Shown here: piece by piece, positions 1 to 64,000 of the stretch | Position numbering within the stretch: position 1 is the first letter of the stretch | How the letters are laid out: each line of letters begins with the position of its first letter | Assembly (NCBI GenBank): GCA_902789735.1 | Contig: CADAOZ010000014.1 | Location: forward strand, 1 to 64,000 | Direction of reading: 5' to 3' | DNA length: 64,000 nt | DNA from: an uncultured Lachnospiraceae bacterium | GTDB taxonomy: Bacteria; Bacillota; Clostridia; Lachnospirales; Lachnospiraceae | The notes under the pieces: generated by a model | What the model was told of the DNA's origin: nothing | Databases searched by the model: none | What the model saw: the letters and a program-made list of their open reading frames with translations, nothing else | Made by a program: the position numbers and the translations under genes

Positions 1-219
1 ACAATGCTTATCTTTTGGTCTTTGGTTCGGAATAGTGTAGTGCTGGCGGTCTATCTCTTGTTTTCGGTTGCTTGCTTCCTTACCGTACATGAGCATTTGA
101 CGCCGGGTTCAAATGGAGCCTACTGGTCCAAATACATCGGAAACTGCGCGGTCTACGCGGCTGAGAACGCGGATGGCAGGATCGGAATTCCGAAAGAAAT
201 TCCGTATGCGGAAAAATAG
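1..219 (+). CDS. Unrecognised ORF at window edge, possibly a 3-prime fragment
   Basis: The frame is open from the first base and ends at a TAG at 217-219, so this may be the tail of a gene beginning outside the window; an internal ATG lies at position 4. The first ~30 residues are hydrophobic (a possible membrane segment, VVLAVYLLFSVACF) and the rest is polar with no motif I recognise. There is no clear ribosome site before the ATG. Base composition is less GC-rich than the neighbouring genes. It could equally be a chance ORF. Confidence 0.25.
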   Translation, partial: TMLIFWSLVRNSVVLAVYLLFSVACFLTVHEHLTPGSNGAYWSKYIGNCAVYAAENADGRIGIPKEIPYAEK

Positions 220-331
220 TGAACTGGATGCGAAAAGAAACAAAAAGATTAAGATAGAATGTATCTGCACCATATGGGGGTAATCCATTCGGGAGAACGC
301 TCTGTATTCCAGTCAGTACATAAGGACTCTG

Positions 332-378
332 AAAGAAAACAAGCCTGGGATCCGTGATATCACGGTCCGCAGGCTTGT
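332..378 (-). terminator. Rho-independent terminator of the M20 amidohydrolase gene
   Basis: Read on the minus strand, ACAAGCCTG and CAGGCTTGT enclose an inner palindrome (CCGTGATATCACGG), and the outer arm is followed by TTTTCTTTC. It lies 19 nt past the stop of the amidohydrolase gene. Confidence 0.75.
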
Positions 379-396
379 ATTCATGTTATGTTCTGT

Positions 397-1836
397 TTAC
401 AGGGCAATCGGGAAGGCCTCCGGCTCAATGGGACATACATAGCCGGTCCTGGTCCGCCGTTCAAATTCTTCTCTGGCCTTTTTCAGGTGAGAAGGATCCT
501 CATAGAGGTCAATGGCGGTCATGGCCAGGATCTTGCCGGCGTGGAGCAGGGCCTTATGGCCGATGGAACTGCCGCCGGTGGATACGTTCTGCCAGCTGTG
601 GCCGGGCGCCCCGTTGACAAAGGCGGTCACATGGACCTGGGCGGCAGGCGTCTGCCAGCTGACATCGCCCACATCGGTACTGCCGGGGAAGAAGGCGTTG
701 GTATGGAATACGGGAAGCAGGAAATCATTCAGACCCTTTCTCCCATAATTGCTCTTTTCGGCCGCGAAGGCAGCAATCTCTTCGGAATAAGTGCTGCAGT
801 TACCGGGCGTCATATGTGCCGGGCAGGTCGCGCGCAGCCGGTCGGCGAAGGCTTTCTCTTCTTCTGTAAAAGGAGGCAGGCCGGCTTCCAGGAAGTTCTC
901 ATACAGCAGGTCTTCCAGGGTAAAGCTGGGGACCAGTTCCGCAGTGCCGTCAATAAAGATTCTTTCAAAGGTGGTCTCTGTCATCAGAGCAGCGCCTTCC
1001 GCGATTTTGTCTACTCTTGACAGCAGTTTGACGGAATCCCGGACCTTGTTGGCCCTGACCATGTAGAGAACGGAGGCGTGGTCCTGAACTACATTGGGGG
1101 AAATTCCGCCGGCGTCGGTGATGGCGTAATGGACTCTGCAGTCACTGGTCATATGCTCCCGCAGATACTGGACGCCGGTATTCATCAGCTCCACCGCGTC
1201 CAGGGCGCTACGGCCGTCCCAGGGATCGCCTGCCGCATGGGCGGCAACGCCCTTGAACTTATAAAGGACCTGGATGCTGGAATTATTGGTCCCCGTTACA
1301 ATCTCATTGACATCCGAGGGATGCCAGGTCAGAGCCGCGTCCAGATCCCGCCACAGGCCGTCTCTGGCCATGAAGGCTTTGCCTGCACCGCCTTCTTCAC
1401 CGGGACAGCCAAAAAAGAGGACGGTCCCTTCCCGGCCGGATTTTTCCAGATAATCTTTGATGGCAAAGGCTGCGGCCAGGGATCCTGCGCCCAGCATGTT
1501 GTGGCCGCAGCCGTGACCGGGAGCTCCTTCCTGTAAAGGCTGCTGGAACGTACTGCATTTTTCCTGACTCAGACCGGACAGGGCATCGAATTCGCCCAGA
1601 ATGCCGATGACGGGATGTCCCTGGCCCCAGGAACCGGAGAAAGCGGTCCGGATGCCGGACAGGTCTTCTTTTACAGTAAAGCCGTTTTCAGCCAGTACTT
1701 TTTTATAAAGGGCTGCTGCGGTAAATTCCTTCAGGCTCAGTTCGGGATTAGCCCAGATCTGGTCGCTGATTTCCGTAAAAATGCCGGCATGTTCCTCAAT
1801 GTAATCGCGGGCTGCCTGTTTATATGCCTGTGTCAT
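397..1836 (-). CDS. M20 family amidohydrolase (AbgB-like, p-aminobenzoyl-glutamate hydrolase type)
   Basis: A cytosolic zinc amidohydrolase/carboxypeptidase-like enzyme of ~479 residues, the usual size for the M20D AbgB group. Visible metal-site motifs are GCGHNMLGAG and the GCPGEEGGAGK stretch (paired Glu), followed by the dimerisation-domain region. The family removes acyl or amino-acyl groups; AbgB relatives split p-aminobenzoyl-glutamate, but the substrate here is not determined. The start at 1836 is chosen over an in-frame upstream start at 1899 because GAGGT sits 5 nt before this ATG and the family N-terminus (MTQAYKQAARDYIEEH) begins here. It has its own promoter-like sequence and terminator and lies downstream of, and on the same strand as, an amino acid ABC transporter, which suggests but does not prove use of imported amino acid conjugates. 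Confidence 0.85.
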   Translation of the reverse strand: MTQAYKQAARDYIEEHAGIFTEISDQIWANPELSLKEFTAAALYKKVLAENGFTVKEDLSGIRTAFSGSWGQGHPVIGILGEFDALSGLSQEKCSTFQQPLQEGAPGHGCGHNMLGAGSLAAAFAIKDYLEKSGREGTVLFFGCPGEEGGAGKAFMARDGLWRDLDAALTWHPSDVNEIVTGTNNSSIQVLYKFKGVAAHAAGDPWDGRSALDAVELMNTGVQYLREHMTSDCRVHYAITDAGGISPNVVQDHASVLYMVRANKVRDSVKLLSRVDKIAEGAALMTETTFERIFIDGTAELVPSFTLEDLLYENFLEAGLPPFTEEEKAFADRLRATCPAHMTPGNCSTYSEEIAAFAAEKSNYGRKGLNDFLLPVFHTNAFFPGSTDVGDVSWQTPAAQVHVTAFVNGAPGHSWQNVSTGGSSIGHKALLHAGKILAMTAIDLYEDPSHLKKAREEFERRTRTGYVCPIEPEAFPIAL

Positions 1837-1909
1837 AGATACCTCATTTCTTGTCAGGATACTGCCGCCGGAAGGCGGGATCAAAAATATATACAGCATT
1901 TATGTGTAT

Positions 1910-1938
1910 ATTATATGCTGTCTGCAGAAGAAAACAAA
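1910..1938 (-). promoter_or_regulatory. Probable promoter of the amidohydrolase gene with overlapping inverted repeat
   Basis: On the minus strand TATAAT (1915-1910) lies 16 nt downstream of TTGTTT (1937-1932). An inverted repeat ACAGCAT...ATGCTGT (1893-1921) covers the -10 box and start region, the position of a typical repressor operator. No regulator gene is adjacent. Confidence 0.5.
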
Positions 1939-1962
1939 ACCGCCCGGCGTACGGGCGGTTTT
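1936..1962 (-). terminator. Terminator of the amino acid ABC transporter operon
   Basis: The perfect hairpin AAAACCGCCCG/CGGGCGGTTTT is followed on the minus strand by GTTTTC. It stands ~50 nt past the stop codon of the ATPase gene. Confidence 0.8.
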
Positions 1963-2013
1963 CAGATTTCAAAGAACTGTTAAAGGACTTTTGCAGGACT
2001 GCCAAAAGGACTG

Positions 2014-2760
2014 TTACAGGACCTTGGCCAGGAAATCCTTGAGTCTGTCGCTCTCGGGATGGTTAAAGATCTTGTCAGGACTGCCCTGTTCAACGATCTT
2101 TCCATCTTCCATGAAAACAACACGGTTGCCCACTTCACGGGCAAAGCCCATCTCGTGGGTAACGCAGACCATGGTCATACCGGCTTTGGCCAGATCCTTC
2201 ATGACCTCCAGGACTTCACCGACCATTTCGGGGTCCAGGGCGGAGGTGGGTTCGTCAAAGAGCATGACGTCGGGATTCATGCACAGGGCTCGGACAATGG
2301 CGACACGCTGTTTCTGGCCGCCGGAAAGCTGTACGGGATAGGCGGATGCCCTGTCTTCCAGACCGACGCGGGCCAGAAGTTCCATGGCCCGTTTTTCCGC
2401 TGCTGCCTTGTCTTCTTTCTTGACAATGATGGGAGCAATGGTCAGGTTCTCCAGAATGGTCTTGTGAGGGAACAGATTGAAATGCTGGAAGACCATGCCC
2501 ATCTTCTGACGGAATTTGTCCAGGTCGATCTTGCCCTCGGTAATGATCTGGCCTTCTACGTCGATGGAACCGTCCGTCGGCTCCTCCAGCAGGTTCAGAC
2601 TGCGCAGGAAAGTGGATTTACCGGAGCCGGAAGGCCCGATCACGACCATGACATCTCCCTTGTTGATATCAATATCTATACCGTCCAGAGCGCGGATGGT
2701 ACCGCCGTTGTAATGTTTCTTTAATCCTCTGACTTTAATCAGGACATTATCGCTGGTCAC
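2014..2760 (-). CDS. Polar amino acid ABC transporter, ATP-binding protein
   Basis: The ATPase subunit (248 aa, normal length) of a PAAT-family importer of the GlnQ/HisP type. Visible motifs are Walker [10 protein letters not shown], the Q-loop region [13 protein letters not shown], the signature LSGGQKQR and Walker [15 protein letters not shown], then the H-loop CVTHEMGFA. It acts on the cytoplasmic face with the permease encoded just upstream; the two genes overlap by 14 nt, indicating translational coupling. Substrate specificity is set by the binding protein and cannot be read from this subunit. Confidence 0.93.
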
Positions 2761-3526
2761 TTGCTCTCATCCTCCTTTCGAAGTACTGAATGATTTTGGA
2801 AGTCGGGAAGCACAGGCAGAAGTAGAGGAAAGTGGCCATGAGCAGAGGCTCCGCGATAATAAAGGACGCGGACTGGATGGACTTGACATTGAACATGATG
2901 TCCTGTACGCCGATGGTATAGCATACAGAACTTTCCTTGATGATCGTAACGAACTCATTGGCGACCGCGGGCAGGATGTTCTTGACGGCCTGGGGAATGA
3001 TGATATGGAACATGGTCTGTCCCTTGCTCATGCCAAGGCTGCGGGCCGCTTCTGTCTGTCCCTGATCAACACCTTCGATACCGCCGCGGATGACGTCGGA
3101 CATATAGCCGCCGGAGTTCAGGGACAGGGCCACGATGCCGGGGAAGAAACGCTCGAACTGGATAAAACCAAAGAAGGTGAATTTGGGCAGTTGAATAAAG
3201 CCGAATACGATGTAATAAATCAGGAAGATCTGGACCAGCATAGGGGTACAGCGTACGAACTGGACATAAATGCCGGCGATCAGCCTGAGCGGGTTAAAGC
3301 GGGAAATGAATTCCAGCCGTTTAAGCCGCGCGGGGCTGCCGTTCCTGACTTTGGCCAGTCTGCGGAAAGGCCGTACGTCGGACAGCAGCATCAGGGCCAG
3401 AGTAAACGCGATCACAAAACCGAACAGGACTGTCATCAGGGACAGCAGTACGGTGACCTCCAGACCCTGCAGCAGCATCGGTAAATAAGTAAGTACTTTC
3501 TCCAGGTTGGAAAAGCTGATGGACAT
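2747..3526 (-). CDS. Polar amino acid ABC transporter, permease protein
   Basis: An inner-membrane permease (259 aa) of the HisM/GlnP family with several hydrophobic segments and the ATPase-contact EAA loop ([20 protein letters not shown]). It carries an insertion of basic residues after the first helices ([21 protein letters not shown]). Only one permease gene is present, so the transporter probably uses a homodimer. An intrinsic terminator lies between this gene and the upstream binding-protein gene, so it is expected to be made at a lower level than the binding protein. Confidence 0.92.
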
Positions 3527-3545
3527 GTTTAAAATCCGCCTTTCT

Positions 3546-3580
3546 AAAAAAAGGTCCTCTCTGACCCGGCAGAGAGGACC
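3546..3580 (-). terminator. Internal terminator between binding protein and permease genes
   Basis: The 10-bp perfect stem GGTCCTCTCT/AGAGAGGACC is followed on the minus strand by seven T residues (3552-3546). It lies inside the operon, between the binding-protein stop (3621) and the permease start (3526), and would let only part of the transcripts continue. Confidence 0.85.
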
Positions 3581-3620
3581 CTGACTTCAATATGTTGATC
3601 CGTAACCGGAGGATGATGGA

Positions 3621-4589
3621 TTATTCCGCGGCTGCTTCGGTAGCTGCTTCGTCAGCGCTCTCCTGAACTTCCCCGTTCTCATCCAGCATACCTTCGTAGA
3701 CACTGCCTTCGTCGGAAGCCTGATCCTGAGCGGTAGCGATGTATTCATCCATGGAACCGTCCGCAAGGACCTCCTTGATGACGCCGTTGACTGCTTCACG
3801 CAGACCGTCGTTACCTTTCTTGAGCGCGATGGCGGAACCTTCTGTGTCATAAGGAACTTCCCATGCGATCATCAGATCAGGATAGTTCTTGATGTACTGC
3901 TCAGCGACAGCGGTCTCAATGAAAGCTCCTTCCAGCTTGCCGGACAGCAGCTCGTTGATCAGGTCTGTGACCTTGGGCAGGCCGATGATGTTGGCGTTGG
4001 GCGTGTTCGCTTCCGCAAGGCCCATCTGGATGGAACCGGTCTGGGCGCCGACGGGCAGTCCGTCAAAGGCAGCATAGTCAGTATATTTATCCTTGTCAGC
4101 GACGCGGATGACAAAGCTCTGTCCGCCCATGTAATACAGGTCGGAGAAATCAAAGGTCTCCGCCCGCTCGGGGGAAGGAGAGAAGCCGGAGATGCCCAGG
4201 TCGATGTTGCCGTTCTGCAGCTCCATCAGGATACCGTCAAAGTCCATGGGAACGACCTTGAGCTCCAGGCCCAGGTTATCAGCGATTCTCTGTGCCAGGG
4301 CAATATCAAAACCTGCCAGCTGGGGATTTCCGCTCTCATCGATATAATAAAATTCATAAGGCGCGAAGTCGGGGCTGGTACCTACCGTCAGGACACCGTC
4401 CGCGATCGTCGTGATTTCAGCGGGTGCCGCATCAGCAGCTGCGTCATCAGCTGCGGCTGCTTCTGTAGCTGCGCCTGCTGCATCCTGCTTCTCCTCAGCT
4501 GCAGGAGCACTGCTGCTGCCGCTGCCGCATGCTGCGAGAGACAGAGCCATGATACCTGCCATAATACCGGCCAGTAATTTCTTTTTCAT
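3621..4589 (-). CDS. Amino acid ABC transporter substrate-binding lipoprotein
   Basis: A 322-residue extracytoplasmic solute-binding protein (SBP family 3). The N-terminus is a lipoprotein signal, with lipobox LAAC followed by a Ser/Ala/Glu-rich linker of ~35 residues. The ligand-binding domain starts near LTVGTSPDFAPYEFYYID and includes the family signature GFDIALAQRIADNLGLEL. The C-terminus carries an extra acidic, alanine-rich tail after residue ~295, not usual for this family. The gene is first in the transcript, behind a good promoter, and is followed by an internal terminator, fitting the excess of binding protein over membrane subunits seen in many importers. Confidence 0.93.
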   Translation of the reverse strand: MKKKLLAGIMAGIMALSLAACGSGSSSAPAAEEKQDAAGAATEAAAADDAAADAAPAEITTIADGVLTVGTSPDFAPYEFYYIDESGNPQLAGFDIALAQRIADNLGLELKVVPMDFDGILMELQNGNIDLGISGFSPSPERAETFDFSDLYYMGGQSFVIRVADKDKYTDYAAFDGLPVGAQTGSIQMGLAEANTPNANIIGLPKVTDLINELLSGKLEGAFIETAVAEQYIKNYPDLMIAWEVPYDTEGSAIALKKGNDGLREAVNGVIKEVLADGSMDEYIATAQDQASDEGSVYEGMLDENGEVQESADEAATEAAAE

Positions 4590-4698
4590 AGTATTTCTCC
4601 TTTTCTATACCAGAAACCGTCTGGTTTTTTTATGCATTTACAACTGCCTGAATGAATAAAAATGCAGGGCACTTTAACCCTTTAAATGCACAATATTC

Positions 4699-4726
4699 AT
4701 TTTAGCGTAAAACAGCAGATAATCAA
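4699..4726 (-). promoter_or_regulatory. Promoter of the amino acid ABC operon
   Basis: On the minus strand TTGATT (4726-4721), 16 nt, then TAAAAT (4704-4699), about 110 nt upstream of the binding-protein start. A 6-bp hairpin (ACCAGA/TCTGGT, about 4610-4626) lies in the leader just before the ribosome site. Confidence 0.6.
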
Positions 4727-4774
4727 GTCCAATCATTCGAAAAATAACGGAAAAATAAAGGAATGTCCGATTTT

Positions 4775-4840
4775 TGAACCGGTAAGTCTGACGCCCGGTC
4801 CATCTTGGAAAATGAACCGGCAAGTCTGACGCCCGGTTCA
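4775..4840. repeat. Paired palindromic repeat, locus 1 (copies 4775-4802 and 4813-4840)
   Basis: Two 28-nt copies spaced 38 nt start to start. The second is a palindrome with arms TGAACCGG and CCGGTTCA around the core CAAGTCTGACGC; the first has a one-base change in the right arm. The same element recurs as pairs at 6107-6173 and 34276-34334. Confidence 0.9.
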
Positions 4841-4852
4841 TAAAATAAAGGA

Positions 4853-4881
4853 TTGTCCGATTTTTCTGAATGCGATACAAT
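4853..4881 (+). promoter_or_regulatory. Promoter of the aminotransferase gene
   Basis: TTGTCC (4853-4858), 17 nt, then TACAAT (4876-4881). The -35 region lies in the second copy of a duplicated ~24-bp segment that also precedes the repeat pair at locus 1. Confidence 0.55.
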
Positions 4882-5023
4882 GTATGTTCGTAATCATGGT
4901 ATGCATAATCCATGAATATGTATTATAGTAAAGCGGAATCCTGTCCATACAAGGCGGCTCCGGCCCTTTTACGGGCCTGGGGTATGGCAGGAAAAAGACT
5001 CATAAGTAAAAAAGGAGACGCAG

Positions 5024-6109
5024 ATGTCCTGGGAAGATAAAGTCAGAAAAGTGGAACCTTACGTGGCCGGCGAGCAGCCCAAAGACAAGGGCGTGATCAA
5101 GCTCAATACCAATGAATGCCCTTATCCGCCCGCGCCCGGCGTTATGACCGCGGCCCAGGTCTTAAGGGACGGCTACAGTGACCTGCGCCTGTATCCCGAT
5201 ATGGACGCGACTATGCTGGTCAATGCCCTGGCGGAATATTATCAGGTGGATCCCGATCAGATTTTTGTCGGCGTCGGCTCGGACGATGTCCTGGCCCTGT
5301 GTTTCCTGACCTTCTTTACGAACGGTACCCCTATTCTGTTCCCTGACATTACCTATTCTTTCTATGAAGTCTGGGCAGACCTGTACGGTATTTCTTATGA
5401 GAATCCTGCCCTTCGGGAAGATTTCTCCATCCGGGCGGAAGATTATCTGCCGGCAGTGACCGGTAAGGAGAACGGCGGCGTGATCATCGCCAATCCCAAC
5501 GCCCCGACCGGCCTGGAGATGGCGCCGGATCAGATTGAGCGGATCGTGGCCGGCAATCCCGACAGCGTTGTCATTATCGATGAAGCCTATGTGGACTTCG
5601 GCGGACAGACAGCCCTGCCCCTGCTTAAAAAGTATGACAACCTGCTGGTAGTCCAGACCTTCTCCAAGTCCAGGGCCATGGCCGGGGAGCGGATCGGTTT
5701 TGCCATCGGTAACAAAAAAATGATCTCCTATCTGAAGGATGTGAAATTCTCCTTCAACTCCTATACCATGAACCTGCCTTCTATCGTGATGGGAACAGAG
5801 TCTGTCAAAGACGCCGGTTATTTCCACGCGACCACGGATAAGATTATTGCCACCCGCGAGCGTTTCAAGAAGGGCCTGCGGGAGCTGGGCTTCGTTTTCC
5901 CGGATTCCCATACCAATTTTGTCTTTGCCGGACATCCGGACTATCCGGCCAAAGACCTCTTTATGGCCCTGCGGGAACGCAGGATCTTTGTCCGCTATTT
6001 CAGCAAGCCCAGGATCTGTGATTATCTGCGGATCACCATCGGCACGGATTACCAGATGGACGCGGTCCTGGCCGCCCTCCGGGAGATCATGGGAGTGGAC
6101 CGGAAATGA
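5024..6109 (+). CDS. hisC: Histidinol-phosphate aminotransferase family protein
   Basis: A class II pyridoxal-phosphate aminotransferase of 361 residues, the normal HisC length. Visible features are the N-terminal LNTNECPYPP, the PLP-binding Asn/Asp/Tyr region (NPNAPTG, then IDEAYVDF) and the Schiff-base lysine in TFSKSRAMAGERIGF. HisC converts imidazole-acetol phosphate and glutamate to histidinol phosphate in histidine synthesis; some relatives act on aromatic amino acids. No other his genes are in the window, so the physiological substrate is inferred from the family. AAAAAGGAG precedes the ATG. The stop codon TGA is itself the first three bases of a palindromic repeat copy. Confidence 0.85.
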   Translation: MSWEDKVRKVEPYVAGEQPKDKGVIKLNTNECPYPPAPGVMTAAQVLRDGYSDLRLYPDMDATMLVNALAEYYQVDPDQIFVGVGSDDVLALCFLTFFTNGTPILFPDITYSFYEVWADLYGISYENPALREDFSIRAEDYLPAVTGKENGGVIIANPNAPTGLEMAPDQIERIVAGNPDSVVIIDEAYVDFGGQTALPLLKKYDNLLVVQTFSKSRAMAGERIGFAIGNKKMISYLKDVKFSFNSYTMNLPSIVMGTESVKDAGYFHATTDKIIATRERFKKGLRELGFVFPDSHTNFVFAGHPDYPAKDLFMALRERRIFVRYFSKPRICDYLRITIGTDYQMDAVLAALREIMGVDRK

Positions 6110-6173
6110 ACCACTAAGTCTGACTACCCGGTTCACAATAGAAATGAACCACTAAGTCTGACTACCCGGTTCA
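6107..6173. repeat. Paired palindromic repeat, locus 2 (copies 6107-6135 and 6145-6173)
   Basis: Two identical 29-nt copies in a 38-nt tandem period, with arms TGAACC and GGTTCA and the family core AAGTCTGAC. The first copy begins with the stop codon of the upstream aminotransferase gene. The copies are more alike within this locus than between loci, suggesting local duplication or conversion. Confidence 0.9.
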
Positions 6174-6203
6174 TAATTACAATAACAGGAGAGATAATAA
6201 TAT

Positions 6204-6704
6204 ATGGAAAGTATTGCAATATGGTTCGCGAATACACTGGGACAGTATATATCGGCAAAAGCAGTCGTGTTCATCGTATCGATGATGCCCATCCTGGAAT
6301 GCAGGGGCGGCCTGCTGGTCGCGTCTCTGCTCAAAGTCGACATCGTGGAAGCGATTCCGCTCGCCGTGATCGGCAATATTCTGCCGCTGCCTTTTATCCT
6401 TCTTTTTATACAGAAAATCTTTGAGTTCCTGAAGAAGTTCAGTGCCACCAGAGGTTTTGTGGAAAAGATGGAACAGCGTGCCATGAACAAATCCGGCGCC
6501 CTGGCCAATGGCGAATTCCTGGGCCTGCTTCTGTTCGTCGGCATCCCTCTGCCGGGAACCGGCGGCTGGACAGGCAGCCTGATTGCTTCTTTCCTGAAAA
6601 TGGATTTCAAGCGGGCCATGCTGGCCGATGTCCTGGGCGTATTCCTGGCCACAGTCATTATGTCCATCGTATCCTACGGGCTGCTGGCCCATCTGGTCTA
6701 TTAA
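6204..6704 (+). CDS. Small multidrug export-like membrane protein (COG2426 type)
   Basis: A 166-residue integral membrane protein resembling the Sm_multidrug_ex (COG2426) family. Four to five hydrophobic segments are visible, with the characteristic MMPILECRGGLLVAS near the N-terminus and GIPLPGTGGWTGSLIAS near the middle, probably re-entrant loops as in the broader DedA-like fold. The transport role in the family name is not well proven, so the substrate is unknown. AGGAGAG precedes the start. It follows a repeat pair and precedes a methyltransferase gene on the same strand. Confidence 0.8.
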   Translation: MESIAIWFANTLGQYISAKAVVFIVSMMPILECRGGLLVASLLKVDIVEAIPLAVIGNILPLPFILLFIQKIFEFLKKFSATRGFVEKMEQRAMNKSGALANGEFLGLLLFVGIPLPGTGGWTGSLIASFLKMDFKRAMLADVLGVFLATVIMSIVSYGLLAHLVY

Positions 6705-6770
6705 CACAGTATTATCAGACACAATATCATTGGAACGGCTTCATGAAGACAGGATCAGGGAGGAACAGCT

Positions 6771-7571
6771 ATGGAAAGCTATACTAATTTCGCGGAAGTT
6801 TATGATACCTTTATGGACCAGACTTCCTATGAAGACTGGGCGGACGATGTCCTTTTGCTGATGACCAGGTTCGGGACGGCCCGCCGCGGCGAGGGAGATA
6901 CGGTCGTGGACCTGGGCTGCGGCACCGGCAAGCTGACTGAGCTGCTGGCAGAGGCAGGCTTCCATATGCTGGGAATCGACCTGTCGCCGGATATGCTCAA
7001 TATCGCCATGGGCAGAAAGCTGGACCAGGGCCACGACACCGTCTATATCTGTCAGGATATCCGGGAACTGGAACTGGCGGAGCCGGTCAGTACCTTTGTC
7101 AGTGTCGGCGACAGCATCAATTATCTGCTTTCGCCGGAGGACCTGGGCCGTATGTTCCGGGGCGTCTGCAGTTACCTGAAGGACGAAGGCATTTTTATTT
7201 TTGACTTCAAGACCCTGCATCTTTACCGGGATGTGATTGGTGACGCTACCATCGCGGAAGACAGGGAGGACTGTTCCTTTATCTGGGACAACTGGTTCCA
7301 TAAGAAAAATAATATCAATGAATACGACCTGACCCTGTTCATCAGGGACCCTTCCGCCGGTGAGAATCTGTTCCGCAAGTTTGAGGAGGTCCACTACCAG
7401 CGGGGCTATACCCTGAAAGAGATCAGGAAGGCGGCGGAGGAAGCAGGCTTTGAATGGGTATTCCAGATGGATTCCGACAGCCGGCAGGAAGTCACTAAGG
7501 ACTCGGAACGGATCATGGCGGTCATCCGCAAAGGACCGGCCCCGGATCCGGAAAGAAATGATGAGGAATAA
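6771..7571 (+). CDS. Class I SAM-dependent methyltransferase
   Basis: A cytosolic methyltransferase of 266 residues. The SAM-binding motif I VVDLGCGTGKLTELL lies near residues 45-60, followed by the acidic motif II region (GIDLSPDMLNIA) and the post-motif stretch VSTFVSVGDSINYLL. The acceptor substrate cannot be read from the sequence. AGGGAGGAACAGCT precedes the ATG. The gene ends 12 nt before dapF, so the two are probably cotranscribed, but a functional link to lysine/peptidoglycan synthesis is only suggested by position. Confidence 0.88.
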   Translation: MESYTNFAEVYDTFMDQTSYEDWADDVLLLMTRFGTARRGEGDTVVDLGCGTGKLTELLAEAGFHMLGIDLSPDMLNIAMGRKLDQGHDTVYICQDIRELELAEPVSTFVSVGDSINYLLSPEDLGRMFRGVCSYLKDEGIFIFDFKTLHLYRDVIGDATIAEDREDCSFIWDNWFHKKNNINEYDLTLFIRDPSAGENLFRKFEEVHYQRGYTLKEIRKAAEEAGFEWVFQMDSDSRQEVTKDSERIMAVIRKGPAPDPERNDEE

Positions 7572-7583
7572 AGAGGAAAAAAG

Positions 7584-8429
7584 ATGAAGCTTGCGTTTAC
7601 CAAAATGGAAGGCTGCGGCAACGATTATGTCTATATCAACGGGTTCACCCAGTCCGTACCGGCAGAGGAGAAGCCGGCCCTGGTCAGAAGGCTCAGCGAC
7701 CGCCATTTCGGCATCGGCGGCGACGGGGTGATCTTTATCAACCCGGCCAAAGAAGCGGATTTTGAAATGGAAATGTGGAACGCGGACGGAACCAGAAGCG
7801 AGATGTGCGGCAACGGGATCCGCTGCGTAGCCAGATATGTCTATGATTTCGGTCTGACCGATCAGAAGGAATTTTCTATCGTCAGCGCGGGCAAGGTCAA
7901 GTATATGACCCTGTATGAGCAGGACGGACAGATCAGCGCGGTCCGTGTCAATATGGGACAGCCCATTCTGGAAGCGGACCAGATTCCGGTACGGGCGGAT
8001 CATTCGCCGGTGATCAATGTCCCGATTGAAGTACAGGGGAAAGAATACCGGATGACCTGTGTCTCCATGGGCAACCCGCATGCGGTCGTTTTCGTGGACA
8101 GTACAGAGGATTTCCCGCTGGAACAGGTGGGGCCGTATTTTGAGAACCACCCCTGCTTCCCCAACCGGACCAACACGGAATTCGTACAGGTCATTGACCG
8201 CGGCCGTGTCCGTATGCGTGTCTGGGAACGGGGGACCGGAGAGACCCTGGCCTGCGGGACCGGCTGCTGCGCAACTGCGGTTGCCTGTGTCCTGAATGGC
8301 CTGACAGACAACGCCATTACAGTGGAAGTGCTTGGAGGCGAGCTGCGGATCGAGTGGGACAGGGAAAATGATCTGGTCTGGATGACCGGTCCTGCCACCG
8401 TTGTATTTTCCGGAGAGATTGAGATCTGA
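7584..8429 (+). CDS. dapF: Diaminopimelate epimerase
   Basis: This enzyme converts LL-diaminopimelate to meso-diaminopimelate, used for lysine and peptidoglycan cross-links. At 281 residues it has normal length. Both catalytic cysteine motifs are present: MCGNGIRCVARY in the N-terminal half and ACGTGCCATAVA in the C-terminal half, with the substrate loop GCGNDYVYIN at the start. AGAGGAAAAAAG lies before the ATG. It is followed after ~230 nt by dapL, whose product LL-diaminopimelate is the substrate of this enzyme. Confidence 0.96.
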   Translation: MKLAFTKMEGCGNDYVYINGFTQSVPAEEKPALVRRLSDRHFGIGGDGVIFINPAKEADFEMEMWNADGTRSEMCGNGIRCVARYVYDFGLTDQKEFSIVSAGKVKYMTLYEQDGQISAVRVNMGQPILEADQIPVRADHSPVINVPIEVQGKEYRMTCVSMGNPHAVVFVDSTEDFPLEQVGPYFENHPCFPNRTNTEFVQVIDRGRVRMRVWERGTGETLACGTGCCATAVACVLNGLTDNAITVEVLGGELRIEWDRENDLVWMTGPATVVFSGEIEI

Positions 8430-8442
8430 TTTTGGGGAACTT

Positions 8443-8494
8443 CAGATCCTGCAGAGGGTATGCTTTTTCAGGTTCTGCAGAAAGCATGCTTTTC
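8443..8494. repeat. Imperfect 26-bp tandem repeat (2 copies) between dapF and dapL
   Basis: The units start CAGATCCTGCAGA and CAGGTTCTGCAGA and each ends in ATGCTTTT; about 20 of 25 positions agree. Each contains the palindrome CTGCAG, so the pair can also fold. No T-tract or protein match makes it an obvious terminator. Confidence 0.6.
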
Positions 8495-8600
8495 AGACGC
8501 GGAAATTCTGTTGGTAGACAGTCTTAAATACACCTTAATATACAGAAAAAATACAGGGAGAATCCTTTCAGGGACAGGAAGGGAAAAGGGAACGGAAGAG

Positions 8601-8620
8601 CCGGAGCATGCCTGCTCCGG
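8601..8620. repeat. Perfect hairpin in the dapL leader
   Basis: CCGGAGCA and TGCTCCGG enclose TGCC, about 40 nt before the dapL start. There is no T-tract after it, so it is a leader stem-loop rather than an intrinsic terminator. Confidence 0.55.
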
Positions 8621-8661
8621 ACAAGACCATCCAAAGAGCATTTTGTAAAGAGGAGGACCAA

Positions 8662-9879
8662 ATGTTTCTTGCAAATCAGGATTACTTGAAACTGCCCGGC
8701 AGCTATCTGTTTTCGACCGTGGCAAAAAAGACAAAGGCTTATACCGACGCCCATCCCGAAGCGGCGATCATCCGCCTGGGCATCGGAGATGTTACCCAGC
8801 CGCTGCCGCCGGCCGTGATCGATGCCCTGCACAGGGCCGTTGATGAGATGAGCAGGGCTGAGACCTTCCGCGGCTATGCCCCGGATCTGGGCTACAGCTT
8901 CCTGCGGGAAGCCATCGCGGAAAATGATTTCGCGGCCAGGGGCTGCCAGGTCAGCGCTGACGAGATCTTCGTTTCCGACGGCGCCAAAGGCGATTCCGCC
9001 AATATCCAGGAGATTTTTGATCATGACAGCAGGATTGCGGTCTGCGACCCGGTCTATCCGGTCTATGTGGATTCCAATGTCATGGCGGGCCGGACCGGGA
9101 CATACGATCCGGCTACAGGCATCTGGTCCAATGTGATCTACATGCCCTGTACCGCGGACAACCATTTCGCGCCGGAGATCCCTTCTGAACAGCCGGACCT
9201 GATCTACCTGTGCTTCCCCAACAATCCGACCGGCGCGACCATCACCCGGGACCAGATGCAGGAGTGGGTGGATTACGCCAACCGGATCGGCGCGGTCATC
9301 CTTTATGACGCCGCGTATGAAGCCTATATCACGGAGGACAACGTCCCGCATTCAATCTATGAGTGCGAAGGCGCCAGGACATGCGCCATTGAGATGCGGT
9401 CCTTCTCCAAGAACGCGGGCTTTACAGGACTCCGTCTGGGCTACGTGGTGATCCCGAAGGAACTGAAGGACAGGAAGGGCCAGGCCCTCCATCCGCTCTG
9501 GGCCAGAAGGCACGGTACCAAATACAACGGCGCCCCTTATATCGTCCAGAGGGCCGGTGAAGCCGTTTATTCGGAAGCAGGCAAAACCCAGGTGCGGGAA
9601 ATGGTCGGAAAATATATGGAGAATGCCCGCTTTATCCTAGACAGCCTCAAAAGCTTCGGCTATGAAGCGTCCGGCGGCGTGAATTCACCTTATGTCTGGC
9701 TGCGGGCCCCCGGCAATATGACCAGCTGGGAATTCTTCGACCATCTGCTGGAAAAGGCCAATGTGGTGGGAACGCCCGGATCCGGCTTCGGTCCCAGCGG
9801 AGAGCATTATTTCCGCCTGACGGCCTTCGGTACCTATGAGAATTCCGTGGAAGCCATGGAAAGGATCAGAAAACTTTAA
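8662..9879 (+). CDS. dapL: LL-diaminopimelate aminotransferase
   Basis: A PLP enzyme that makes LL-diaminopimelate directly from tetrahydrodipicolinate and glutamate, bypassing the succinylase or acetylase steps. The start at 8662 gives 405 residues and is preceded by AGAGGAGGACCAA; a longer in-frame start at 8608 lacks a ribosome site. Features are the DapL-type N-terminus (YLKLPGSYLFSTVAKKT), RLGIGDVTQPLPP, the FPNNPTGATIT loop, DAAYEAYI, and the PLP lysine in RSFSKNAGFTGLRLGY. It follows dapF on the same strand and supplies its substrate. Confidence 0.95.
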   Translation: MFLANQDYLKLPGSYLFSTVAKKTKAYTDAHPEAAIIRLGIGDVTQPLPPAVIDALHRAVDEMSRAETFRGYAPDLGYSFLREAIAENDFAARGCQVSADEIFVSDGAKGDSANIQEIFDHDSRIAVCDPVYPVYVDSNVMAGRTGTYDPATGIWSNVIYMPCTADNHFAPEIPSEQPDLIYLCFPNNPTGATITRDQMQEWVDYANRIGAVILYDAAYEAYITEDNVPHSIYECEGARTCAIEMRSFSKNAGFTGLRLGYVVIPKELKDRKGQALHPLWARRHGTKYNGAPYIVQRAGEAVYSEAGKTQVREMVGKYMENARFILDSLKSFGYEASGGVNSPYVWLRAPGNMTSWEFFDHLLEKANVVGTPGSGFGPSGEHYFRLTAFGTYENSVEAMERIRKL

Positions 9880-9920
9880 CATATCTGAATATCTGACATC
9901 TGGCGGTTTTGTCTGTTCTG

Positions 9921-9929
9921 TGCTATAAT
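9921..9929 (+). promoter_or_regulatory. Extended -10 promoter of the SEC-C protein gene
   Basis: TGCTATAAT matches the extended -10 consensus TGnTATAAT; no good -35 box is visible. The expected start is ~125 nt upstream of the coding start. Confidence 0.5.
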
Positions 9930-10059
9930 CTTGTCTTTGCAGGGACAGTACTGAAAATGCGCAGAAAAACGGGTCCCTGGAATACAGAAAGACAGGACGG
10001 CAGGGGCTGTGACAGCCTCCCGGTCCGAAAGTATAGAAACAGACAAGGAGTTTAAGATT

Positions 10060-10566
10060 ATGGCATTATTAGAGCAGTGGCACGCAAAAGCCTATAATGA
10101 AAAGGAGAACAAGGGAGTCCTGCAGAAACTCTGGCAGGATTATTTCGCCAAAGAAAAAGAGATCTACGCCCAGATCCTGGAGAAGCCGGAAGAAGTCGTG
10201 ACCGGTACCGTCAAAGAACTGGCGGACAAATTCAATGTGGATATCATGACCATGACCGGTTTCCTGGACGGCATCAACGACAGCCTCAAAGAGAAGAACC
10301 CCATCGAGGAAATGGAAGAGGATACCGTCGTCAACCTGGGCTTTGACCTGACCTCCCTTTACAAGAACATGGTCGCGGCCGGCGCGGACTGGCTTTACAA
10401 CCTGCCCCAGTGGGAGCCCATCTTTACGGAAGAGAAGCGTAAGGAACTCTATCTGGAACAGAAGAAGTCCGGTACCGTTGTCAAGGGCCCCAAGATTTAT
10501 CCCAACGATCCCTGCCCCTGCGGAAGCGGCAAGAAATACAAGAAGTGCCACGGCCGGAACAGATAA
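10060..10566 (+). CDS. SEC-C zinc-motif protein of unknown function
   Basis: A 168-residue soluble protein whose last ~20 residues form a SEC-C zinc-binding motif (CPCGSGKKYKKCHG), the same module found at the C-terminus of SecA. The rest is a helical, charged domain (DTVVNLGFDLTSLYKNMVAAGADWLYNL) without a recognised family. The start at 10060 is chosen because AAGGAG lies 9 nt upstream and MALLEQWHAKAYNEKEN is a plausible N-terminus; an in-frame GTG at 10009 is less likely. It has its own promoter and terminator. Function is unknown. Confidence 0.75.
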   Translation: MALLEQWHAKAYNEKENKGVLQKLWQDYFAKEKEIYAQILEKPEEVVTGTVKELADKFNVDIMTMTGFLDGINDSLKEKNPIEEMEEDTVVNLGFDLTSLYKNMVAAGADWLYNLPQWEPIFTEEKRKELYLEQKKSGTVVKGPKIYPNDPCPCGSGKKYKKCHGRNR

Positions 10567-10592
10567 GAAGCCCGAATAATAACGAGACATTA

Positions 10593-10656
10593 AAACAGAC
10601 CTGTATACCGAAGTCCGCCTTACGGCGGAATTCCGGATACAGGTCTGTTTTTTTTA
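10593..10656. terminator. Bidirectional terminator between convergent genes
   Basis: A long stem (ACAGACCTGTAT with ATACAGGTCTGT, inner CCGCC/GGCGG) ends in eight T on the plus strand. It serves the SEC-C gene and, less strongly, the converging J-domain gene, whose stop codon overlaps the T-tract. Confidence 0.88.
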
Positions 10657-11829
10657 CTCACAGCATCCGCCATCTCTTTCATTACTTTGCATGATCCCAA
10701 AGATACATAGAAAGGGCCAGTTAAAGGGGAAACACAATGCGAGAATGATGAGTGCTATAGAGAGGCCGCTGTTTTTCGCTGCAGGCTTTTCAATCTCATA
10801 AAGTACCTGCCGGCTGGTGTACCAGCTACCGGTCTGCAGAATATCGACAAGCTTTGCGTAGGAAGTATTGTCAGGTTCCATTTCGCTGGCTGTTTTGGCG
10901 TATTGCAGGGCAGTAATATTATCCTTCATTCCGTTAGCGGCAAGCGCGCTATAGTAATACCATCTGGCCTCATGGTAACCGGGCATGTTTTTAAGCACAG
11001 CTCTGGCCTTACTATAGTCTTCCTTTTCAATGGATTGCCTTATCTCCGAGTATTGACTGTCACGGAATGGCTGTGCCTGCTGGCAGGTTTCGTCGTCTTC
11101 CAGGCTGTGGGCCAGATTACGGTAATCATCGTTATTGGGATCCATTTGACAGGCAGTCATGGCATACTGCAGGGCATCCCACATTTTTCCCAGACCTTGA
11201 TTGACCAGAGCCATTAGATAATTCCATTCAGCATCATGCTTTTCAATGGTCTCCAGCAGGCGCAAAGCATCACTATATTTACCGTTAAAAATATTAGATA
11301 CAGCTTTTTTATACAAGTCGTCAGACCGGCTGCCCGGGGGATGTTTCCGCTTACCGCATATCTGTTCCAGTTCCATTACCAATCGTTCATATTTCTTATT
11401 GGCAGGATCCATCTGACTGGCATTTCTGGCATAGTGCAGGGCAAGATTCATCTTTCCCAGGCCGTTATAGGCCAGCGCCATATAAACAAACCATCTGGCA
11501 TCCTGCGTCGAAATCATCATGAGGATATGCAGGGCATCGTGATAGGAACGCGCTTTGAGTAAACGGGCAGCATTCTGCATATTGGCTATATTTGGTTCAG
11601 GTCTGCCGGAACGGAAGCTGTCTGCATGCGGATAAGGATGTTCCCGTTCATCCATGATCTGCTCATAGGCGGTCTGGATCATCCGGAACATCCGGTTACT
11701 CTGCTCTTTGTATGGATTGCCCATATTGTTGTCCGGATGATATTTACGGCTCAGCTGCCGGTAGTTCTTTTTGATTTCCTCATCGGATGCGGTTTTGGTC
11801 AATCCCAGTATTGAATAAGGGTCAGACAT
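10654..11829 (-). CDS. J-domain protein with TPR-like repeats and C-terminal membrane segment
   Basis: 391 residues. Residues 2-65 form a J-domain with intact HPD at 31-33, so it should stimulate an Hsp70 ATPase. Residues ~85-330 contain repeated pairs of helices of the TPR type (WFVYMALAYNGLGKMNLALHYARNASQMDP and similar units). A hydrophobic segment near the end (LSIALIILALCFPFNWPFLCIFGIM) could anchor it to the membrane, followed by GGCCE. No dnaK is nearby. It is a paralogue of the next gene upstream (same first residues, MSDPY). A separate promoter and an upstream terminator suggest its own transcript. Confidence 0.82.
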   Translation of the reverse strand: MSDPYSILGLTKTASDEEIKKNYRQLSRKYHPDNNMGNPYKEQSNRMFRMIQTAYEQIMDEREHPYPHADSFRSGRPEPNIANMQNAARLLKARSYHDALHILMMISTQDARWFVYMALAYNGLGKMNLALHYARNASQMDPANKKYERLVMELEQICGKRKHPPGSRSDDLYKKAVSNIFNGKYSDALRLLETIEKHDAEWNYLMALVNQGLGKMWDALQYAMTACQMDPNNDDYRNLAHSLEDDETCQQAQPFRDSQYSEIRQSIEKEDYSKARAVLKNMPGYHEARWYYYSALAANGMKDNITALQYAKTASEMEPDNTSYAKLVDILQTGSWYTSRQVLYEIEKPAAKNSGLSIALIILALCFPFNWPFLCIFGIMQSNERDGGCCE

Positions 11830-12135
11830 GGTAATCTATCCTTTTTTGCAGTGATAACTAAAGATGCGGGCATTCGCGGAACCCCAGATTATAGAATACC
11901 TTTTTTTGAGATATTAAGAAAGACCTTTGTACGAACTCCTGCAGCCCTGAAGCTGTGACGGAGGACCTGTCTGCGTGGAAGCTGTATATGGCCGGCCATT
12001 ATGACCGGATCAGGAAAAGGGGTGCCGCGTTAGATGCGGCACCCCTTTCAGAAGCGTTGTCATATCCGGGACTGTCCTGCACGGCGCAGGTCCCGGAGCG
12101 TACCTTGTATGTGTGTATGGCCGGCGGCGGAACCG
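11830..12135. other. Intergenic region between the two J-domain genes
   Basis: It holds the terminator of the upstream J-domain gene (12012-12048) and a promoter-like pair for the downstream one (minus-strand TTAATA 11917-11912, 18 nt, TATAAT 11893-11888). Nothing else is supported. Confidence 0.6.
12012..12048 (-). terminator. Terminator of the DUF5685/J-domain operon
   Basis: The 13-bp perfect stem AAAGGGGTGCCGC/GCGGCACCCCTTT is followed on the minus strand by TCC after the terminal T run. It stands ~90 nt past the stop of the shorter J-domain gene. Confidence 0.78.
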
Positions 12136-12885
12136 TTACCAGCAGCAGAAACTTCCTCCGCAGAACAAATTGAGGAAGAGGTTGAGCAGGCACATACGGA
12201 TGCACCAGCTCTGCTGATAGGACATGGGCGCCTCATAGGTGGTCTGCCGTGTCTGATACCAGCCGCTGCCGGACTCCAGCCGGCTGAGCAGGTTCCGGTA
12301 GGTGTAATTATCCGGTTCCATCTGGCAGGCTGTCTTCGCGTACTGCAGGGCGTCTACATTCCGGCCCAGACCGATGTTGGCCAGTGCCATATAGTAATTC
12401 CACAGGGCGTCATGCTCCTCGATGTTGTTAAGGACATTCAGAGCCTCATTATAGTGGCGGCTATTGATATAATTGGCAGCGGCCTGCATGCGCATCGTCC
12501 GTTCATCATTGGGACCGCCGGCATTGCCGGGGCGGTTCTGGCCGTAGCCGGCGTTATAAAAGGCGCCGCCAAAGGCCTGGTTGAAGAACTCGGCAAAATC
12601 ATCATAAGTATAAGTGCCGTTCTGGCCGCCATAAGCGCCGCCGTAACCGGTATTGCCGCCGCTGCTGCCATAGCTGCCGGAGGAAGCGTAAGGGTGCTCC
12701 CGTTCGTAGATGATCTGCTCGTAAGCGGCCTGCACCTGTTTGAACATTTCCTCCGCCTGCTCTTTATTGGGGTTGTCAATATTGGCGTCGGGATGATATT
12801 TGCGGCTGAGCTGCCGGTATGCTTTTTTGATCTCCTCTTCGGAGGCGTCCCTGGATACGCCCAGGACTTTATAAGGATCAGACAT
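12136..12885 (-). CDS. J-domain protein with Gly/Tyr-rich linker and TPR-like tail
   Basis: 249 residues from the chosen start at 12885, where [21 protein letters not shown] begins exactly as in its paralogue; the in-frame upstream start at 12948 adds no conserved sequence. The J-domain (2-65) has HPD at 31-33. A flexible Gly/Ser/Tyr/Asn-rich linker (~residues 78-140) follows, then one or two TPR-like units ([33 protein letters not shown]). The C-terminus is hydrophobic and cysteine-rich ([16 protein letters not shown]), possibly a membrane or lipid anchor. The start overlaps the end of the DUF5685 gene by 8 nt, implying coupled translation. The client process is unknown. Confidence 0.82.
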
Positions 12886-13741
12886 TGGACTGATTTCCTT
12901 TCTTTGACTGATGGGAGGCCCGGATCGTATTATAACGGCTCCAGACACCCGAATACAGGATGTTTCTCAGAAGACTGATATTTTCCAGAATGGGCAGCCG
13001 TTCAAAAGCTCTGCTGCTTTCACCGATCATCATGGTCAGGAGGGACCCGACCCGGTCATCAAATTCCTCTTCGGTCTCAGGGGACAGCTCCTGCATGAGA
13101 AGCAGAGGATTATAACTGCCGTAACGCCGGTCTTTTTTCATATCATCATAGGCGTCCATCAGGTAAATGAACTTACCCATGAAGAAGCCCATTCTGCGAA
13201 GGGTCCCTTCCCACTCATCTTCTTTATAGGCAAATAGTTCCGCCATGATGGCGCCAAAACTGCCGCTGACGGAATCCAGATTATTGGAGTTTTCTTTTTC
13301 GTACACGGAAAGGCGGTCCAGGGATTCCGTCAGGACACGGACTTTCTTTTCATAAGCGCCTGATACCCGGGCGGCTTTATCCTCCAGGGCCTTTGCGAGC
13401 AGGCGCTTTTTCATGCTCCGCTCATCGTTCCAGTCGTCCAGGCAGGAGTAGTAGGAAAGGAGCAGGTTCATGTCCGCCGCGTAGGCCGTGAACTGGTTGC
13501 GCCGGGTGTTATGGCTGTGCAGAGGATGGAGCAGGCACCGGACAGAAGAGTATTCTTCCTCCTCTTCATATAAGGAAGTCAGCAGCAGGACCAGGAAAGC
13601 GGCGTCATAGCTGAGGGTGACCTGGCCGGATCTTCCGTACCGGTCATGCAGTTCGCTGCACAGGCCGCAGTAATATTCCCTGTATAGTGTACGGTCTTCT
13701 TCGCCGAGAGCTTCCTGATTAGGAACAATATAACCGAACAT
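12878..13741 (-). CDS. DUF5685 family protein
   Basis: A 287-residue soluble, mostly helical protein that I recognise as the DUF5685 type from its N-terminus ([28 protein letters not shown]) and central acidic helices (DYNLL-like [22 protein letters not shown]). The conserved YYCGLC, CLLHP and DDWNDE motifs could bind metal, and the D-rich helices are loosely like those of prenyl-processing folds, but no activity is established. It sits between a zinc-ribbon membrane protein gene (2 nt away) and a J-domain gene (8-nt overlap), so the three are probably one functional unit. Confidence 0.75.
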
Positions 13742-13743
13742 GA

Positions 13744-14151
13744 TCAGCTCCTTTTCTGGAATTCATGGCCGCATTTGGGGCAGCGGACAATGATCTTTCC
13801 CTTTCCCCGGGGGATCCGGATCTTCTGGGCGCACTGGGGACATTTATAAATATGATAGTCCCTGGCCTGGGAGGCGCTGCGTCGGAAATTTCTGAAAAAG
13901 CCTGTGACCCTGGACTGCAGGGCCAGAAACTTCCGGTTCTCACTGTAACGTTTGGGAATATTTCTGGAGAAGATCCGGAAATACATATAAAAGAGCACTG
14001 CCCAGCAAAGCAGGCCTATGGTCCTGACCCGCAGGAAAAAGTTGGCGGCCACCAGGACCAGCAGCACCATTGACAAAAAGCGGGAGAACTGGTCCATACC
14101 ATAACGCCCCTGCATAAAGCGGGCAAATTTAAAACGTAATTCGTTAAACAT
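13744..14151 (-). CDS. Membrane protein with C-terminal zinc ribbon
   Basis: 135 residues. Two adjacent hydrophobic segments (FLSMVLLVLVAANFFL and IGLLCWAVLFYMYFRIF) lie in the N-terminal half, then a basic stretch and a zinc-ribbon with paired CPQC and CPKC near the end (KCPQCAQKIRIP...RCPKCGHEF). It is first in the operon with the DUF5685 and J-domain proteins. The layout suggests a membrane platform for the co-chaperone, which is inference from context only. Confidence 0.75.
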   Translation of the reverse strand: MFNELRFKFARFMQGRYGMDQFSRFLSMVLLVLVAANFFLRVRTIGLLCWAVLFYMYFRIFSRNIPKRYSENRKFLALQSRVTGFFRNFRRSASQARDYHIYKCPQCAQKIRIPRGKGKIIVRCPKCGHEFQKRS

Positions 14152-14201
14152 TGAAGTCCTTTCTATAAATCAATGTCCTTGTGCAGGCGTGAGACTCTTT
14201 T

Positions 14202-17039
14202 TCAGAATTCAGCCTGCGCAGGATCTGATGATCCGGCCGGGGCAGGAACATCCGGCGCAGCTGTATCCTCTGCCGGAACGATCACCTGCTGATCTGCCGA
14301 GGCGGCATCTGCAGGACTGCATGTCTCAGCCGCCGCAGCGGATCCGGCTGTGTTTTCTTCCGATACGGCCGGTACTGCAGCTTCAACCGTGTCAGCTGCA
14401 TCCGCGTCGACTGCGGCCGCGTCTTCTTGCGCGGATGTTTCCGTTTCATTCCCGTCCTCTGCCGGCGTCAGTTCATCAGACCCGGTATCTGCCGGAATGC
14501 TGCAGCCTGCGCTCTGCGCTTCGTCTGTTTCCGGGAGCGCGCCGTTCCCTGCAGCCGCGTCGTCCGTTTCCGGAGTGTCTTCCGAAGCGCTTTCAGGAGT
14601 ATAGCCGATCGCTTCCATATAGTTCTTCATGTTTACGATACCGTCCGTTGTGATACTGTCCACGCCCCATTTGAAGAATTTGAAAGCTGTGCTGTTGTCA
14701 TTGACAGTCCATACATTGACTTTGAGACCGGCGTCGTGGGCCAGACCGATCAGATCTTCGGAAACAGTGTTATGATTTGCGCTGATCCAGAATTCACGGC
14801 CGGATTTTTCTTTCAATGCCAGCGCCTGTGAAATGGATTCTTCCGTCATTTCCTGGGTCAGCATGCCGATTGCGGAATCAGACCTGACCAGATCGTTCAT
14901 TTTCGTCAGAATATCGGGACTGGTATCCCAGATCAGCCATGTGGTCTGAGGGGCCATGCCGTTCTTTTCCACGATGTCGATAATGGTCTTGAGCTGACTG
15001 TCAGCAGGATTTGTTTTGAGTTCCAGATACTCATGCGTCCCGTTTTTCAGAGCCGCCCGGACAACCTCTTCCAGTGTGGGGATTTTCTGGCCGCTGTAAT
15101 AAGTGCTGCCAAATTCGTATTTCCTTGCCTGGGCCAGTGTCAGGTCCGCTATTTTGCCGCTTCCGTCAGATGTCTGATCGATCGTTTCGTTATGCAGGAT
15201 CACAGGGATATTGTCCTTTGTGAAGCGGATATCTGTCTCAAAGGCGCTGAATCCGAGTTTTTGAGACAGATCAAAAGCGGCAAGCGTGTTCTGCGGAGCA
15301 TATCTGGCCGCTCCCCTGTGTGCGATCTCGAAGAAACCGGAAGAAGGATCCAGGCGGGAGGATCCGCTGATATCCTGCAGGGCTGCCTTATAACCGGCGT
15401 CCTCTGCAGAAGTTACTTTTATTCTGGAAACGATATCCCGGAGATTTTCATCTGTAAGACTGCTTCCGTCAGCTTTCCGGATCTTTACCGAAGCGTATAT
15501 GCTTTTGGGAACGATCATGCCGGTACTGTAAGTGCACAGATACTTTCCGGTATTGATATCGTATAAGGAAAGCTCATAGCCGCTCCTGATGTCAAGAAGA
15601 TCTCCTTCATTGAAATGCATGTACATACCGGTCTCCGCGGCTGTATCACTGAGAACCCAGTCGGACAGCCGGTTCACAGATACCGTTTCCGTAACATTTT
15701 TTCTGTAAACGCCATTGGCGTCTACGTATTTTCCATCAACATAACGTTCAACAGCCAGCGTGTTGGCGGAAAAACCATCTCCGTCCTGTGTCCAGAAGTA
15801 ATACTGTTCTCCGTCGATGGTCTGCCATCCGTTCTGAATGGCACCGGAATTGTCCATATAGTATTTATTTCCATTAATGGTCTGCCATCCGGTCCGGATC
15901 CTGCCGTCGTCCCCGGCATAATAAAGATTTCCGTTCAGCTTGAAGAACCTGAGAGCCATTGTATTGGAATAGTGTCCGTCTTTTGTGGAAGTCCAGAAGT
16001 AATACTTGCTGCCGCCGATGGTCTGCCAGCCTTTCTGGATGGCGCCGGTGCTGTCCATATGGTATTTAAAGCCGTTGATAATCTGCCATCCGGTCCGGAT
16101 CACGCCGTTTGTGCCTGCGTAATAGGTCTTTCCGTCGACCTTGAAGAATTTCGTGGCAAGTGTATTGGAATAATGGCCGTTTCCGGTAGAAGTCCAGAAA
16201 TAGTACTTTTTACCGTCAATGGTCTGCCAGCCTTTCTGAATGGCGCCGCCGCCGGTCATGTGATATTTAAAACCATTGATGGTCTGCCATCCGGTCCGGA
16301 TCACGCCGTTTGTACCTGCGTAATAAGTTCTGCCGTCGACATTGAAGAATTTCGTGGCAAGTGTATTGGAATAATGACCATTGCCCGTGCTGGGCCAGAA
16401 ATAGTATTTTTTGCCGTCGATGTACTGGACCCCTTTCTGAATGGCGCCGGTGCTGTCCATATGGTATTTAAAGCCGTTGATGGTCTGCCACCCGGTCCGG
16501 ATCACGCCGTCGTTCCCACTGTAATAGGTCTTGCCGCCGACACTGAAGAATTTCGTGGCAAGTGTATTGGAATAGTGGCCCTTTCCCGAGGCTGTCCAGA
16601 AATAGTACTTTTTGCCGCTGATGGTCTGCCATCCGTTCCGGATCACACCGTTTCCGCCCATGTAATATTTATAACCGTTGATGGTCTGCCATCCGGTCGC
16701 CATGACGCCGCTTTTGCTGAAATAGTATTTTTTCTTGCTGATCGTGGCAAAACCTGTTTTTCTGCCTGCTTTGGCGTCTATATAGTAGACTTTGCCTTCC
16801 ACGGTGACCCAGCCGGTCTTTTTACTGCCTTTCGCGTAATAGAACCATTTGCCGGATGCATTTTTCCAGCCGGTAAAAGCGGCCGCTTCCGCAGTCACCG
16901 GTTCCATCGCGGTCAAAGATAAAGAAACGGAAGCGGAGCATGTCATCAATACGCACAGGACGATGACGGCCGCCCTCTTCAGAATGCTTCTGTATGTCCG
17001 CCTTTTGCTTTTTGTCGTGATATTTTCCAAACCTATCAA
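14202..17039 (-). CDS. Secreted glycerophosphodiester phosphodiesterase with cell-wall-binding GW repeats
   Basis: 945 residues, exported by a long N-terminal signal peptide (hydrophobic ~residues 22-45, cleavage near AEAAA). Residues ~55-450 are glucan/choline-binding-type repeats (TGWQTINGFKYHM... units). Residues ~565-820 form a GDPD domain: HRG motif with His574 (EIAHRGAARYAPQNT), the Glu601/Asp603 pair (FETDIRFTKDNIPVILHN), ELK and WTVND. The family hydrolyses glycerophosphodiesters to glycerol-3-phosphate and an alcohol; a wall-bound form could act on teichoic acid or lipid head groups. The last ~125 residues are Ala/Glu/Asp-rich low-complexity with no LPXTG sorting signal. A divergent secreted esterase with similar repeats is next to it. 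Confidence 0.9.
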   Translation of the reverse strand: MIGLENITTKSKRRTYRSILKRAAVIVLCVLMTCSASVSLSLTAMEPVTAEAAAFTGWKNASGKWFYYAKGSKKTGWVTVEGKVYYIDAKAGRKTGFATISKKKYYFSKSGVMATGWQTINGYKYYMGGNGVIRNGWQTISGKKYYFWTASGKGHYSNTLATKFFSVGGKTYYSGNDGVIRTGWQTINGFKYHMDSTGAIQKGVQYIDGKKYYFWPSTGNGHYSNTLATKFFNVDGRTYYAGTNGVIRTGWQTINGFKYHMTGGGAIQKGWQTIDGKKYYFWTSTGNGHYSNTLATKFFKVDGKTYYAGTNGVIRTGWQIINGFKYHMDSTGAIQKGWQTIGGSKYYFWTSTKDGHYSNTMALRFFKLNGNLYYAGDDGRIRTGWQTINGNKYYMDNSGAIQNGWQTIDGEQYYFWTQDGDGFSANTLAVERYVDGKYVDANGVYRKNVTETVSVNRLSDWVLSDTAAETGMYMHFNEGDLLDIRSGYELSLYDINTGKYLCTYSTGMIVPKSIYASVKIRKADGSSLTDENLRDIVSRIKVTSAEDAGYKAALQDISGSSRLDPSSGFFEIAHRGAARYAPQNTLAAFDLSQKLGFSAFETDIRFTKDNIPVILHNETIDQTSDGSGKIADLTLAQARKYEFGSTYYSGQKIPTLEEVVRAALKNGTHEYLELKTNPADSQLKTIIDIVEKNGMAPQTTWLIWDTSPDILTKMNDLVRSDSAIGMLTQEMTEESISQALALKEKSGREFWISANHNTVSEDLIGLAHDAGLKVNVWTVNDNSTAFKFFKWGVDSITTDGIVNMKNYMEAIGYTPESASEDTPETDDAAAGNGALPETDEAQSAGCSIPADTGSDELTPAEDGNETETSAQEDAAAVDADAADTVEAAVPAVSEENTAGSAAAAETCSPADAASADQQVIVPAEDTAAPDVPAPAGSSDPAQAEF
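15765..16690 (-). repeat. 201-bp tandem repeats encoding wall-binding modules
   Basis: The marker TCTGCCATCCGGTCCGGAT (with small changes) recurs at 15881, 16082, 16283 and 16484, exactly 201 bp apart, then after 141 bp at 16625. Each 201-bp unit encodes ~67 residues: two GW modules and a GHYSNTLATKFF linker. High identity between units suggests recent duplication and likely copy-number variation. Confidence 0.85.
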
Positions 17040-17133
17040 ATCGTTTCTCCCTGCCCTGATCCATGAAAACTTTTTTGTTTTTCATACGGACACAGGACTG
17101 CATTGCTGTTCATAATATAATACACCACCCTAT

Positions 17134-17162
17134 ATCGTAGCACCATGCACATTTCCTGTCAA
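17134..17162 (-). promoter_or_regulatory. Promoter of the GDPD repeat protein gene
   Basis: On the minus strand TTGACA (17162-17157), 17 nt, then TACGAT (17139-17134). The gene starts ~95 nt downstream. Confidence 0.65.
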
Positions 17163-17275
17163 AGGAGCTGATCCATTGGCGGAAGACTTTTTCCCCGCGT
17201 TCTGCTGCTGTGGACACTGGCAGACTTGTTATTAAGGCTGTGTATACAGCGGGAGTCTGCCGTGAAATCTTCAGG

Positions 17276-17304
17276 TTGAAAGGGCGGATTCCCTGTTTTA
17301 TAGT
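17276..17304 (+). promoter_or_regulatory. Promoter of the SASA-type esterase gene
   Basis: TTGAAA (17276-17281), exactly 17 nt, then TATAGT (17299-17304). Confidence 0.7.
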
Positions 17305-17487
17305 AGAGTAAAGATTTTTGTGAAATAAACCGCAGAAATCAGACCGATGACTGTCCGGCAGGCGTCAATGGGCCGGATCCGGAGGCGGATTAAACATGAT
17401 AGGATGACTATTCCGGAAGCCGATCGACACGTCCATCGCTGCCAACTGGAAAAAGGTCATAAAGATTTACACAGAAGGAGAAATATT

Positions 17488-20241
17488 TTGAAAACAGGCA
17501 GAATCAACAGGCAGGTATTGTCACTTGTGACAGCAGCGCTGCTGGCGCTGTCCATGCCTGTATCAGCAGTGGCTGCTTCCGGGACGGAAGAGACAGATCC
17601 CGTCAGCATGGAAAACCAGAGCGCGCAGGAAAGCAGCGTCCCGGCAGAGGAACCTTCTGAAGCCGGAAGCACGGATACGCCGGAGGATGGAACAGACCTT
17701 CCCTCAGGGGATGACCGGGAATCCATCGGGGCTGCGGAGGATCCGGAGGAGAACGCACCTGCCGGGAACAGCCGGACAGAGGATATGACGGCCGAATCTG
17801 AAAGTACCGGACCGGACTGTCCGGACGGGGCGGGAGACTCGGCTGTCCGGGAACAAACGGAAGAGGCAGAGACAGGCGGACAGGAGTCCACAGATGACAG
17901 TGCGCCGGCCGGTCAGTCCGGGGAAGATGAAGGCACGGATGTACCGATCCTTCTTTATTATGGGGACGACTGTTTCCTGATCCGGGAAGTCTCCCTGCAG
18001 ATGAAATATGATGACCGCATTCTGTTTACGGATGTGGAAGACCTGGACAGCGGCCTTGTCCTGGCTGCCATAGAGGACCAGCAGGTCTCTTCCCGTCAGG
18101 TATCCCTGGGCGCGGTCACGGAAAATCCGGATGAGAGCGTGATAACAATCTGGCAGGGCGGCAAGGGCCTGCTCGCCAGTGGAACCGGTAAAGCCGATCT
18201 GCTCTTTGTCGCGCCGGAAGATCTGGCGGATGCCGAAACGGCGCTGGACGGGAACTCGCTGGAAAGACAGATCTCTGCAGTCCGCCTTCATGTGGAGGTA
18301 GAGCCTGCCCCGCTGACGCTGATGTATCTGCTGGGCCAGAGCAACATGGAAGGACAAACTACAACAGATCACACATTCATTGGGGGAGATTCGGTCATGA
18401 ATGCCTCCGGTACGGTCTATTCTACTTATTTGCCCAGTAAAAAGAACCGGACGGAAGAGGTTACAGGTACCGGGTACAACGGTTATTTACAGGAAGGTGC
18501 GGATCCGCTTTCCTTTGTGGCGGAATCTCTGACTTCCGGCCGTTCCCTGATCTCTACGGAACTTCCGTACCTGTTGAACGCCATGACAGAAGAAGGTAAG
18601 GGAAAATCCGGCCCCGACGCCGGACTTGCCTGGCAGTTCAATCAGCTGACCGGTTCCAAAGTCTGGACCGTCAATGCGGCGGTCGGCGGCTCCTATATCA
18701 GTCAGTGGGTGCCTGCCGGAAATCTGTATCAGGCAGTCCTCCCCGCCCTGCAGGCTGTCAGACAGGTGGCCGCGGCGGAGCAGGATGCCGGCCACTACAG
18801 GCTTGTGAATACGCTGGCTTTCTGGCAGCAGGGTGAATTTGACAGCAGAATAGATACAACAGAAGATACATACCTGGCCAGTTTCGGTGATTTTGTCGAA
18901 GCGCTGACAAAGGACCTGGCGGTTGAAAAGATCGGTCTTCTCAGTACCCGGACCAGCACAGGCGACAATCTGACGGAAAAAGAACTGGATATGGACGGGG
19001 TCAGAAAGGCCCAGTATTTTATAGCCGGTGATTCCGGTGATTTCCAGAATGTTTTCATGGTCTCGAACGTGAATGAAGCATGGACCACGGATCAGGGCGT
19101 CAAAGAATATTTTATGGGAGTCTGTCAGGACGGCAGATTGGAATATCCCCTGCGCGAACAGCTGGCCCTGCCGGAGACGGTAATGGATGTCCATCCTGAG
19201 ATCCACTACACCCAGGCCGGATATAATGAAAACGGCCTGACGGCCGCCCGGGGCATGTACGATGTGGTAAACGGAAATTATCTGCTGAAGTCCTATACAG
19301 TCACAGGCTTTTTCCGTGACGGCGCCGGCAGCAGGATAACAGAGATCACTGCCAATGGCACCAAAGCTTATCTTTACTTTATGACCTATCAAAGTCCGGG
19401 CTTCAAACGGGTCGGCTATAAAGTATCCGATACGGCAAGTGCCTCTTATGATAATAAGACGGGCCTTTTTACATTCAAAAAACCGGCAGCTGTAACATTA
19501 AGTGCCTATGATACGATCACCGGAAAGACCATTGTCAGCATCAGTGTGAAGTTCAGGGGATGGTATTCCACCGGCGGCAAGACTTATTATTACAAGGACT
19601 ATAAGACCAAAGCGACCGGCTGGCAGACGATTAATGGTTTTAAATACTACTTCAGCGCAGATGGGGTACAGCAGACCGGCTGGAAGTCCATCAGCGGCAG
19701 TTCCTATTATTTCTGGCCTGCCACAGAGGGAGGGCATTACAAGGGCACGATGGCGACCGGCTGGCAGACCCTGAATGGCTTCAAATACTATTTCGGCACG
19801 GACGGCAGACAGCAGACAGGCTGGAAGACCATCAGCGGCAGTTCCTATTATTTCTGGCCTGCCACAGAGGGAGGGCACTACAAGGGCACGATGGCGACCG
19901 GCTGGCAGACCATCAATGGTTTTAAATACTATTTTGGCAGTAATGGTGTGATCCGGACCGGCTGGCAGAACATCGGCGGCAGCACGTATTACTTCTGGCC
20001 CAAGACAGAAGGCGGTCATTACAAGGGAACCATGGCCAAAGGCTGGCAGACCCTGAACGGCTTTAAATATTATTTCGGCACGGACGGCAAACAGCAGACC
20101 GGCTGGAAGACCATCAGCGGCAAGACCTATTATTTCTGGCCCAAGACAGAAGGCAAGCATTACAAGGGCACCATGGCCACCGGAAAGCAGACCATCGGCG
20201 GCAGGACCTATAATTTCGGCACCAACGGAGTCAGAAAATAA
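17488..20241 (+). CDS. Secreted SASA/CE6-type carbohydrate esterase with wall-binding GW repeats
   Basis: 917 residues from a TTG start at 17488, chosen because GAAGGAG lies 7 nt upstream and a clean signal peptide follows (MKTGRINRQVLSLVTAALLALSM..., cleavage near AVAA). Next come ~125 residues of Asp/Glu/Ser-rich linker, a beta-rich domain of ~120 residues (possibly cohesin-like, unsure), then the esterase domain with nucleophile Ser285 in GQSNMEGQ, the FWQQGE block and a DVHPEIHYTQAGY block near its end. Relatives remove O-acetyl groups from sialic acid or plant polysaccharides; the substrate here is unknown. The C-terminal ~220 residues are GW repeats. It probably binds the cell surface and faces a divergent GDPD protein of like design. 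Confidence 0.85.
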   Translation: MKTGRINRQVLSLVTAALLALSMPVSAVAASGTEETDPVSMENQSAQESSVPAEEPSEAGSTDTPEDGTDLPSGDDRESIGAAEDPEENAPAGNSRTEDMTAESESTGPDCPDGAGDSAVREQTEEAETGGQESTDDSAPAGQSGEDEGTDVPILLYYGDDCFLIREVSLQMKYDDRILFTDVEDLDSGLVLAAIEDQQVSSRQVSLGAVTENPDESVITIWQGGKGLLASGTGKADLLFVAPEDLADAETALDGNSLERQISAVRLHVEVEPAPLTLMYLLGQSNMEGQTTTDHTFIGGDSVMNASGTVYSTYLPSKKNRTEEVTGTGYNGYLQEGADPLSFVAESLTSGRSLISTELPYLLNAMTEEGKGKSGPDAGLAWQFNQLTGSKVWTVNAAVGGSYISQWVPAGNLYQAVLPALQAVRQVAAAEQDAGHYRLVNTLAFWQQGEFDSRIDTTEDTYLASFGDFVEALTKDLAVEKIGLLSTRTSTGDNLTEKELDMDGVRKAQYFIAGDSGDFQNVFMVSNVNEAWTTDQGVKEYFMGVCQDGRLEYPLREQLALPETVMDVHPEIHYTQAGYNENGLTAARGMYDVVNGNYLLKSYTVTGFFRDGAGSRITEITANGTKAYLYFMTYQSPGFKRVGYKVSDTASASYDNKTGLFTFKKPAAVTLSAYDTITGKTIVSISVKFRGWYSTGGKTYYYKDYKTKATGWQTINGFKYYFSADGVQQTGWKSISGSSYYFWPATEGGHYKGTMATGWQTLNGFKYYFGTDGRQQTGWKTISGSSYYFWPATEGGHYKGTMATGWQTINGFKYYFGSNGVIRTGWQNIGGSTYYFWPKTEGGHYKGTMAKGWQTLNGFKYYFGTDGKQQTGWKTISGKTYYFWPKTEGKHYKGTMATGKQTIGGRTYNFGTNGVRK
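19612..20190 (+). repeat. 141-bp tandem repeats encoding wall-binding modules
   Basis: The unit beginning GCG ACC GGC TGG CAG starts at 19612, 19753, 19894 and 20035 (GCC AAA in the last), exactly 141 bp apart, ending with a shorter unit. Each encodes ~47 residues (GWQT.NGFKYYF, GWK.ISG..YYFWP, GGHYKGTMA). The unit is one module shorter than the 201-bp unit of the divergent neighbour. Confidence 0.85.
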
Positions 20242-20290
20242 GCCGTCAGCAAAAGAAATAAAAAAAGAAATATAAGAAATAAAAGACGTG

Positions 20291-20342
20291 AAAAACAGCC
20301 CGGCCTCTTTGAACGGAAAGTTCAGGGGCCGGGCTGTTTTTT
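20291..20342. terminator. Bidirectional terminator between the esterase gene and mobA
   Basis: AAAAACAGCCCGGCC pairs with GGCCGGGCTGTTTTTT around a short loop, giving U-tracts in both directions between convergent genes. Confidence 0.88.
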
Positions 20343-20371
20343 ATCCGGTTTTCAGTGCGTGCGCACTGTCA

Positions 20372-20974
20372 TTATTGATTTGATTTGTGACGCAGCCGGG
20401 CAAGATCCTCCGGCCGGTTGCAGTTGAGCAGCTCATCCGGATCCCCGGAAAACCCGAACAGCTGATACCGGAGCCGCTCAATATAGGCCCGCATGGCCAG
20501 CCTGCGGCTTTCCGTCAGCTCCTGAAGCAGAGGGAACGTATCTGTTTCATAAACAGCGATCAGGGGCTGGATCCGCCCGTTGTGGGCCAGGATGGTGGCG
20601 TCAAAGCCGCCCCGCTGATGGGTCCGCAGCAGTTCCTCCAGGGTGGATACGGACAGGAGAGGGACGTCTACGCTGATCACAAGCGCGGACGCGTATCCGC
20701 ACGTGGGAAAACAGGAGCAGAGACCGCCCAGGGGCCCCAGTCCGGGGACCAGGTCCGGGACAGACCGGGTGCCGGGAAGGGATGAGGACCTGCCGGAGAT
20801 CAGGATCTCCCCGGCGCCCAGGTACTGCAGCTTCCGGACCTGGTTCTCCAGGAAAGTCCTTCCGTCGATCAGCAGGTCCGCCTTGTCAGTGCCCATGCGG
20901 GTACTCCGCCCGCCGGCCAGCACGATGCCGCAAAAGCCCGGCTTATCAGAATCTTTTTGACGCATTGTCATCAT
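20372..20974 (-). CDS. mobA: Molybdenum cofactor guanylyltransferase (MobA-like)
   Basis: A 200-residue nucleotidyltransferase with the GTP-binding signature VLAGGRSTRMGTDKADL, PDLVPGLGPLGGL and the metal-binding DVPLL. MobA links GMP to molybdopterin to form the bis-MGD cofactor needed by DMSO-reductase-family enzymes, one of which is encoded divergently 1.4 kb away. The start overlaps the preceding stop as ATGA, so it is translationally coupled to the upstream gene. The C-terminus is of normal length. Confidence 0.9.
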   Translation of the reverse strand: MMTMRQKDSDKPGFCGIVLAGGRSTRMGTDKADLLIDGRTFLENQVRKLQYLGAGEILISGRSSSLPGTRSVPDLVPGLGPLGGLCSCFPTCGYASALVISVDVPLLSVSTLEELLRTHQRGGFDATILAHNGRIQPLIAVYETDTFPLLQELTESRRLAMRAYIERLRYQLFGFSGDPDELLNCNRPEDLARLRHKSNQ

Positions 20975-21438
20975 TTGATCACTTCTATTTTCACAACGTC
21001 TTTGACCTGCCGCTTGGAATTGTCATCCCCGAAAACGATCAGACGGATCGTTTCCGTACCATCGTCTCCCTCATCCGGAATCAGGAATGCGATATTGCCG
21101 GCCGCGGCTTCTTCCGCTGTGATCCCGGCCGCGTACTCATCAGAGGATACGACTCTGGCGGTGGTATAGCTGTCCGGTTCTATGCCGGCCAGCGACAGGA
21201 CATCCGATAATGCCGCCCCCTGGGCTGAGATCTCTTTTTCCTGTCCTTTTCCGTTCACGGTCGTCCCTTTGACCTCCGAGACAGGCGCGCTGAAAGGATC
21301 GACCAGCGTTTCGCTGCCGTCGCAGACAATGGCCAGGTTTCCTTCCGGGGCCTGGCTGCGGCTTTTCAGATAAAAGCCGGCGATCAGGGCGGTAATGGCC
21401 GCCAGGATCAGTACAATGGTCAGATATCTTTTTTTCAT
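20971..21438 (-). CDS. Membrane-anchored protein of unknown function in the Moco operon
   Basis: 155 residues: a single N-terminal hydrophobic segment (YLTIVLILAAITALIAGFYL) that is a signal anchor, then an extracytoplasmic domain of ~130 residues. The domain (ALSDVLSLAGIEPDSYTTARVVSSDEYAAGIT...) loosely recalls the small beta-fold of molybdopterin-binding sulfite-oxidase-like domains, but the molybdenum cysteine is not visible, so I do not assign it. AAGGAGG lies before the start. Both ends overlap the neighbours by 4 nt (ATGA), so it belongs to one operon with mobA and the ECF-S-like gene. Confidence 0.7.
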   Translation of the reverse strand: MKKRYLTIVLILAAITALIAGFYLKSRSQAPEGNLAIVCDGSETLVDPFSAPVSEVKGTTVNGKGQEKEISAQGAALSDVLSLAGIEPDSYTTARVVSSDEYAAGITAEEAAAGNIAFLIPDEGDDGTETIRLIVFGDDNSKRQVKDVVKIEVIK

Positions 21439-21980
21439 AATGCCTCCTTGTAAGAAAAAATAACGGGTCTTATACGGTTGACCAGACTGACAGCAAGCAG
21501 ACCGCAGATGGACCCGCTGGTAGCGGAAACAAAAACATACAAAAGAAGAATGATTCCCGACAGGCGGAAGACCAGGACCGTAGCGGTCAGGCAGGCAATT
21601 ACAGAAGAAACGATGGAAGAGAGCATGATGCCCGCGGAAGGATCTTTTGTCAGTTTTCTGGATACAAGGAGGATGAGATCGATGGCGATTCCCGGCATGA
21701 TGTAGCCAACCGGGGCCAGCAGCCCCATGCTGCCGGTCATGCCGAAGCAGAGCGCCAGCAGGCTCTGTACAGCGCCCATGATAGTGGCGCAGCCGAATAC
21801 AGGTATGACAGATGCCGCTGTTACCAGGAACATCAGGGAAAAACTGGTGGCGACGCCGCCGGGGATGTGCAGAGATTCTGTGATGAGATTGGCGGCAGGC
21901 GAAATGAGTTTTTTGGCGAAGAGGCCGAAATCACAGCAGAGCGCCATAAAGATCCAGGCCCTCAGGTTGAGTTTTTTCAT
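21435..21980 (-). CDS. ECF-type transporter S-component-like membrane protein
   Basis: 181 residues from the start at 21980, which has AAGGAG 8 nt upstream; the in-frame TTG at 21998 is within that ribosome-site region. About five to six hydrophobic segments make up most of the protein, resembling substrate-binding S-components of energy-coupling factor importers; no A/A-prime/T subunit is adjacent, as is usual for group II ECF systems. It is first in a mobA operon behind a candidate Moco riboswitch, so a substrate linked to the cofactor (oxyanion, pterin or precursor) is a reasonable but unproven guess. Confidence 0.65.
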   Translation of the reverse strand: MKKLNLRAWIFMALCCDFGLFAKKLISPAANLITESLHIPGGVATSFSLMFLVTAASVIPVFGCATIMGAVQSLLALCFGMTGSMGLLAPVGYIMPGIAIDLILLVSRKLTKDPSAGIMLSSIVSSVIACLTATVLVFRLSGIILLLYVFVSATSGSICGLLAVSLVNRIRPVIFSYKEAL

Positions 21981-22004
21981 GATAAGACTCCTTTTCAATG
22001 AGGA

Positions 22005-22110
22005 AGGCGTGCCCGTTTCCGGTGCACACCCCGGTGTGGTCCGATGCGTAACCGCACGTCTTAAAAGCCATGAAGACGATGCTTTTTAGGCTTGAAAGCT
22101 CGGAGTGCTG
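22005..22110 (-). ncRNA. Candidate molybdenum/tungsten cofactor riboswitch (Moco RNA)
   Basis: The minus-strand leader of the mobA operon is ~130 nt and highly structured. Seen directly: CACUCCGAGC at the 5-prime side, a CCUAAA stretch, paired GUCUU/AAGAC and AAAAGC/GCUUUU, GGUUACGCAUCGG, the hairpin CACACC/GGUGUG and a GAAA tetraloop in CCGGAAACGG, then CCUU that could pair with the ribosome site AAGGAG. From memory this resembles the Moco RNA motif, and the downstream genes fit. The exact consensus could not be checked. Confidence 0.5.
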
Positions 22111-22121
22111 TTTATTGCATT

Positions 22122-22260
22122 ATTGTAACACAAACATAAAACGAACGGAATATGAACTTCGGTAAATTGGAACCATCCGGACGAAATAACAAAAAACAGA
22201 TACAATTGTCAGAAAATTAATAAAATACAGCGCTTTTTTGTGATTGTATAACAAACATAA
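22122..22260. repeat. 18-nt direct repeats flanking the divergent control region
   Basis: The copies at 22122-22139 and 22243-22260 share ATTGTA, then two changed bases, then ACAAACATAA (16 of 18 identical), 121 bp apart. The first copy covers the -10 box of the minus promoter; each contains TTGT-N3-ACAA or a near form, so they may be binding sites for one regulator. Confidence 0.55.
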
Positions 22261-22331
22261 TGCGAAAAATGGTATCATTAATATATTACAAACACAGTGT
22301 GAAACAACCATTTCAAAGGAGAAAACGATCT

Positions 22332-24416
22332 ATGAGGAAGGTACAATCTACATGCAATTTCTGTGCCATTGACTGCAATCTGGACTTCTATGTGGAAGAT
22401 GGCCGAATCGTTAAGACTGTTCCGACGAAAGGATATCCTGTCAACAATGGGTTCAGCTGCATCAAGGGCCTGTCCCTGAGCAAACAGCAGACGACCGTCA
22501 AGCCCAATGCCCTTCCCAAAATCCGTCAGGCAGACGGGAGCTTTCAGGAGGTTTCCTGGGACAAGGCATTTACCTATGTCGCGGATAAGATCCTGGAATT
22601 GCAGGACAAATACGGCAGGGAAAGCGTAGCGGGCATCAGCACCGGCCAGCTGACCCTGGAGGAATTTGCCATCTTCGGCCATGTCATGCGCAATTTCCTG
22701 CAGACGAATGTGGACGGAAATACCAGGCTCTGCATGGCGTCCGCCGCGGTCGCCCATAAGGGGACTTACGGTTATGACGCCCCCGGCTATACCCTGGATG
22801 ATTTCGAAAAGTCGGACACCATCATCTTTATCGGGGCCAACCCTGTCGTGGCCCATCCCATCGTCTGGCAGAGAGTCAGGAATAATACCATTCCGGACAG
22901 GAAGATCATCGTGATCGACCCCAGAAGATCCGAGACTGCCAGGAACGCGGATTATCATTATCCCCTCCGCTGGAGATCAGACCTTACCCTGATGTATACG
23001 CTGGCCAACCTGCTCATTGAAAAGGATTGCGTGGACCATGCCTTTGTGGAGGCCCATACGGAAGGATTCCCGGAATTCGCGGAATTCGTCAAGGCCTTTA
23101 CCCTGGAGAGAGGATGCAAGGCGACCGGACTGAGCGAAGCCCAGATCCTGGAGCTGGCGGATCTGATCCAGAAGGGCAGAAATGTCTCGTTCTGGTGGAC
23201 TATGGGCGTCAACCAGGGTTATGAGGCGGTCAGGACGGCCCAGGCGATTATGAACCTGGCCCTGATGACCGGCAACGTGGGACGGCCCGGGACAGGCGGC
23301 AATTCCATCACGGGACAGTGCAACGCCATGGCTTCCAGACTGTTCAGCAATACTACCTGCCTGTTCGCGGGCGGAGATTTCACCGATGAAGCCGAGCGGG
23401 CCCGGATCGCGGACATCGTGGGCATCTCTCCCGACCTGATCGCCAAAAAGCCCACGATCCCCTACAACAAGATCGTGGAAGGCATCAACGCCGGTGAGAT
23501 CAAGGGTCTGTGGATCCTGTGCACGAATCCCCGGCACAGCTGGACCAACAACGAGACCTTCGCCGAAGCTGCCAAAAAGCTGGAGCTGTTCGTTGTCCAG
23601 GATATTTATGACACCATTGAGAGCGCGGAAGACTGCACCGTCTTCTTCCCTGTGGTGCCGGGCATTAAAAAGGAAGGCACATACATCAATCTGGAAAGAC
23701 GTCTGTCTCCCCTGCGTAAGGTCCTTGACCGGGGCGAAAATGAGATTTCCGATTATGAGTGCATCCTGGGCGTGGCCAAAGCCCTGGGCATGGGCGACGC
23801 GATCAGCCGCTGGGAGACTCCCAGGGAGTGCTTCGACCTGCTCAGAGAGTGCTCCAGGGGCAGAGGCTGTGATTTTACCGGCGTGCACTGGGATGATCTG
23901 ACGGATTCCCACGGCAGGCAGTGGCCGTATCCCGAAGGCAGGGAGGCGGAGCTTTCCGATGAACAGAGAAGACTCTACGCGGACGGAAAATTCTTCACCC
24001 CTTCCGGCAAGGCAAAGTTCATCTTTGAAGAGCCCCTGGAGAATCCGATTCCTGTCACAGAGGAATTCCCGCTGGTCTTCAATACCGGCAGGGGCACCGT
24101 AGGCCAGTGGCATACCCAGAGCCGGACCAAGGAAGTCAAGTTCGTAGAGGATGTTTCCCTGAAGAAGGCCTACCTCTATATGAATACCCGTCTGGCGGAG
24201 GAAAACGGCATTCAGGAAAGGGATATGATCCGTGTCTTTTCCTCGAACGGGCAGAACGCGGAATTCATGGTCAAGGTCACGGACAACGTTCAGTATGGGG
24301 AGCTCTACGCGCCGATCCACTATATTGAATGCAACAAGCTGACGCCGTCCAGCTACGACAAGTATTCCAGAGAGCCCAACTACAAGGGCGGAACCTGCAG
24401 GTTTGAGAAAGTGTAA
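22332..24416 (+). CDS. Cytoplasmic molybdopterin oxidoreductase (assimilatory nitrate reductase-like)
   Basis: 694 residues from the start at 22332 (AAGGAG 10 nt upstream; the frame is open from 22260 but that part is the leader). The N-terminal 4Fe-4S ligands are Cys8, Cys11, Cys15 and Cys43, followed by the molybdopterin oxidoreductase core and the C-terminal dinucleotide-binding domain. The likely molybdenum ligand is Cys134 (NTRLCMASA), codon TGC, not selenocysteine. No Tat signal is present, so the enzyme is cytoplasmic. Motifs resemble NasA-type nitrate reductases and formate dehydrogenases; the substrate could be nitrate or a sulfur oxyanion. It is followed by Fe-S and FAD partners and then asrABC, and is expected to need bis-MGD from MobA. 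Confidence 0.88.
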   Translation: MRKVQSTCNFCAIDCNLDFYVEDGRIVKTVPTKGYPVNNGFSCIKGLSLSKQQTTVKPNALPKIRQADGSFQEVSWDKAFTYVADKILELQDKYGRESVAGISTGQLTLEEFAIFGHVMRNFLQTNVDGNTRLCMASAAVAHKGTYGYDAPGYTLDDFEKSDTIIFIGANPVVAHPIVWQRVRNNTIPDRKIIVIDPRRSETARNADYHYPLRWRSDLTLMYTLANLLIEKDCVDHAFVEAHTEGFPEFAEFVKAFTLERGCKATGLSEAQILELADLIQKGRNVSFWWTMGVNQGYEAVRTAQAIMNLALMTGNVGRPGTGGNSITGQCNAMASRLFSNTTCLFAGGDFTDEAERARIADIVGISPDLIAKKPTIPYNKIVEGINAGEIKGLWILCTNPRHSWTNNETFAEAAKKLELFVVQDIYDTIESAEDCTVFFPVVPGIKKEGTYINLERRLSPLRKVLDRGENEISDYECILGVAKALGMGDAISRWETPRECFDLLRECSRGRGCDFTGVHWDDLTDSHGRQWPYPEGREAELSDEQRRLYADGKFFTPSGKAKFIFEEPLENPIPVTEEFPLVFNTGRGTVGQWHTQSRTKEVKFVEDVSLKKAYLYMNTRLAEENGIQERDMIRVFSSNGQNAEFMVKVTDNVQYGELYAPIHYIECNKLTPSSYDKYSREPNYKGGTCRFEKV

Positions 24417-24429
24417 AGGGGGACAGTTT

Positions 24430-24861
24430 ATGTATCGGATCAGGATAAACAGAGATCGCTGTATTGGTTGTCTTACCTGCGTAACAGCCTGTGTAGTCAG
24501 CCATGAAACAGAAAGCGGAGATGCCAGGAACAGGGTCGTCATCGATTCAGAGACCACCCCTGCGCCTATCTTCTGCAGACACTGCAATAAGCCGGAGTGT
24601 ACTTATACCTGCATGACCGGCGCCATGCACAAGAATCCCGAGACAGGCTTTGTTGAGTATGACAAGAACCAGTGCGCAAGCTGCTATATGTGCATCATGT
24701 CCTGCCCTTACGGGATCCTCAAGTATGACAGTATCCATCAGAAAGAGATCATGAAGTGCAATATGTGCGTTCACAGAAGCGAGGATGGAAAGACACCCAT
24801 GCCCATGTGTGTTGAAAAGTGTCCCATGCAAGCGATTACCCTTGAGGAGGTGAAAGAATGA
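24430..24861 (+). CDS. Four-cluster 4Fe-4S ferredoxin-type electron transfer protein
   Basis: 143 residues with cysteine groups for about four 4Fe-4S clusters: CIGCLTCVTAC, CRHCNKPECTYTC, CASCYMCIMSCP and CNMCV...CVEKCP. This is the DmsB/PhsB/HycB type of subunit that wires a molybdoenzyme to its electron donor. The start at 24430 has AAAGGGGG upstream; it begins 13 nt after the molybdoenzyme stop and its last codons overlap the start of the FAD protein gene by 4 nt. It has no signal or membrane segment and so should work in the cytoplasm. Confidence 0.92.
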   Translation: MYRIRINRDRCIGCLTCVTACVVSHETESGDARNRVVIDSETTPAPIFCRHCNKPECTYTCMTGAMHKNPETGFVEYDKNQCASCYMCIMSCPYGILKYDSIHQKEIMKCNMCVHRSEDGKTPMPMCVEKCPMQAITLEEVKE

Positions 24862-26087
24862 AATACGTAATAATCGGTTCATCTGCCGCAGGTATCAACG
24901 CCATCAGAGAGCTTCGCAAATACGACAAAGAGGGGGAGATCATCCTCGTTTCCAAGGATGAACATATCTATTCCAGATGCATCCTGCATCAGTACCTGGC
25001 GGGGGAGAGGACGCTGGAGCGGCTCAATTTCGCCGAACCGGATTTTGATAAGGTCTATAACGTGAAATGGATGCGGGGCCGGGAAGCCATCGGATTGCGG
25101 CCCGCGGACCATATCCTGGTCCTGGACGGGAACGAGGAACTTGGCTATGACAAACTGCTGGTGGCCACAGGCTCCCATACCTTTATCCCGCCCATCAAGG
25201 GACTTTCGGAGGCGGACAACTATATCGGGTTCCGGAATATCGACGATATCGAGGTCCTGAAAGAGGTTCCCAAATACGCCAAAAATATCATCGTTCTGGG
25301 TTCCGGCCTGATCGGCATCGACTGTGCCACAGGCTATCTGCATATGGGCGTCAAAGTGACCCTGGTAGACTTTGCCGGATGGCTCCTCAACCGGCAGCTG
25401 GATGAAAGGGCGGCAAAGACCTATATTGACGCCTTTAAAGAGAACGGCGTCGATCAGTACTACGGCGTCGGCGTCAATGAAGTCCATGTGGATGACAATC
25501 ATAAGATCTATGAGATCGTGCTCAGTGACGGCACGGTCCTGCCCTGTGACTACTTTATCGTTACAGCGGGCGTCAGGTCCAATGTGGAATTCCTGAAGGA
25601 TTCCGGCCTGGAACTGTCCAGGTTCGGCCTGGTCTACAACGAGTTCGGCCAGACCTCCGATCCGGATGTATACGGGGCCGGGGATGTTTCGGGCCAGAGC
25701 CCCATCTGGCCGGTGGCCGTGAAGGAAGGTATGGTAGCCGCGGCCAACATGGCGGGCCATCGTGAAAAGATGACAGATTTCTTCGCCAGCAAGTCCACCA
25801 TGAGTTTCCTGGGCATCCATACCATGTCCCTGGGCATTGTGACACCGCCCGATGACACTTACAGGGTCGACACCTATGATAAAAACGGTGTCTATAAGAA
25901 GGTAGTCTCCAAAGACGGCGTTATTACAGGCGCCCTTCTGCAGGGCGACCTGGCTTATGGCGGCGTGCTGCAGCAGATGATCGCCAGAAAGATCGACGTG
26001 AGAAAAGTTAAGAAGCCCCTGTTCGAGATCGATTATTCTGACTTTTTCCATGAGAGAGCGAATCTGGAATTCGCGTATGAACTCTGA
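24858..26087 (+). CDS. FAD-dependent NAD(P)H oxidoreductase of the molybdoenzyme complex
   Basis: 409 residues of the pyridine-nucleotide-disulphide reductase fold, resembling the FAD modules of NirB/NasB and rubredoxin reductase. The FAD-binding motif GSSAAGINAIREL is at the N-terminus, the second dinucleotide-binding motif VLGSGLIGIDCATG in the middle, and VYGAGDV near residue 275. It probably passes electrons from NAD(P)H to the preceding ferredoxin and molybdoenzyme. The ATGA overlap with the ferredoxin gene shows coupling. The C-terminal ~90 residues form an extra domain with no recognised motif. Confidence 0.85.
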   Translation: MKYVIIGSSAAGINAIRELRKYDKEGEIILVSKDEHIYSRCILHQYLAGERTLERLNFAEPDFDKVYNVKWMRGREAIGLRPADHILVLDGNEELGYDKLLVATGSHTFIPPIKGLSEADNYIGFRNIDDIEVLKEVPKYAKNIIVLGSGLIGIDCATGYLHMGVKVTLVDFAGWLLNRQLDERAAKTYIDAFKENGVDQYYGVGVNEVHVDDNHKIYEIVLSDGTVLPCDYFIVTAGVRSNVEFLKDSGLELSRFGLVYNEFGQTSDPDVYGAGDVSGQSPIWPVAVKEGMVAAANMAGHREKMTDFFASKSTMSFLGIHTMSLGIVTPPDDTYRVDTYDKNGVYKKVVSKDGVITGALLQGDLAYGGVLQQMIARKIDVRKVKKPLFEIDYSDFFHERANLEFAYEL

Positions 26088-26105
26088 TACAGGAGGAGCG
26101 TATTT

Positions 26106-27044
26106 ATGTTTGAAAGACTGAAGAAACTGCCGGTCCCGGTCCTGCCCACTTTCGTAGGCGCGCTGACACTTTCCAATGTCTATGGCGGCATGGGCTATAC
26201 CTGGTTCCGGTATACGATGATGGCGGTCGCCACTGTAGTGGTCCTGATCTATATTGTTAAGATCATCCGCCATCCCGCAATCTGCAGAGATGAGTATCTG
26301 CTGACCGTTCCGTCCAGTTTGTATGCGGGCTTTACCATGTGCCTGATGATCCTGGGCAGCTTTTACTATGAGATCGGGCTGGGATTCGGCAAGATCATTT
26401 GGCTGGTCGCTATTGTGATCCACGCGGTCCACATCTGCGTCTTCACAATGCGGAACATACTGCTGACAAGGAACATCCATACAACAGTTCCCAGCTGGTT
26501 CGTGACCTATAACGGCATTATGGTCAGCTGCGTGACCGGCGGCGCCATGAACATGCGGCTTATGCTGCAGATCATAACAATTTACGGCGTCCTGATTTAT
26601 GCTGTCCTGATTCCTGTCATGATCTTCCGGCTGATCACGGTCCCCGTAAAACCGGCCGTTTACCATACCATGCCGGTCGTTCTGGCGCCCTGCAGCCTGT
26701 GTGTCGTCAGCCTGATCAACACCTTTGACGAGCCCAATCAGATGCTCCTGTACCTGATGTACTTCTGCGTACTGGTATCCCTGCTCTTCATTATTATCAA
26801 GCTGCCGGATTTCTTTTCCTTCGACTTTGTGCCGGGCTTCGCGGGACTGACCTTCCCCATGGCCATCGGCATTGTGGCCACCAACAAGATGTCCGGGTAT
26901 CTGGCGGCCCATGGCATGGAAGGCGCCTCCGCGGCACTGGCCCAGCTGTCCGGTTTCCAGATCTTCCTGACATCCATGCTGGTCGGCTATGTGCTCCTGA
27001 ACTTCGCGCGGATGCTTCTGCGCAGGCCTAAGAGAATCATGTGA
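26106..27044 (+). CDS. TDT-family (TehA/SLAC1-like) anion permease
   Basis: 312 residues with about ten hydrophobic segments, resembling the tellurite-resistance/dicarboxylate transporter family, whose members include sulfite exporters (Ssu1), malate carriers and SLAC1 anion channels. It opens with LKKLPVPVLPTFVGALTLSNVYGGMGY, a region typical of TehA-like proteins. Its position between a molybdoenzyme module and asrABC suggests transport of sulfite, nitrite or a related anion; this is inference. AGGAGG precedes the start, 18 nt after the FAD gene. Confidence 0.8.
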   Translation: MFERLKKLPVPVLPTFVGALTLSNVYGGMGYTWFRYTMMAVATVVVLIYIVKIIRHPAICRDEYLLTVPSSLYAGFTMCLMILGSFYYEIGLGFGKIIWLVAIVIHAVHICVFTMRNILLTRNIHTTVPSWFVTYNGIMVSCVTGGAMNMRLMLQIITIYGVLIYAVLIPVMIFRLITVPVKPAVYHTMPVVLAPCSLCVVSLINTFDEPNQMLLYLMYFCVLVSLLFIIIKLPDFFSFDFVPGFAGLTFPMAIGIVATNKMSGYLAAHGMEGASAALAQLSGFQIFLTSMLVGYVLLNFARMLLRRPKRIM

Positions 27045-27082
27045 TACCGTTTACGCGCAGCTAAAAAGGAATATCACGCGGG

Positions 27083-27119
27083 GCCGGCGGCCGGCCGGGG
27101 ATCAGAGCCGGCCGCCGGC
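27083..27119. repeat. 13-bp GC-only stem-loop before asrA
   Basis: GCCGGCGGCCGGC and its exact complement GCCGGCCGCCGGC enclose 11 nt. No T-tract follows. It may stabilise the upstream mRNA or mark a processing point between the molybdoenzyme and asr parts; a second stem (GGGCGCCCG/CGGGCGTCC, 27173-27192) precedes the asrA ribosome site. Confidence 0.6.
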
Positions 27120-27215
27120 ATATCCGCGCAATAAAGAGGGTCCCAAAGACAAAAATGAAATAGAAACATCAGGGCGCCCGTCCGGGCGTCCGAAAGGAAA
27201 GGGGGAAAGTAAAAT

Positions 27216-28235
27216 ATGGGTTATCTGCTGAACCGGGACGGCTTTACGCGTGTGCTCCAGAAGCTTGCCGAAAACCGGCGTCTGTACGCGCCGGTCAATA
27301 AAATCGGTGAGGGACGTTATACGGACGTGGACGTGGTCCGCTATGACTTCATCACGGAAGCCGCCGAAATCGAACTGGAAAAGAAGTCCGATTACGCTTT
27401 TAAGGAAATCCTGACGCCGCTGTCGGAGACGCTGTTCTTCTTTACGGAAAATGAAGTGAAGGAGGCGGATTATGACCAGCGGGAGGTCATCGTCTTCCTG
27501 CGAAGCTGCGACATGCACGCCGTCAAAAGGCTGGACGCCATTTATCTGGAAAACAAATTCGCGGATCCTTTCTATAAGAGGATCCGGGACAGAGTCAGAT
27601 TCGCCCTGATCGGCTGCGGCCATTCCTATGAGGACTGCTTCTGCGCCAGCATGGGCACCAACCGGACCACGGAAGGATATCTGTTCTCTGTCGACCTGAT
27701 CGACGGTCTCTATCACCTGGATGTAAAGGACCCCGATCTGGCACCCCTGTTCGCCGCGGAAGCGGAGAAAGAGCAGGATGTGGAAGCCCGTTATGTGACG
27801 GAAAATGAAGTGAAGGTCACTATCCCCGCGGATGTGCCCAACAGCATCTATAAGGACGGACTCTGGGAAGAGTATACGGCCCGCTGCATCAACTGCGGCC
27901 GCTGCAATTTCGCCTGCCCGACCTGTACCTGCTATACCATGCAGGATGTCTTCTATACGGACAACGGCAAAGTGGGCGAGCGCAGAAGAGTGGGCGCTTC
28001 CTGTATGGTGGACGGTTATACCAATGTGGCCGGCGGCGGTCAGTACCGCAGGACCAACGGGGAGAGGATGCGCTTCAAAGTCCTCCACAAGATCGTCGAC
28101 TTCAGGAAACGCTTCGGGTATGACATGTGCGTGGGCTGCGGCCGCTGCGATATGATCTGCCCGGAATACATTTCCTTCGCCAATATCATCAACAAAGTGA
28201 ACCAGGCTGTGGAAGGAGGTGCGGACAATGCGTAA
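27216..28235 (+). CDS. asrA: Anaerobic sulfite reductase subunit A
   Basis: A 339-residue iron-sulfur subunit of the AsrABC sulfite reductase, which reduces sulfite to sulfide with NADH in the cytoplasm of anaerobes. The two C-terminal 4Fe-4S motifs are CINCGRCNFACPTC and CVGCGRCDMICPEY; the N-terminal half is the 4Fe-4S dicluster-associated domain with RSCDMHAVKRLD. GGAAAGGGGG precedes the ATG. It overlaps asrB by 8 nt. Confidence 0.95.
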   Translation: MGYLLNRDGFTRVLQKLAENRRLYAPVNKIGEGRYTDVDVVRYDFITEAAEIELEKKSDYAFKEILTPLSETLFFFTENEVKEADYDQREVIVFLRSCDMHAVKRLDAIYLENKFADPFYKRIRDRVRFALIGCGHSYEDCFCASMGTNRTTEGYLFSVDLIDGLYHLDVKDPDLAPLFAAEAEKEQDVEARYVTENEVKVTIPADVPNSIYKDGLWEEYTARCINCGRCNFACPTCTCYTMQDVFYTDNGKVGERRRVGASCMVDGYTNVAGGGQYRRTNGERMRFKVLHKIVDFRKRFGYDMCVGCGRCDMICPEYISFANIINKVNQAVEGGADNA

Positions 28236-29028
28236 TGGAAACGGCAACCCGTATGTGCCCTGGCCTTCAGAAATCATGGAGATCATCCGCCATACGGAAA
28301 AGGAATATACCTTCCGCATGCGTTTTACCGGTGAGGTAAAACCCGGACAGTTTTTTGAAGTATCGGTTCCCAAATACGGCGAGGCCCCCATCTCCGTCAG
28401 CGGCATCGGCGAGGACTTTGTGGACCTGACCATCCGGAAAGTCGGCCGCGTGACCGGGGAAGTCTTTGAAAAGGGAGAGGGCAGGACCCTGCTCCTGCGC
28501 GGCCCCTATGGGAACGGTTTTGATACGTCCCTTTACGAGAAAGGGGAAGTCATCGTCATCGCCGGCGGCACAGGCGTATCGCCGGTCCGCGGCGTGATTG
28601 ACGCTCTGGCAAAGACAGAAGCGCCCAAAGATAAGCATGTGATCGTCGGCTTCCGCAGCCCGGCGGACATGCTCTTCCGGGATGACCTGAAACGCTGGGA
28701 TGAGGCCCTGGATCTGATCCTGACTGTGGACGGAGCGCCCGAAGGCTATGAAGGCAATATCGGCCTGGTCACCAAATATATCCCCGAAGTCGAGATCCGG
28801 GATGTGGCCAACGCCAGGGCCGTTGTCGTCGGTCCGCCGCCCATGATGCGTTTCTCCGTGATGGGCCTGCTGCAGAAGGGCTTCCGGGAAGAGAATATCT
28901 GGGTGTCCCAGGAACGTAAAATGTGCTGCGGTCTGGGCAAGTGCGGTCACTGCCGGATCGGAAAGACCTATGTCTGCCTGGACGGCCCCGTGTTCAATTA
29001 TACCGAGAGCAAAGATATGCTGGATTAA
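28228..29028 (+). CDS. asrB: Anaerobic sulfite reductase subunit B
   Basis: A 266-residue flavoprotein of the ferredoxin-NAD(P) reductase type that feeds electrons to AsrA and AsrC. Features are an FAD-binding region near RMRFTGEVKPGQFFEVS, the nucleotide-binding GGTGVSPVRGVI and a C-terminal 2Fe-2S cysteine group CCGLGKCGHCRIGKTYVC. The start at 28228 is taken over the in-frame GTG at 28219 because GGAAGGAGG is then correctly spaced. It overlaps asrA and ends 12 nt before asrC. Confidence 0.95.
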   Translation: MRNGNGNPYVPWPSEIMEIIRHTEKEYTFRMRFTGEVKPGQFFEVSVPKYGEAPISVSGIGEDFVDLTIRKVGRVTGEVFEKGEGRTLLLRGPYGNGFDTSLYEKGEVIVIAGGTGVSPVRGVIDALAKTEAPKDKHVIVGFRSPADMLFRDDLKRWDEALDLILTVDGAPEGYEGNIGLVTKYIPEVEIRDVANARAVVVGPPPMMRFSVMGLLQKGFREENIWVSQERKMCCGLGKCGHCRIGKTYVCLDGPVFNYTESKDMLD

Positions 29029-29040
29029 GGGGTGAGGAAT

Positions 29041-30030
29041 ATGGCAAGAGATATCAATACAAAAAAATTAAAGAAAAATGCGTTCCGTTACTCCAAAGTC
29101 AGAGGTGAGACTGCCAGCCGGATCCGTATTCCCGGCGGCGTGATCAATGCCAAAAGCATGGCGAAGATCGCCGAGGTGGCGGAGCAGTACGGCAACGGGA
29201 CGATCTTTGTGACCAACCGCCAGGGCGTTGAGCTGCCCGGCATCAAACTGGAGGATATGGACGCTGTCAATAAGGCAATCCAGTCCATTATCGATGATTC
29301 CGGCGTCAACCAGGAAGAGCGGGACAAGGGATATCCGGCTTCCGGTACCAGGAACGTGGTAGCCTGTCCGGGCCAGCGTCTGTGCCCCTTCGGCTGCTAC
29401 GATACCACCGCCCTGGCCAGAAAGATGGACAAGATGATCTTCCCCAACCATCTGCATGTCAAGATCGCCTTTACCGGCTGTTCCAATGACTGCGGCAAGG
29501 TCAGGATGGACGACTTCGGCTTCATCGGCATGACGGAACCCCAGTATGATCCCAACCGCTGCGTTGGCTGTGAACAGTGTATCAAATACTGCAATATCCG
29601 GTCGGTCGGCGCCCTCTCTCTGGTCAACGGCAAAGTGGTCCGGGATACACAGAAGTGCATCGGCTGCGGCGTCTGCGTCGCCTACTGCCCGACCAGGGCC
29701 TGGACCAGGAGTAAAGAGCATTATTTCCGTGTCGTCATTATGGGACGTACCGGCAAGAAGAATCCCCGGCTGGCGGAGGATTTCGTCAAGTGGGCTGATG
29801 AAGAGAGCATCTTCAAGATGGTGGAGAACGCCTACGCCTACGTGGAGGAATATATCGATCCCAACGCGCTGGAAGGAAAAGAGCATATCGGTTATATTGT
29901 AGACAGGACCGGATTTGATGAGTTCGTCAAATGGATCATGAAAGACGTCCACCTCAATGACAAAGCCGAAGTGGCCAGCCGTGTATACTGGGGCGGCAAG
30001 CACTATGACAGAAGCAATGACCTGAAATAA
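29041..30030 (+). CDS. asrC: Anaerobic sulfite reductase subunit C (siroheme subunit)
   Basis: The 329-residue catalytic subunit. The nitrite/sulfite reductase siroheme and 4Fe-4S ligands lie in CPGQRLCPFGC and TGCSNDCGKVR, followed by a two-cluster ferredoxin insert (CVGCEQCIKYC and CIGCGVCVAYCP), the arrangement typical of AsrC. The start at 29041 has GGGGTGAGG upstream; a GTG at 29032 is less likely. It reduces sulfite to sulfide and may also accept nitrite, as siroheme enzymes often do. A GC-rich hairpin follows at 30095-30115. Confidence 0.95.
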   Translation: MARDINTKKLKKNAFRYSKVRGETASRIRIPGGVINAKSMAKIAEVAEQYGNGTIFVTNRQGVELPGIKLEDMDAVNKAIQSIIDDSGVNQEERDKGYPASGTRNVVACPGQRLCPFGCYDTTALARKMDKMIFPNHLHVKIAFTGCSNDCGKVRMDDFGFIGMTEPQYDPNRCVGCEQCIKYCNIRSVGALSLVNGKVVRDTQKCIGCGVCVAYCPTRAWTRSKEHYFRVVIMGRTGKKNPRLAEDFVKWADEESIFKMVENAYAYVEEYIDPNALEGKEHIGYIVDRTGFDEFVKWIMKDVHLNDKAEVASRVYWGGKHYDRSNDLK

Positions 30031-30094
30031 TTTTTCTGCCTGCAGGGGCGGGTGCAGCCGGCTGCGGATTTCAATATGTGTATGCCGGAAATGC

Positions 30095-30115
30095 CCCGCC
30101 GCCTGCAGCGGCGGG
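30095..30115 (+). terminator. Possible weak terminator after asrC
   Basis: The stem CCCGCCGC/GCGGCGGG with loop CTGCA is followed by CGCTTTCTG, a poor U-tract. It may reduce rather than stop read-through into the ABC importer genes. Confidence 0.45.
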
Positions 30116-30186
30116 CGCTTTCTGCGGGTAAATTTACACACTTACAAATACGGTAAAAAAGCAGCATATTCTATGACGGGGGAGAT

Positions 30187-31161
30187 ATGAAACTATTAAA
30201 GAAATTCACGGCGGCGGCCGCGATCCTGGTAGTCGCGGCGCTTACCGCCTGCGGAGCACAGACAAATCAGACGCAGGAACAGGCTGCCGCTCCGGCGGAC
30301 CAGGCCGGTCAGGCAGTCACGGAGGAAGCCGGGGCGGACCAGGCTTCTGCAGAAGCGGTGACTTCGGCAGCAGCAGCGGATTCCCTTACGGTGGCCGCTG
30401 TCTCCAGGTCTGTCGGCGACCTCTGGCTCTTATCCGGCGGACAGCTGGCCGGCATGACCGAAGACGGCATGGATCTGGAGGGCATTACAGAGGATACACA
30501 GGTCATCGGAACGGTGACCAATCCCTCGCTGGAAGCGATCGCGGCCCTTTCCCCGGACCTGGTCCTTTTATCCGGCGAGCTGCCGACCCACAAAAAACTG
30601 GCAGGGGACCTGGAATCCCGGAACATTCCCTGCAAGATGATCAGCGTGAATTCCTTTGCGGATTATGACGCGGTCATGCAGGAGCTGACCGCCATGACCG
30701 GGCGGGAAGACTGCTATGCGGCAGCGGTCACGGAGGTCAGGGAGCGGATCGACCAGATTCTGGAGGAGGCTGCGGACCGTGACCTGCGTCAGGGAACCTA
30801 CCTGGCCCTTCGAGTTTCGGCGACCAAGAACAAGGCCCTCAAAAATGATTATTTTGCCTGCGAGATTCTGAATGATTTCGGTCTGGTGAATATCGCCCAG
30901 GACAATGAGGCCCTGGATGAGCTCAATATTGAAGCGATTCTGGACGCGGATCCCGATATGATCTTTGTGATCGAGCAGGGAAAATCCGATGAGGCCCAGG
31001 GCAGCTTCGAGGAGAACTTCTCCGGAAAGCCTGTATGGAAAGAACTGACGGCAGTGAAGGACGACCATGTCTATAACCTGCCCAAAGACTTTTTCCAATA
31101 TAAACCGAACGCGAAATGGGATGAGGCATATCTGTATGTCAGGGAACTTCTGGAAAAATAA
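30187..31161 (+). CDS. FecCD-type ABC importer substrate-binding lipoprotein
   Basis: 324 residues with a lipoprotein signal (LTACG lipobox near residue 22), an Ala/Gln/Glu-rich linker and a BtuF/FhuD-like periplasmic-binding domain with the single long central helix expected of this class. Family ligands include Fe-siderophores, haem, cobalamin and, in MolA-type systems, molybdate or tungstate; the ligand here is not determined. GGGGGAG precedes the start. The permease start lies inside this gene's 3-prime end. Confidence 0.85.
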   Translation: MKLLKKFTAAAAILVVAALTACGAQTNQTQEQAAAPADQAGQAVTEEAGADQASAEAVTSAAAADSLTVAAVSRSVGDLWLLSGGQLAGMTEDGMDLEGITEDTQVIGTVTNPSLEAIAALSPDLVLLSGELPTHKKLAGDLESRNIPCKMISVNSFADYDAVMQELTAMTGREDCYAAAVTEVRERIDQILEEAADRDLRQGTYLALRVSATKNKALKNDYFACEILNDFGLVNIAQDNEALDELNIEAILDADPDMIFVIEQGKSDEAQGSFEENFSGKPVWKELTAVKDDHVYNLPKDFFQYKPNAKWDEAYLYVRELLEK

Positions 31162-32143
31162 CAAAGTCATTATCGCGGGAATCCCTGTGCTGGTGCTGAG
31201 CCTTTCGGCTTCTGTATTCGCCTCCAGCGGCGCCGTCACCGGCGGCCAGCTCTGGCAGACCCTGACCGGCACAGGGGCTTCCTCTTCAACCAAACTTATA
31301 CTGTATCAGATTCGTATGCCGCGGACGGCTGCCTGCCTGCTCTGCGGCAGCGGTCTGTCCGCGGCGGGCCTGCTCCTGCAGGAAGCCCTGTCCAATCCGC
31401 TGGCTTCCCCCGGCATCATGGGCATCAATTCGGGAGCAGGCCTTTTTGTGCTGCTGGCGGGCATTCTGGTCCCTCATATGTATTTTGCCAGGAACGCGGC
31501 AGCCTTTGCCGGCGCCATGCTGTCGGCCCTGCTGGTCTTTTTGATCTCGAGAAAGGCGGGCATGTCCAAATCCGTGATCGTCCTGTCGGGCGTAGCCGTC
31601 TCGACCATGATGACCGCCGGCACCAACGCCATTATCACTTTCCGGCCGGAGAGCGTTACGGACAAAGTAGGCTTTTCCATGGGGAGCCTTGCGGGCATGG
31701 ATCTGGAACAGCTCCCCCTGCCGGCCCTGCTGATCGGTGCCGGCCTGCTGACGGCCCTGTATCTGGCGGATGGAATCGAACTGTTCGCCATCGGGGATGA
31801 GGCGGCCCAGGGAGTAGGCCTTTCGGTGGAGCGCCACCGCAAGCTGACCGTGGCCTGCGCGGCCCTGCTGGCTTCCGCTTCTGTCTGCCTGTGCGGACTG
31901 CTGGGATTTGTGGGACTGATCGTCCCCAACATGCTGCGGATGGCGGACCGGATCTCTGTCCGGAAAAAAATCCTGGGCTGTATCTTATGGGGCAGCAGCC
32001 TGCTGCTGGTCTGCGATACCCTGATGCGGACCCTGTTCTATCCCTATGAGCTGCCGGCGGGCCTTCTGCTGTCTCTGGTCGGAACGCCCTTCTTTATCTA
32101 TGTACTGACACGGCGGGGCGCAAGGGGGAAGCGGCATGATTGA
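31136..32143 (+). CDS. FecCD-family ABC importer permease
   Basis: 335 residues with ~9-10 hydrophobic segments and the conserved family blocks RMPRTAACLLCGSGLSAAGLL, NPLASPGIMGINSGAG and GFVGLIVPNMLR. The start at 31136 is chosen because GATGAGG lies ~9 nt upstream; it makes the gene overlap the binding-protein gene by 26 nt. Longer in-frame starts at 31121 and 31067 lie deeper in the upstream gene. It works as a dimer with the following ATPase. Confidence 0.88.
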   Translation: MSGNFWKNNKVIIAGIPVLVLSLSASVFASSGAVTGGQLWQTLTGTGASSSTKLILYQIRMPRTAACLLCGSGLSAAGLLLQEALSNPLASPGIMGINSGAGLFVLLAGILVPHMYFARNAAAFAGAMLSALLVFLISRKAGMSKSVIVLSGVAVSTMMTAGTNAIITFRPESVTDKVGFSMGSLAGMDLEQLPLPALLIGAGLLTALYLADGIELFAIGDEAAQGVGLSVERHRKLTVACAALLASASVCLCGLLGFVGLIVPNMLRMADRISVRKKILGCILWGSSLLLVCDTLMRTLFYPYELPAGLLLSLVGTPFFIYVLTRRGARGKRHD

Positions 32144-32179
32144 GACAAAGATTTCAGAGCGGCGTAAGGGGGAACCGGT

Positions 32180-32935
32180 ATGATTGAGATAAAAGATTTC
32201 AGCGCGGGATACCGGGGTTCGAAAAAAATACGGATCAGAGAGCTGGACATCCGGCCCGGTCAGATCCTGGGGATCCTGGGCAGGAACGGCAGCGGCAAAT
32301 CGACCTTCCTGCGGGCCCTGGTGGGGATTATTCCCTACGAGGGACATGCCCTGCTGGACGGGACGGAAACAGCCGCCATGTCCCACAAAGACAGGGCCCG
32401 GCGCATCGCCTACCTGCCCCAGCAGCTTTCGCCGGCCCGGATGGATATCCTGACCCTGGCCTCCCACGGACGTTTCGCCAGAATGTCCTTTTCCAAAGTC
32501 ATGGGAGAGGAAGACAAAAAAGCGGTCCGGCGGGCCCTGGAGCGGACCGGGCTCTGGCAGGAGAGATACCGCAGGGTGGATACCCTGTCGGGAGGCGAGC
32601 GCCAGAGGGCCTATCTGGCCATGGTCCTGGCCCAGGATGCGGAGTACATGCTGCTGGACGAACCGGCCGCCGCTCTGGACATAGCCCATCAGATTGAAAC
32701 CATGGATCTGTTAAAGGAATTGGCCTCGGAAGGCAGGGGAATCGTAATCACCTCCCATGACCTGCCCCAGACAGCCGCCTACAGTGACCGGATCTGCCTG
32801 ATTGACCGGGGCAGGGCGGATCCCGCCGCCCCGCCGGATCAGCTGATCCGTGAAGGGAAAAGGATCCGGCAGGTCATGGGCATGACCCTGGTCCCTGCCG
32901 ACAAAGGATTGTATCCTTATATTCTGGAAGCATAG
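32180..32935 (+). CDS. FecE/BtuD-type ABC importer ATPase
   Basis: 251 residues with Walker A GRNGSGKST, signature LSGGERQRAYLAMVLAQ, Walker B YMLLDEPAAALD and H-loop TSHDLPQ. It is the energising subunit for the FecCD permease upstream. Its position at the end of a run of molybdenum- and siroheme-enzyme genes suggests supply of molybdate/tungstate or iron, which cannot be decided from sequence alone. GTAAGGGGGAACCGGT precedes the start. Confidence 0.9.
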   Translation: MIEIKDFSAGYRGSKKIRIRELDIRPGQILGILGRNGSGKSTFLRALVGIIPYEGHALLDGTETAAMSHKDRARRIAYLPQQLSPARMDILTLASHGRFARMSFSKVMGEEDKKAVRRALERTGLWQERYRRVDTLSGGERQRAYLAMVLAQDAEYMLLDEPAAALDIAHQIETMDLLKELASEGRGIVITSHDLPQTAAYSDRICLIDRGRADPAAPPDQLIREGKRIRQVMGMTLVPADKGLYPYILEA

Positions 32936-32979
32936 ATTGCTGAAGAAAAAGAGAAATTCAGATATAAGTGAAGTATGAA

Positions 32980-33015
32980 AAAGGATCCCGCCGGCTGATC
33001 AGCCCGGGATCCTTT
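32980..33015. terminator. Terminator-like hairpin between the ABC operon and azlD
   Basis: AAAGGATCCCG pairs perfectly with CGGGATCCTTT, working in both directions between convergent genes, though U-tracts are short. Confidence 0.65.
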
Positions 33016-33022
33016 GAAATTT

Positions 33023-33064
33023 CCGATATTTATATTATCGATATTTATATTTCTGATATTTGTA
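33023..33064. repeat. 15-bp AT-rich tandem repeat (~2.8 copies)
   Basis: The unit CGATATTTATATT(A/T) with a lead base recurs at 33023, 33038 and 33053, the last degenerating after GATATTTGTA. It lies just past the azlD stop on the minus strand. Confidence 0.7.
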
Positions 33065-33087
33065 CCGGTCATTATAAGTCTGCCCCA

Positions 33088-33393
33088 TCAGAAAATAAAA
33101 CTTGTCACCAGGACCGTCAGGCAGCAGCTGATGGCCACCACGAACAGGTCTCCGTTGAACCAGGCGGCCAGCAGGCCTACGACCAGGGCGGCTGCCCCGC
33201 ACCAGATGCTGCTGCTGGCGTGCAGGATGGCCGGGAAGGTCATCACAGCCAGGGTGACGTAAGGGACATAGAACAGGAAAGATTTCAGCCATTTATTGGT
33301 AATCTCCCTGCGCAGGAAGAGCAGGGGCAGCAGGCGGATCATGTAGATGGTGATGATCATGATCAGCAGGGACTTATAGATTGATGCATTCAT
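33088..33393 (-). CDS. azlD: Branched-chain amino acid export subunit AzlD
   Basis: A 101-residue membrane protein with three to four hydrophobic segments, of the AzlD family that pairs with AzlC to export branched-chain amino acids or analogues. Family-typical features are MIRLLPLLFLRREI near residue 20 and the FLFYVPYVTLAVMTFPAIL segment. Its start overlaps the azlC stop by 4 nt (ATGA). Confidence 0.88.
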   Translation of the reverse strand: MNASIYKSLLIMIITIYMIRLLPLLFLRREITNKWLKSFLFYVPYVTLAVMTFPAILHASSSIWCGAAALVVGLLAAWFNGDLFVVAISCCLTVLVTSFIF

Positions 33394-34118
33394 GTCTTTT
33401 CCTCCTCTACAGGTCTGATCCAGGCGGCTGCGCCGGCAATCACCAGGGTCAGGATAATGACTTTAAAGCCGGACGAGATGGAAGACAGGACCGGCAGGAG
33501 CGAGAAGAGAAAACTGACGGCCATGGACAGGGCGACCAGCAGCCCGATAAAGGAATTCTTTCTGGCAGGGGGGATGATGATGGCCAGGAACATGCCGTAC
33601 AGGGATACGCTCATGGCGTTGGAGGCCCAGTCCGGCAGGATGTTGCCCACCAGGACGCCCAGGGCGGTCCCGCAGGTCCAGCCCGCTACCGATACCAGGG
33701 TGATTCCGTAGGTGTATACAGGGTTCAGATAGCCATCCACCGCGACGGACAGGCCGAAGATCTCATCCGTGACACAGTAAGCGGTCAGGAAACGGTGGAT
33801 AATCGGGATATCGCTTTTGAGTTTCTGGGACAGAGCCGTGCTCATCAGCAGGTAGCGCAGATTGACAATGATGGTCGTGGCGATCATCTCCACAGCGCCG
33901 GCCCCGGAAGCGATCAGGGTCAGGGCCGCGAACTCACCGGCGGAAGCTACCATACCCAGGGACATCAGGAAGGCCTGGAACCAGGTCATGCCCACTTCCC
34001 GGGCGGCAATGCCCAGAGTAAAGGAAACGGCAAAATAGCCCATGCAGATCGGGATTCCGTCCCGCAGGCCTTTGGCGAACCAGGCTCCGCCAGACATGGT
34101 CTTGGAAGTTTCTTTCAT
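33390..34118 (-). CDS. azlC: Branched-chain amino acid exporter AzlC
   Basis: A 242-residue AzlC-family membrane protein with the usual N-terminal block GLRDGIPICMGYFAVSFTLGIAARE and later conserved RYLLMSTALSQKL and FLTAYCVTDEIFGL. Together with AzlD it forms an exporter for branched-chain amino acids. No Lrp/AzlB regulator is adjacent. It is followed directly by azlD and converges with the FecCD importer operon. Confidence 0.9.
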   Translation of the reverse strand: MKETSKTMSGGAWFAKGLRDGIPICMGYFAVSFTLGIAAREVGMTWFQAFLMSLGMVASAGEFAALTLIASGAGAVEMIATTIIVNLRYLLMSTALSQKLKSDIPIIHRFLTAYCVTDEIFGLSVAVDGYLNPVYTYGITLVSVAGWTCGTALGVLVGNILPDWASNAMSVSLYGMFLAIIIPPARKNSFIGLLVALSMAVSFLFSLLPVLSSISSGFKVIILTLVIAGAAAWIRPVEEEKT

Positions 34119-34275
34119 ATTTTATAGCACCTGTTCATTTCAGAATGCCTTCCTTTCCGCCATTCCGACGGGAAGAAAGTGGATTCCGTTTTTTAGCATG
34201 TTTCTGTTTCTGCTGTATTTACAGCGTATATGATTATAACATTAAACACCGGACTTGGTAACTGATTCTTTGCAG

Positions 34276-34334
34276 TGAACCGACAAGTCTGACGCCCCGG
34301 TTCAGTGAACCGGCAAGTCAGACCCTCCGGTTCG
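34276..34334. repeat. Paired palindromic repeat, locus 3 (copies 34276-34304 and 34306-34334)
   Basis: Two 29-nt copies separated by only one base. The first has arms TGAACC and GGTTCA with the family core CAAGTCTGACGC; the second has CAAGTCAGACCC and a changed last base. The period here is 30 nt instead of 38. Confidence 0.88.
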
Positions 34335-34347
34335 TTCACCTGCGGCA

Positions 34348-34426
34348 GGGCTGAGAGACAGGGGGCGCTGCTGACTCATCCTTGCGATGAGCCGGTGAGG
34401 CAGCAGCGCCCCCTGTCTCTCAGCCC
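34348..34426. repeat. 26-bp perfect inverted repeat with nested stem upstream of valS
   Basis: The left arm 34348-34373 (begins GGGCTGAGAGACAGGGGG) is the exact reverse complement of 34401-34426. Inside, CTCATC and GATGAG form a second 6-bp stem around CTTGC, leaving a 9-nt bulge. The folded form would be a ~79-nt hairpin. The right arm is also part of a 32-bp tandem repeat. No U-tract follows. Confidence 0.85.
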
Positions 34427-34472
34427 GTACCACAGTCCTGCCCCCTGCCTCTCAGCCCGTACCCCAGTCCTG
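34409..34472. repeat. 32-bp tandem repeat (2 copies) upstream of valS
   Basis: The copies 34409-34440 and 34441-34472 differ at two positions; each contains CTCTCAGCCCGTACC and AGTCCTG. Because the first copy is an arm of the 26-bp inverted repeat, the second copy offers an alternative, slightly mismatched partner. Confidence 0.85.
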
Positions 34473-34491
34473 CCTTCCCGACTGCATTCTG

Positions 34492-34544
34492 TTGACAAAT
34501 ACCTGCTTCACCGATAAGATAATAACTTAGGCGGTTCAGCCGCC
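34492..34544 (+). promoter_or_regulatory. valS promoter and leader hairpin
   Basis: TTGACA (34492-34497), 17 nt, TAAGAT (34515-34520). Just after the expected start point GGCGG-TTCAG-CCGCC (34530-34544) forms a small 5-prime stem-loop. The ribosome site GGAGG lies before the ATG at 34580. Confidence 0.75.
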
Positions 34545-34579
34545 AAAGGGAGCAAATAAGCATCTGGAGGAACATATAC

Positions 34580-37249
34580 ATGCGCAAGGAATTAGCCAAG
34601 ACCTACGATCCCCAGGGAATCGAGGACCGTATTTATAAGAACTGGGAGGACAAAAAGTACTTCCACGCGGAAGTTGACTACAGTAAAAAGCCCTTTACGA
34701 TCGTCATCCCCCCGCCCAATATCACCGGCCAGCTCCATATGGGCCATGCTCTGGACAATACCATGCAGGATATCCTGATCCGCTTCAAGAGGATGCAGGG
34801 ATATAATGCCCTCTGGCAGCCCGGGACCGACCACGCGGCCATCGCCACCGAGGTCAAGGTCATCGACGCCCTGAAGGAACAGGGGATCGACAAGAACGAT
34901 CTGGGAAGGGAAGGCTTCCTGGAGAAGTGCTGGGACTGGCGGAAAGAATACGGCACCCGTATCGTCAACCAGCTCAAGAAGCTGGGTTCCTCCTGCGACT
35001 GGGACAGAGAGCGTTTCACCATGGATGAAGGCTGCAGCAACGCGGTGCAGGAAGTCTTTATCAAGATGCACGAGAAAGGATGGATCTACAAGGGCAGCCG
35101 CATCATCAACTGGTGCCCGGTCTGCAAGACCTCCATTTCCGACGCCGAAGTCCAGTATGAGGACCAGGCCGGCCATTTCTGGCACATCAAATATCCCCTG
35201 ATCGAAGAGGACGGCAGCATCTCGAAGACCAGGTTCCTGGAATTCGCCACCACCCGTCCCGAGACCATGCTGGGCGATACAGCGGTCGCGGTCCATCCTG
35301 AAGATGACCGTTATAAAGACGTGATCGGCCGTAAGGTATGGCTGCCCTTCGTAGACCGCCAGATCCCCATTGTGGCTGATGAATATGTAGACCGTGAATT
35401 CGGTACCGGTGTCGTTAAGATCACCCCTGCCCATGACCCCAACGACTTTGAGGTGGGCAAGCGCCATCATCTGCCTGAGATCAACATCCTGAACGACGAC
35501 GCCACCATCAACGCCAACGGCGGCAAATTCGTCGGTATGGACCGCTATGAATGCCGTAAACAGATCGTCAAAGAGCTGAATGAGATGGGCCTGCTGGTGG
35601 AGATCGAGGATTATTCCCATAACGTAGGCACCCATGACCGCTGCGGCACTACCGTCGAGCCCATGATCAAGCCCCAGTGGTTCGTCAAGATGGACGAGCT
35701 GATCAAACCCGCTGTGGAAGGCATTAAGAACGGCGATATCAAGCTGATCCCCAAACGGATGGAGAAGACCTACTTTAACTGGACCGACAACATCCGCGAC
35801 TGGTGCATCAGCCGTCAGCTCTGGTGGGGACACAGGATCCCTGCCTATACATGCGACAAGTGCGGCGAGATCACGGTTGCCCGTCAGAAACCGGAGACCT
35901 GCCCCTGCTGCGGGCATGACCATCTGACCCAGGATCCCGACACCCTGGACACCTGGTTCTCCTCCGCCCTCTGGCCTTTCTCCACCCTGGGCTGGCCGGA
36001 AAAGACAAAGGAACTGGAATATTTCTATCCGACCGATGTTCTGGTCACCGGCTATGATATTATTTTCTTCTGGGTCATCCGCATGATCTTCTCCGGTTAT
36101 GAGCAGATGGGACAGAAGCCTTTCAATACCGTCCTGTTCCACGGCCTGGTCCGTGACGCCCTGGGACGCAAGATGTCCAAGTCCCTCGGCAACGGCATTG
36201 ATCCCCTGGAGATCATCCATGAGTACGGCGCCGACGCCCTGCGCATGACCCTGATCACCGGCAATGCCCCCGGCAATGACATGCGTTTCTATAATGAAAG
36301 AGTCATCGCCAACCGTAACTTCGGCAACAAGGTATGGAACGCCAGCCGTTTCATCATGATGAACATGCCCGAAGGTCAAGAGGCAGGCCCGGACATGCCC
36401 GGAGCCCTGAACGCGGAGGACAAATGGATCCTGTCCCGCTTCAATACGGTCGTAAAGGAAGTGACCGAGAACATGGAGCGGTTCGAACTGGGCATCGCGG
36501 TCCAGAAGGTCTATGACTTTATCTGGGATGAGTTCTGCGACTGGTACATCGAGATGGTCAAACCCAGACTCTACCAGTCGGATGATCAGGCTTCCAAAGA
36601 TGCCGCCCTGTGGACCCTGCAGACGGTCCTGATTGGCAGCCTCAAGCTCCTGCATCCTTACATGCCTTTCATCACCGAGGAGATCTTCACGACCATCCAG
36701 TCCAGAGAAGAGACCATCATGCTTTCCGCATGGCCGGTATATCGTGAGGACTTTGCCTTCCCGCATGAGGAAAAGGGCATTTCCATGGTCAAGGAAGCGG
36801 TCCGCGCGGTCCGGAACATCCGTGCCGAAAGGAACGTGGCTCCTTCCAGAAAGGCCAAGATCTATGTGGTATCTGACAGTGATGAGGTCCTGGATACCTT
36901 CCGTGAGGACGAGGTCTTCTTCAAGACCCTGGCCTTCGCGTCCGATCTGGAACTGCAGAAGGATAAGGCAGGAGTTCCGGACGGATCCATCTCCGCGGTC
37001 CTTCCCGCCGAGACCCTCTATATCCCTCTGGCGGATCTGCTGGATGTCCAGGCCGAGATCGCAAGGCTGCAGAAGGAAGAGAAACGCCTGCAGGGAGAGC
37101 TGAAGCGCAGCGCCGGTATGCTCAGTAATGAGAAATTCCTGGCCAAGGCGCCCGCAGCCAAGATCGAAGCGGAAAAAGAAAAACAGAAACAGTATGAAGT
37201 GCAGATGGAAGGTGTCCGCAAGGAACTGGAACAGCTGCGCAGCATGTAA
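34580..37249 (+). CDS. valS: Valyl-tRNA synthetase
   Basis: 889 residues, normal length, charging tRNA-Val. Class I signatures are present: the HIGH-type PPPNITGQLHMGHALDN near residue 45 and KMSKS in GRKMSKSLGNGIDP near residue 530. An editing domain lies between them, a zinc-like CDKCGE...CPCCGHD insert precedes the second half, the anticodon-binding domain follows, and a C-terminal coiled coil (DVQAEIARLQKEEKRLQGELKR) ends the protein. Many Bacillota control this gene with a T-box; none was found here. folC follows after 60 nt. Confidence 0.97.
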   Translation: MRKELAKTYDPQGIEDRIYKNWEDKKYFHAEVDYSKKPFTIVIPPPNITGQLHMGHALDNTMQDILIRFKRMQGYNALWQPGTDHAAIATEVKVIDALKEQGIDKNDLGREGFLEKCWDWRKEYGTRIVNQLKKLGSSCDWDRERFTMDEGCSNAVQEVFIKMHEKGWIYKGSRIINWCPVCKTSISDAEVQYEDQAGHFWHIKYPLIEEDGSISKTRFLEFATTRPETMLGDTAVAVHPEDDRYKDVIGRKVWLPFVDRQIPIVADEYVDREFGTGVVKITPAHDPNDFEVGKRHHLPEINILNDDATINANGGKFVGMDRYECRKQIVKELNEMGLLVEIEDYSHNVGTHDRCGTTVEPMIKPQWFVKMDELIKPAVEGIKNGDIKLIPKRMEKTYFNWTDNIRDWCISRQLWWGHRIPAYTCDKCGEITVARQKPETCPCCGHDHLTQDPDTLDTWFSSALWPFSTLGWPEKTKELEYFYPTDVLVTGYDIIFFWVIRMIFSGYEQMGQKPFNTVLFHGLVRDALGRKMSKSLGNGIDPLEIIHEYGADALRMTLITGNAPGNDMRFYNERVIANRNFGNKVWNASRFIMMNMPEGQEAGPDMPGALNAEDKWILSRFNTVVKEVTENMERFELGIAVQKVYDFIWDEFCDWYIEMVKPRLYQSDDQASKDAALWTLQTVLIGSLKLLHPYMPFITEEIFTTIQSREETIMLSAWPVYREDFAFPHEEKGISMVKEAVRAVRNIRAERNVAPSRKAKIYVVSDSDEVLDTFREDEVFFKTLAFASDLELQKDKAGVPDGSISAVLPAETLYIPLADLLDVQAEIARLQKEEKRLQGELKRSAGMLSNEKFLAKAPAAKIEAEKEKQKQYEVQMEGVRKELEQLRSM

Positions 37250-37309
37250 GCGTTACAGGCCCGGCTCCTTGCGGAACCGGGCCCTGCTATTCACACAGGA
37301 GCGTCAGCC

Positions 37310-38677
37310 ATGAGCCGAGAGGACAGGAATGAGATGCTGCAGGCCCGCATGCGGGAAGCAGAGGAATATATAGAAGACATGCCCCGTTTTTCATCCAAGA
37401 ACACGCCCGAGGTCACCAAGGCCTATCTGCGGCTGCTGGGAGAACCCGACCGGGATATGAAGATCATTCATGTGGCCGGGACCAACGGCAAGGGCAGCGT
37501 ATGCAATTATCTGGAATCCATCTGCCTGGCGGCCGGTTATTCCACGGGACTTTTCATTTCTCCCCATCTGTCGGATATCCGGGAACGCCTGCGCCTGAAC
37601 GGGCAGATGATTCCGGAGGAGGCTTTTATCGAAGTCTTTGACAGGATCCGGGACCTGGCCGGCCGGGAGGGTCTGCCCCATCCCTCCTATTTTGAATTTT
37701 TCTTTCTGATGATGATGGCCTGGATGGGAGAGGAGAAACCGGATCTGGTCATTCTGGAAACGGGAGTGGGCGGCCGTCTGGACGCGACCAACACGGTCCG
37801 GGAAAAACTGCTGACGGTCATCACCCGGATCGGCCTGGACCACACGGACTATCTGGGAGAAACGCTGGAAGCGGTCGCCGGCGAAAAGGCCGGGATCCTG
37901 CGGCGGGATGTGCCCCTTGTCTGTCTGGATACCCCCGAACCGGCTTATCAGGCCATTCTGGAGGCGGCCCGGCAGGCAGGCGCCCCGGTCACGGCCCTGG
38001 GGGAAGACAACTGGCGGGATACCAAACTTATTGAGAATCTGATTGATTTTTCATTTCGATATGGATATCATTGTACTGTATGCGCAGAAGAAGGAGTCTG
38101 TATACACGCCAGACTCCGGGGAACGGGCCTCTATCAGAGAGAGAACGCCTCCCTCGCCGCGGCGGCGGCCCTTCTGCTGGCAGACCGGGGTCTGGAAATC
38201 ACGCCGGATCAGATCCGCCGGGGACTGGAGCAGGCTTTCTGGGCCGGCCGCATGGAAGAGAAGCGGCCCGGTCTCTGGCTGGACGGAGCTCACAACCCGG
38301 ATGGGATCCGGGCCTTTCTGGAGACCGTCCGCGCCATGGAACTGCCCGGCGGGGCGTCCAGGCATCTGCTGTTCTCCGCTGTCAGGGACAAGCGGTACGG
38401 ACAGATGCTGGGGATGCTGGCAGCTTCGGGCCTGTTCCGGACGGTCCTGGCAGTCCCCATGTCCAATTACCGGTCCGTGACGCTGGATGAGATGAAACAG
38501 GCAGTGGAGGAAACGATCCGGGAACTGCCCGCGGACAGGCGGCCCCTCTACCGGGTCATGGACAGCGTGGAGGAAGCCCTGACGCAGATGATCCGGCAGA
38601 AAAAGCCCGGAGACCTCTGCTTTGTATGCGGCTCACTGTATCTTGTTGGAATTGTTGAAGACCTTACCGTCATCTGA
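37310..38677 (+). CDS. folC: Folylpolyglutamate synthase / dihydrofolate synthase
   Basis: 455 residues of the Mur-ligase-like FolC family that adds glutamate to folates. Motifs are the P-loop HVAGTNGKGSVCNYLES, FISPHLSDIRERLRLNG, VILETGVGGRLDATN and LDGAHNPDGI. There is an N-terminal extension of ~25 residues before the family core. The valS-folC order is common in Bacillota. The following MBOAT gene starts 21 nt after its stop. Confidence 0.93.
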   Translation: MSREDRNEMLQARMREAEEYIEDMPRFSSKNTPEVTKAYLRLLGEPDRDMKIIHVAGTNGKGSVCNYLESICLAAGYSTGLFISPHLSDIRERLRLNGQMIPEEAFIEVFDRIRDLAGREGLPHPSYFEFFFLMMMAWMGEEKPDLVILETGVGGRLDATNTVREKLLTVITRIGLDHTDYLGETLEAVAGEKAGILRRDVPLVCLDTPEPAYQAILEAARQAGAPVTALGEDNWRDTKLIENLIDFSFRYGYHCTVCAEEGVCIHARLRGTGLYQRENASLAAAAALLLADRGLEITPDQIRRGLEQAFWAGRMEEKRPGLWLDGAHNPDGIRAFLETVRAMELPGGASRHLLFSAVRDKRYGQMLGMLAASGLFRTVLAVPMSNYRSVTLDEMKQAVEETIRELPADRRPLYRVMDSVEEALTQMIRQKKPGDLCFVCGSLYLVGIVEDLTVI

Positions 38678-38698
38678 ACAGGGAAGGATTGTAACGAA

Positions 38699-40069
38699 AT
38701 GGTAGTGTTTTCCAGTGTGGAATTCATATTCCGGTTCATGCCGGTCTTTATGATCATATATTGGATCGTGCCGGGCGCGGCCAAAAAGTATATCCTGTTC
38801 GCAGGCAGTATACTTTTTTACGCGGTCGGGTCAGGATGGTTCGCCCTGCTCCTGCTGGGCGCGACGGTCTTTAATTTCCTGCTGGGCAACTGGATCTATA
38901 TGAAGCCCGGACGCAGGATCAGGCCGGCCAGGGCCGCCCAGCGCAAAAAATATCTGCGGATCGCAGTGGGGACGGATGTATTTCTCCTGGTCCTCTGCAA
39001 GTTCCTGGCGCTGAAGGTGAACGCCGCCCTGCTGCCCCTGGGCATGAGTTTCTACATCTTTAAGATGATTTCCTTCCAGGCGGATATCTATACGGGGAAG
39101 ATTGAGGTGCGGCCCGGCTTTATCAATACGGCCGTCTATTTCTCCATGTTCCCCCAGGTCACCCAGGGCCCGATCATGCGTTATGGCGAAGGAAACTTTG
39201 AACAGGAACGCAGGATCACCCTGCGGGCCGTAGAAGACGGCATGGTCTTTTTCGTGATCGGTCTGGGCATGAAAGTGCTTCTGGCCGACCGGATCGGGAT
39301 CCTGTGGAATGAACTGACCAAGATCGGCTATGAGAGCATCTCCACCCCGCTGGCCTGGCTGGGTGCCTATGCCTATTCCTTCCAGCTGTATTTTGATTTC
39401 TGGGGCTATTCCCTGATGGCCGGCGGGCTTGCCATGATGCTGGGCTTCCCCCTGATCCGCAACTTCACCCATCCTTACGCGGCTGCGGGCGTTTCTGATT
39501 TTTACCGCAGATGGCACGCTACACTGGGCAGCTGGTTCCGGGATTATGTCTATATTCCTCTGGGCGGCAGCCGGGAAGGCGTCTTCAAGACCATCCGCAA
39601 CCTGCTGGCTGTCTGGCTTCTGACCGGCTTCTGGCATGGCGGCAGCCTCAATTTCATCATCTGGGGCGCGGTCCTTGGCCTGATCATCATCTGGGAGAAG
39701 TATCCGGCCAGAATGCTGCTGGAGCGGGTCTCCCTGCTGGGGCATCTGCATACGATCATTCTGATCCCCCTGACCTGGGTCATCTTTGCGGTGACCAATC
39801 TGCAGGAACTGGAGATCTATTTCAGCCGTCTGTTCCCCTTCTTCAGCCAGGGGGTCGCGGTATGGAAGGGTGATATCTTTAAATATCTGGGCATTTACTG
39901 GCCCTATCTGCTGGCATCTGTCATTCTGTGTGTGCCGGCTGCCTATAATCTGGTGGTCATGAACCGCAGACATCCGGCTGTGATCGCCCTGCTGACAGGC
40001 ATTTTCTGGTGGAGCATCTATATGCTGGTCAATAATGCCGGCAATACCTTTATGTACTTTACATTCTGA
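38699..40069 (+). CDS. MBOAT-family O-acyltransferase (AlgI-like)
   Basis: 456 residues, polytopic membrane protein of the membrane-bound O-acyltransferase family. The catalytic histidine is His313 in LTGFWHGGSLNFIIWG, preceded by the conserved FYRRWHATLGSWFRDYVYIPLGG block. AlgI/PatA/DltB-like members move acetyl groups across the membrane to a partner that modifies extracellular polysaccharide or teichoic acid. The next gene encodes an extracytoplasmic SGNH domain protein, the expected partner. The AlgI-type block makes polysaccharide O-acetylation the most likely role, but the polymer is unknown. Confidence 0.92.
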   Translation: MVVFSSVEFIFRFMPVFMIIYWIVPGAAKKYILFAGSILFYAVGSGWFALLLLGATVFNFLLGNWIYMKPGRRIRPARAAQRKKYLRIAVGTDVFLLVLCKFLALKVNAALLPLGMSFYIFKMISFQADIYTGKIEVRPGFINTAVYFSMFPQVTQGPIMRYGEGNFEQERRITLRAVEDGMVFFVIGLGMKVLLADRIGILWNELTKIGYESISTPLAWLGAYAYSFQLYFDFWGYSLMAGGLAMMLGFPLIRNFTHPYAAAGVSDFYRRWHATLGSWFRDYVYIPLGGSREGVFKTIRNLLAVWLLTGFWHGGSLNFIIWGAVLGLIIIWEKYPARMLLERVSLLGHLHTIILIPLTWVIFAVTNLQELEIYFSRLFPFFSQGVAVWKGDIFKYLGIYWPYLLASVILCVPAAYNLVVMNRRHPAVIALLTGIFWWSIYMLVNNAGNTFMYFTF

Positions 40070-40124
40070 TCATTGATCTGTATTACACACTGACCGGGCC
40101 GGGACGTCCGGGAGGAAGGGAATC

Positions 40125-41519
40125 TTGCAAAAAATACTGGATTTTATCAGACAAATACCGCTGGTCGCTGTACTGACGGTCACAGGCCTGCTCCTGACGG
40201 GGATCGCCCTGGTCTGCAAGGATACTGCCTACGCGGACTATGAGACCGAGTCTTTCTCCAGGCCCTTCCTGACTATCGTAATGGAAGGGATCCATGACGG
40301 CGTTTATCCCTGGTCCGGCGGCGGAAACGGAGATCCGGCTGCCGAAGCCGGCAGTACGGCAGAGGCTGTGGCAGCCGCTGAAAAGGCCCCGGAATCCGCG
40401 GAAGAAAACGGCGGACAGGAGGCCCCGGAAGAAACGGAAGAGAAGGAAAACGCGGAGGAAACGAAATCCGCGGACGAAGAGAAAAAGGACGAGGAGGCCG
40501 TTCCTGAAGAGAAGGCAGACGAAGAGGACGCCTCTGAAGAGAAGAAGGAAGAAGAGAAAACCTCTGAGGAAGAGGACGGCAAAGAAGAAGCGGAAGAGGG
40601 AAAAAAGGATCCGGAGACAGAAGAGAAAGGCAAACGGGAGAAGACCGACGCGGAGAAGCGGATCGAGGAAGCCGCCCGGCAGGCGGAAGCCAAAGACGCT
40701 CTGATCGAGGAAGTCGAGGCCCAGGTCACAGCGGTGGAAGATTCCGAAACAGCTCCTCTGGACAAGCCGCTGGATCCGCTGCCCGAAAATGTCTGTAATA
40801 AAGTGGTCGGCGCCAAGGATTACGGCAATGCGGACTCTTACTTTATGTCGCCCGACGATACCCTGTATAACACGGATACAGAGGGCATGTTCGCCCGTGG
40901 CGAAGTGACCTATACGCTGGGGGAAACGGATGATTCTTATTTTGAGGACGCCCTTTTCATCGGCGATTCCAGAACCAGCGGCCTGGCTGAATACGGCAAT
41001 ATGATGGATCATACCAGCTTTATGTCCCGTGAATCGGCCTCGATCTACGCCCTGTTCTCTTCGAAAATGGATTTCCGGGAGCCCGGCAGCGACGTCAGGG
41101 AGACGGACCTCTACGATGTGCTCTCCGCCAGACAGTACGGGAAGATCTATCTGTCTGTCGGTGTCAATGAGCTGGGCATCGGCAATACCTACGGGTATTA
41201 TGATCTCTACCGGAGGGCCCTGATCAAGATCCGGGTCATGCAGCCGGAGGCGATCATTTATATTCAGGGCAGCATGCATGTTTCCGAGGCGGTCACCAAA
41301 AAGGACAAGGTGACCAACAATACCATCATCGTCCAGCGCAACAAAGCCATCGCCACCCTGGCCAACGGCTATAATATCTTCTATATTGATATGAATACCG
41401 CAGTATGCGACAAAAACGGCAACCTGATCGCGGACTACTCCGGCGACGGCGTCCACCTGAAGGCTTCCAAGTATGAACTCTGGCATGAGTCCCTGCTGCA
41501 GAATGCGGTTTCCCGATAA
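40125..41519 (+). CDS. Membrane-anchored SGNH hydrolase-fold protein, MBOAT partner
   Basis: 464 residues from a TTG start at 40125, supported by GGAGGAAGG 6-8 nt upstream. One N-terminal membrane segment (VAVLTVTGLLLTGIALV) is followed by a ~160-residue Glu/Lys/Ala-rich linker, then an SGNH domain with Ser282 (IGDSRTSG), the GVNE block and Asp441/His444 (DGVHL). These form the Ser-His-Asp site of acetyl transfer or hydrolysis. The long charged linker would hold the domain away from the membrane, within the wall. Adjacent to the MBOAT gene, it probably completes an O-acetylation system, analogous to AlgI with AlgJ/AlgX. Confidence 0.87.
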   Translation: MQKILDFIRQIPLVAVLTVTGLLLTGIALVCKDTAYADYETESFSRPFLTIVMEGIHDGVYPWSGGGNGDPAAEAGSTAEAVAAAEKAPESAEENGGQEAPEETEEKENAEETKSADEEKKDEEAVPEEKADEEDASEEKKEEEKTSEEEDGKEEAEEGKKDPETEEKGKREKTDAEKRIEEAARQAEAKDALIEEVEAQVTAVEDSETAPLDKPLDPLPENVCNKVVGAKDYGNADSYFMSPDDTLYNTDTEGMFARGEVTYTLGETDDSYFEDALFIGDSRTSGLAEYGNMMDHTSFMSRESASIYALFSSKMDFREPGSDVRETDLYDVLSARQYGKIYLSVGVNELGIGNTYGYYDLYRRALIKIRVMQPEAIIYIQGSMHVSEAVTKKDKVTNNTIIVQRNKAIATLANGYNIFYIDMNTAVCDKNGNLIADYSGDGVHLKASKYELWHESLLQNAVSR

Positions 41520-41566
41520 GGGACCGGTGCTTCCGGTATTCCCGGGACGGAAAAGGACAGGCATCC

Positions 41567-41809
41567 ATGAGAGAAATCGTTTTTAAAATGGAACGGGAAG
41601 GACTGCTGGAGACCGGACAGCGGGTGACCGTAACGGAAGGCGTCCTGCCCAGCAATTATTACTATACGATCGACCCTTCTCTGGCCATGAGCGGCAATAT
41701 CCCCTTTAACCGGCGCCTTATGGCCCGGGAGGGTATCGTGACCGAAATTGAACATAACGCCAGAGGCTTTTACGTTCACGTGCAGTTTGACGAAGAAGCC
41801 CCTTCGTGA
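41567..41809 (+). CDS. Small protein of unknown function
   Basis: 80 residues, soluble, with a beta-rich look: EREGLLETGQRVTVTEGVLPSN, then IVTEIEHNARGFYVHVQFDEE at the C-terminus, suggestive of a small barrel. Starts at an ATG preceded by AAAAGGA. I recognise no family. It follows the SGNH gene by 47 nt and precedes a stretch of degenerate repeats. Confidence 0.6.
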   Translation: MREIVFKMEREGLLETGQRVTVTEGVLPSNYYYTIDPSLAMSGNIPFNRRLMAREGIVTEIEHNARGFYVHVQFDEEAPS

Positions 41810-41844
41810 TAAAACAGTATTGGGATAGCAAGACCGGAAATATT

Positions 41845-41912
41845 GTTTTGTAAAACAGTATTTTTGGATACCGTTTCGCAAAAGGCCTGTTTCATAAAGC
41901 AGTTTTTTTGTG
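41845..41912. repeat. Degenerate ~22-nt repeats before the RidA gene
   Basis: GTTTTGTAAAACAGTATTTT and GTTTCATAAAGCAGTTTTTT, about 44 nt apart, agree at about 18 of 22 positions, with a weaker unit (GTTTCGCAAAAGGCC) between. An earlier TAAAACAGTATTGGG at ~41810 may be a fourth relic. Confidence 0.4.
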
Positions 41913-41957
41913 AACAGCATTTATGTAAGGTGTTTTTCATATCAGGAGGGTTACAAC

Positions 41958-42566
41958 ATGTCAAAGAAGGACAAAGAACGCAAGGACGCGGAAAAGAAGC
42001 AGAAGAAGGAAGCAAAGAAGGACAAGGCGGAAAAAGCCCTGAAAGCTGTAAAGGAGAAAGCGGCAGAGAAAAAGGCAGTCCTGGACGATCTTCTGGGCGA
42101 GATCCCTACAGTCCATACGGATGAGCTGCAGAAATACGCTGAAAAGCATGAAAAGATGGCGGAATCCGATGACAAGGCGGAAGATGAGATCCTGACAACT
42201 GTCTCCACGGAGAAGGCGCCTGCTGCCATCGGCCCTTATTCCCAGGCTGTGATCGCCGGCGATTTCCTGTTCGCTTCCGGTCAGATCCCGATCAATCCCA
42301 AGACCGGCGAGATCGACGGAGAGGATATTCAGACCCAGGCAAGGCGGGTCATGAAGAACATCGGCAAGATTCTGAAAAAAGCAGGCACCTCCTATGACCA
42401 TGTGGTCAAGACCACCTGCTTCCTGGCGGACCTGGCTGATTTTGCCGCCTTTAATGAAGTATATGGCGAGTATTTTACCGAAAAGCCCGCCAGAAGCTGC
42501 GTTGCTGTCAAACAGATCCCCAAGGGCGTTCTGTGTGAAGTAGAAGTGATCGCGTATCTGAAGTAA
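41958..42566 (+). CDS. ridA: RidA/YjgF-family protein with lysine-rich N-terminal extension
   Basis: 202 residues from the start at 41958 (AGGAGGG 8 nt upstream). The C-terminal ~125 residues are a complete RidA domain: EKAPAAIGPYSQAVIAGDFLFASGQIP at its start and the catalytic arginine in KPARSCVAVKQIPKG, followed by VEVIAYL. RidA deaminates reactive imines such as 2-aminoacrylate. The first ~75 residues are an added, strongly charged Lys/Glu/Ala helical segment (KKDKERKDAEKKQKKEAKK...). RidA proteins are normally ~125 residues, so this extension is unusual and could bind nucleic acid or form a coiled coil. Confidence 0.88.
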   Translation: MSKKDKERKDAEKKQKKEAKKDKAEKALKAVKEKAAEKKAVLDDLLGEIPTVHTDELQKYAEKHEKMAESDDKAEDEILTTVSTEKAPAAIGPYSQAVIAGDFLFASGQIPINPKTGEIDGEDIQTQARRVMKNIGKILKKAGTSYDHVVKTTCFLADLADFAAFNEVYGEYFTEKPARSCVAVKQIPKGVLCEVEVIAYLK

Positions 42567-42666
42567 GACCGCGTTCCGATAGGACCAAAACGAAATATCA
42601 GAATATAGCTTATAATAAAACTGTATTTCGATTTATTGTTGTATTTCAAATAAAACATGAGTTCAT

Positions 42667-42700
42667 GACCGCCGACGGGTGTTCTGCGCCGGCGGTCTTT
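42667..42700 (+). terminator. Probable terminator of the RidA gene
   Basis: GACCGCCG pairs with CGGCGGTC, followed by TTT. It lies ~100 nt past the RidA stop and just before the DMT exporter start. Confidence 0.6.
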
Positions 42701-42738
42701 CATGTTCTGAAGTTATGAACAGAGAGTGGAGAACTGCC

Positions 42739-43605
42739 ATGAGACTGCCCGCCAAAAACGCCATACTCCTTTTTCTGGCTGCTCTGATCTGGGGGACCGC
42801 TTTTGTGGCCCAGAGTGTGGGCATGGATTATGTGGGCCCCTTTACTTTCAATGCCTGCCGTTATGTGATCGGGTCCGCTGTCCTGTTCCCTCTGATCCTC
42901 CTGCGCAAAAGGCGGACCGGGGGTACACTTATTTCCCGGGATGATCTGCGGGCCGGCATGGCCTGCGGCTTTTTTCTGGCGGTGGCTTCCAACCTGCAGC
43001 AGGCCGGGATTATGACCACGGACGTGGGCAAGGCCGGTTTCCTGACGGCCATGTATATCGTGATCGTGCCCGTCCTCCATTTCTTTCTGACCCGCAGGTC
43101 CAGCCTGCGCCTGTGGATCTCGGCGGCCATCGCCGCGGCAGGCCTGTATTTTCTCAGCATCAGCGGCAGCTGGACCCTGGAGACGGGCGACATCCTGCTG
43201 ATTCTGTGCGCCTTCGTGTTCTCACTTCATATTCTGTGTATCGATCATTTCAGCGGGACCAGCGACGGGGTCACAGTCTCCTGCCTGCAGTTCCTGACGG
43301 CAGCTGTCCTGTCCTGGGCGGGCGCCCTGCTGACCGAGACCGTCCTGTGGGACACCATCCGGCAGGCGGGCCCGGCCATTCTCTATGCCGGCGTCTTTTC
43401 CTGCGGCGTGGCCTATACCCTGCAGATCATAGGACAGAAAGGGGCGGACCCGGGTCCGGCTTCCCTGATCCTGTCTCTGGAGTCCGTCGTATCGGTCGCT
43501 GCCGGCTTTCTTTTCCTGGGACAGGCCCTGACGGCCAGGGAACTGCTGGGCTGCGCCCTGATGTTCACCGCCATTGTGCTGGTGCAGCTTCCTGAAAAAA
43601 AATAA
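42739..43605 (+). CDS. DMT-superfamily transporter (EamA)
   Basis: 288 residues with ten hydrophobic segments in two EamA halves; AALIWGTAFVAQSVGMDYVGPFTFNACRY is the typical first-half signature and the second half ends with LESVVSVAAGFLFLGQALTARELLGCALM. Such proteins export amino acids or metabolites; the substrate is unknown. The start at 42739 follows GTGGAG; an in-frame ATG at 42715 has no ribosome site. Confidence 0.87.
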   Translation: MRLPAKNAILLFLAALIWGTAFVAQSVGMDYVGPFTFNACRYVIGSAVLFPLILLRKRRTGGTLISRDDLRAGMACGFFLAVASNLQQAGIMTTDVGKAGFLTAMYIVIVPVLHFFLTRRSSLRLWISAAIAAAGLYFLSISGSWTLETGDILLILCAFVFSLHILCIDHFSGTSDGVTVSCLQFLTAAVLSWAGALLTETVLWDTIRQAGPAILYAGVFSCGVAYTLQIIGQKGADPGPASLILSLESVVSVAAGFLFLGQALTARELLGCALMFTAIVLVQLPEKK

Positions 43606-43646
43606 GGTCTGCATTCCCTTCAGCATTCCCAACAGGATTTTACTAT

Positions 43647-43654
43647 GTTATACT
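43647..43654 (+). promoter_or_regulatory. Extended -10 promoter upstream of pyrF
   Basis: TGTTATACT (TG at 43646-43647, -10 box 43649-43654) fits TGnTATAAT-type promoters, ~65 nt before pyrF. The -35 region is weak. Confidence 0.45.
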
Positions 43655-43719
43655 TGCGGTGATTCAAAATACCTGCCGCGGACGGATCTGCCGCCCCGGA
43701 CAGATAAGGAGTAATGCCA

Positions 43720-44646
43720 ATGATTCAGAAACTGATTGAACAGATCCAGGCCAAAAATGCCCCCGTGGTGGTCGGTCTGGACCCGAATCTGAAATTTATA
43801 CCGGCCTTCCTGCTGGAGGAAGCCGCCAGGAACCACGTTGTTTCCGGCTTTGGGAGCGATGCCCTGGATACGGCCGCGGAAGCGGTCTGGCAGTTCAACA
43901 AAAGGATCGTGGACGCTGTCTGCGACCTGGTCCCTGCCGTCAAGCCTCAGATTGCCATGTATGAGCAGTTCGGCATTCCGGGTCTGATGGCTTACTATAA
44001 GACCATCCGCTACTGCCGGGAAAAGGGCCTGCTCATCATCGGCGACGTTAAACGGGGTGATATCGGTTCAACTTCCGCAGCCTACGCCCAGGGGCATCTG
44101 GGTGACGCGGACGCCCTGGACGTGGATTTTGCCACCGTCAATCCCTATCTGGGCACGGACGGCATAAAGCCTTTCATCGATGTCTGCAATGCCAGGGACA
44201 AGGGGATCTTTGTCCTGGTCAAGACATCCAACCCTTCCAGCGGTGAGTTCCAGGATGTGCTGACACAGGACGGCCGCCCGGTCTATGAGCTGGTCGGACA
44301 GAAGGTCAATGAATGGGGTGCCCTTTCCATGGAAGGGAAGTACAGCAATGTAGGCGCCGTGGTAGGAGCCACCTATCCGGAACAGGGACGTCTCCTGCGG
44401 CAGCAGATGCCCCATACATTTATTCTGGCGCCCGGTTACGGGGCCCAGGGAGCGACCGGCCGGGATCTGAGCTATTTCTTTGATGAAGAAGGTCTGGGCG
44501 CCATCGTTAATTCCTCCAGGGGCATTATCGCTGCCTGGCAGAAAGACAGCTACAGCCGTTACGGGGAGACCGGATTCGCGGAGGCCGCAAGAGCGGCAGC
44601 CCTGGATATGATCGAGGATCTGCGCAGCGCCATCGCGGAGCGCTGA
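43720..44646 (+). CDS. pyrF: Orotidine 5-prime-phosphate decarboxylase
   Basis: The last step of UMP synthesis. 308 residues, matching the longer PyrF subfamily (about 270-310 residues) rather than the ~240-residue form. Features are VVVGLDPNLKFIP at the N-terminus, the catalytic GDVKRGDIGSTSAAYA, and GYGAQGATGRDL. The ATG at 43720 is placed ~9 nt after AAGGAG; an in-frame ATG at 43714 is closer than ideal. pyrE follows after 53 nt. Confidence 0.95.
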   Translation: MIQKLIEQIQAKNAPVVVGLDPNLKFIPAFLLEEAARNHVVSGFGSDALDTAAEAVWQFNKRIVDAVCDLVPAVKPQIAMYEQFGIPGLMAYYKTIRYCREKGLLIIGDVKRGDIGSTSAAYAQGHLGDADALDVDFATVNPYLGTDGIKPFIDVCNARDKGIFVLVKTSNPSSGEFQDVLTQDGRPVYELVGQKVNEWGALSMEGKYSNVGAVVGATYPEQGRLLRQQMPHTFILAPGYGAQGATGRDLSYFFDEEGLGAIVNSSRGIIAAWQKDSYSRYGETGFAEAARAAALDMIEDLRSAIAER

Positions 44647-44699
44647 AGATACAGGGCGCGCATATAAAACTACAAAAAGGGACAGGGGTATAAAAGGTT

Positions 44700-45377
44700 A
44701 TGGAAGATTACAAAAAAGAGTTTATAGAATTCATGGTGGACGCGCATGTCCTGAAGTTCGGGGAATTTACCCTGAAGAGCGGCCGCAAGTCGCCTTTCTT
44801 TATGAACGCGGGCGCCTATAAATACGGTTCGCAGCTTCTCAAGCTGGGCGAGTTTTACGCCAGGGCCATCAAGCATACCTACGGACTGGACTTTGATGTC
44901 CTGTTCGGACCGGCCTACAAGGGAATCCCGCTGGCCGTCTCCACAGTTATGGCCATCAGCAAGCTTTACGGCAGGGATATCAAATACTGCGCCAACCGTA
45001 AGGAGATCAAGGATCACGGCGATAAGGGTATCCTGCTGGGTACCAGGCTCCATGAAGGGGACCGGGTCCTGATCATCGAGGACGTGACGACTTCCGGCGC
45101 CTCCATCGAGGAGACCGTGCCGATCCTGTATGAACAGGCGGACGTGGACATTGTCGGCCTGATGGTCTCCCTCAACCGCCAGGAGGTCGGCAAGGGAGGA
45201 AAGGTATCCGCCCTCGAAGAGATCCGTCAGAAATACGGCTTCTCCGCCAGCGCCATCGTCACCATGGAGGAAGTGACCCGTTATCTCTATAACAGGCCCG
45301 TGGATGGCAAAGTCATCATTAATGATGAGATCAAAAAGGCCCTGGATGCCTATTACGCCGAATACGGCATCAAGTAA
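44700..45377 (+). CDS. pyrE: Orotate phosphoribosyltransferase
   Basis: 225 residues; joins orotate and PRPP to give OMP, the substrate of the upstream PyrF. The type I phosphoribosyltransferase PRPP loop is VLIIEDVTTSGASIEE, with an N-terminal orotate-binding KSGRKSPFFMNAGAY and FGPAYKGIPLA. The pair pyrF-pyrE forms one unit. A perfect 8-bp hairpin (CCTGTCCC/GGGACAGG, 45383-45402) follows its stop. Confidence 0.95.
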   Translation: MEDYKKEFIEFMVDAHVLKFGEFTLKSGRKSPFFMNAGAYKYGSQLLKLGEFYARAIKHTYGLDFDVLFGPAYKGIPLAVSTVMAISKLYGRDIKYCANRKEIKDHGDKGILLGTRLHEGDRVLIIEDVTTSGASIEETVPILYEQADVDIVGLMVSLNRQEVGKGGKVSALEEIRQKYGFSASAIVTMEEVTRYLYNRPVDGKVIINDEIKKALDAYYAEYGIK

Positions 45378-45382
45378 TTTTT

Positions 45383-45402
45383 CCTGTCCCTGCAGGGACA
45401 GG
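45383..45402. repeat. Perfect 20-bp palindrome after pyrE
   Basis: CCTGTCCC TGCA GGGACAGG. The T run precedes rather than follows it on the plus strand, so it is not a standard terminator for pyrE; it lies close upstream of the next start and may limit or couple its expression. Confidence 0.6.
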
Positions 45403-45422
45403 AATACACCGGAGTGATCATA

Positions 45423-47516
45423 TTGATTGAGGAACGATATCAGCTGGCTCTTCACAGGATCAGCCAGATTCCGAATGAAAAGAACATGACAGCTCCCGCT
45501 TTTGAGGACTACTTCCGCCGGGCAGCGCAGTGGATACTGCAGCTGGCCGGCCTCAAGTCGTTTTTGAAAGACGGCGGCTTTGAAAAAGCTTCCCTGGAGG
45601 AGCTTGGGGAGCGCAACCGGGCTTTATATGAGGAGATCCTGCCCGGCCATTATGAGAACAGTTATGCCTGTTACGCTTACGCGCAGGACAGGCTGGGCAG
45701 CAGTCACGGAAAACTCCTCTGCGCCCTGTATTATGAGCTCAGGACCTTGATCCCCTTCGTGTTTGAAGAGGAAACGGAGCGGATGCTGATCCGTATGGAG
45801 CTCTTCCTGGAGATTTATCATATGTTCACCGCCCGCTTCGCGGAAGCCCAGGCGGATCCGGACACAGACGAGATTCCGGACCACCGCCATATCCGGGACA
45901 GGATCTATGATTTCCTGACGGATTACGCGGAGGCCGAGACCCTCTGTGAGGTCCGCGAGAAGCTGGTGGGCGGCACCGGTATCGCCGAAGGGATCATCCG
46001 GGAGGCAGATCTGTCCGACCTGCGCTATCTGTACAGGTACGGAGAATATATCACAGAGAATGAACTGCGGACCGCTCGGCACCTGAATACCATGGCCCCG
46101 GAAGAGATCGCCCGCATGGCGGACACCTATACGGAAGGCTACCGGATCGGTTTTGAGGTCACCGGCAAGGACCTGTCGATTAAAAAGCAGTACAGCATCA
46201 TCTATCATCTCGGCTTTGAACGCATGATGCGCAGGGCCCTTCAGAATTTTGACCGGATGGGACTGACCTGCGCGGCGCCCCGCACCATGGAGACCCTCTT
46301 CCGTCTGTCCCGGGGAGATCGTTCGGGCTATCGGGGGGCGGTCCCCAATCCCCAGTGCAGCTATGATCACAGGGAGGATATTGCCCTTTTCCTGAACGGC
46401 TTTATGCGCAACCGCAGGCTGGAGGCCCTGGAGGCCGCCTATAAGCAGCTCCATGCACAGACGGTCCTCTTCGCGGGACCCGCTGTGGTAGAGACCTTCG
46501 GCGAGACGCCCTTCTCCCCCGTCAGGAACGCCGGCGTGCCGGTCCTGAACCGCCGTCAGCGGAAGGAAATGGCCGAATACCGGCGTAAGTCCTCCGCCCT
46601 GCAGCAGGAAGCCATCCGGGGATGGGAGCGCAGCTTTACCGTGATCGCGTTCCCGCTTCCGTCGGTCTCTCCGGACCGCTATGAAGAGATCTTTGACGCG
46701 GTCATGGAGATCAACACCCTGGATTACATGAAATACAGCAGGATCCAGACTGTCCTGATCGATGCCCTGAATGACGCGGACCATGTCCGCGTGAAGGGGC
46801 GGTATCCCAACCGGACAGACCTGACTGTCAAACTGCGGCAGCTGGAGGATCCGGATCATCAGGCCGTCTTTGAGAACTGCGTGGCCGATATCAACATTCC
46901 GGTCGGGGAGGTCTTTACCAGCCCGGTCCTGGAGGGAACGAACGGCCTGCTCCATGTCTCCAAAGTCTACCTGGAAGGCCTGCAGTATATCGATCTGGCC
47001 ATCCGCTTCCGGGACGGCATGACAGAGGACTATTCCTGCGGCAACTTCACGGATCCGGCCGAAGGCAGGAAATATATAGAAGACAATATTCTCTTTCATT
47101 ATCCTTCCCTTCCCATGGGAGAGTGCGCAATCGGGACCAATACGACCGCCTTCGCGGCGGCCCGCAGATATCACATCGAGGCCCTGCTCCCGATCCTGAT
47201 CGCGGAAAAGACCGGCCCCCATTTCGCGGTCGGTGATACCTGCTATGCCCATGACGAGGATAACAGGATGTTCAATCCCGACGGGAAGGAGATCGTGGCC
47301 AAGGACAATTCCTGGTCCGCCAGAAGGAAGGAGGATCCGGAAGGCGCCTATTTCGGCTGCCATACAGATATCACCCTGCCCTACGACGAGCTGGCGGAAT
47401 ACAAGGCTGTCTACAGGGACGGCAGAGAGGTCATGATCATCCGGGACGGACGTTTTGTACTGCCCGGTACGGAGGAACTCAACGCCCCCCTGGACCGGAT
47501 GGAAGAGACAGAATAA
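45423..47516 (+). CDS. M29-type metallo-aminopeptidase with long N-terminal domain
   Basis: 697 residues from a TTG at 45423 with GGAG 8 nt upstream (an in-frame GTG at 45414 is part of that site). The C-terminal ~300 residues match the M29 aminopeptidase pattern: probable metal ligands Glu496 (VGEVFTSP), Glu567 (GECAIGTN), His600 with Tyr608 (PHFAVGDTCYAH), His647 and Asp649 (CHTDI). The spacing agrees with known M29 ligands. M29 enzymes are usually ~410 residues, so the first ~290 residues are extra; they are helical with no recognised motif. Likely a cytosolic peptidase. Confidence 0.75.
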   Translation: MIEERYQLALHRISQIPNEKNMTAPAFEDYFRRAAQWILQLAGLKSFLKDGGFEKASLEELGERNRALYEEILPGHYENSYACYAYAQDRLGSSHGKLLCALYYELRTLIPFVFEEETERMLIRMELFLEIYHMFTARFAEAQADPDTDEIPDHRHIRDRIYDFLTDYAEAETLCEVREKLVGGTGIAEGIIREADLSDLRYLYRYGEYITENELRTARHLNTMAPEEIARMADTYTEGYRIGFEVTGKDLSIKKQYSIIYHLGFERMMRRALQNFDRMGLTCAAPRTMETLFRLSRGDRSGYRGAVPNPQCSYDHREDIALFLNGFMRNRRLEALEAAYKQLHAQTVLFAGPAVVETFGETPFSPVRNAGVPVLNRRQRKEMAEYRRKSSALQQEAIRGWERSFTVIAFPLPSVSPDRYEEIFDAVMEINTLDYMKYSRIQTVLIDALNDADHVRVKGRYPNRTDLTVKLRQLEDPDHQAVFENCVADINIPVGEVFTSPVLEGTNGLLHVSKVYLEGLQYIDLAIRFRDGMTEDYSCGNFTDPAEGRKYIEDNILFHYPSLPMGECAIGTNTTAFAAARRYHIEALLPILIAEKTGPHFAVGDTCYAHDEDNRMFNPDGKEIVAKDNSWSARRKEDPEGAYFGCHTDITLPYDELAEYKAVYRDGREVMIIRDGRFVLPGTEELNAPLDRMEETE

Positions 47517-47530
47517 ATACTGCACATCGT

Positions 47531-47575
47531 AAATTCCTTTTTTGGAAATTCCTTTTTTGGAAATTCTTTTTTTGA
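47531..47575. repeat. 15-bp tandem repeat, three copies
   Basis: Units at 47531, 47546 and 47561 (AAATTCCTTTTTTGG, second identical, third with two changes). The junctions create GGAAATTCC palindromes. It lies between the M29 peptidase gene and purE. Confidence 0.85.
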
Positions 47576-47618
47576 AAATGCTTTAATATTTAGAAAAGCG
47601 CTATTTTTTATGATCAGG

Positions 47619-47652
47619 AAAAGCTCTATAGTAAGTACGGACAGCTTTTTTT
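47619..47652 (+). terminator. Possible terminator before purE
   Basis: AAAAGCT and AGCTTTT form a 7-bp stem with a 17-nt loop and the right arm runs into seven T. The stem is short for an intrinsic terminator. Confidence 0.4.
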
Positions 47653-47703
47653 GAGAAAAGATTTTACATAATAAAGAAACAGACATAAGATACGGAGGAA
47701 CAT

Positions 47704-48210
47704 ATGGCACAGGTTGGAATTGTAATGGGAAGTGATTCGGATATGGCAGTCATGAGCAAGGCTGCGGATGTCCTGGAGGAACTGGGAATCTCCTATGAGA
47801 TGCGTATCATCTCAGCCCACAGGGAGCCGGATCTCTTTTTTGAATGGGCAAAGGGCGCGGAAGACAGAGGACTGAAGGTGATCATCGCGGGCGCGGGCAT
47901 GGCGGCCCATCTGCCCGGTATGTGCGCGGCGCTGTTCCCTCTGCCGGTCATCGGCGTTCCCATGCATACCACATCTCTGGGCGGCAGGGATTCCCTCTAC
48001 AGCATCGTACAGATGCCTTCAGGCATCCCGGTGGCCACCGTTGCCATTAACGGCGGCAAAAACGCGGCTCTCCTGGCGGCAAAGATCCTGGCGGTATCCG
48101 ATTCCGCCCTGCTGGACCGTCTGAAGGCCGTCTCCGCGAAGCAGGAGGCTGAGGTGAAAGCCAAAGACGCCAGACTGCAGGAAACAGGTTATCAGAACTA
48201 TACCCGGTGA
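47704..48210 (+). CDS. purE: N5-carboxyaminoimidazole ribonucleotide mutase
   Basis: 168 residues, class I PurE of normal length. The substrate-binding [21 protein letters not shown], the catalytic SAHREPD and [11 protein letters not shown] loops are present. It converts N5-CAIR to CAIR; purK was not found nearby. It is first in the purE-purM-purN-purD run. GGAGG precedes the ATG. No purine riboswitch was recognised in the leader. Confidence 0.96.
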
Positions 48211-48256
48211 GAGGCGTTACGGCCCCTGGGAATAAGAGAAGTTAAAGGAGTAAAGC

Positions 48257-49282
48257 ATGGATTATAAGAGCGCCGGCGTGGATATCGAAGCCGGATACAA
48301 AAGCGTTGAACTGATGAAGAAATTTGTAAAGTCCACCATGCGGCCCGAAGTACTGGGCGGCCTGGGCGGCTTTTCGGGAGCATTTTCCCTGGCAGCCGTA
48401 AAGGACATGGAGGACCCGGTCCTGCTGTCGGGCACGGACGGCGTCGGCACAAAGCTTAAGCTGGCCTTCCTGATGGACCGGCATGATACGGTCGGCATTG
48501 ACTGTGTCGCCATGTGCGTCAACGACGTGGCCTGCGCCGGCGGCGAGCCCCTCTTTTTCCTGGATTATATTGCCTGCGGCAAGAACTATCCGGAAAAGAT
48601 CGCGCAGATCGTCAAAGGCGTCTGCGACGGCTGCAGCCAGGCCGGTGCGGCCCTGATCGGCGGCGAGACAGCCGAAATGCCCGGTTTTTATCCAGAGGAT
48701 GAGTATGACCTGGCCGGTTTCGCGGTCGGCGTTGTTGACAGAAAAGATCTGATCACCGGGCAGGAGATAGCCCCCGGCGACGCCCTGATCGGCATCGCCT
48801 CCTCCGGTGTACACAGCAACGGTTTCTCCCTGGTCCGCAAGGTATTTGATGTCAGCGCGGAGAACCTGGCTGTCTATTATGAGGAACTGGGGACCACCCT
48901 GGGCGAAGCCCTGCTGCAGCCCACAAAGATCTATGTCAAAGCCCTGAAGAGCGTCAGGGAAGCCGGCGTGACCATCAAAGGCTGCAGCCATATAACAGGC
49001 GGCGGCTTCTATGAGAATATCCCCAGAATGCTGCCTGACAATGTACTGGCGAAGATCGGGAAGGACAGCTATCCCGTTCCGCCCGTTTTCGGCCTGCTGC
49101 AGAAAAAGGGCGACCTGGCGGAAAAGATGATGTATAATACCTTCAATATGGGCATCGGCATGGTGCTGGCCGTGGACGCGGCGGATGCCGACAAGACCCT
49201 GGCGGCCCTGGAAGCGGCCGGTGAGAAGGCTTACAGGATCGGCTGGATCGAAGCCGGACAAAAGGGAGTGGAATTATGCTGA
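48257..49282 (+). CDS. purM: Phosphoribosylformylglycinamidine cyclo-ligase
   Basis: 341 residues; AIR synthetase, making aminoimidazole ribotide from FGAM and ATP. Recognised by [47 protein letters not shown] and [15 protein letters not shown]. The stop overlaps the purN start by 7 nt. TTAAAGGAG precedes the ATG. Confidence 0.97.
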
Positions 49283-49911
49283 AGCTTGCAGTATGTGTAT
49301 CCGGCGGAGGAACCAACCTCCAGGCCATCATAGACCGGATCGGGGACGGCACCATACAGGGAGCCCGGATCGTCCGTGTGATCAGCAACAATCCCCGCGC
49401 CTATGCCCTGGAACGGGCAAAGCAGGCCGGGATCGAGGGAGTCTGCGTATCTCCCCGTCAATTTGAGACCCGTGATCTTTTTAACCAGGCCCTGCTGGAG
49501 GCACTGCAGGCGGCGGAGCCCGATCTGATCGTGCTGGCCGGCTTCCTGGTCGCCATCCCGCCCGCGGTCATCGAGGCTTTCCGGGGCAGGATCATCAATA
49601 TACACCCGGCTCTTATTCCTTCTTTCTGCGGAAAGGGGTATTATGGACTTAAGGTCCATGAGCGGGCCCTGGAAAGAGGCGTCAAGGTTTCGGGCGCCAC
49701 GGTCCACTTTGTGGACGAGGGACTGGATTCCGGTCCCATCATCCTGCAGAAGGCGGTGGAGATCCTGGACGGGGATACGGCCGAGGTCCTGCAGAAGAGG
49801 ATCATGGAACAGGCGGAATGGATCATTCTGCCGCAGGCAATCTCCCTGATCGCCCAGGGCAGAGTCGTAATAGAGGGCAGGACCACCCGGATTCTGCCGG
49901 AACGGAGGTAA
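49276..49911 (+). CDS. purN: Phosphoribosylglycinamide formyltransferase
   Basis: 211 residues, folate-dependent GAR transformylase. The N-terminus [15 protein letters not shown], catalytic [14 protein letters not shown] and the [19 protein letters not shown] block (His and Asp of the active site) are all visible. It overlaps purM and is 2 nt from purD, so the genes are cotranslated. Confidence 0.96.
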
Positions 49912-49913
49912 GA

Positions 49914-51191
49914 ATGAAGGTATTACTTGTGGGCGGCGGCGGAAGAGAGCACGCGATCGCCACAGCCCTGGTCAGGAGCAGCAGGGTGGACAAACTCTAC
50001 TGCGCGCCCGGAAATGCGGGTATTGCCCGTATCGCGGAATGTGTCCCGATCGGCGTCATGGAATTCGAGAAACTGACTGCCTTCGCGCGGGAAAAGGCCA
50101 TTGACCTGACGGTCATCAGCATGGATGATCCCCTCTGCGCCGGTATCGCGGACGCTTTTGAGGCGGCAGGACTCCGGGTCTTCGGTACCAGAAAGAACGC
50201 GGCCATTATTGAAGGCAGCAAGGCCTTCTCCAAGGATCTGATGAAGAAATACGGGATCCCGACAGCCGCCTATGAAATATTTGACGACGCCGAAAAGGCT
50301 CTGGCATATCTGGAAACATCCAAATATCCCATCGTCCTCAAGGCATCCGGACTGGCCCTGGGCAAGGGCGTCCTGATCTGCGAAGACCGCGAACAGGCCC
50401 GGGCCGGCATCGCCGAGCTGATGGTCGATAAGAAGTTCGGCACCGCGGGGGACCAGATCGTTATTGAAGAGTTTATGACAGGCCGTGAAGTATCCGCCCT
50501 GGCATTTGTGGATGGAAAGCATTATAAGTTAATGACCTCCTCCCAGGACCATAAGCGGATCGGAGACGGAGATACCGGTCTCAACACAGGCGGCATGGGC
50601 ACTTTCTCTCCCAGCCCCTTCTATACGGAGGAAGTCCACCGCTTCTGCGAGGAGCACATTTACCAGAAGACGGTCGACGCCATGGCGGCAGAGGGCAGGC
50701 CTTTTACCGGCGTCCTCTATTTCGGCCTGATGCTGACCCAGGACGGACCCAAAGTCCTGGAATACAATACCCGCTTCGGCGATCCCGAGACCCAGGTGGT
50801 CCTGCCCAGGATGAAGACGGACATCGTGGATGTGATGGACGCCTGCATCGACGGTACACTGGATCAGATCGATCTGGAGTTCTACGACAACGCTGCGGTC
50901 TGCGTCGTTCTGGCCTCTGGCGGGTATCCCCAGAGCTATGAGAAGGGCAAGGTCATCACCGGTCTGGATAAATTTGACGGCGCGGATGGCTTCTATTGCT
51001 TCCATGCGGGGACTAAATTTGACGATAATGGCAATGTCGTGACCAGCGGCGGACGTGTCCTGGGCGTCACGGCAGTAGGCCCTACGCTGAAGGAAGCCAG
51101 GGCGGCAGCTTATGAAGCGGCCGGCTGGATCCACTTTGACGGTCAGTATATGCGGCATGATATCGGCAAGGCAATCGATGCCGCGGAATAA
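49914..51191 (+). CDS. purD: Phosphoribosylamine-glycine ligase
   Basis: 425 residues of the ATP-grasp GAR synthetase. Start at 49914 (GGAGGTAAGA upstream) gives the family N-terminus MKVLLVGGGGREHAIA. Further landmarks are VLKASGLALGKGVLI, SSQDHKRIGDGDTGLNTGGM and FGDPETQVVLPRM. It ends the pur gene run; an SH3 membrane protein gene follows after 39 nt. Confidence 0.97.
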   Translation: MKVLLVGGGGREHAIATALVRSSRVDKLYCAPGNAGIARIAECVPIGVMEFEKLTAFAREKAIDLTVISMDDPLCAGIADAFEAAGLRVFGTRKNAAIIEGSKAFSKDLMKKYGIPTAAYEIFDDAEKALAYLETSKYPIVLKASGLALGKGVLICEDREQARAGIAELMVDKKFGTAGDQIVIEEFMTGREVSALAFVDGKHYKLMTSSQDHKRIGDGDTGLNTGGMGTFSPSPFYTEEVHRFCEEHIYQKTVDAMAAEGRPFTGVLYFGLMLTQDGPKVLEYNTRFGDPETQVVLPRMKTDIVDVMDACIDGTLDQIDLEFYDNAAVCVVLASGGYPQSYEKGKVITGLDKFDGADGFYCFHAGTKFDDNGNVVTSGGRVLGVTAVGPTLKEARAAAYEAAGWIHFDGQYMRHDIGKAIDAAE

Positions 51192-51230
51192 TCGAGGACC
51201 CCGCTGGAGTCCGGAAAGGATCATATAGTT

Positions 51231-52703
51231 ATGAAAAACAGAAGATTTGCCCGTTTCGGCAGACTCGCGATGACTGTAATGACCGCGGCGGCACTCGCCT
51301 TCGGTACACTGGCAGCGGCACAGCCTGTCATGGCGGAAGTCATTACCCAGGACGGTGTCAATATCCGTCTGGAAGCAAGTACGGAAGAAAATAATATCAT
51401 CGGTTCCCTGAACGCAGGCGACCATGTGGAAGTCCTTGACAGTACCACCGGCACTGACGGCGCGGAATGGTATCTGGTCCAGCTTGATAACGGCAACCAG
51501 GGCTGGGTAAGAGCGGATATGGTCGGAGAAGACCCGGAGGAAGCGCCTGCCCAGGAAGAGCAGAAGGAAGAAGCCCCTGCCCAGGAAGAACCTGAAGAGG
51601 AGGCCCCTGCAGCCGAGGAGACCAAAGAAGAGGAAGCCAAAGCGGAGGAAAAGAAGGAAGAGACCCCCGCGGCCGAAGAGAAGACAGAAGAACAGGCCGA
51701 AGAGAAAAAGGAAGAAGCGCCTGCCGCCGAAGAGAAAAAGGAAGACAAGGCGGAGAAGGACAACAAGGAGACCGGCAAGGAAGAGGAGGCCGCCAAAGAT
51801 ACAGCCCAGACAGACAACACTCTGAGCGCTGCGGATTCCGACCCCGCTACGGATCCCAACACTTCCTACGGACTGCAGTATGATGAGGAACCGGACGGAA
51901 CCGGCAGATGGTATGTCTATAACTATGATACCGGCAGAAAGTTCGCGGTCAGCGAGATCCAGCAGATGGATGAACTGAACCAGCTGGCGGAAGAGAACGC
52001 GGCCAGGGCAGCCAGATATCATACTGTCCTGATCATCCTGTTCATTCTGCTGCTCCTTCTGGTCCTCTATATCATCTGGATGCTGCTCCGGCGCGGCCAG
52101 ACCCCCGATGGCGGCAGACCGGCCCGCAAGCCTTTCTTTGCGGATGATGATGACGACGATGATGACGATGACGGTGAGGACGACGGTGAGGACGACGAAT
52201 TCGACATCTACGGAGAAGAGGACGACGAAGACGAATATGAGGAGATCGATGATCTCGACAGCGGCGAAGACGATGAGGACGACTACGAAGACGATGAGGA
52301 TGATGAGGAAGACGACGAGGAAGAGGGCAGCTTCTTCAAACTCCCTTCCTTCTTCGGCGGCTTCATGAAGAACAGGGGAGAGAAGAAAAAAGAGCCCCAG
52401 AAGCCCCGCAGGAGATACGGAGACTTTGACGAGGACGAAGATTACCCCGAGGATGTCGGCCTGATTCCTGATGAATATGAAGAGCTTGAGGAAGACGAAG
52501 ATGTGATTCAGGAAAACGCAGACCCCGTTCCTGCCGCGCCTGAGGAGGAAGCAGCTGATCTGCCTGCAGAGGACGAGATGCCTGCGCCCGCGCCCGCGCC
52601 GGCACCCGGACCTTTCCGCCAGGATGCCGGATATGCTCCGGAGGACGACGAGGACGAGGATGAAGACGATATGGAGTATGAGTTCCTGAATGTCCGCAAA
52701 TAA
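51231..52703 (+). CDS. Exported SH3b / single-pass membrane protein with poly-Asp cytoplasmic tail
   Basis: 490 residues. A signal peptide (residues ~1-35), a bacterial SH3 domain (~36-98, DGVNIRLEASTEENNIIGSLNAGDHVEVL), a Glu/Lys/Ala/Pro-rich segment (~100-195), a short domain with GRWYVYNYDTGRKF, a transmembrane helix (~266-290, VLIILFILLLLLVLYIIWMLL) and an extremely acidic tail with runs of Asp near residues 305-380 and 470-485. SH3b domains often bind peptidoglycan. The tail is predicted to face the cytoplasm and could bind cations or basic proteins. No function is known; it sits after purD and before gntR-clpC. Confidence 0.75.
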   Translation: MKNRRFARFGRLAMTVMTAAALAFGTLAAAQPVMAEVITQDGVNIRLEASTEENNIIGSLNAGDHVEVLDSTTGTDGAEWYLVQLDNGNQGWVRADMVGEDPEEAPAQEEQKEEAPAQEEPEEEAPAAEETKEEEAKAEEKKEETPAAEEKTEEQAEEKKEEAPAAEEKKEDKAEKDNKETGKEEEAAKDTAQTDNTLSAADSDPATDPNTSYGLQYDEEPDGTGRWYVYNYDTGRKFAVSEIQQMDELNQLAEENAARAARYHTVLIILFILLLLLVLYIIWMLLRRGQTPDGGRPARKPFFADDDDDDDDDDGEDDGEDDEFDIYGEEDDEDEYEEIDDLDSGEDDEDDYEDDEDDEEDDEEEGSFFKLPSFFGGFMKNRGEKKKEPQKPRRRYGDFDEDEDYPEDVGLIPDEYEELEEDEDVIQENADPVPAAPEEEAADLPAEDEMPAPAPAPAPGPFRQDAGYAPEDDEDEDEDDMEYEFLNVRK

Positions 52704-52733
52704 ACAGGTGTCCGGAGGAATCCCGGCGCTTTA

Positions 52734-52778
52734 TTGACATAGCATGCCATCTGTTATATTATCGATATAACAGATGGC
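52734..52778 (+). promoter_or_regulatory. gntR-clpC promoter overlapped by a 14-bp-arm palindromic operator
   Basis: TTGACA (52734-52739), 17 nt, TATTAT (52757-52762). A perfect inverted repeat GCCATCTGTTATAT/ATATAACAGATGGC (52746-52759 and 52765-52778, 5-nt centre) covers the spacer and -10 box. This is the placement of an autorepressor operator and fits the GntR gene that follows. The palindrome plus the T-rich stretch after it could also end transcripts from upstream. Confidence 0.8.
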
Positions 52779-52814
52779 GTTCTTTTTTCAGTAATGAAAG
52801 GTGAGGTGATATAT

Positions 52815-53198
52815 ATGCTGATCCAGATTGATTTCAGCAGCGAAGAAGCGATCTATCAGCAGCTCTGCAATCAGATCATACTCGGGATCGCGACTTCCCA
52901 GTTCACGGAGGGCCAGGCCCTTCCTTCTGTCAGGCAGCTGGCGGATGATATCGGCATCAATATGCACACAGTCAATAAAGCTTACACGGTTCTGAAGCAG
53001 GAAGGCTTTGTCAAAGTAGACAGGCGCAGGGGCGCCGTCATTTCTGTGGACGTGGACAGGATCCGGGCACAGAAGAGCATTGACAAGGAACTCAGGATCC
53101 TGCTGGCGGAAGCAATCTGCAGGAACCTGACCAGGCAGGATATCCATGCCATGGTCGACAGAATCTATGATGATTATGGAGAAGTGAATGAAAGATAA
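52815..53198 (+). CDS. GntR-family (YtrA-type) transcriptional regulator
   Basis: 127 residues: the winged-helix domain at the N-terminus (IYQQLCNQIILGIATSQFTEGQALPSVRQLADDIGINMHTVNKAYTVLKQEGFV, shown only in part by position) and a short ~50-residue C-terminal helix pair, the size of the YtrA subgroup that lacks a large effector domain. The start at 52815 follows GTGAGGTGAT. It overlaps clpC by 11 nt. In B. subtilis the place before clpC-radA is held by ctsR-mcsA-mcsB, none of which is seen here, so this protein probably controls clpC-radA through the palindrome at its promoter. Confidence 0.88.
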   Translation: MLIQIDFSSEEAIYQQLCNQIILGIATSQFTEGQALPSVRQLADDIGINMHTVNKAYTVLKQEGFVKVDRRRGAVISVDVDRIRAQKSIDKELRILLAEAICRNLTRQDIHAMVDRIYDDYGEVNER

Positions 53199-55689
53199 CT
53201 ATACCAGGAGCGCGGCGGAGGCCATCCGGCTGGCCCACAGGGTCTCCGCTGCCGGCAAACAGAATTACACAGGGACCGAGCATCTGCTGCAGGGACTGGT
53301 GCTGGAGCAGGAGGGCGCTGCTTCCCGGGTCCTGCGGGAGAACGGGGTGACCCCGGACCGGCTGCGCCAGATGGTGGAACAGCTCAAGATCCAGTCCGGC
53401 AACCTGGCCCTGCAGGACCAGGACGGTTTCTCCCCCCGCTGCCAGAAGATCCTGCGGATGGCCAGGGGACAGGCGGACCGCTACCGGTCCGAAGCGGTAG
53501 GCACGGAGCATATCCTGATGGCCATGATCCTGGAGAAGGAAAATGTGGCGGTCAAGCTTATTGAAGCCCTGGGCGTCAATCCTGCCAAGATCTATTATGA
53601 AGTCCTGTCCGCCATCGGTGAGAATCCCGCCGATCACAAGGAGGACCTGCAGACCGGCGGCCCGGACCAGTCCGGGGAATCCATGCTGGCCCAGTACAGC
53701 CGGGACCTGACCGACCTGGCGGCCCGCGGAAAGCTGGATCCGGTCATCGGCCGGGAAGATGAGATTTACCGTATGATCCAGATCCTCAGCAGGCGGACCA
53801 AGAACAATCCCTGCCTGGTGGGTGAGCCCGGCGTGGGCAAATCAGCCATCGTGGAAGGCCTGGCCCGGCGGATCGTGGAAGGAAGCGTTCCGGAAACGGT
53901 CCGGGGCAAACGGCTGCTGACATTGGATCTGTCCGGCATCGTGGCAGGCTCCAAATACAGGGGTGAGTTCGAGCAGAGGATCAAGTCCATTATCGCCGAG
54001 GTCATCGAGGACGGGAATGTCATCCTCTTCGTGGATGAGATGCATACCCTGATCGGGGCAGGCGGCGCGGAGGGGGCCATTGACGCCTCCAACATCCTCA
54101 AGCCCTCCCTGGCCAGGGGCGAGCTGCAGATGATCGGCGCCACCACCCGGAATGAATACAGAAAATATGTGGAAAAAGACGCGGCGCTGGAAAGACGTTT
54201 CCAGCCTGTCGCCGTTGAAGAGCCCGACGCGGAGGAAGCCATGGAAATCCTGCGGGGGATCGCCCACTGCTATGAGGACTACCATAAGGTTTCCATCACA
54301 GAGGAGGCCATCCAGTCCGCAGTCAGCCTCTCCGAGCGTTATATCAATGACCGCAACCTGCCGGACAAGGCCATAGACGTGATCGATGAAGCCTGCGCCG
54401 CAGTGCGCCTGCGCGGTCTGGGGAGCGGGACAGATCCCCTGTCGGAGCTGGAAAAGGAGATCCGGGAGGCCGACGACAGGATTGCCGCCGCTTTTATGGC
54501 TGGCGACATGGATACAGCCCGTCAGGCCAGGGCGGAACAGGAAGCCCTGCGCAAAAAGCTGGAGTCCAGAAAGAGACGGGCCGGCAGGAAAGCCGCCGGA
54601 CCGCCCCGGGTGACCGCTGAGGATGTGGCAGGCGTTATTTCAGTCTGGTCCAAAGTCCCTGTCAGCAGGCTGACCCGGAAAGAGAGCGACCGCCTGATGC
54701 AGCTGGAGTCCGAGCTCCATAAGCGGGTCATCGGCCAGAAGGACGCGGTCCGGGCCGTGGCAAGAGCCATCCGCAGGGGCCGGGCCGGCCTGCAGGACCC
54801 CCGGAGGCCCATCGGTTCCTTCCTTTTCCTGGGACCCACCGGCGTCGGCAAGACGGAACTGGCCAAGGCCCTGGCCCAGGTCATGTTCGGGTCCGACCAG
54901 GATATGATCCGCGTGGATATGTCTGAATATATGGAGCAGTACGCGGTGTCCAAGATCATCGGCTCCGCGCCCGGTTATGTGGGCTATGAAGAGGGCGGCC
55001 AGCTGTCCGAAAAGGTCAGGAAGCACCCCTATTCCGTCGTCCTTTTTGACGAGATCGAGAAGGCCCACCACGATGTCTTCAACGTGCTCCTGCAGATCCT
55101 GGACGAAGGCCATATCACGGATTCCCAGGGTCACAAGGTGAACTTTAAGAATACCATTATCATCATGACCTCCAACGTGGGCGCCCAGAAGATCATCGAG
55201 CCCAAGACCCTGGGCTTTGGCGCCAGAGCCAGCCGGGAGACCAGCTATGAGAAGATGAAGACAGGCGTCATGGAGGAGGTCGGCAAGATCTTCCGTCCTG
55301 AATTCGTCAACCGGATCGATGAGATCCAGGTCTTCCATGCTCTGACCCCCGAGGAGATGCAGCAGATCACGGCCCTGCTGGCCTCTGACCTGCAGAAGCG
55401 GGCTGCCCGCAATATGGGCATTACCCTGCGGATCACTCCTTCCCTGCGCCGTCATATCGCGGAGCACTACGCCAATGAAAAGATGGGCGCCCGGCCCCTG
55501 AAGCGGGCCGTACAGACCGTGATCGAAGACCCTATGGCGGAGAAACTCCTGTCCGGCGAGATCATGGCGGGCGATACGGTCTCGGCAGGCATGCGGGGCG
55601 GCGAAGTGGTCTTTACCGTGAAGGACAGAAAGACCGTCCCGGCGACGGCGGAAGCGGCCGGGGAGGAGGCGCCCGATGGCCTCGAGTAA
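53188..55689 (+). CDS. clpC: ClpC-type AAA+ ATPase
   Basis: 833 residues, the unfoldase that feeds ClpP and acts as a chaperone. Order: two Clp-N repeats (~1-145), AAA-1 with Walker A GEPGVGKSA near residue 212, a short middle domain with a UVR-like helix (~415-460), AAA-2 with Walker A GPTGVGKTE near residue 549, and the D2 small domain. Sensor/arginine-finger motifs (GATTRNEYRKY, RPEFVNRIDE) are intact. It overlaps gntR upstream and radA downstream by 14 nt. Compared with classical ClpC it lacks a nearby McsB arginine kinase. Confidence 0.93.
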   Translation: MKDNYTRSAAEAIRLAHRVSAAGKQNYTGTEHLLQGLVLEQEGAASRVLRENGVTPDRLRQMVEQLKIQSGNLALQDQDGFSPRCQKILRMARGQADRYRSEAVGTEHILMAMILEKENVAVKLIEALGVNPAKIYYEVLSAIGENPADHKEDLQTGGPDQSGESMLAQYSRDLTDLAARGKLDPVIGREDEIYRMIQILSRRTKNNPCLVGEPGVGKSAIVEGLARRIVEGSVPETVRGKRLLTLDLSGIVAGSKYRGEFEQRIKSIIAEVIEDGNVILFVDEMHTLIGAGGAEGAIDASNILKPSLARGELQMIGATTRNEYRKYVEKDAALERRFQPVAVEEPDAEEAMEILRGIAHCYEDYHKVSITEEAIQSAVSLSERYINDRNLPDKAIDVIDEACAAVRLRGLGSGTDPLSELEKEIREADDRIAAAFMAGDMDTARQARAEQEALRKKLESRKRRAGRKAAGPPRVTAEDVAGVISVWSKVPVSRLTRKESDRLMQLESELHKRVIGQKDAVRAVARAIRRGRAGLQDPRRPIGSFLFLGPTGVGKTELAKALAQVMFGSDQDMIRVDMSEYMEQYAVSKIIGSAPGYVGYEEGGQLSEKVRKHPYSVVLFDEIEKAHHDVFNVLLQILDEGHITDSQGHKVNFKNTIIIMTSNVGAQKIIEPKTLGFGARASRETSYEKMKTGVMEEVGKIFRPEFVNRIDEIQVFHALTPEEMQQITALLASDLQKRAARNMGITLRITPSLRRHIAEHYANEKMGARPLKRAVQTVIEDPMAEKLLSGEIMAGDTVSAGMRGGEVVFTVKDRKTVPATAEAAGEEAPDGLE

Positions 55690-57049
55690 GAAAAAGACCG
55701 CCTTCTTCTGTCAGGAATGCGGTTATGAATCCGCCAAATGGACCGGCCAGTGTCCGGTCTGCCGGGCCTGGAATACCATGGTAGAGGAGCCGGTCAAAAT
55801 GACCGGGACCGGCGGCATGGCAGGGCGGACGGCCAGGATCGGTCAGGACCGGATGCCGGTCAGTCTCTCCGCCGTAAAGGAAGGCGGGGAAGTCCGCTTT
55901 CCCACCGGTTTCGGGGAACTGGACCGGGTCCTGGGCGGGGGGATCGTCAAAGGATCTCTGATCCTGGTCGGCGGCGACCCCGGCATCGGCAAATCCACCC
56001 TGCTGCTGCAGGCGACGGCCAATATAGCGGCCGCCGGACACAGGGTCCTCTATATTTCCGGCGAGGAATCCCTGCATCAGATCAAACTGCGGGCCGACCG
56101 GGTCGGTTCCTTCGGGGATAATGCCCGTTTCCTGTGCGAGACCGAACTGGATACCATCACACAGATCCTGCCCCGGGAAAAGCCGGACCTGGTGATCATT
56201 GACTCCATCCAGACCATGTATAATTCCGGCGTCCAGTCGGCGCCGGGCAGTGTTTCCCAGGTCCGGGAGACCACGGCTGTTCTGCTGCGTCTGGCCAAGG
56301 AGACCGGGATCACCTTCTTTATTGTCGGCCACGTGACCAAGGAGGGGACCGTGGCGGGACCCAGGGTCCTGGAGCATATGGTGGATACGGTCCTCTATTT
56401 CGAGGGCGACCGCTATGCCTCCTACCGGGTCCTGCGGGGCGTCAAGAACCGCTTCGGTTCCACCAATGAGATCGGCATTTTCGAAATGGGAAGCGCGGGC
56501 CTGCAGGAAGTCCTGAATCCTTCGGAATATATGCTGAGCGGACGGCCCGTGGGGGCCAGCGGCAGCATCGTGACCTGCTCCATGGAAGGGACCAGACCCC
56601 TGCTGACCGAAGTACAGGCCCTGGTCTTTCAGACCAACTATGGCTATCCCAAGCGTCAGGCCACCGGTACCGATTACAACCGGGTCAATCTGCTGATGGC
56701 GGTCCTGGAAAAGCGTCTGGGCATCCCCATGTCCGACTATGACGCTTATATCAATCTGGCCGGCGGCGTCCGTCAGACGGAGCCGGCACTGGACCTGGGG
56801 ATTGTCATGGCCATCCTGTCCAGTTTCCGCAACACCCCCCTGCCCGATGATATGGTCGCCTTCGGCGAAGTGGGCCTGTCCGGGGAGGTACGGTCCGTGA
56901 CCATGGCGGAAGCCAGGGTGCAGGAGGCCCGCAAGCTGGGCTTTACGACCTGCCTGCTGCCGGCCGGCAGCCTGGCCAGGCTGAAAGCGCCGGAGAGCAT
57001 GCGGCTGATCGGAATCTCCGGTCTGCAGCAGGTCCTGGACTATATTTAG
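55676..57049 (+). CDS. radA: DNA repair protein RadA (Sms)
   Basis: 457 residues: N-terminal C4 zinc finger (CQECGYESAKWTGQCPVC), RecA-like ATPase with Walker A GGDPGIGKSTLLLQ, the RadA-specific KNRFGSTNEIG motif and a C-terminal Lon-protease-like domain. It promotes branch migration in recombinational repair. The clpC-radA order is widely conserved in Bacillota. It starts inside clpC (14-nt overlap). Confidence 0.96.
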   Translation: MASSKKKTAFFCQECGYESAKWTGQCPVCRAWNTMVEEPVKMTGTGGMAGRTARIGQDRMPVSLSAVKEGGEVRFPTGFGELDRVLGGGIVKGSLILVGGDPGIGKSTLLLQATANIAAAGHRVLYISGEESLHQIKLRADRVGSFGDNARFLCETELDTITQILPREKPDLVIIDSIQTMYNSGVQSAPGSVSQVRETTAVLLRLAKETGITFFIVGHVTKEGTVAGPRVLEHMVDTVLYFEGDRYASYRVLRGVKNRFGSTNEIGIFEMGSAGLQEVLNPSEYMLSGRPVGASGSIVTCSMEGTRPLLTEVQALVFQTNYGYPKRQATGTDYNRVNLLMAVLEKRLGIPMSDYDAYINLAGGVRQTEPALDLGIVMAILSSFRNTPLPDDMVAFGEVGLSGEVRSVTMAEARVQEARKLGFTTCLLPAGSLARLKAPESMRLIGISGLQQVLDYI

Positions 57050-57096
57050 GGAGCGGACGCGGTTAACAGTTCATGAATGAGTATTGACAGCGGATA

Positions 57097-57105
57097 TGCT
57101 ATAAT
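57097..57105 (+). promoter_or_regulatory. Extended -10 promoter before the PH-domain protein gene
   Basis: TGCTATAAT, ~70 nt before the coding start. A TTGACA 10 nt upstream of TATAAT is too close to act as its -35 box. Confidence 0.5.
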
Positions 57106-57177
57106 AAGGAGCATAAAACGAAGTCTTCTGTAAAGAGGATTCCAAAGCGTGTGTTCCGCGCGGGAAATGAGGTAGTA

Positions 57178-57609
57178 ATGAGCAAAGAGAAAGTGGACAG
57201 AAGCAAAAGTGAAATCGGGGATTCCAAAGGCAATCTGGCCTATAAGGAAAGGAAGAGATGGACATTGTTCGGCCTGCCCTTTACCTTTACGGAGTTCTAT
57301 ATCTATGATAATGATATCCAGATCCGGGCGGGTCTGATCAATTCCAATGAGGATGACTGCTATATGTACAGGATCACGGACGTCAAGCTGAAACAGTCCC
57401 TGTTCCAGAAGATGTTCGGCCTGGGTACTGTAGAATGCTATACCTCGGATGTCACGGACAAGAAGATCGTTCTCAAGAACATCCGCAACGCCCGGGAGAT
57501 CAAGGATTTCATCTACAGTGCCTCCGAAGAGAGCAAGAGACGCCGCCGGACAGTCAACATGCAGAACATCGGCGCTTACGAGGACTATGATTACGATCAG
57601 GATATGTAA
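57178..57609 (+). CDS. PH-domain-like protein of unknown function
   Basis: 143 residues from the start at 57178 (GAGGTAGTA upstream). The central region (FTFTEFYIYDNDIQIRAGLINSNEDDCYMYRITDVKLKQSLFQKMFG, positions ~30-75) resembles bacterial PH (bPH2, YdbS-like) domains, ending with DVTDKKIVLKNIRNAREIKDFIY. The C-terminal ~25 residues are basic then acidic (KRRRRTV...EDYDYDQD). No membrane segment is present. Function unknown. Confidence 0.72.
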   Translation: MSKEKVDRSKSEIGDSKGNLAYKERKRWTLFGLPFTFTEFYIYDNDIQIRAGLINSNEDDCYMYRITDVKLKQSLFQKMFGLGTVECYTSDVTDKKIVLKNIRNAREIKDFIYSASEESKRRRRTVNMQNIGAYEDYDYDQDM

Positions 57610-57713
57610 GCCGCATGGCTGCAGATCCTGACGGACAGCCTGTCATCCCCGTTCCCATGCGGACCGGGGATGGCGCCTGGGTATTCAGACCTGAAATTTT
57701 TATCAAAAACAGG

Positions 57714-57742
57714 TTGAATCTCGTAAATTCCTATGCTATACT
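57714..57742 (+). promoter_or_regulatory. Promoter of tRNA-Trp
   Basis: TTGAAT (57714-57719), 17 nt, TATACT (57737-57742), 28 nt before the mature tRNA. Confidence 0.75.
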
Positions 57743-57769
57743 TTCGTAGTCGGCAAAAAAAGCCGCCAT

Positions 57770-57840
57770 AGGGGAATCATACAATGGCAGTATTCCGGTC
57801 TCCAAAACCGTCCATGGGGGTTCGAATCCCTCTTCCCCTG
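57770..57840 (+). tRNA. tRNA-Trp (anticodon CCA)
   Basis: The 71-nt cloverleaf folds fully: acceptor AGGGGAA/TTCCCCT with discriminator G, D-stem ATAC/GTAT, anticodon stem with loop CTCCAAA giving anticodon CCA, variable loop CCAT, and T-arm GGGGG-TTCGAAT-CCCTC. The outermost anticodon-stem pair is a C-T mismatch. CCA is not encoded after the discriminator. It is a single tRNA gene with its own promoter and terminator. Confidence 0.95.
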
Positions 57841-57845
57841 CTGCA

Positions 57846-57892
57846 GATCCTTTCAGATGCTCCGTACGGAGCGCCTGAGAGGATTTTTTTTT
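57846..57892 (+). terminator. Terminator of tRNA-Trp
   Basis: ATCCTTTCAG...CTGAGAGGAT with inner GCTCCGTACGGAGC, followed by nine T. Confidence 0.9.
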
Positions 57893-58066
57893 GTTTCTCT
57901 GTGCATTCTGCGCATTTTTCAGGGAGGCCCTGTCCGAAATGTAGTGTTGAAAGTCTGCTGTACTTTTCACCTGCTTGTGATATAATTAGCGCGACAGCCG
58001 CGCGCCGTCCGCAGGCCGGCCCGTGGCCGCAGCTTATCCATACGCGATTGAACAGGACAGGTCAAT

Positions 58067-58645
58067 TTGAGCGACAAAGCGGAACGTAAGAAAAAACTGA
58101 TCAGAGATACAGCCCGGGAAGTCTTTATCCGGAAAGGCTTCAAGGATGTCACGATGAAGGACATCGCCCAGACTGCGGGGATCAGCAGGGGCGGCCTTTA
58201 TCTGTATTATTCCAGTACAGAGGAGCTTTTGCTGGACGTGCTCCGGATCGAATCGGCAGAGTCGGACGATACCTTTGAGACAGCCATCTCCCGGCGGGCG
58301 GCAGCGGCGGACATCCTGCTGCTGTTCCTGAATGAACAGAAAAAGGAGCTTCTCAACCAGCAGGACGCTCTTTCTGTGGCGACCTATGAGTACGCCTTTT
58401 CCACCGGCCCCGGGGAAAGCGGTTTTTTGCGCAAACGTTTCCAGTCGGCGGTCCGCATCATCGAGCATCTGATCCGGGCCGGGATCCAGAATGATGAATT
58501 CTACAGTTCGGATCCCCACGCCGCCGCGACCAACATCATGTTCGTGATAGAGGGTCTTAAGATCTCCGCCCAGACCATCGGGATAACGGAGAAGGAGGTC
58601 GACCGTGAGATCCGCTACCTCATGGACGGACTTGCCCGGTTTTAA
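58067..58645 (+). CDS. TetR-family transcriptional regulator
   Basis: 192 residues from a TTG at 58067 with AGGACAGG upstream. The N-terminal helix-turn-helix (IRDTAREVFIRKGFKDVTMKDIAQTAGISRGGLYLYYSSTEEL region, residues ~10-55) is typical; the C-terminal ligand domain is all-helical with no recognisable ligand. It is followed by a terminator and then purL on the same strand, and no efflux gene is adjacent, so its target is unknown. Confidence 0.87.
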   Translation: MSDKAERKKKLIRDTAREVFIRKGFKDVTMKDIAQTAGISRGGLYLYYSSTEELLLDVLRIESAESDDTFETAISRRAAAADILLLFLNEQKKELLNQQDALSVATYEYAFSTGPGESGFLRKRFQSAVRIIEHLIRAGIQNDEFYSSDPHAAATNIMFVIEGLKISAQTIGITEKEVDREIRYLMDGLARF

Positions 58646-58652
58646 TGAATGA

Positions 58653-58692
58653 AAAGTGCTTTTGACAGTGACCCTGCCCGAAGCACTTTCTT
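58653..58692 (+). terminator. Terminator of the TetR gene
   Basis: AAAGTGCTT pairs with AAGCACTTT across a 19-nt loop and is followed by CTTG, a short U-run. Confidence 0.6.
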
Positions 58693-58693
58693 G

Positions 58694-58821
58694 TGTACCC
58701 AAACGGTCTGTATCCGCCGTCCGGGTACCCGCCACAGGTAATACAGTCAACTGCCGTCGGCCAGCCCGGCGTACGTTCACAGACAGATATGTATATAAGA
58801 ACAGGAGGAACCATTTAGGAA
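58694..58821 (+). promoter_or_regulatory. Structured purL leader
   Basis: A nested stem GTACCC-AA-ACGG...CCGT-CC-GGGTAC (58696-58728) can form, and CTGTAT (58710-58715) has an alternative partner ATACAG (58741-58746). The two folds exclude each other. It does not match the PRPP, purine or ZTP riboswitch sequences I know. A TATATAAG stretch near 58792 could be a -10 element, in which case most of this is not transcribed. Confidence 0.35.
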
Positions 58822-61800
58822 ATGAGCGGTGTAAGACGTATTTACGTTGAAAAGAAACAGCCCTATGCCGTAGAGGCGCAGCACCTGAAGGAAGAGATCA
58901 CAGGCTTTCTGGGCGTTGACGGGATCGAGGATGTCAGAGTCCTGATCCGCTACGACGTCGAGAATATTTCAGATCAGGTATTTGAAACAGCCTGCAGGAC
59001 CGTATTTTCCGAGCCGCCCGTCGATATCCTTTACAGGGAGACCATTGAAATCCCGGAAGGCGCCAGGGTCTTCAGCGTGGAGCCCCTGCCCGGCCAGTTC
59101 GACCAGCGGGCCGATTCCGCCGTCCAGTGCGTCCAGTTCCTGAATGAGAACGAGAAACCTGTGGTCCGTACAGCCAGGACCTATATCCTGACCGGCAGGA
59201 TCAGTGACGACGAATTTGACAGGATCAAAGGCAACTGCATCAACCCCGTGGATTCCAGGGAGACAGGGCTGGAGAAGCCTGAGACCCTGACAGATGTTTA
59301 TCCGGAAGCGCCGGATGTACCGGTGCTGAAGGGCTTTGCTGATATGGAGGAAGCACCCCTGCGGGAACTCTACGCGTCCCTGAGCCTGGCCATGACATTC
59401 CAGGACTTCCGCTTTATCCAGGATTATTTCGCCGGAGAAGAGCACAGGGATCCGACCATGACCGAAATCCGTGTCCTGGACACCTACTGGTCCGATCACT
59501 GCCGCCATACTACTTTCTCTACGGAATTGAAGAATATCACCTTTGAGGACGGATATTATAATACGCCCATCGAGACGACCTTCCGCAGCTACCAGGATAC
59601 CAGAGAGGATCTGTATCAGGGCCGCGAAGACAAGTTCATCTGCCTGATGGATCTGGCCCTGATGGGCATGAAGAAGCTGAAAACGGACGGGATTCTGACC
59701 GATATGGAAGTCTCTGATGAGAACAACGCCTGCTCGGTCGTCGTGCCCATCGAAGTGGACTACGGCAACGGTCCCGAGACGGAAGAGTGGCTGGTATTTT
59801 TCAAAAACGAGACCCACAACCATCCCACCGAGATCGAGCCTTTCGGCGGCGCGGCCACATGCCTGGGCGGCGCCATCCGGGATCCCCTTTCCGGCAGAGG
59901 CTATGTATACCAGGCCATGCGCGTGACCGGCGCGGCCGACCCCACCATTCCGGTGGCGGATACCCTGAAGGGAAAACTCCCGCAGAAAAAGCTGGTCAAC
60001 GACGCGGCCCAGGGCTATTCCTCCTACGGCAACCAGATCGGCCTGGCTACCGGCGAGGTCAAGGAGATCTATCATCCCGGCTATGTGGCCAAGCGGATGG
60101 AGATCGGCGCTGTCATGGGCGCGGCGGCCAGAAAGAATGTGGTCCGTGAGAACCCTGAACCCGGCGATATCATTATCCTGCTGGGCGGCCGTACCGGCCG
60201 TGACGGCATGGGCGGGGCCACCGGTTCTTCCAAGGCCCATACGGAGCAGTCCCTGACCACCTGCGGGGCCGAGGTCCAGAAGGGCAACGCCCCTACGGAA
60301 CGAAAGCTGCAGAGGCTCTTCCGCAGGGCGGAGGTCAGCAGACTGATCAAAAAGTGCAATGACTTCGGCGCGGGCGGCGTTTCTGTCGCCATCGGCGAAC
60401 TGGCGGACGGCCTGGACATTGATCTGGATCTGGTACCCAAGAAGTATGAAGGCCTGGACGGCACCGAGCTGGCCATCGCCGAATCCCAGGAGAGAATGGC
60501 GGTCGTTGTGGCCCCCAAAGACCTGGATGAATTCATGGGCTACGCGGCCGAAGAGAACCTGGAGGCGGTCGTTGTGGCAGTGGTGACCGAAGAGCCCAGG
60601 CTGGTCATGAACTGGAGAGGCACCCCCATTGTGGATATTTCCAGAGCCTTCCTCAATACCAACGGCGCCCATCAGGAAACAGATGTGACTGTCCTGATGC
60701 CCGATGAAAAGGACAACTATTTTAAGAAGCTCGCTTCCAGAGGCGTCTCGGAGGTCCTGGATCAGGATCCGGAAGGCGGCAGCCAGGAGCACCTGTTCGC
60801 CGGAGCCCTTCTGGCCGGCCTGCAGGATCTCAATACCTGTTCCCAGAAAGGACTGGTCGAGCGTTTTGACGCCAGTATCGGCGCCGCTACCGTGACCATG
60901 CCCTATGGCGGTAAATATCAGCTGACAGAGACCCAGACCATGACCGCCAAACTTCCGGTCCTGGGCGGCAAGACCGACGCCGTCACCATGATGAGCTTCG
61001 GCTTTGATCCCTATCTGTCTTCCTGGAGCCCTTATCACGGCGCTGTCTACGCGGTCACCGATTCCATCGCCAAGATCGTGGCTGCCGGCGGTGACTATCG
61101 CAAGCTCCACTTTACCTATCAGGAATATTTCGGCAGGATGTCCCAGGAGCCGGCCCGCTGGAGCCAGCCTTTCTCGGCCCTGCTGGGCGCCTATGACGCC
61201 CAGATCGGCTACGGGATCGCCAGCATCGGCGGCAAGGACAGTATGTCCGGAACCTTCAATGACATCGATGTGCCCCCGACCCTGGTATCCTTCGCGGTCG
61301 ATGTGGCCGACGTCCATGATGTCGTGACGCCCGAACTGAAAAAGGCAGGCGATGTCCTGGTATACTTCAAGATCGAAAAAGACGAGTATGACATGCCTGT
61401 CTACGAGGAAGTCAAACGGCTCTACGGCCTGGTCACCGGCATGATGCGGGATGGAAAGATTACGGCAGCTTACGCGGTCGACGCCTACGGCATCGCGCCT
61501 GCTGTCGCCAGGATGGCTTTCGGCAACCGGCTGGGCGTGGCTTTCAGCACGGACAGAAAGGTCCGCCGCCTGTTCAGCAACGGCATCGGCAACCTCATTG
61601 TGGAAATGAATCCGGAGGCTGCGGACGGACTGGATGCCCTGGATGTCGAGTACAGGATCATCGGTGAGATCACAGAGGAGCCCGTATTCACCTACGGGGA
61701 CGCGGTCCTTTCCGTTGACGACGCGGTCCGGGCATGGAAAAAGCCCCTGGAGAAGGTATTCCCTTCCATCGCCGTAAAGGATAAGACCCCTGTGGAGACC

Positions 61801-62649
61801 CCTCTGTATCAGGAGAAGAATATAGCGGTCTGTGCCCATCCGATCGCGCAGCCTACTGTATTCATACCGGTCTTCCCCGGTACCAACTGTGAGTATGATT
61901 CCGCCAGGGCCTTTGAGGCGGCCGGCGCCAGGACCGTGACCAGGGTCTTTACCAACCTTTCGGCGGAAGGCATCCGCGACTCTGTCGCCGCTTTCGCCAG
62001 AGAGATCAGTCAGGCCCAGATCATCATGTTCCCCGGCGGCTTCTCAGCCGGCGATGAACCCGACGGCAGTGCCAAGTTCTTCGCGACAGCTTTCCGCAAC
62101 AGCGCCATCGAGGACGCTGTCATGGATCTGCTGCAGCAGCGGGACGGCCTGATCCTGGGCATCTGCAACGGCTTCCAGGCCCTGATCAAGCTGGGACTGG
62201 TCCCGAACGGCGCATTTACCGGCCAGGACGCCCAGTCGCCTACCCTTACCTACAATACGATCGGCAGGCACATCTCCAAGATGGCCTACACAAAGGTCGT
62301 CAGCAATAAATCCCCCTGGCTGGCAGGCGCGGACCTGGGAGGGGTCTATGTCAACCCCGCTTCCCACGGCGAAGGCCGTTTCGTGGCCCCGAAGGAATGG
62401 ATCGACAGGCTCTTCGCGGCAGGCCAGGTGGCTACCCAGTATTGTGACCCCGACGGAAATATTTCCATGGATGAGGAATGGAACATCAACGGTTCCTTTG
62501 CCGCCATTGAAGGCATTACCTCGCCGGACGGCCGGATCTTCGGCAAGATGGTCCACTGTGAGCGGCGGGGCAGCGGCGTCAACCTGAATATTGTCGGCAA
62601 CCAGGATATGAAACTGTTCGAATCCGGCGTGAATTATTTCCGCGGATAA
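58822..62649 (+). CDS. purL: Phosphoribosylformylglycinamidine synthase, single-chain form
   Basis: 1275 residues, fusing synthetase and glutaminase parts that in many Bacillota are separate PurS, PurL and PurQ. It makes FGAM from FGAR, glutamine and ATP. Landmarks are the TYWSDHCRHTTF motif near residue 215, FKNETHNHPTEIEPFGGAATCLGG, a second half-repeat with GKDSMSGTF, and the C-terminal glutaminase with the nucleophile Cys in LGICNGFQALIKLG. The purE-M-N-D run lies 7.6 kb upstream, so purine genes are split here. The ribosome site GGAGG is ~15 nt before the ATG, a little far. Confidence 0.96.
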   Translation: MSGVRRIYVEKKQPYAVEAQHLKEEITGFLGVDGIEDVRVLIRYDVENISDQVFETACRTVFSEPPVDILYRETIEIPEGARVFSVEPLPGQFDQRADSAVQCVQFLNENEKPVVRTARTYILTGRISDDEFDRIKGNCINPVDSRETGLEKPETLTDVYPEAPDVPVLKGFADMEEAPLRELYASLSLAMTFQDFRFIQDYFAGEEHRDPTMTEIRVLDTYWSDHCRHTTFSTELKNITFEDGYYNTPIETTFRSYQDTREDLYQGREDKFICLMDLALMGMKKLKTDGILTDMEVSDENNACSVVVPIEVDYGNGPETEEWLVFFKNETHNHPTEIEPFGGAATCLGGAIRDPLSGRGYVYQAMRVTGAADPTIPVADTLKGKLPQKKLVNDAAQGYSSYGNQIGLATGEVKEIYHPGYVAKRMEIGAVMGAAARKNVVRENPEPGDIIILLGGRTGRDGMGGATGSSKAHTEQSLTTCGAEVQKGNAPTERKLQRLFRRAEVSRLIKKCNDFGAGGVSVAIGELADGLDIDLDLVPKKYEGLDGTELAIAESQERMAVVVAPKDLDEFMGYAAEENLEAVVVAVVTEEPRLVMNWRGTPIVDISRAFLNTNGAHQETDVTVLMPDEKDNYFKKLASRGVSEVLDQDPEGGSQEHLFAGALLAGLQDLNTCSQKGLVERFDASIGAATVTMPYGGKYQLTETQTMTAKLPVLGGKTDAVTMMSFGFDPYLSSWSPYHGAVYAVTDSIAKIVAAGGDYRKLHFTYQEYFGRMSQEPARWSQPFSALLGAYDAQIGYGIASIGGKDSMSGTFNDIDVPPTLVSFAVDVADVHDVVTPELKKAGDVLVYFKIEKDEYDMPVYEEVKRLYGLVTGMMRDGKITAAYAVDAYGIAPAVARMAFGNRLGVAFSTDRKVRRLFSNGIGNLIVEMNPEAADGLDALDVEYRIIGEITEEPVFTYGDAVLSVDDAVRAWKKPLEKVFPSIAVKDKTPVETPLYQEKNIAVCAHPIAQPTVFIPVFPGTNCEYDSARAFEAAGARTVTRVFTNLSAEGIRDSVAAFAREISQAQIIMFPGGFSAGDEPDGSAKFFATAFRNSAIEDAVMDLLQQRDGLILGICNGFQALIKLGLVPNGAFTGQDAQSPTLTYNTIGRHISKMAYTKVVSNKSPWLAGADLGGVYVNPASHGEGRFVAPKEWIDRLFAAGQVATQYCDPDGNISMDEEWNINGSFAAIEGITSPDGRIFGKMVHCERRGSGVNLNIVGNQDMKLFESGVNYFRG

Positions 62650-62790
62650 GAAAGAGAGATCCGGCCGGCTGCCGGGCGAAAGACGCGCGACGGATCCGCT
62701 GGCACGCCTGTGCCGCTGCATCTGCCGCGCGTTTTACCTTGCGAACCAGGGCAAAACATACTAAACTGTTCCGCAGGAGCGGATTCGGGA

Positions 62791-63480
62791 ATGAATAAAG
62801 TCAATTACAGCAAAGAAACGGAAAAGATCCTGGAACAAATTGCGGCCGGCGCGGGACCGGAGGAGGGACAGGCGCCCCGCCTGCTCCTGCACAGCTGCTG
62901 CGCCCCCTGTTCCAGCTATGTCATGGAATATCTGCGGGAGTATTTTGACCTGACGGTCTTTTATTACAATCCCAATATCACCGCGGAGAAGGAATACAGA
63001 TACCGGCTGGCGGAAGAAAAGCGCCTGATCGAGGCCTACAACCGTCAGGTGGAAGAGGGATCCTTTACGGGCATGCATTCTACGGCAAAGGCCCGCAGGA
63101 TCAAAATCATGGAAAGTCCCTATGACCCGGACAACTGGTATCAGGCCGTCCGGGGCCTGGAAGACTGCAGGGAAGGCGGCAGCCGCTGCTTTGTCTGCTT
63201 TGAGACGCGGCTGCGGGAGACGGCCCGGCAGGCCGCCGCGGAGGGCTTTGACTGGTTCACGACCACGCTGACCATCAGCCCCCTCAAAAACGCCGCCAGA
63301 CTCAACGAGATCGGTCAGAAGTGCGCGGAGGAGTACGGCGTACCCTTCCTGCCCTCTGATTTTAAGAAGAAGGACGGCTATAAAAGGTCGATCGAATTAT
63401 CATCCATGTTCGGACTGTACCGGCAGAACTACTGCGGCTGTGAATTCTCGCGGCGGCAGCAGGATCCGGACAGGGAATAA
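62791..63480 (+). CDS. queH: Epoxyqueuosine reductase QueH
   Basis: 229 residues from the ATG at 62791 (an in-frame start at 62710 lacks a ribosome site). QueH (formerly DUF208) carries out the last step of queuosine synthesis in tRNA, using 4Fe-4S chemistry. Cysteine motifs are HSCCAPCSSYV, CFVCFETRLRETA and YCGCEFS; TISPLKNAARLNEIG and SDFKKKDGYKRSIELS are further family blocks. The argS gene follows after 17 nt. Confidence 0.95.
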   Translation: MNKVNYSKETEKILEQIAAGAGPEEGQAPRLLLHSCCAPCSSYVMEYLREYFDLTVFYYNPNITAEKEYRYRLAEEKRLIEAYNRQVEEGSFTGMHSTAKARRIKIMESPYDPDNWYQAVRGLEDCREGGSRCFVCFETRLRETARQAAAEGFDWFTTTLTISPLKNAARLNEIGQKCAEEYGVPFLPSDFKKKDGYKRSIELSSMFGLYRQNYCGCEFSRRQQDPDRE

Positions 63481-63497
63481 AGCAGGAGGAAATTTAC

Positions 63498-64000
63498 GTG
63501 CGGAAGTTTATTGAAGTCATTTCACAGGAAATGGAGCAGGCGTTCGAAGCGGCAGGCTATGATCCCTCCCTGGGCAGAGTCACTGTTTCCAGCCGCCCCG
63601 ACCTGTGTGAGTATCAGTGTAACGGCGCCATGGCAGGTGCCAAAAAGTATCATAAAGCGCCCTTCATGATCGCGGAGGATGTAGCAGCAAAGCTGCAGGA
63701 TTCAGAGGTGTTCTCCTCTGTAGAGGTCGTACGTCCCGGTTTCATCAATCTGAAGATCGCGGAAGCTTTCCTGACCGTTTATCTGATGCAGATGAAAGAC
63801 GCGGAACGTTTCGGCATGCCCGCCCAGGAGGCCCCTTCCCGGATCATCCTGGACTACGGCGGCCCCAACGTGGCCAAGCCCCTGCATGTAGGCCATCTGC
63901 GTTCCGCGGTCATCGGCGAATCCATCAAACGGATCTGCAGATATCACGGGGAAGAGGTCATCGGAGACATTCACCTGGGTGACTGGGGCCTGCAGATGGG
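63498..64000 (+). CDS. argS: Arginyl-tRNA synthetase (5-prime part, runs off window)
   Basis: The frame is open from a GTG at 63498, 8 nt after AGGAGG, to the window end (167 codons seen). The N-terminal additional domain is followed by the signature DYGGPNVAKPLHVGHLRSAV, the HIGH motif of ArgS, and GDIHLGDWGLQM. The full enzyme is expected to be ~560-600 residues, so about two thirds lie outside. It is probably cotranscribed with queH; both act on tRNA. Confidence 0.95.
   Translation, partial: MRKFIEVISQEMEQAFEAAGYDPSLGRVTVSSRPDLCEYQCNGAMAGAKKYHKAPFMIAEDVAAKLQDSEVFSSVEVVRPGFINLKIAEAFLTVYLMQMKDAERFGMPAQEAPSRIILDYGGPNVAKPLHVGHLRSAVIGESIKRICRYHGEEVIGDIHLGDWGLQM

Follow-up and report, generated by a model that had tools for sequence, protein, structure and literature searches.

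REPs that occur with a RAYT (TnpA-REP) gene, or REPtrons, are the closest described relatives of the repeat family considered here: PMC2817692 and PMC6006769 describe REPs as intergenic imperfect palindromes of 20–40 nt in many copies. Genomes that bear REPs without tnpA-REP are also on record in the latter source (PMC6006769). BIMEs are described as clusters of a few REP units with short spacers and alternating orientation (PMC2817692). Two reported effects on neighboring genes are relevant as well: REPs of the GTAG type can provide the stop codon of a flanking ORF through the TAG of their tag (PMC3733652), and in E. coli a REP lying no more than 15 nt from a stop codon influences translation (PMC12306157).

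The window, by which we mean the whole 64,000-nt stretch analyzed, contains six copies of the repeat, all on the + strand, and the places and start-to-start periods (38, 38 and 30 nt) given in an earlier note on this DNA proved accurate. The first pair (copy 1, 4775..4802, TGAACCGGTAAGTCTGACGCCCGGTCCA; copy 2, 4813..4840) lies inside a divergent gap, its members differing at 2 of 28 bases, and is flanked by a 24-nt direct repeat whose left copy (4752..4775) overlaps the first T of the pair and whose right copy is at 4842..4865. The close sister genome, RUG578, has no copy at this site and a single occurrence of the 24-nt sequence. Copies 3 (6107..6135) and 4 (6145..6173) are equal over 29/29 nt; the sister carries an inverted, different copy at the site of copy 3 and a version of copy 4 that differs by one base. 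Copies 5 (34276..34304) and 6 (34306..34334, TGAACCGGCAAGTCAGACCCTCCGGTTCG) also lie inside a divergent gap, and the sister has both; copy 6 shows 2 mismatches to the fixed bases, with an A in its center (AAGTCAGAC) and a final G. A 29-nt pattern allowing up to 3 mismatches recovered four of the six copies and had no match when the window was shuffled 100 times by dinucleotide; the first pair was missed because its copies are one base shorter. The bare 9-mer core (up to 1 mismatch) occurred 12 times in the window against 9.4 expected, no excess over chance. An Rfam 15 search of positions 4000–7000, which hold copies 1–4, returned five weak matches, none at the gathering score and none on these repeats.

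Copies are abundant elsewhere in the genome, as the note had proposed to check: TGAACC-N3-7-TCTGA-N3-7-GGTTCA matched 103 places in the genome itself and 55 in the sister, with 0 in the reversed control. Scoring within the stretches fetched for exact matches, with up to 2 mismatches in 20 fixed bases, gave 120 copies in 55 arrays on 42 of the genome's own sequences. A looser copy adjoining L181:4717 escaped this rule and is visible only in the alignment. Pairing or higher multiplicity prevails, as the note had supposed, with 38 of the 55 arrays holding more than one copy (2–5 each). The proposal that copies are more alike within than between loci holds for the whole family: mean similarity over the 120 copies was 0.919 within arrays (104 pairs) versus 0.864 between them, and none of 500 shuffles of the array labels did as well. 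Identical successive spacers of at least 3 nt occurred in 5 of the 17 arrays with three or more copies.

The element, an imperfect palindrome of 27–29 nt present in many extragenic copies, is thus a REP in the broad sense, although narrower classes fit it poorly. It resembles REPtrons as a many-copy intergenic imperfect palindrome, two inverted copies of which frame a RAYT gene in a congener, but differs in its head-to-tail arrays, in a host without a found RAYT, and in the missing GTAG/GTGG tag (PMC2817692, PMC6006769). No 5'-GT(A/G)G stands at the foot of the hairpin, so a place in the canonical GTAG super-family can be set aside; in the flanks examined (120 own copies, 70 of the sister), no conserved tetranucleotide lies 5' of the hairpin, only a weak AAR/YTT bias. 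Few-unit clusters with short spacers recall BIMEs and REPINs, yet the units run head to tail in 35 of the 38 multi-copy arrays and are mixed in direction in only three, rather than alternating or inverted. The REPIN is a mobile unit of two REPs in inverted orientation, and the single-copy difference at locus L073 (see below) is also at odds with it. The note's description of the family as REP/BIME-like therefore stands for its dispersal, multiplicity, intergenic placement and RAYT link in a congener, and fails for alternation. A MITE of a DDE transposase is likewise a poor match, since target-site duplication of fixed length is not a general trait: in the flank comparison of the 55 arrays, with 600 mismatched flank pairs as reference, four arrays reached the reference's 99.7% point (a score of 10) and two exceeded its maximum (14), the four comprising two repeat fragments, one terminator-like piece and the 24-nt case in the window.

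Within the genus, the repeat was found in 3 of 62 genomes: its own, RUG578 and G185. The palindrome of G185 is a more perfect form, present in few near-perfect copies, as against many looser ones in the other two genomes. In G185, two 36-nt inverted repeats containing the palindrome (L148 929–964 and 2776–2811) frame a RAYT gene (L148:1390–2148) together with a BrnT/BrnA pair, and a half palindrome lies directly 3' of the RAYT gene. Its product matched PF01797 at 47.5 bits (cut-off 23) and NF047646 with an E of 5.6e-20. PF01797 scores were above the cut-off for all five genus proteins examined; against the curated NF047646 cut-off of 80 bits, the G185 protein reached 71.7 and the five ranged from 51.8 to 76.5. 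Different repeats accompany the three further RAYTs of G185. Such associations are common in the genus, making the note's remark that these elements are uncommon in Clostridia ill-fitting here: Y1_Tnp matches occurred in 43 of 61 genomes, and an inverted repeat stood on both sides of 21 of 32 scanned RAYT loci, a hand-picked subset of PF01797 matches with mostly longer frames, scanned without a shuffled control, 4 of the 21 resting on 13 nt only. Repeat classes, assigned by eye for 23 rows, clustered on the RAYT tree, requiring 5 changes (minimum 4, shuffled mean 10.5), a number as low in 0 of 200 shuffles. The GGGGACGGTTC and ACCTCTGGGGT palindrome classes at other RAYTs share genus, gene family and inverted flanking arrangement with the present family but differ in sequence, and the present family is confined to the three genomes above.

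The transposase that the note had suggested looking for did not turn up in the host. A PF01797 search of its genome gave no match at E up to 0.1, the genus-wide PF01797 search gave none in it or the sister, and searches with a RAYT protein had no match in either at E up to 10; judged from these assemblies (93.6% and 84% complete), neither genome has a detectable RAYT. We consider it probable that the repeats are an orphan, REP-like, non-autonomous family lacking its own transposase, formerly spread by a RAYT and now changing mainly by tandem duplication. An ancestor would have had a RAYT, an HUH single-strand transposase, that placed single hairpins at new sites without target duplication; with the later loss of the gene, the copies would have been left as orphans that decay and that multiply locally when a hairpin and its short spacer are duplicated in tandem. 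Several observations weigh against the orphan reading: the link to a RAYT comes down to a single framed gene in another species, whose three further RAYTs have different repeats; the RAYTs score under the NF047646 cut-off; the 24 nt duplicated around the first pair are not, by the account in PMC2817692, a product of IS200/IS605 enzymes; and the conserved 5' tetranucleotide is missing. Copies also differ between the sisters although a RAYT shows in neither assembly, so that its loss would have to be recent or the gene would lie in an assembly gap. Moreover, a RAYT of G203 (L164) lies beside a core, GGGGTCTGACCCC, that equals the present one, yet it is far from the L148 RAYT on the tree, and the idea of a single clade of RAYTs with a GTCTGAC core was rejected. 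If the orphan reading is right, the family shows the fate of a REP after transposase loss, with inner stems decaying, head-to-tail arrays growing, and the element ends and TCTGA center outlasting the inner stems. It also offers a case in Clostridia in which one palindrome can be traced with a RAYT (G185) and without (its own genome and RUG578).

Alternatively, replication slippage, template switching at hairpins and gene conversion could have multiplied and moved the copies with no transposase at all. Local turnover is plain, given the identical spacers, the changes in array size and direction between the sisters, the 24-nt duplication around the first pair, and two sister sites (L174, L066) with arms extended in step. 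These processes alone, however, would not bring the repeat to 55 arrays that lie apart, and the genus has many RAYTs with inverted palindromes. Moreover, L073:3836, the one site with a clear single-copy difference between the genomes, coincides exactly with a stop codon, shows no target duplication and has no other copy in its array. Transposase-free spread is doubtful. Presence of the repeat itself differs between the sisters at some sites. The 27 sister sites compared are a biased set, chosen for bearing the repeat, and alignments were made for 23 of them (all but L057, L176, L180 and L182). Of the remaining 28 arrays, 23 were sought in the sister: among four in L175, one (15137) was reached, with the repeat present, and the other 19 were matched by both flanks at five, one flank at three and none at 11. 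Three of the five both-flank sites have the repeat in both genomes (L052:7155, L177, L178), and at two the sister lacks it (L073 and L071, the latter having another repeat there). At differing sites we infer whether insertion or deletion took place.

The note held that the core is conserved while the arms vary. Variation is indeed greatest at positions 7–11 of the 5' arm, but the outer TGAACC and GGTTCA are near-constant, as the scan itself required within its 2 mismatches in 20 fixed bases, and the 3' half, AGTCTGACGCCYGGTTCA, changes little. In 119 distinct rows of its own and 70 of the sister, pairing at positions 7–11 was no better than after shuffling, and compensatory base changes were rejected as a feature. 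The stems predicted for the window copies, folded as DNA, are weak, at -3.5 to -7 kcal/mol. A constant center and 3' half beside changing arm positions, with several copies side by side, could suggest a chromosomal binding site for a nucleoid protein, gyrase or a regulator, with TCTGA as putative recognition core. Restriction to so few congeners and gain or loss of sites between close sisters argue against this, and recent common descent is another explanation of the constancy; we regard such a site as highly improbable.

Of the 120 scored copies, 2 lie wholly inside predicted genes. The note's claim that the six window copies are always intergenic needs correcting for the second pair, since the initial TGA of copy 3 (6107–6109) terminates the + strand gene upstream. 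Array placement tracks intergenic base content: 32 tandem, 14 divergent and 7 convergent gaps were occupied, versus 29.6, 13.7 and 9.6 expected (p 0.64). Arrays nevertheless concentrate behind stop codons. By gene calls from a simple codon-usage script, on which all distances rest, 24 of 48 adjoining gene ends fall within 16 nt of an array or inside it. An RNA hairpin at the 3' end, selected behind stop codons because it halts or slows translation or shields the mRNA, would account for this crowding and has the E. coli precedent noted above. It is quite unlikely, however, as divergent gaps are not avoided, strand is not fixed (in tandem gaps, 27 copies run along the genes and 43 against), positions 7–11 do not covary beyond shuffles, stems are weak, and some arrays are followed by separate terminators. 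The pooled flank profile has no T run and divergent gaps are not avoided, so the element does not fit an intrinsic terminator; context counts and strand make a role as terminator or at the 3' end a less favored main explanation, although the crowding at stops still speaks for it.

Under the orphan reading, insertions would have persisted where harm was small, chiefly directly behind or on stop codons, and would be tolerated there, the initial TGA of the element (preceded by AAR in many copies) being able to close the frame about where it closed before. This likens the family to the GTAG REPs that provide stop codons, the element end giving the flanking ORF's stop in both, with the difference that there the TAG of the tag serves, whereas here it is the first arm's TGA, which AAR often precedes (compare PMC3733652). 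Such a site illustrates an insertion that can leave the protein unchanged. A single-hairpin element still mobile without a RAYT, through a putative trans-acting enzyme and seating on stop codons, seems unlikely; its (AAR)TGA end could swap a stop in place with the protein unchanged, a route into packed bacterial genomes. The strict pattern had no match in 149 other genera of the family, and a looser one hit single places in six of 21 stretches (Kluyvera, Cytophagales, Bradyrhizobium, Pirellulaceae, Terriglobia and Bryobacterales), which we judged to be chance. Among the 48 gene ends, the stop codon coincides with the element's first TGA at nine, against 1.3 expected, and falls on its TCTGA at two.

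The repeat, a 27-29-nt imperfect palindrome, is not confined to the window, where an earlier note had described six copies as pairs at 4775-4840, 6107-6173 and 34276-34334. All six were found there, and the family is dispersed over the whole of G000, this organism's own genome (2.51 Mb, 37 contigs), of which the window is C14:1-64000. The strict pattern TGAACC-N3-AAGTCTGAC-N2-6-GGTTCA occurs at 46 places in G000 (reversed control, 0), and the looser TGAACC-N3-7-TCTGA-N3-7-GGTTCA at 103, with 55 in the sister genome G183 (control, 0). Scoring with up to 2 mismatches gave 120 copies in 42 G000 sequences (the window and 41 stretches) and none in a mono-shuffled control. The pairing seen in the window also held more widely: the copies form 55 arrays, of which 17 are single and 38 multi-copy (21 double, 9 triple, 6 of four and 2 of five). 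Direction is uniform in 35 of the 38, and start-to-start distances are 28-40 nt in 58 of 64 cases.

The terminal TGAACC and GGTTCA are nearly constant; inward from the TGAACC end come 3-4 variable bases, the center AGTCTGAC, then mostly GCC(C/T). Pairing at inner positions 7-11 is no better than with shuffled partners, and DNA folding gave -3.5 to -7 kcal/mol for the five different window copies and -11.2 and -13.2 kcal/mol for two copies from G185, another genome of the genus. Pooled flanks carry a weak AAR 5' and a weak YTT 3' of the copies.

The 53 arrays with two called neighbors are distributed among tandem, divergent and convergent gaps as expected from base counts of array-free intergenic DNA (p 0.64). 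Between tandem genes 43 copies are oriented against the genes and 27 with them, and 2 of 120 copies lie wholly within predicted genes. Arrays nevertheless cluster at gene ends. Among 48 gene 3' ends adjoining arrays, 24 are inside the array or at most 16 nt from it, nine use the array's first TGA as stop codon, against 1.3 under a uniform expectation (Poisson p 1e-5), and two overlap the array by 17 nt, ending on its TCTGA. TGA is the most frequent stop in the G000 sample (209/366). Homologues, found among 12 congeners for five of the seven genes ending on a repeat, stop no more than 6 residues away from that point at 27 of 30 loci and 9, 9 and 15 residues later at the other three, on their own stops; the repeat thus takes the place of the natural stop or sits very close to it. 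The gene with an end at window 6107 presumably resembles histidinol-phosphate aminotransferase. Stop codons supplied by REPs are already recorded in PMC3733652.

Homologous pieces of G000 and its sister are mostly 80-97% identical (93-96.5% for pieces of the window). The sister site for 27 of the 55 arrays lies in loci fetched as repeat-bearing, a biased set, of which 23 were aligned; copy number, direction and spacers vary. The pair at window 4775 is missing from the sister, where the 24-nt sequence that flanks it twice in G000 is present once, which could reflect either insertion with duplication in G000 or deletion in the sister; no such flank duplication was found at any other of the 55 arrays. 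At 6107 the second copy is common to both genomes; the first is identical to it in G000, and in the sister an inverted, different copy with a longer spacer takes its place. Both copies at 34276 are also in the sister. At L065:5845, a G000 locus, a three-copy block is absent from the sister and two further copies are shared, while at L181 one copy adjoining a looser, shared copy is absent from the sister. A less biased set of five sites with both flanks had the repeat in both genomes at three and not in the sister at two. At L073:3836, G000 carries one 28-nt copy plus four bases where the sister has nothing; the gene ends GGC CTG TGA in G000 and GGC CTT TGA in the sister, and therefore the protein end is the same. 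In two comparisons (L174:4503-4531 with L197, and L066:5320-5347 with L205) the sister has longer hairpin arms whose bases match on the two sides, a pattern that extension of a palindrome through templated repair would give.

The strict pattern was limited to G000 among 150 genomes of the family Lachnospiraceae (one per genus), and three of the 62 genomes scanned in the genus had the palindrome with GTCNGAC (G000, 99; G183, 45; G185, 7). A scan of named genomes returned 21 stretches: 15 from RUG578 (uncultured Lachnospiraceae), the sister isolate, and 6 singles in unrelated bacteria. No REP-associated tyrosine transposase (RAYT) was detected by PF01797 (Y1_Tnp) in G000 at E ≤0.1, a search that gave matches in 8 of 14 control genomes, or in G183 at E 0.001. 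Furthermore, the RAYT protein of the G185 locus L148, used as query at E ≤10, had no match in G000 or G183, versus four in G185 and three in its congener G203. A RAYT gene may nonetheless have been missed, because both assemblies are incomplete (93.6% for G000, 84% for G183). The family is most simply explained as REP-like and lacking its RAYT, and as now changing mainly through tandem duplication. The family behaves like REPs but differs from canonical GTAG REPs, BIMEs and REPINs; PMC6006769 already records genomes with REPs but without tnpA-REP. Titles and abstracts in a limited collection on Clostridia with REPs and RAYTs and on Lachnospiraceae with REPs did not describe it.

PF01797 matches are present in 43 of 61 genomes of the genus. 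In L148, an ORF of 252 codons starting at 1390 carries a Y1_Tnp match and NHIHL, the HUH motif; its sole NCBIfam match, NF047646 (REP_Tyr_transpos), scores under the model's cut-off. Inverted repeats of 36 nt frame this ORF, at 929-964 and 2776-2811; each encloses a TGAACC palindrome together with a few flanking bases common to both. A half palindrome lies directly 3' of the gene, and the stretch from there to the right repeat encodes the toxin BrnT (E 3.8e-26) with its antitoxin BrnA (E 4.3e-7). The whole, L148:929-2811, with RAYT and BrnT/BrnA pair framed by inverted REP copies, resembles a composite element. In a hand-picked sample of 32 RAYT loci of the genus, 21 had an inverted repeat on either side, four of them via 13 nt only. 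Repeat classes cluster on the RAYT tree, but L148 and L164, both with GGGGTCTGACCCC, lie apart on it. Another REP class, GGGGACGGTTC palindromes, flanks RAYTs at L149, L165, L206, L212, L214, L215, L216 and L222; these occupy two places in the tree.

Other short repeats, CTCTGAGGTC and GAGCTCAGAGCTC, occur partly in tandem rows in G000 (L056, L058, L072, L073, L074, L175 and L183) and also in the sister (L075, L079, L080, L087, L204 and L262); CTCTGAGGTC is similar to palindromes that surround the genus's class-B RAYTs, here again without a RAYT. Beside the third window pair, 34348-34471 holds a 31-nt inverted repeat (GGGCTGAGAGACAGGGGGC...), one arm of which recurs in tandem as a 32-nt copy, and a similar ACAGGGGGC/GCCCCCTGT hairpin adjoins a copy at two further loci, L174 in G000 and L197 in the sister.
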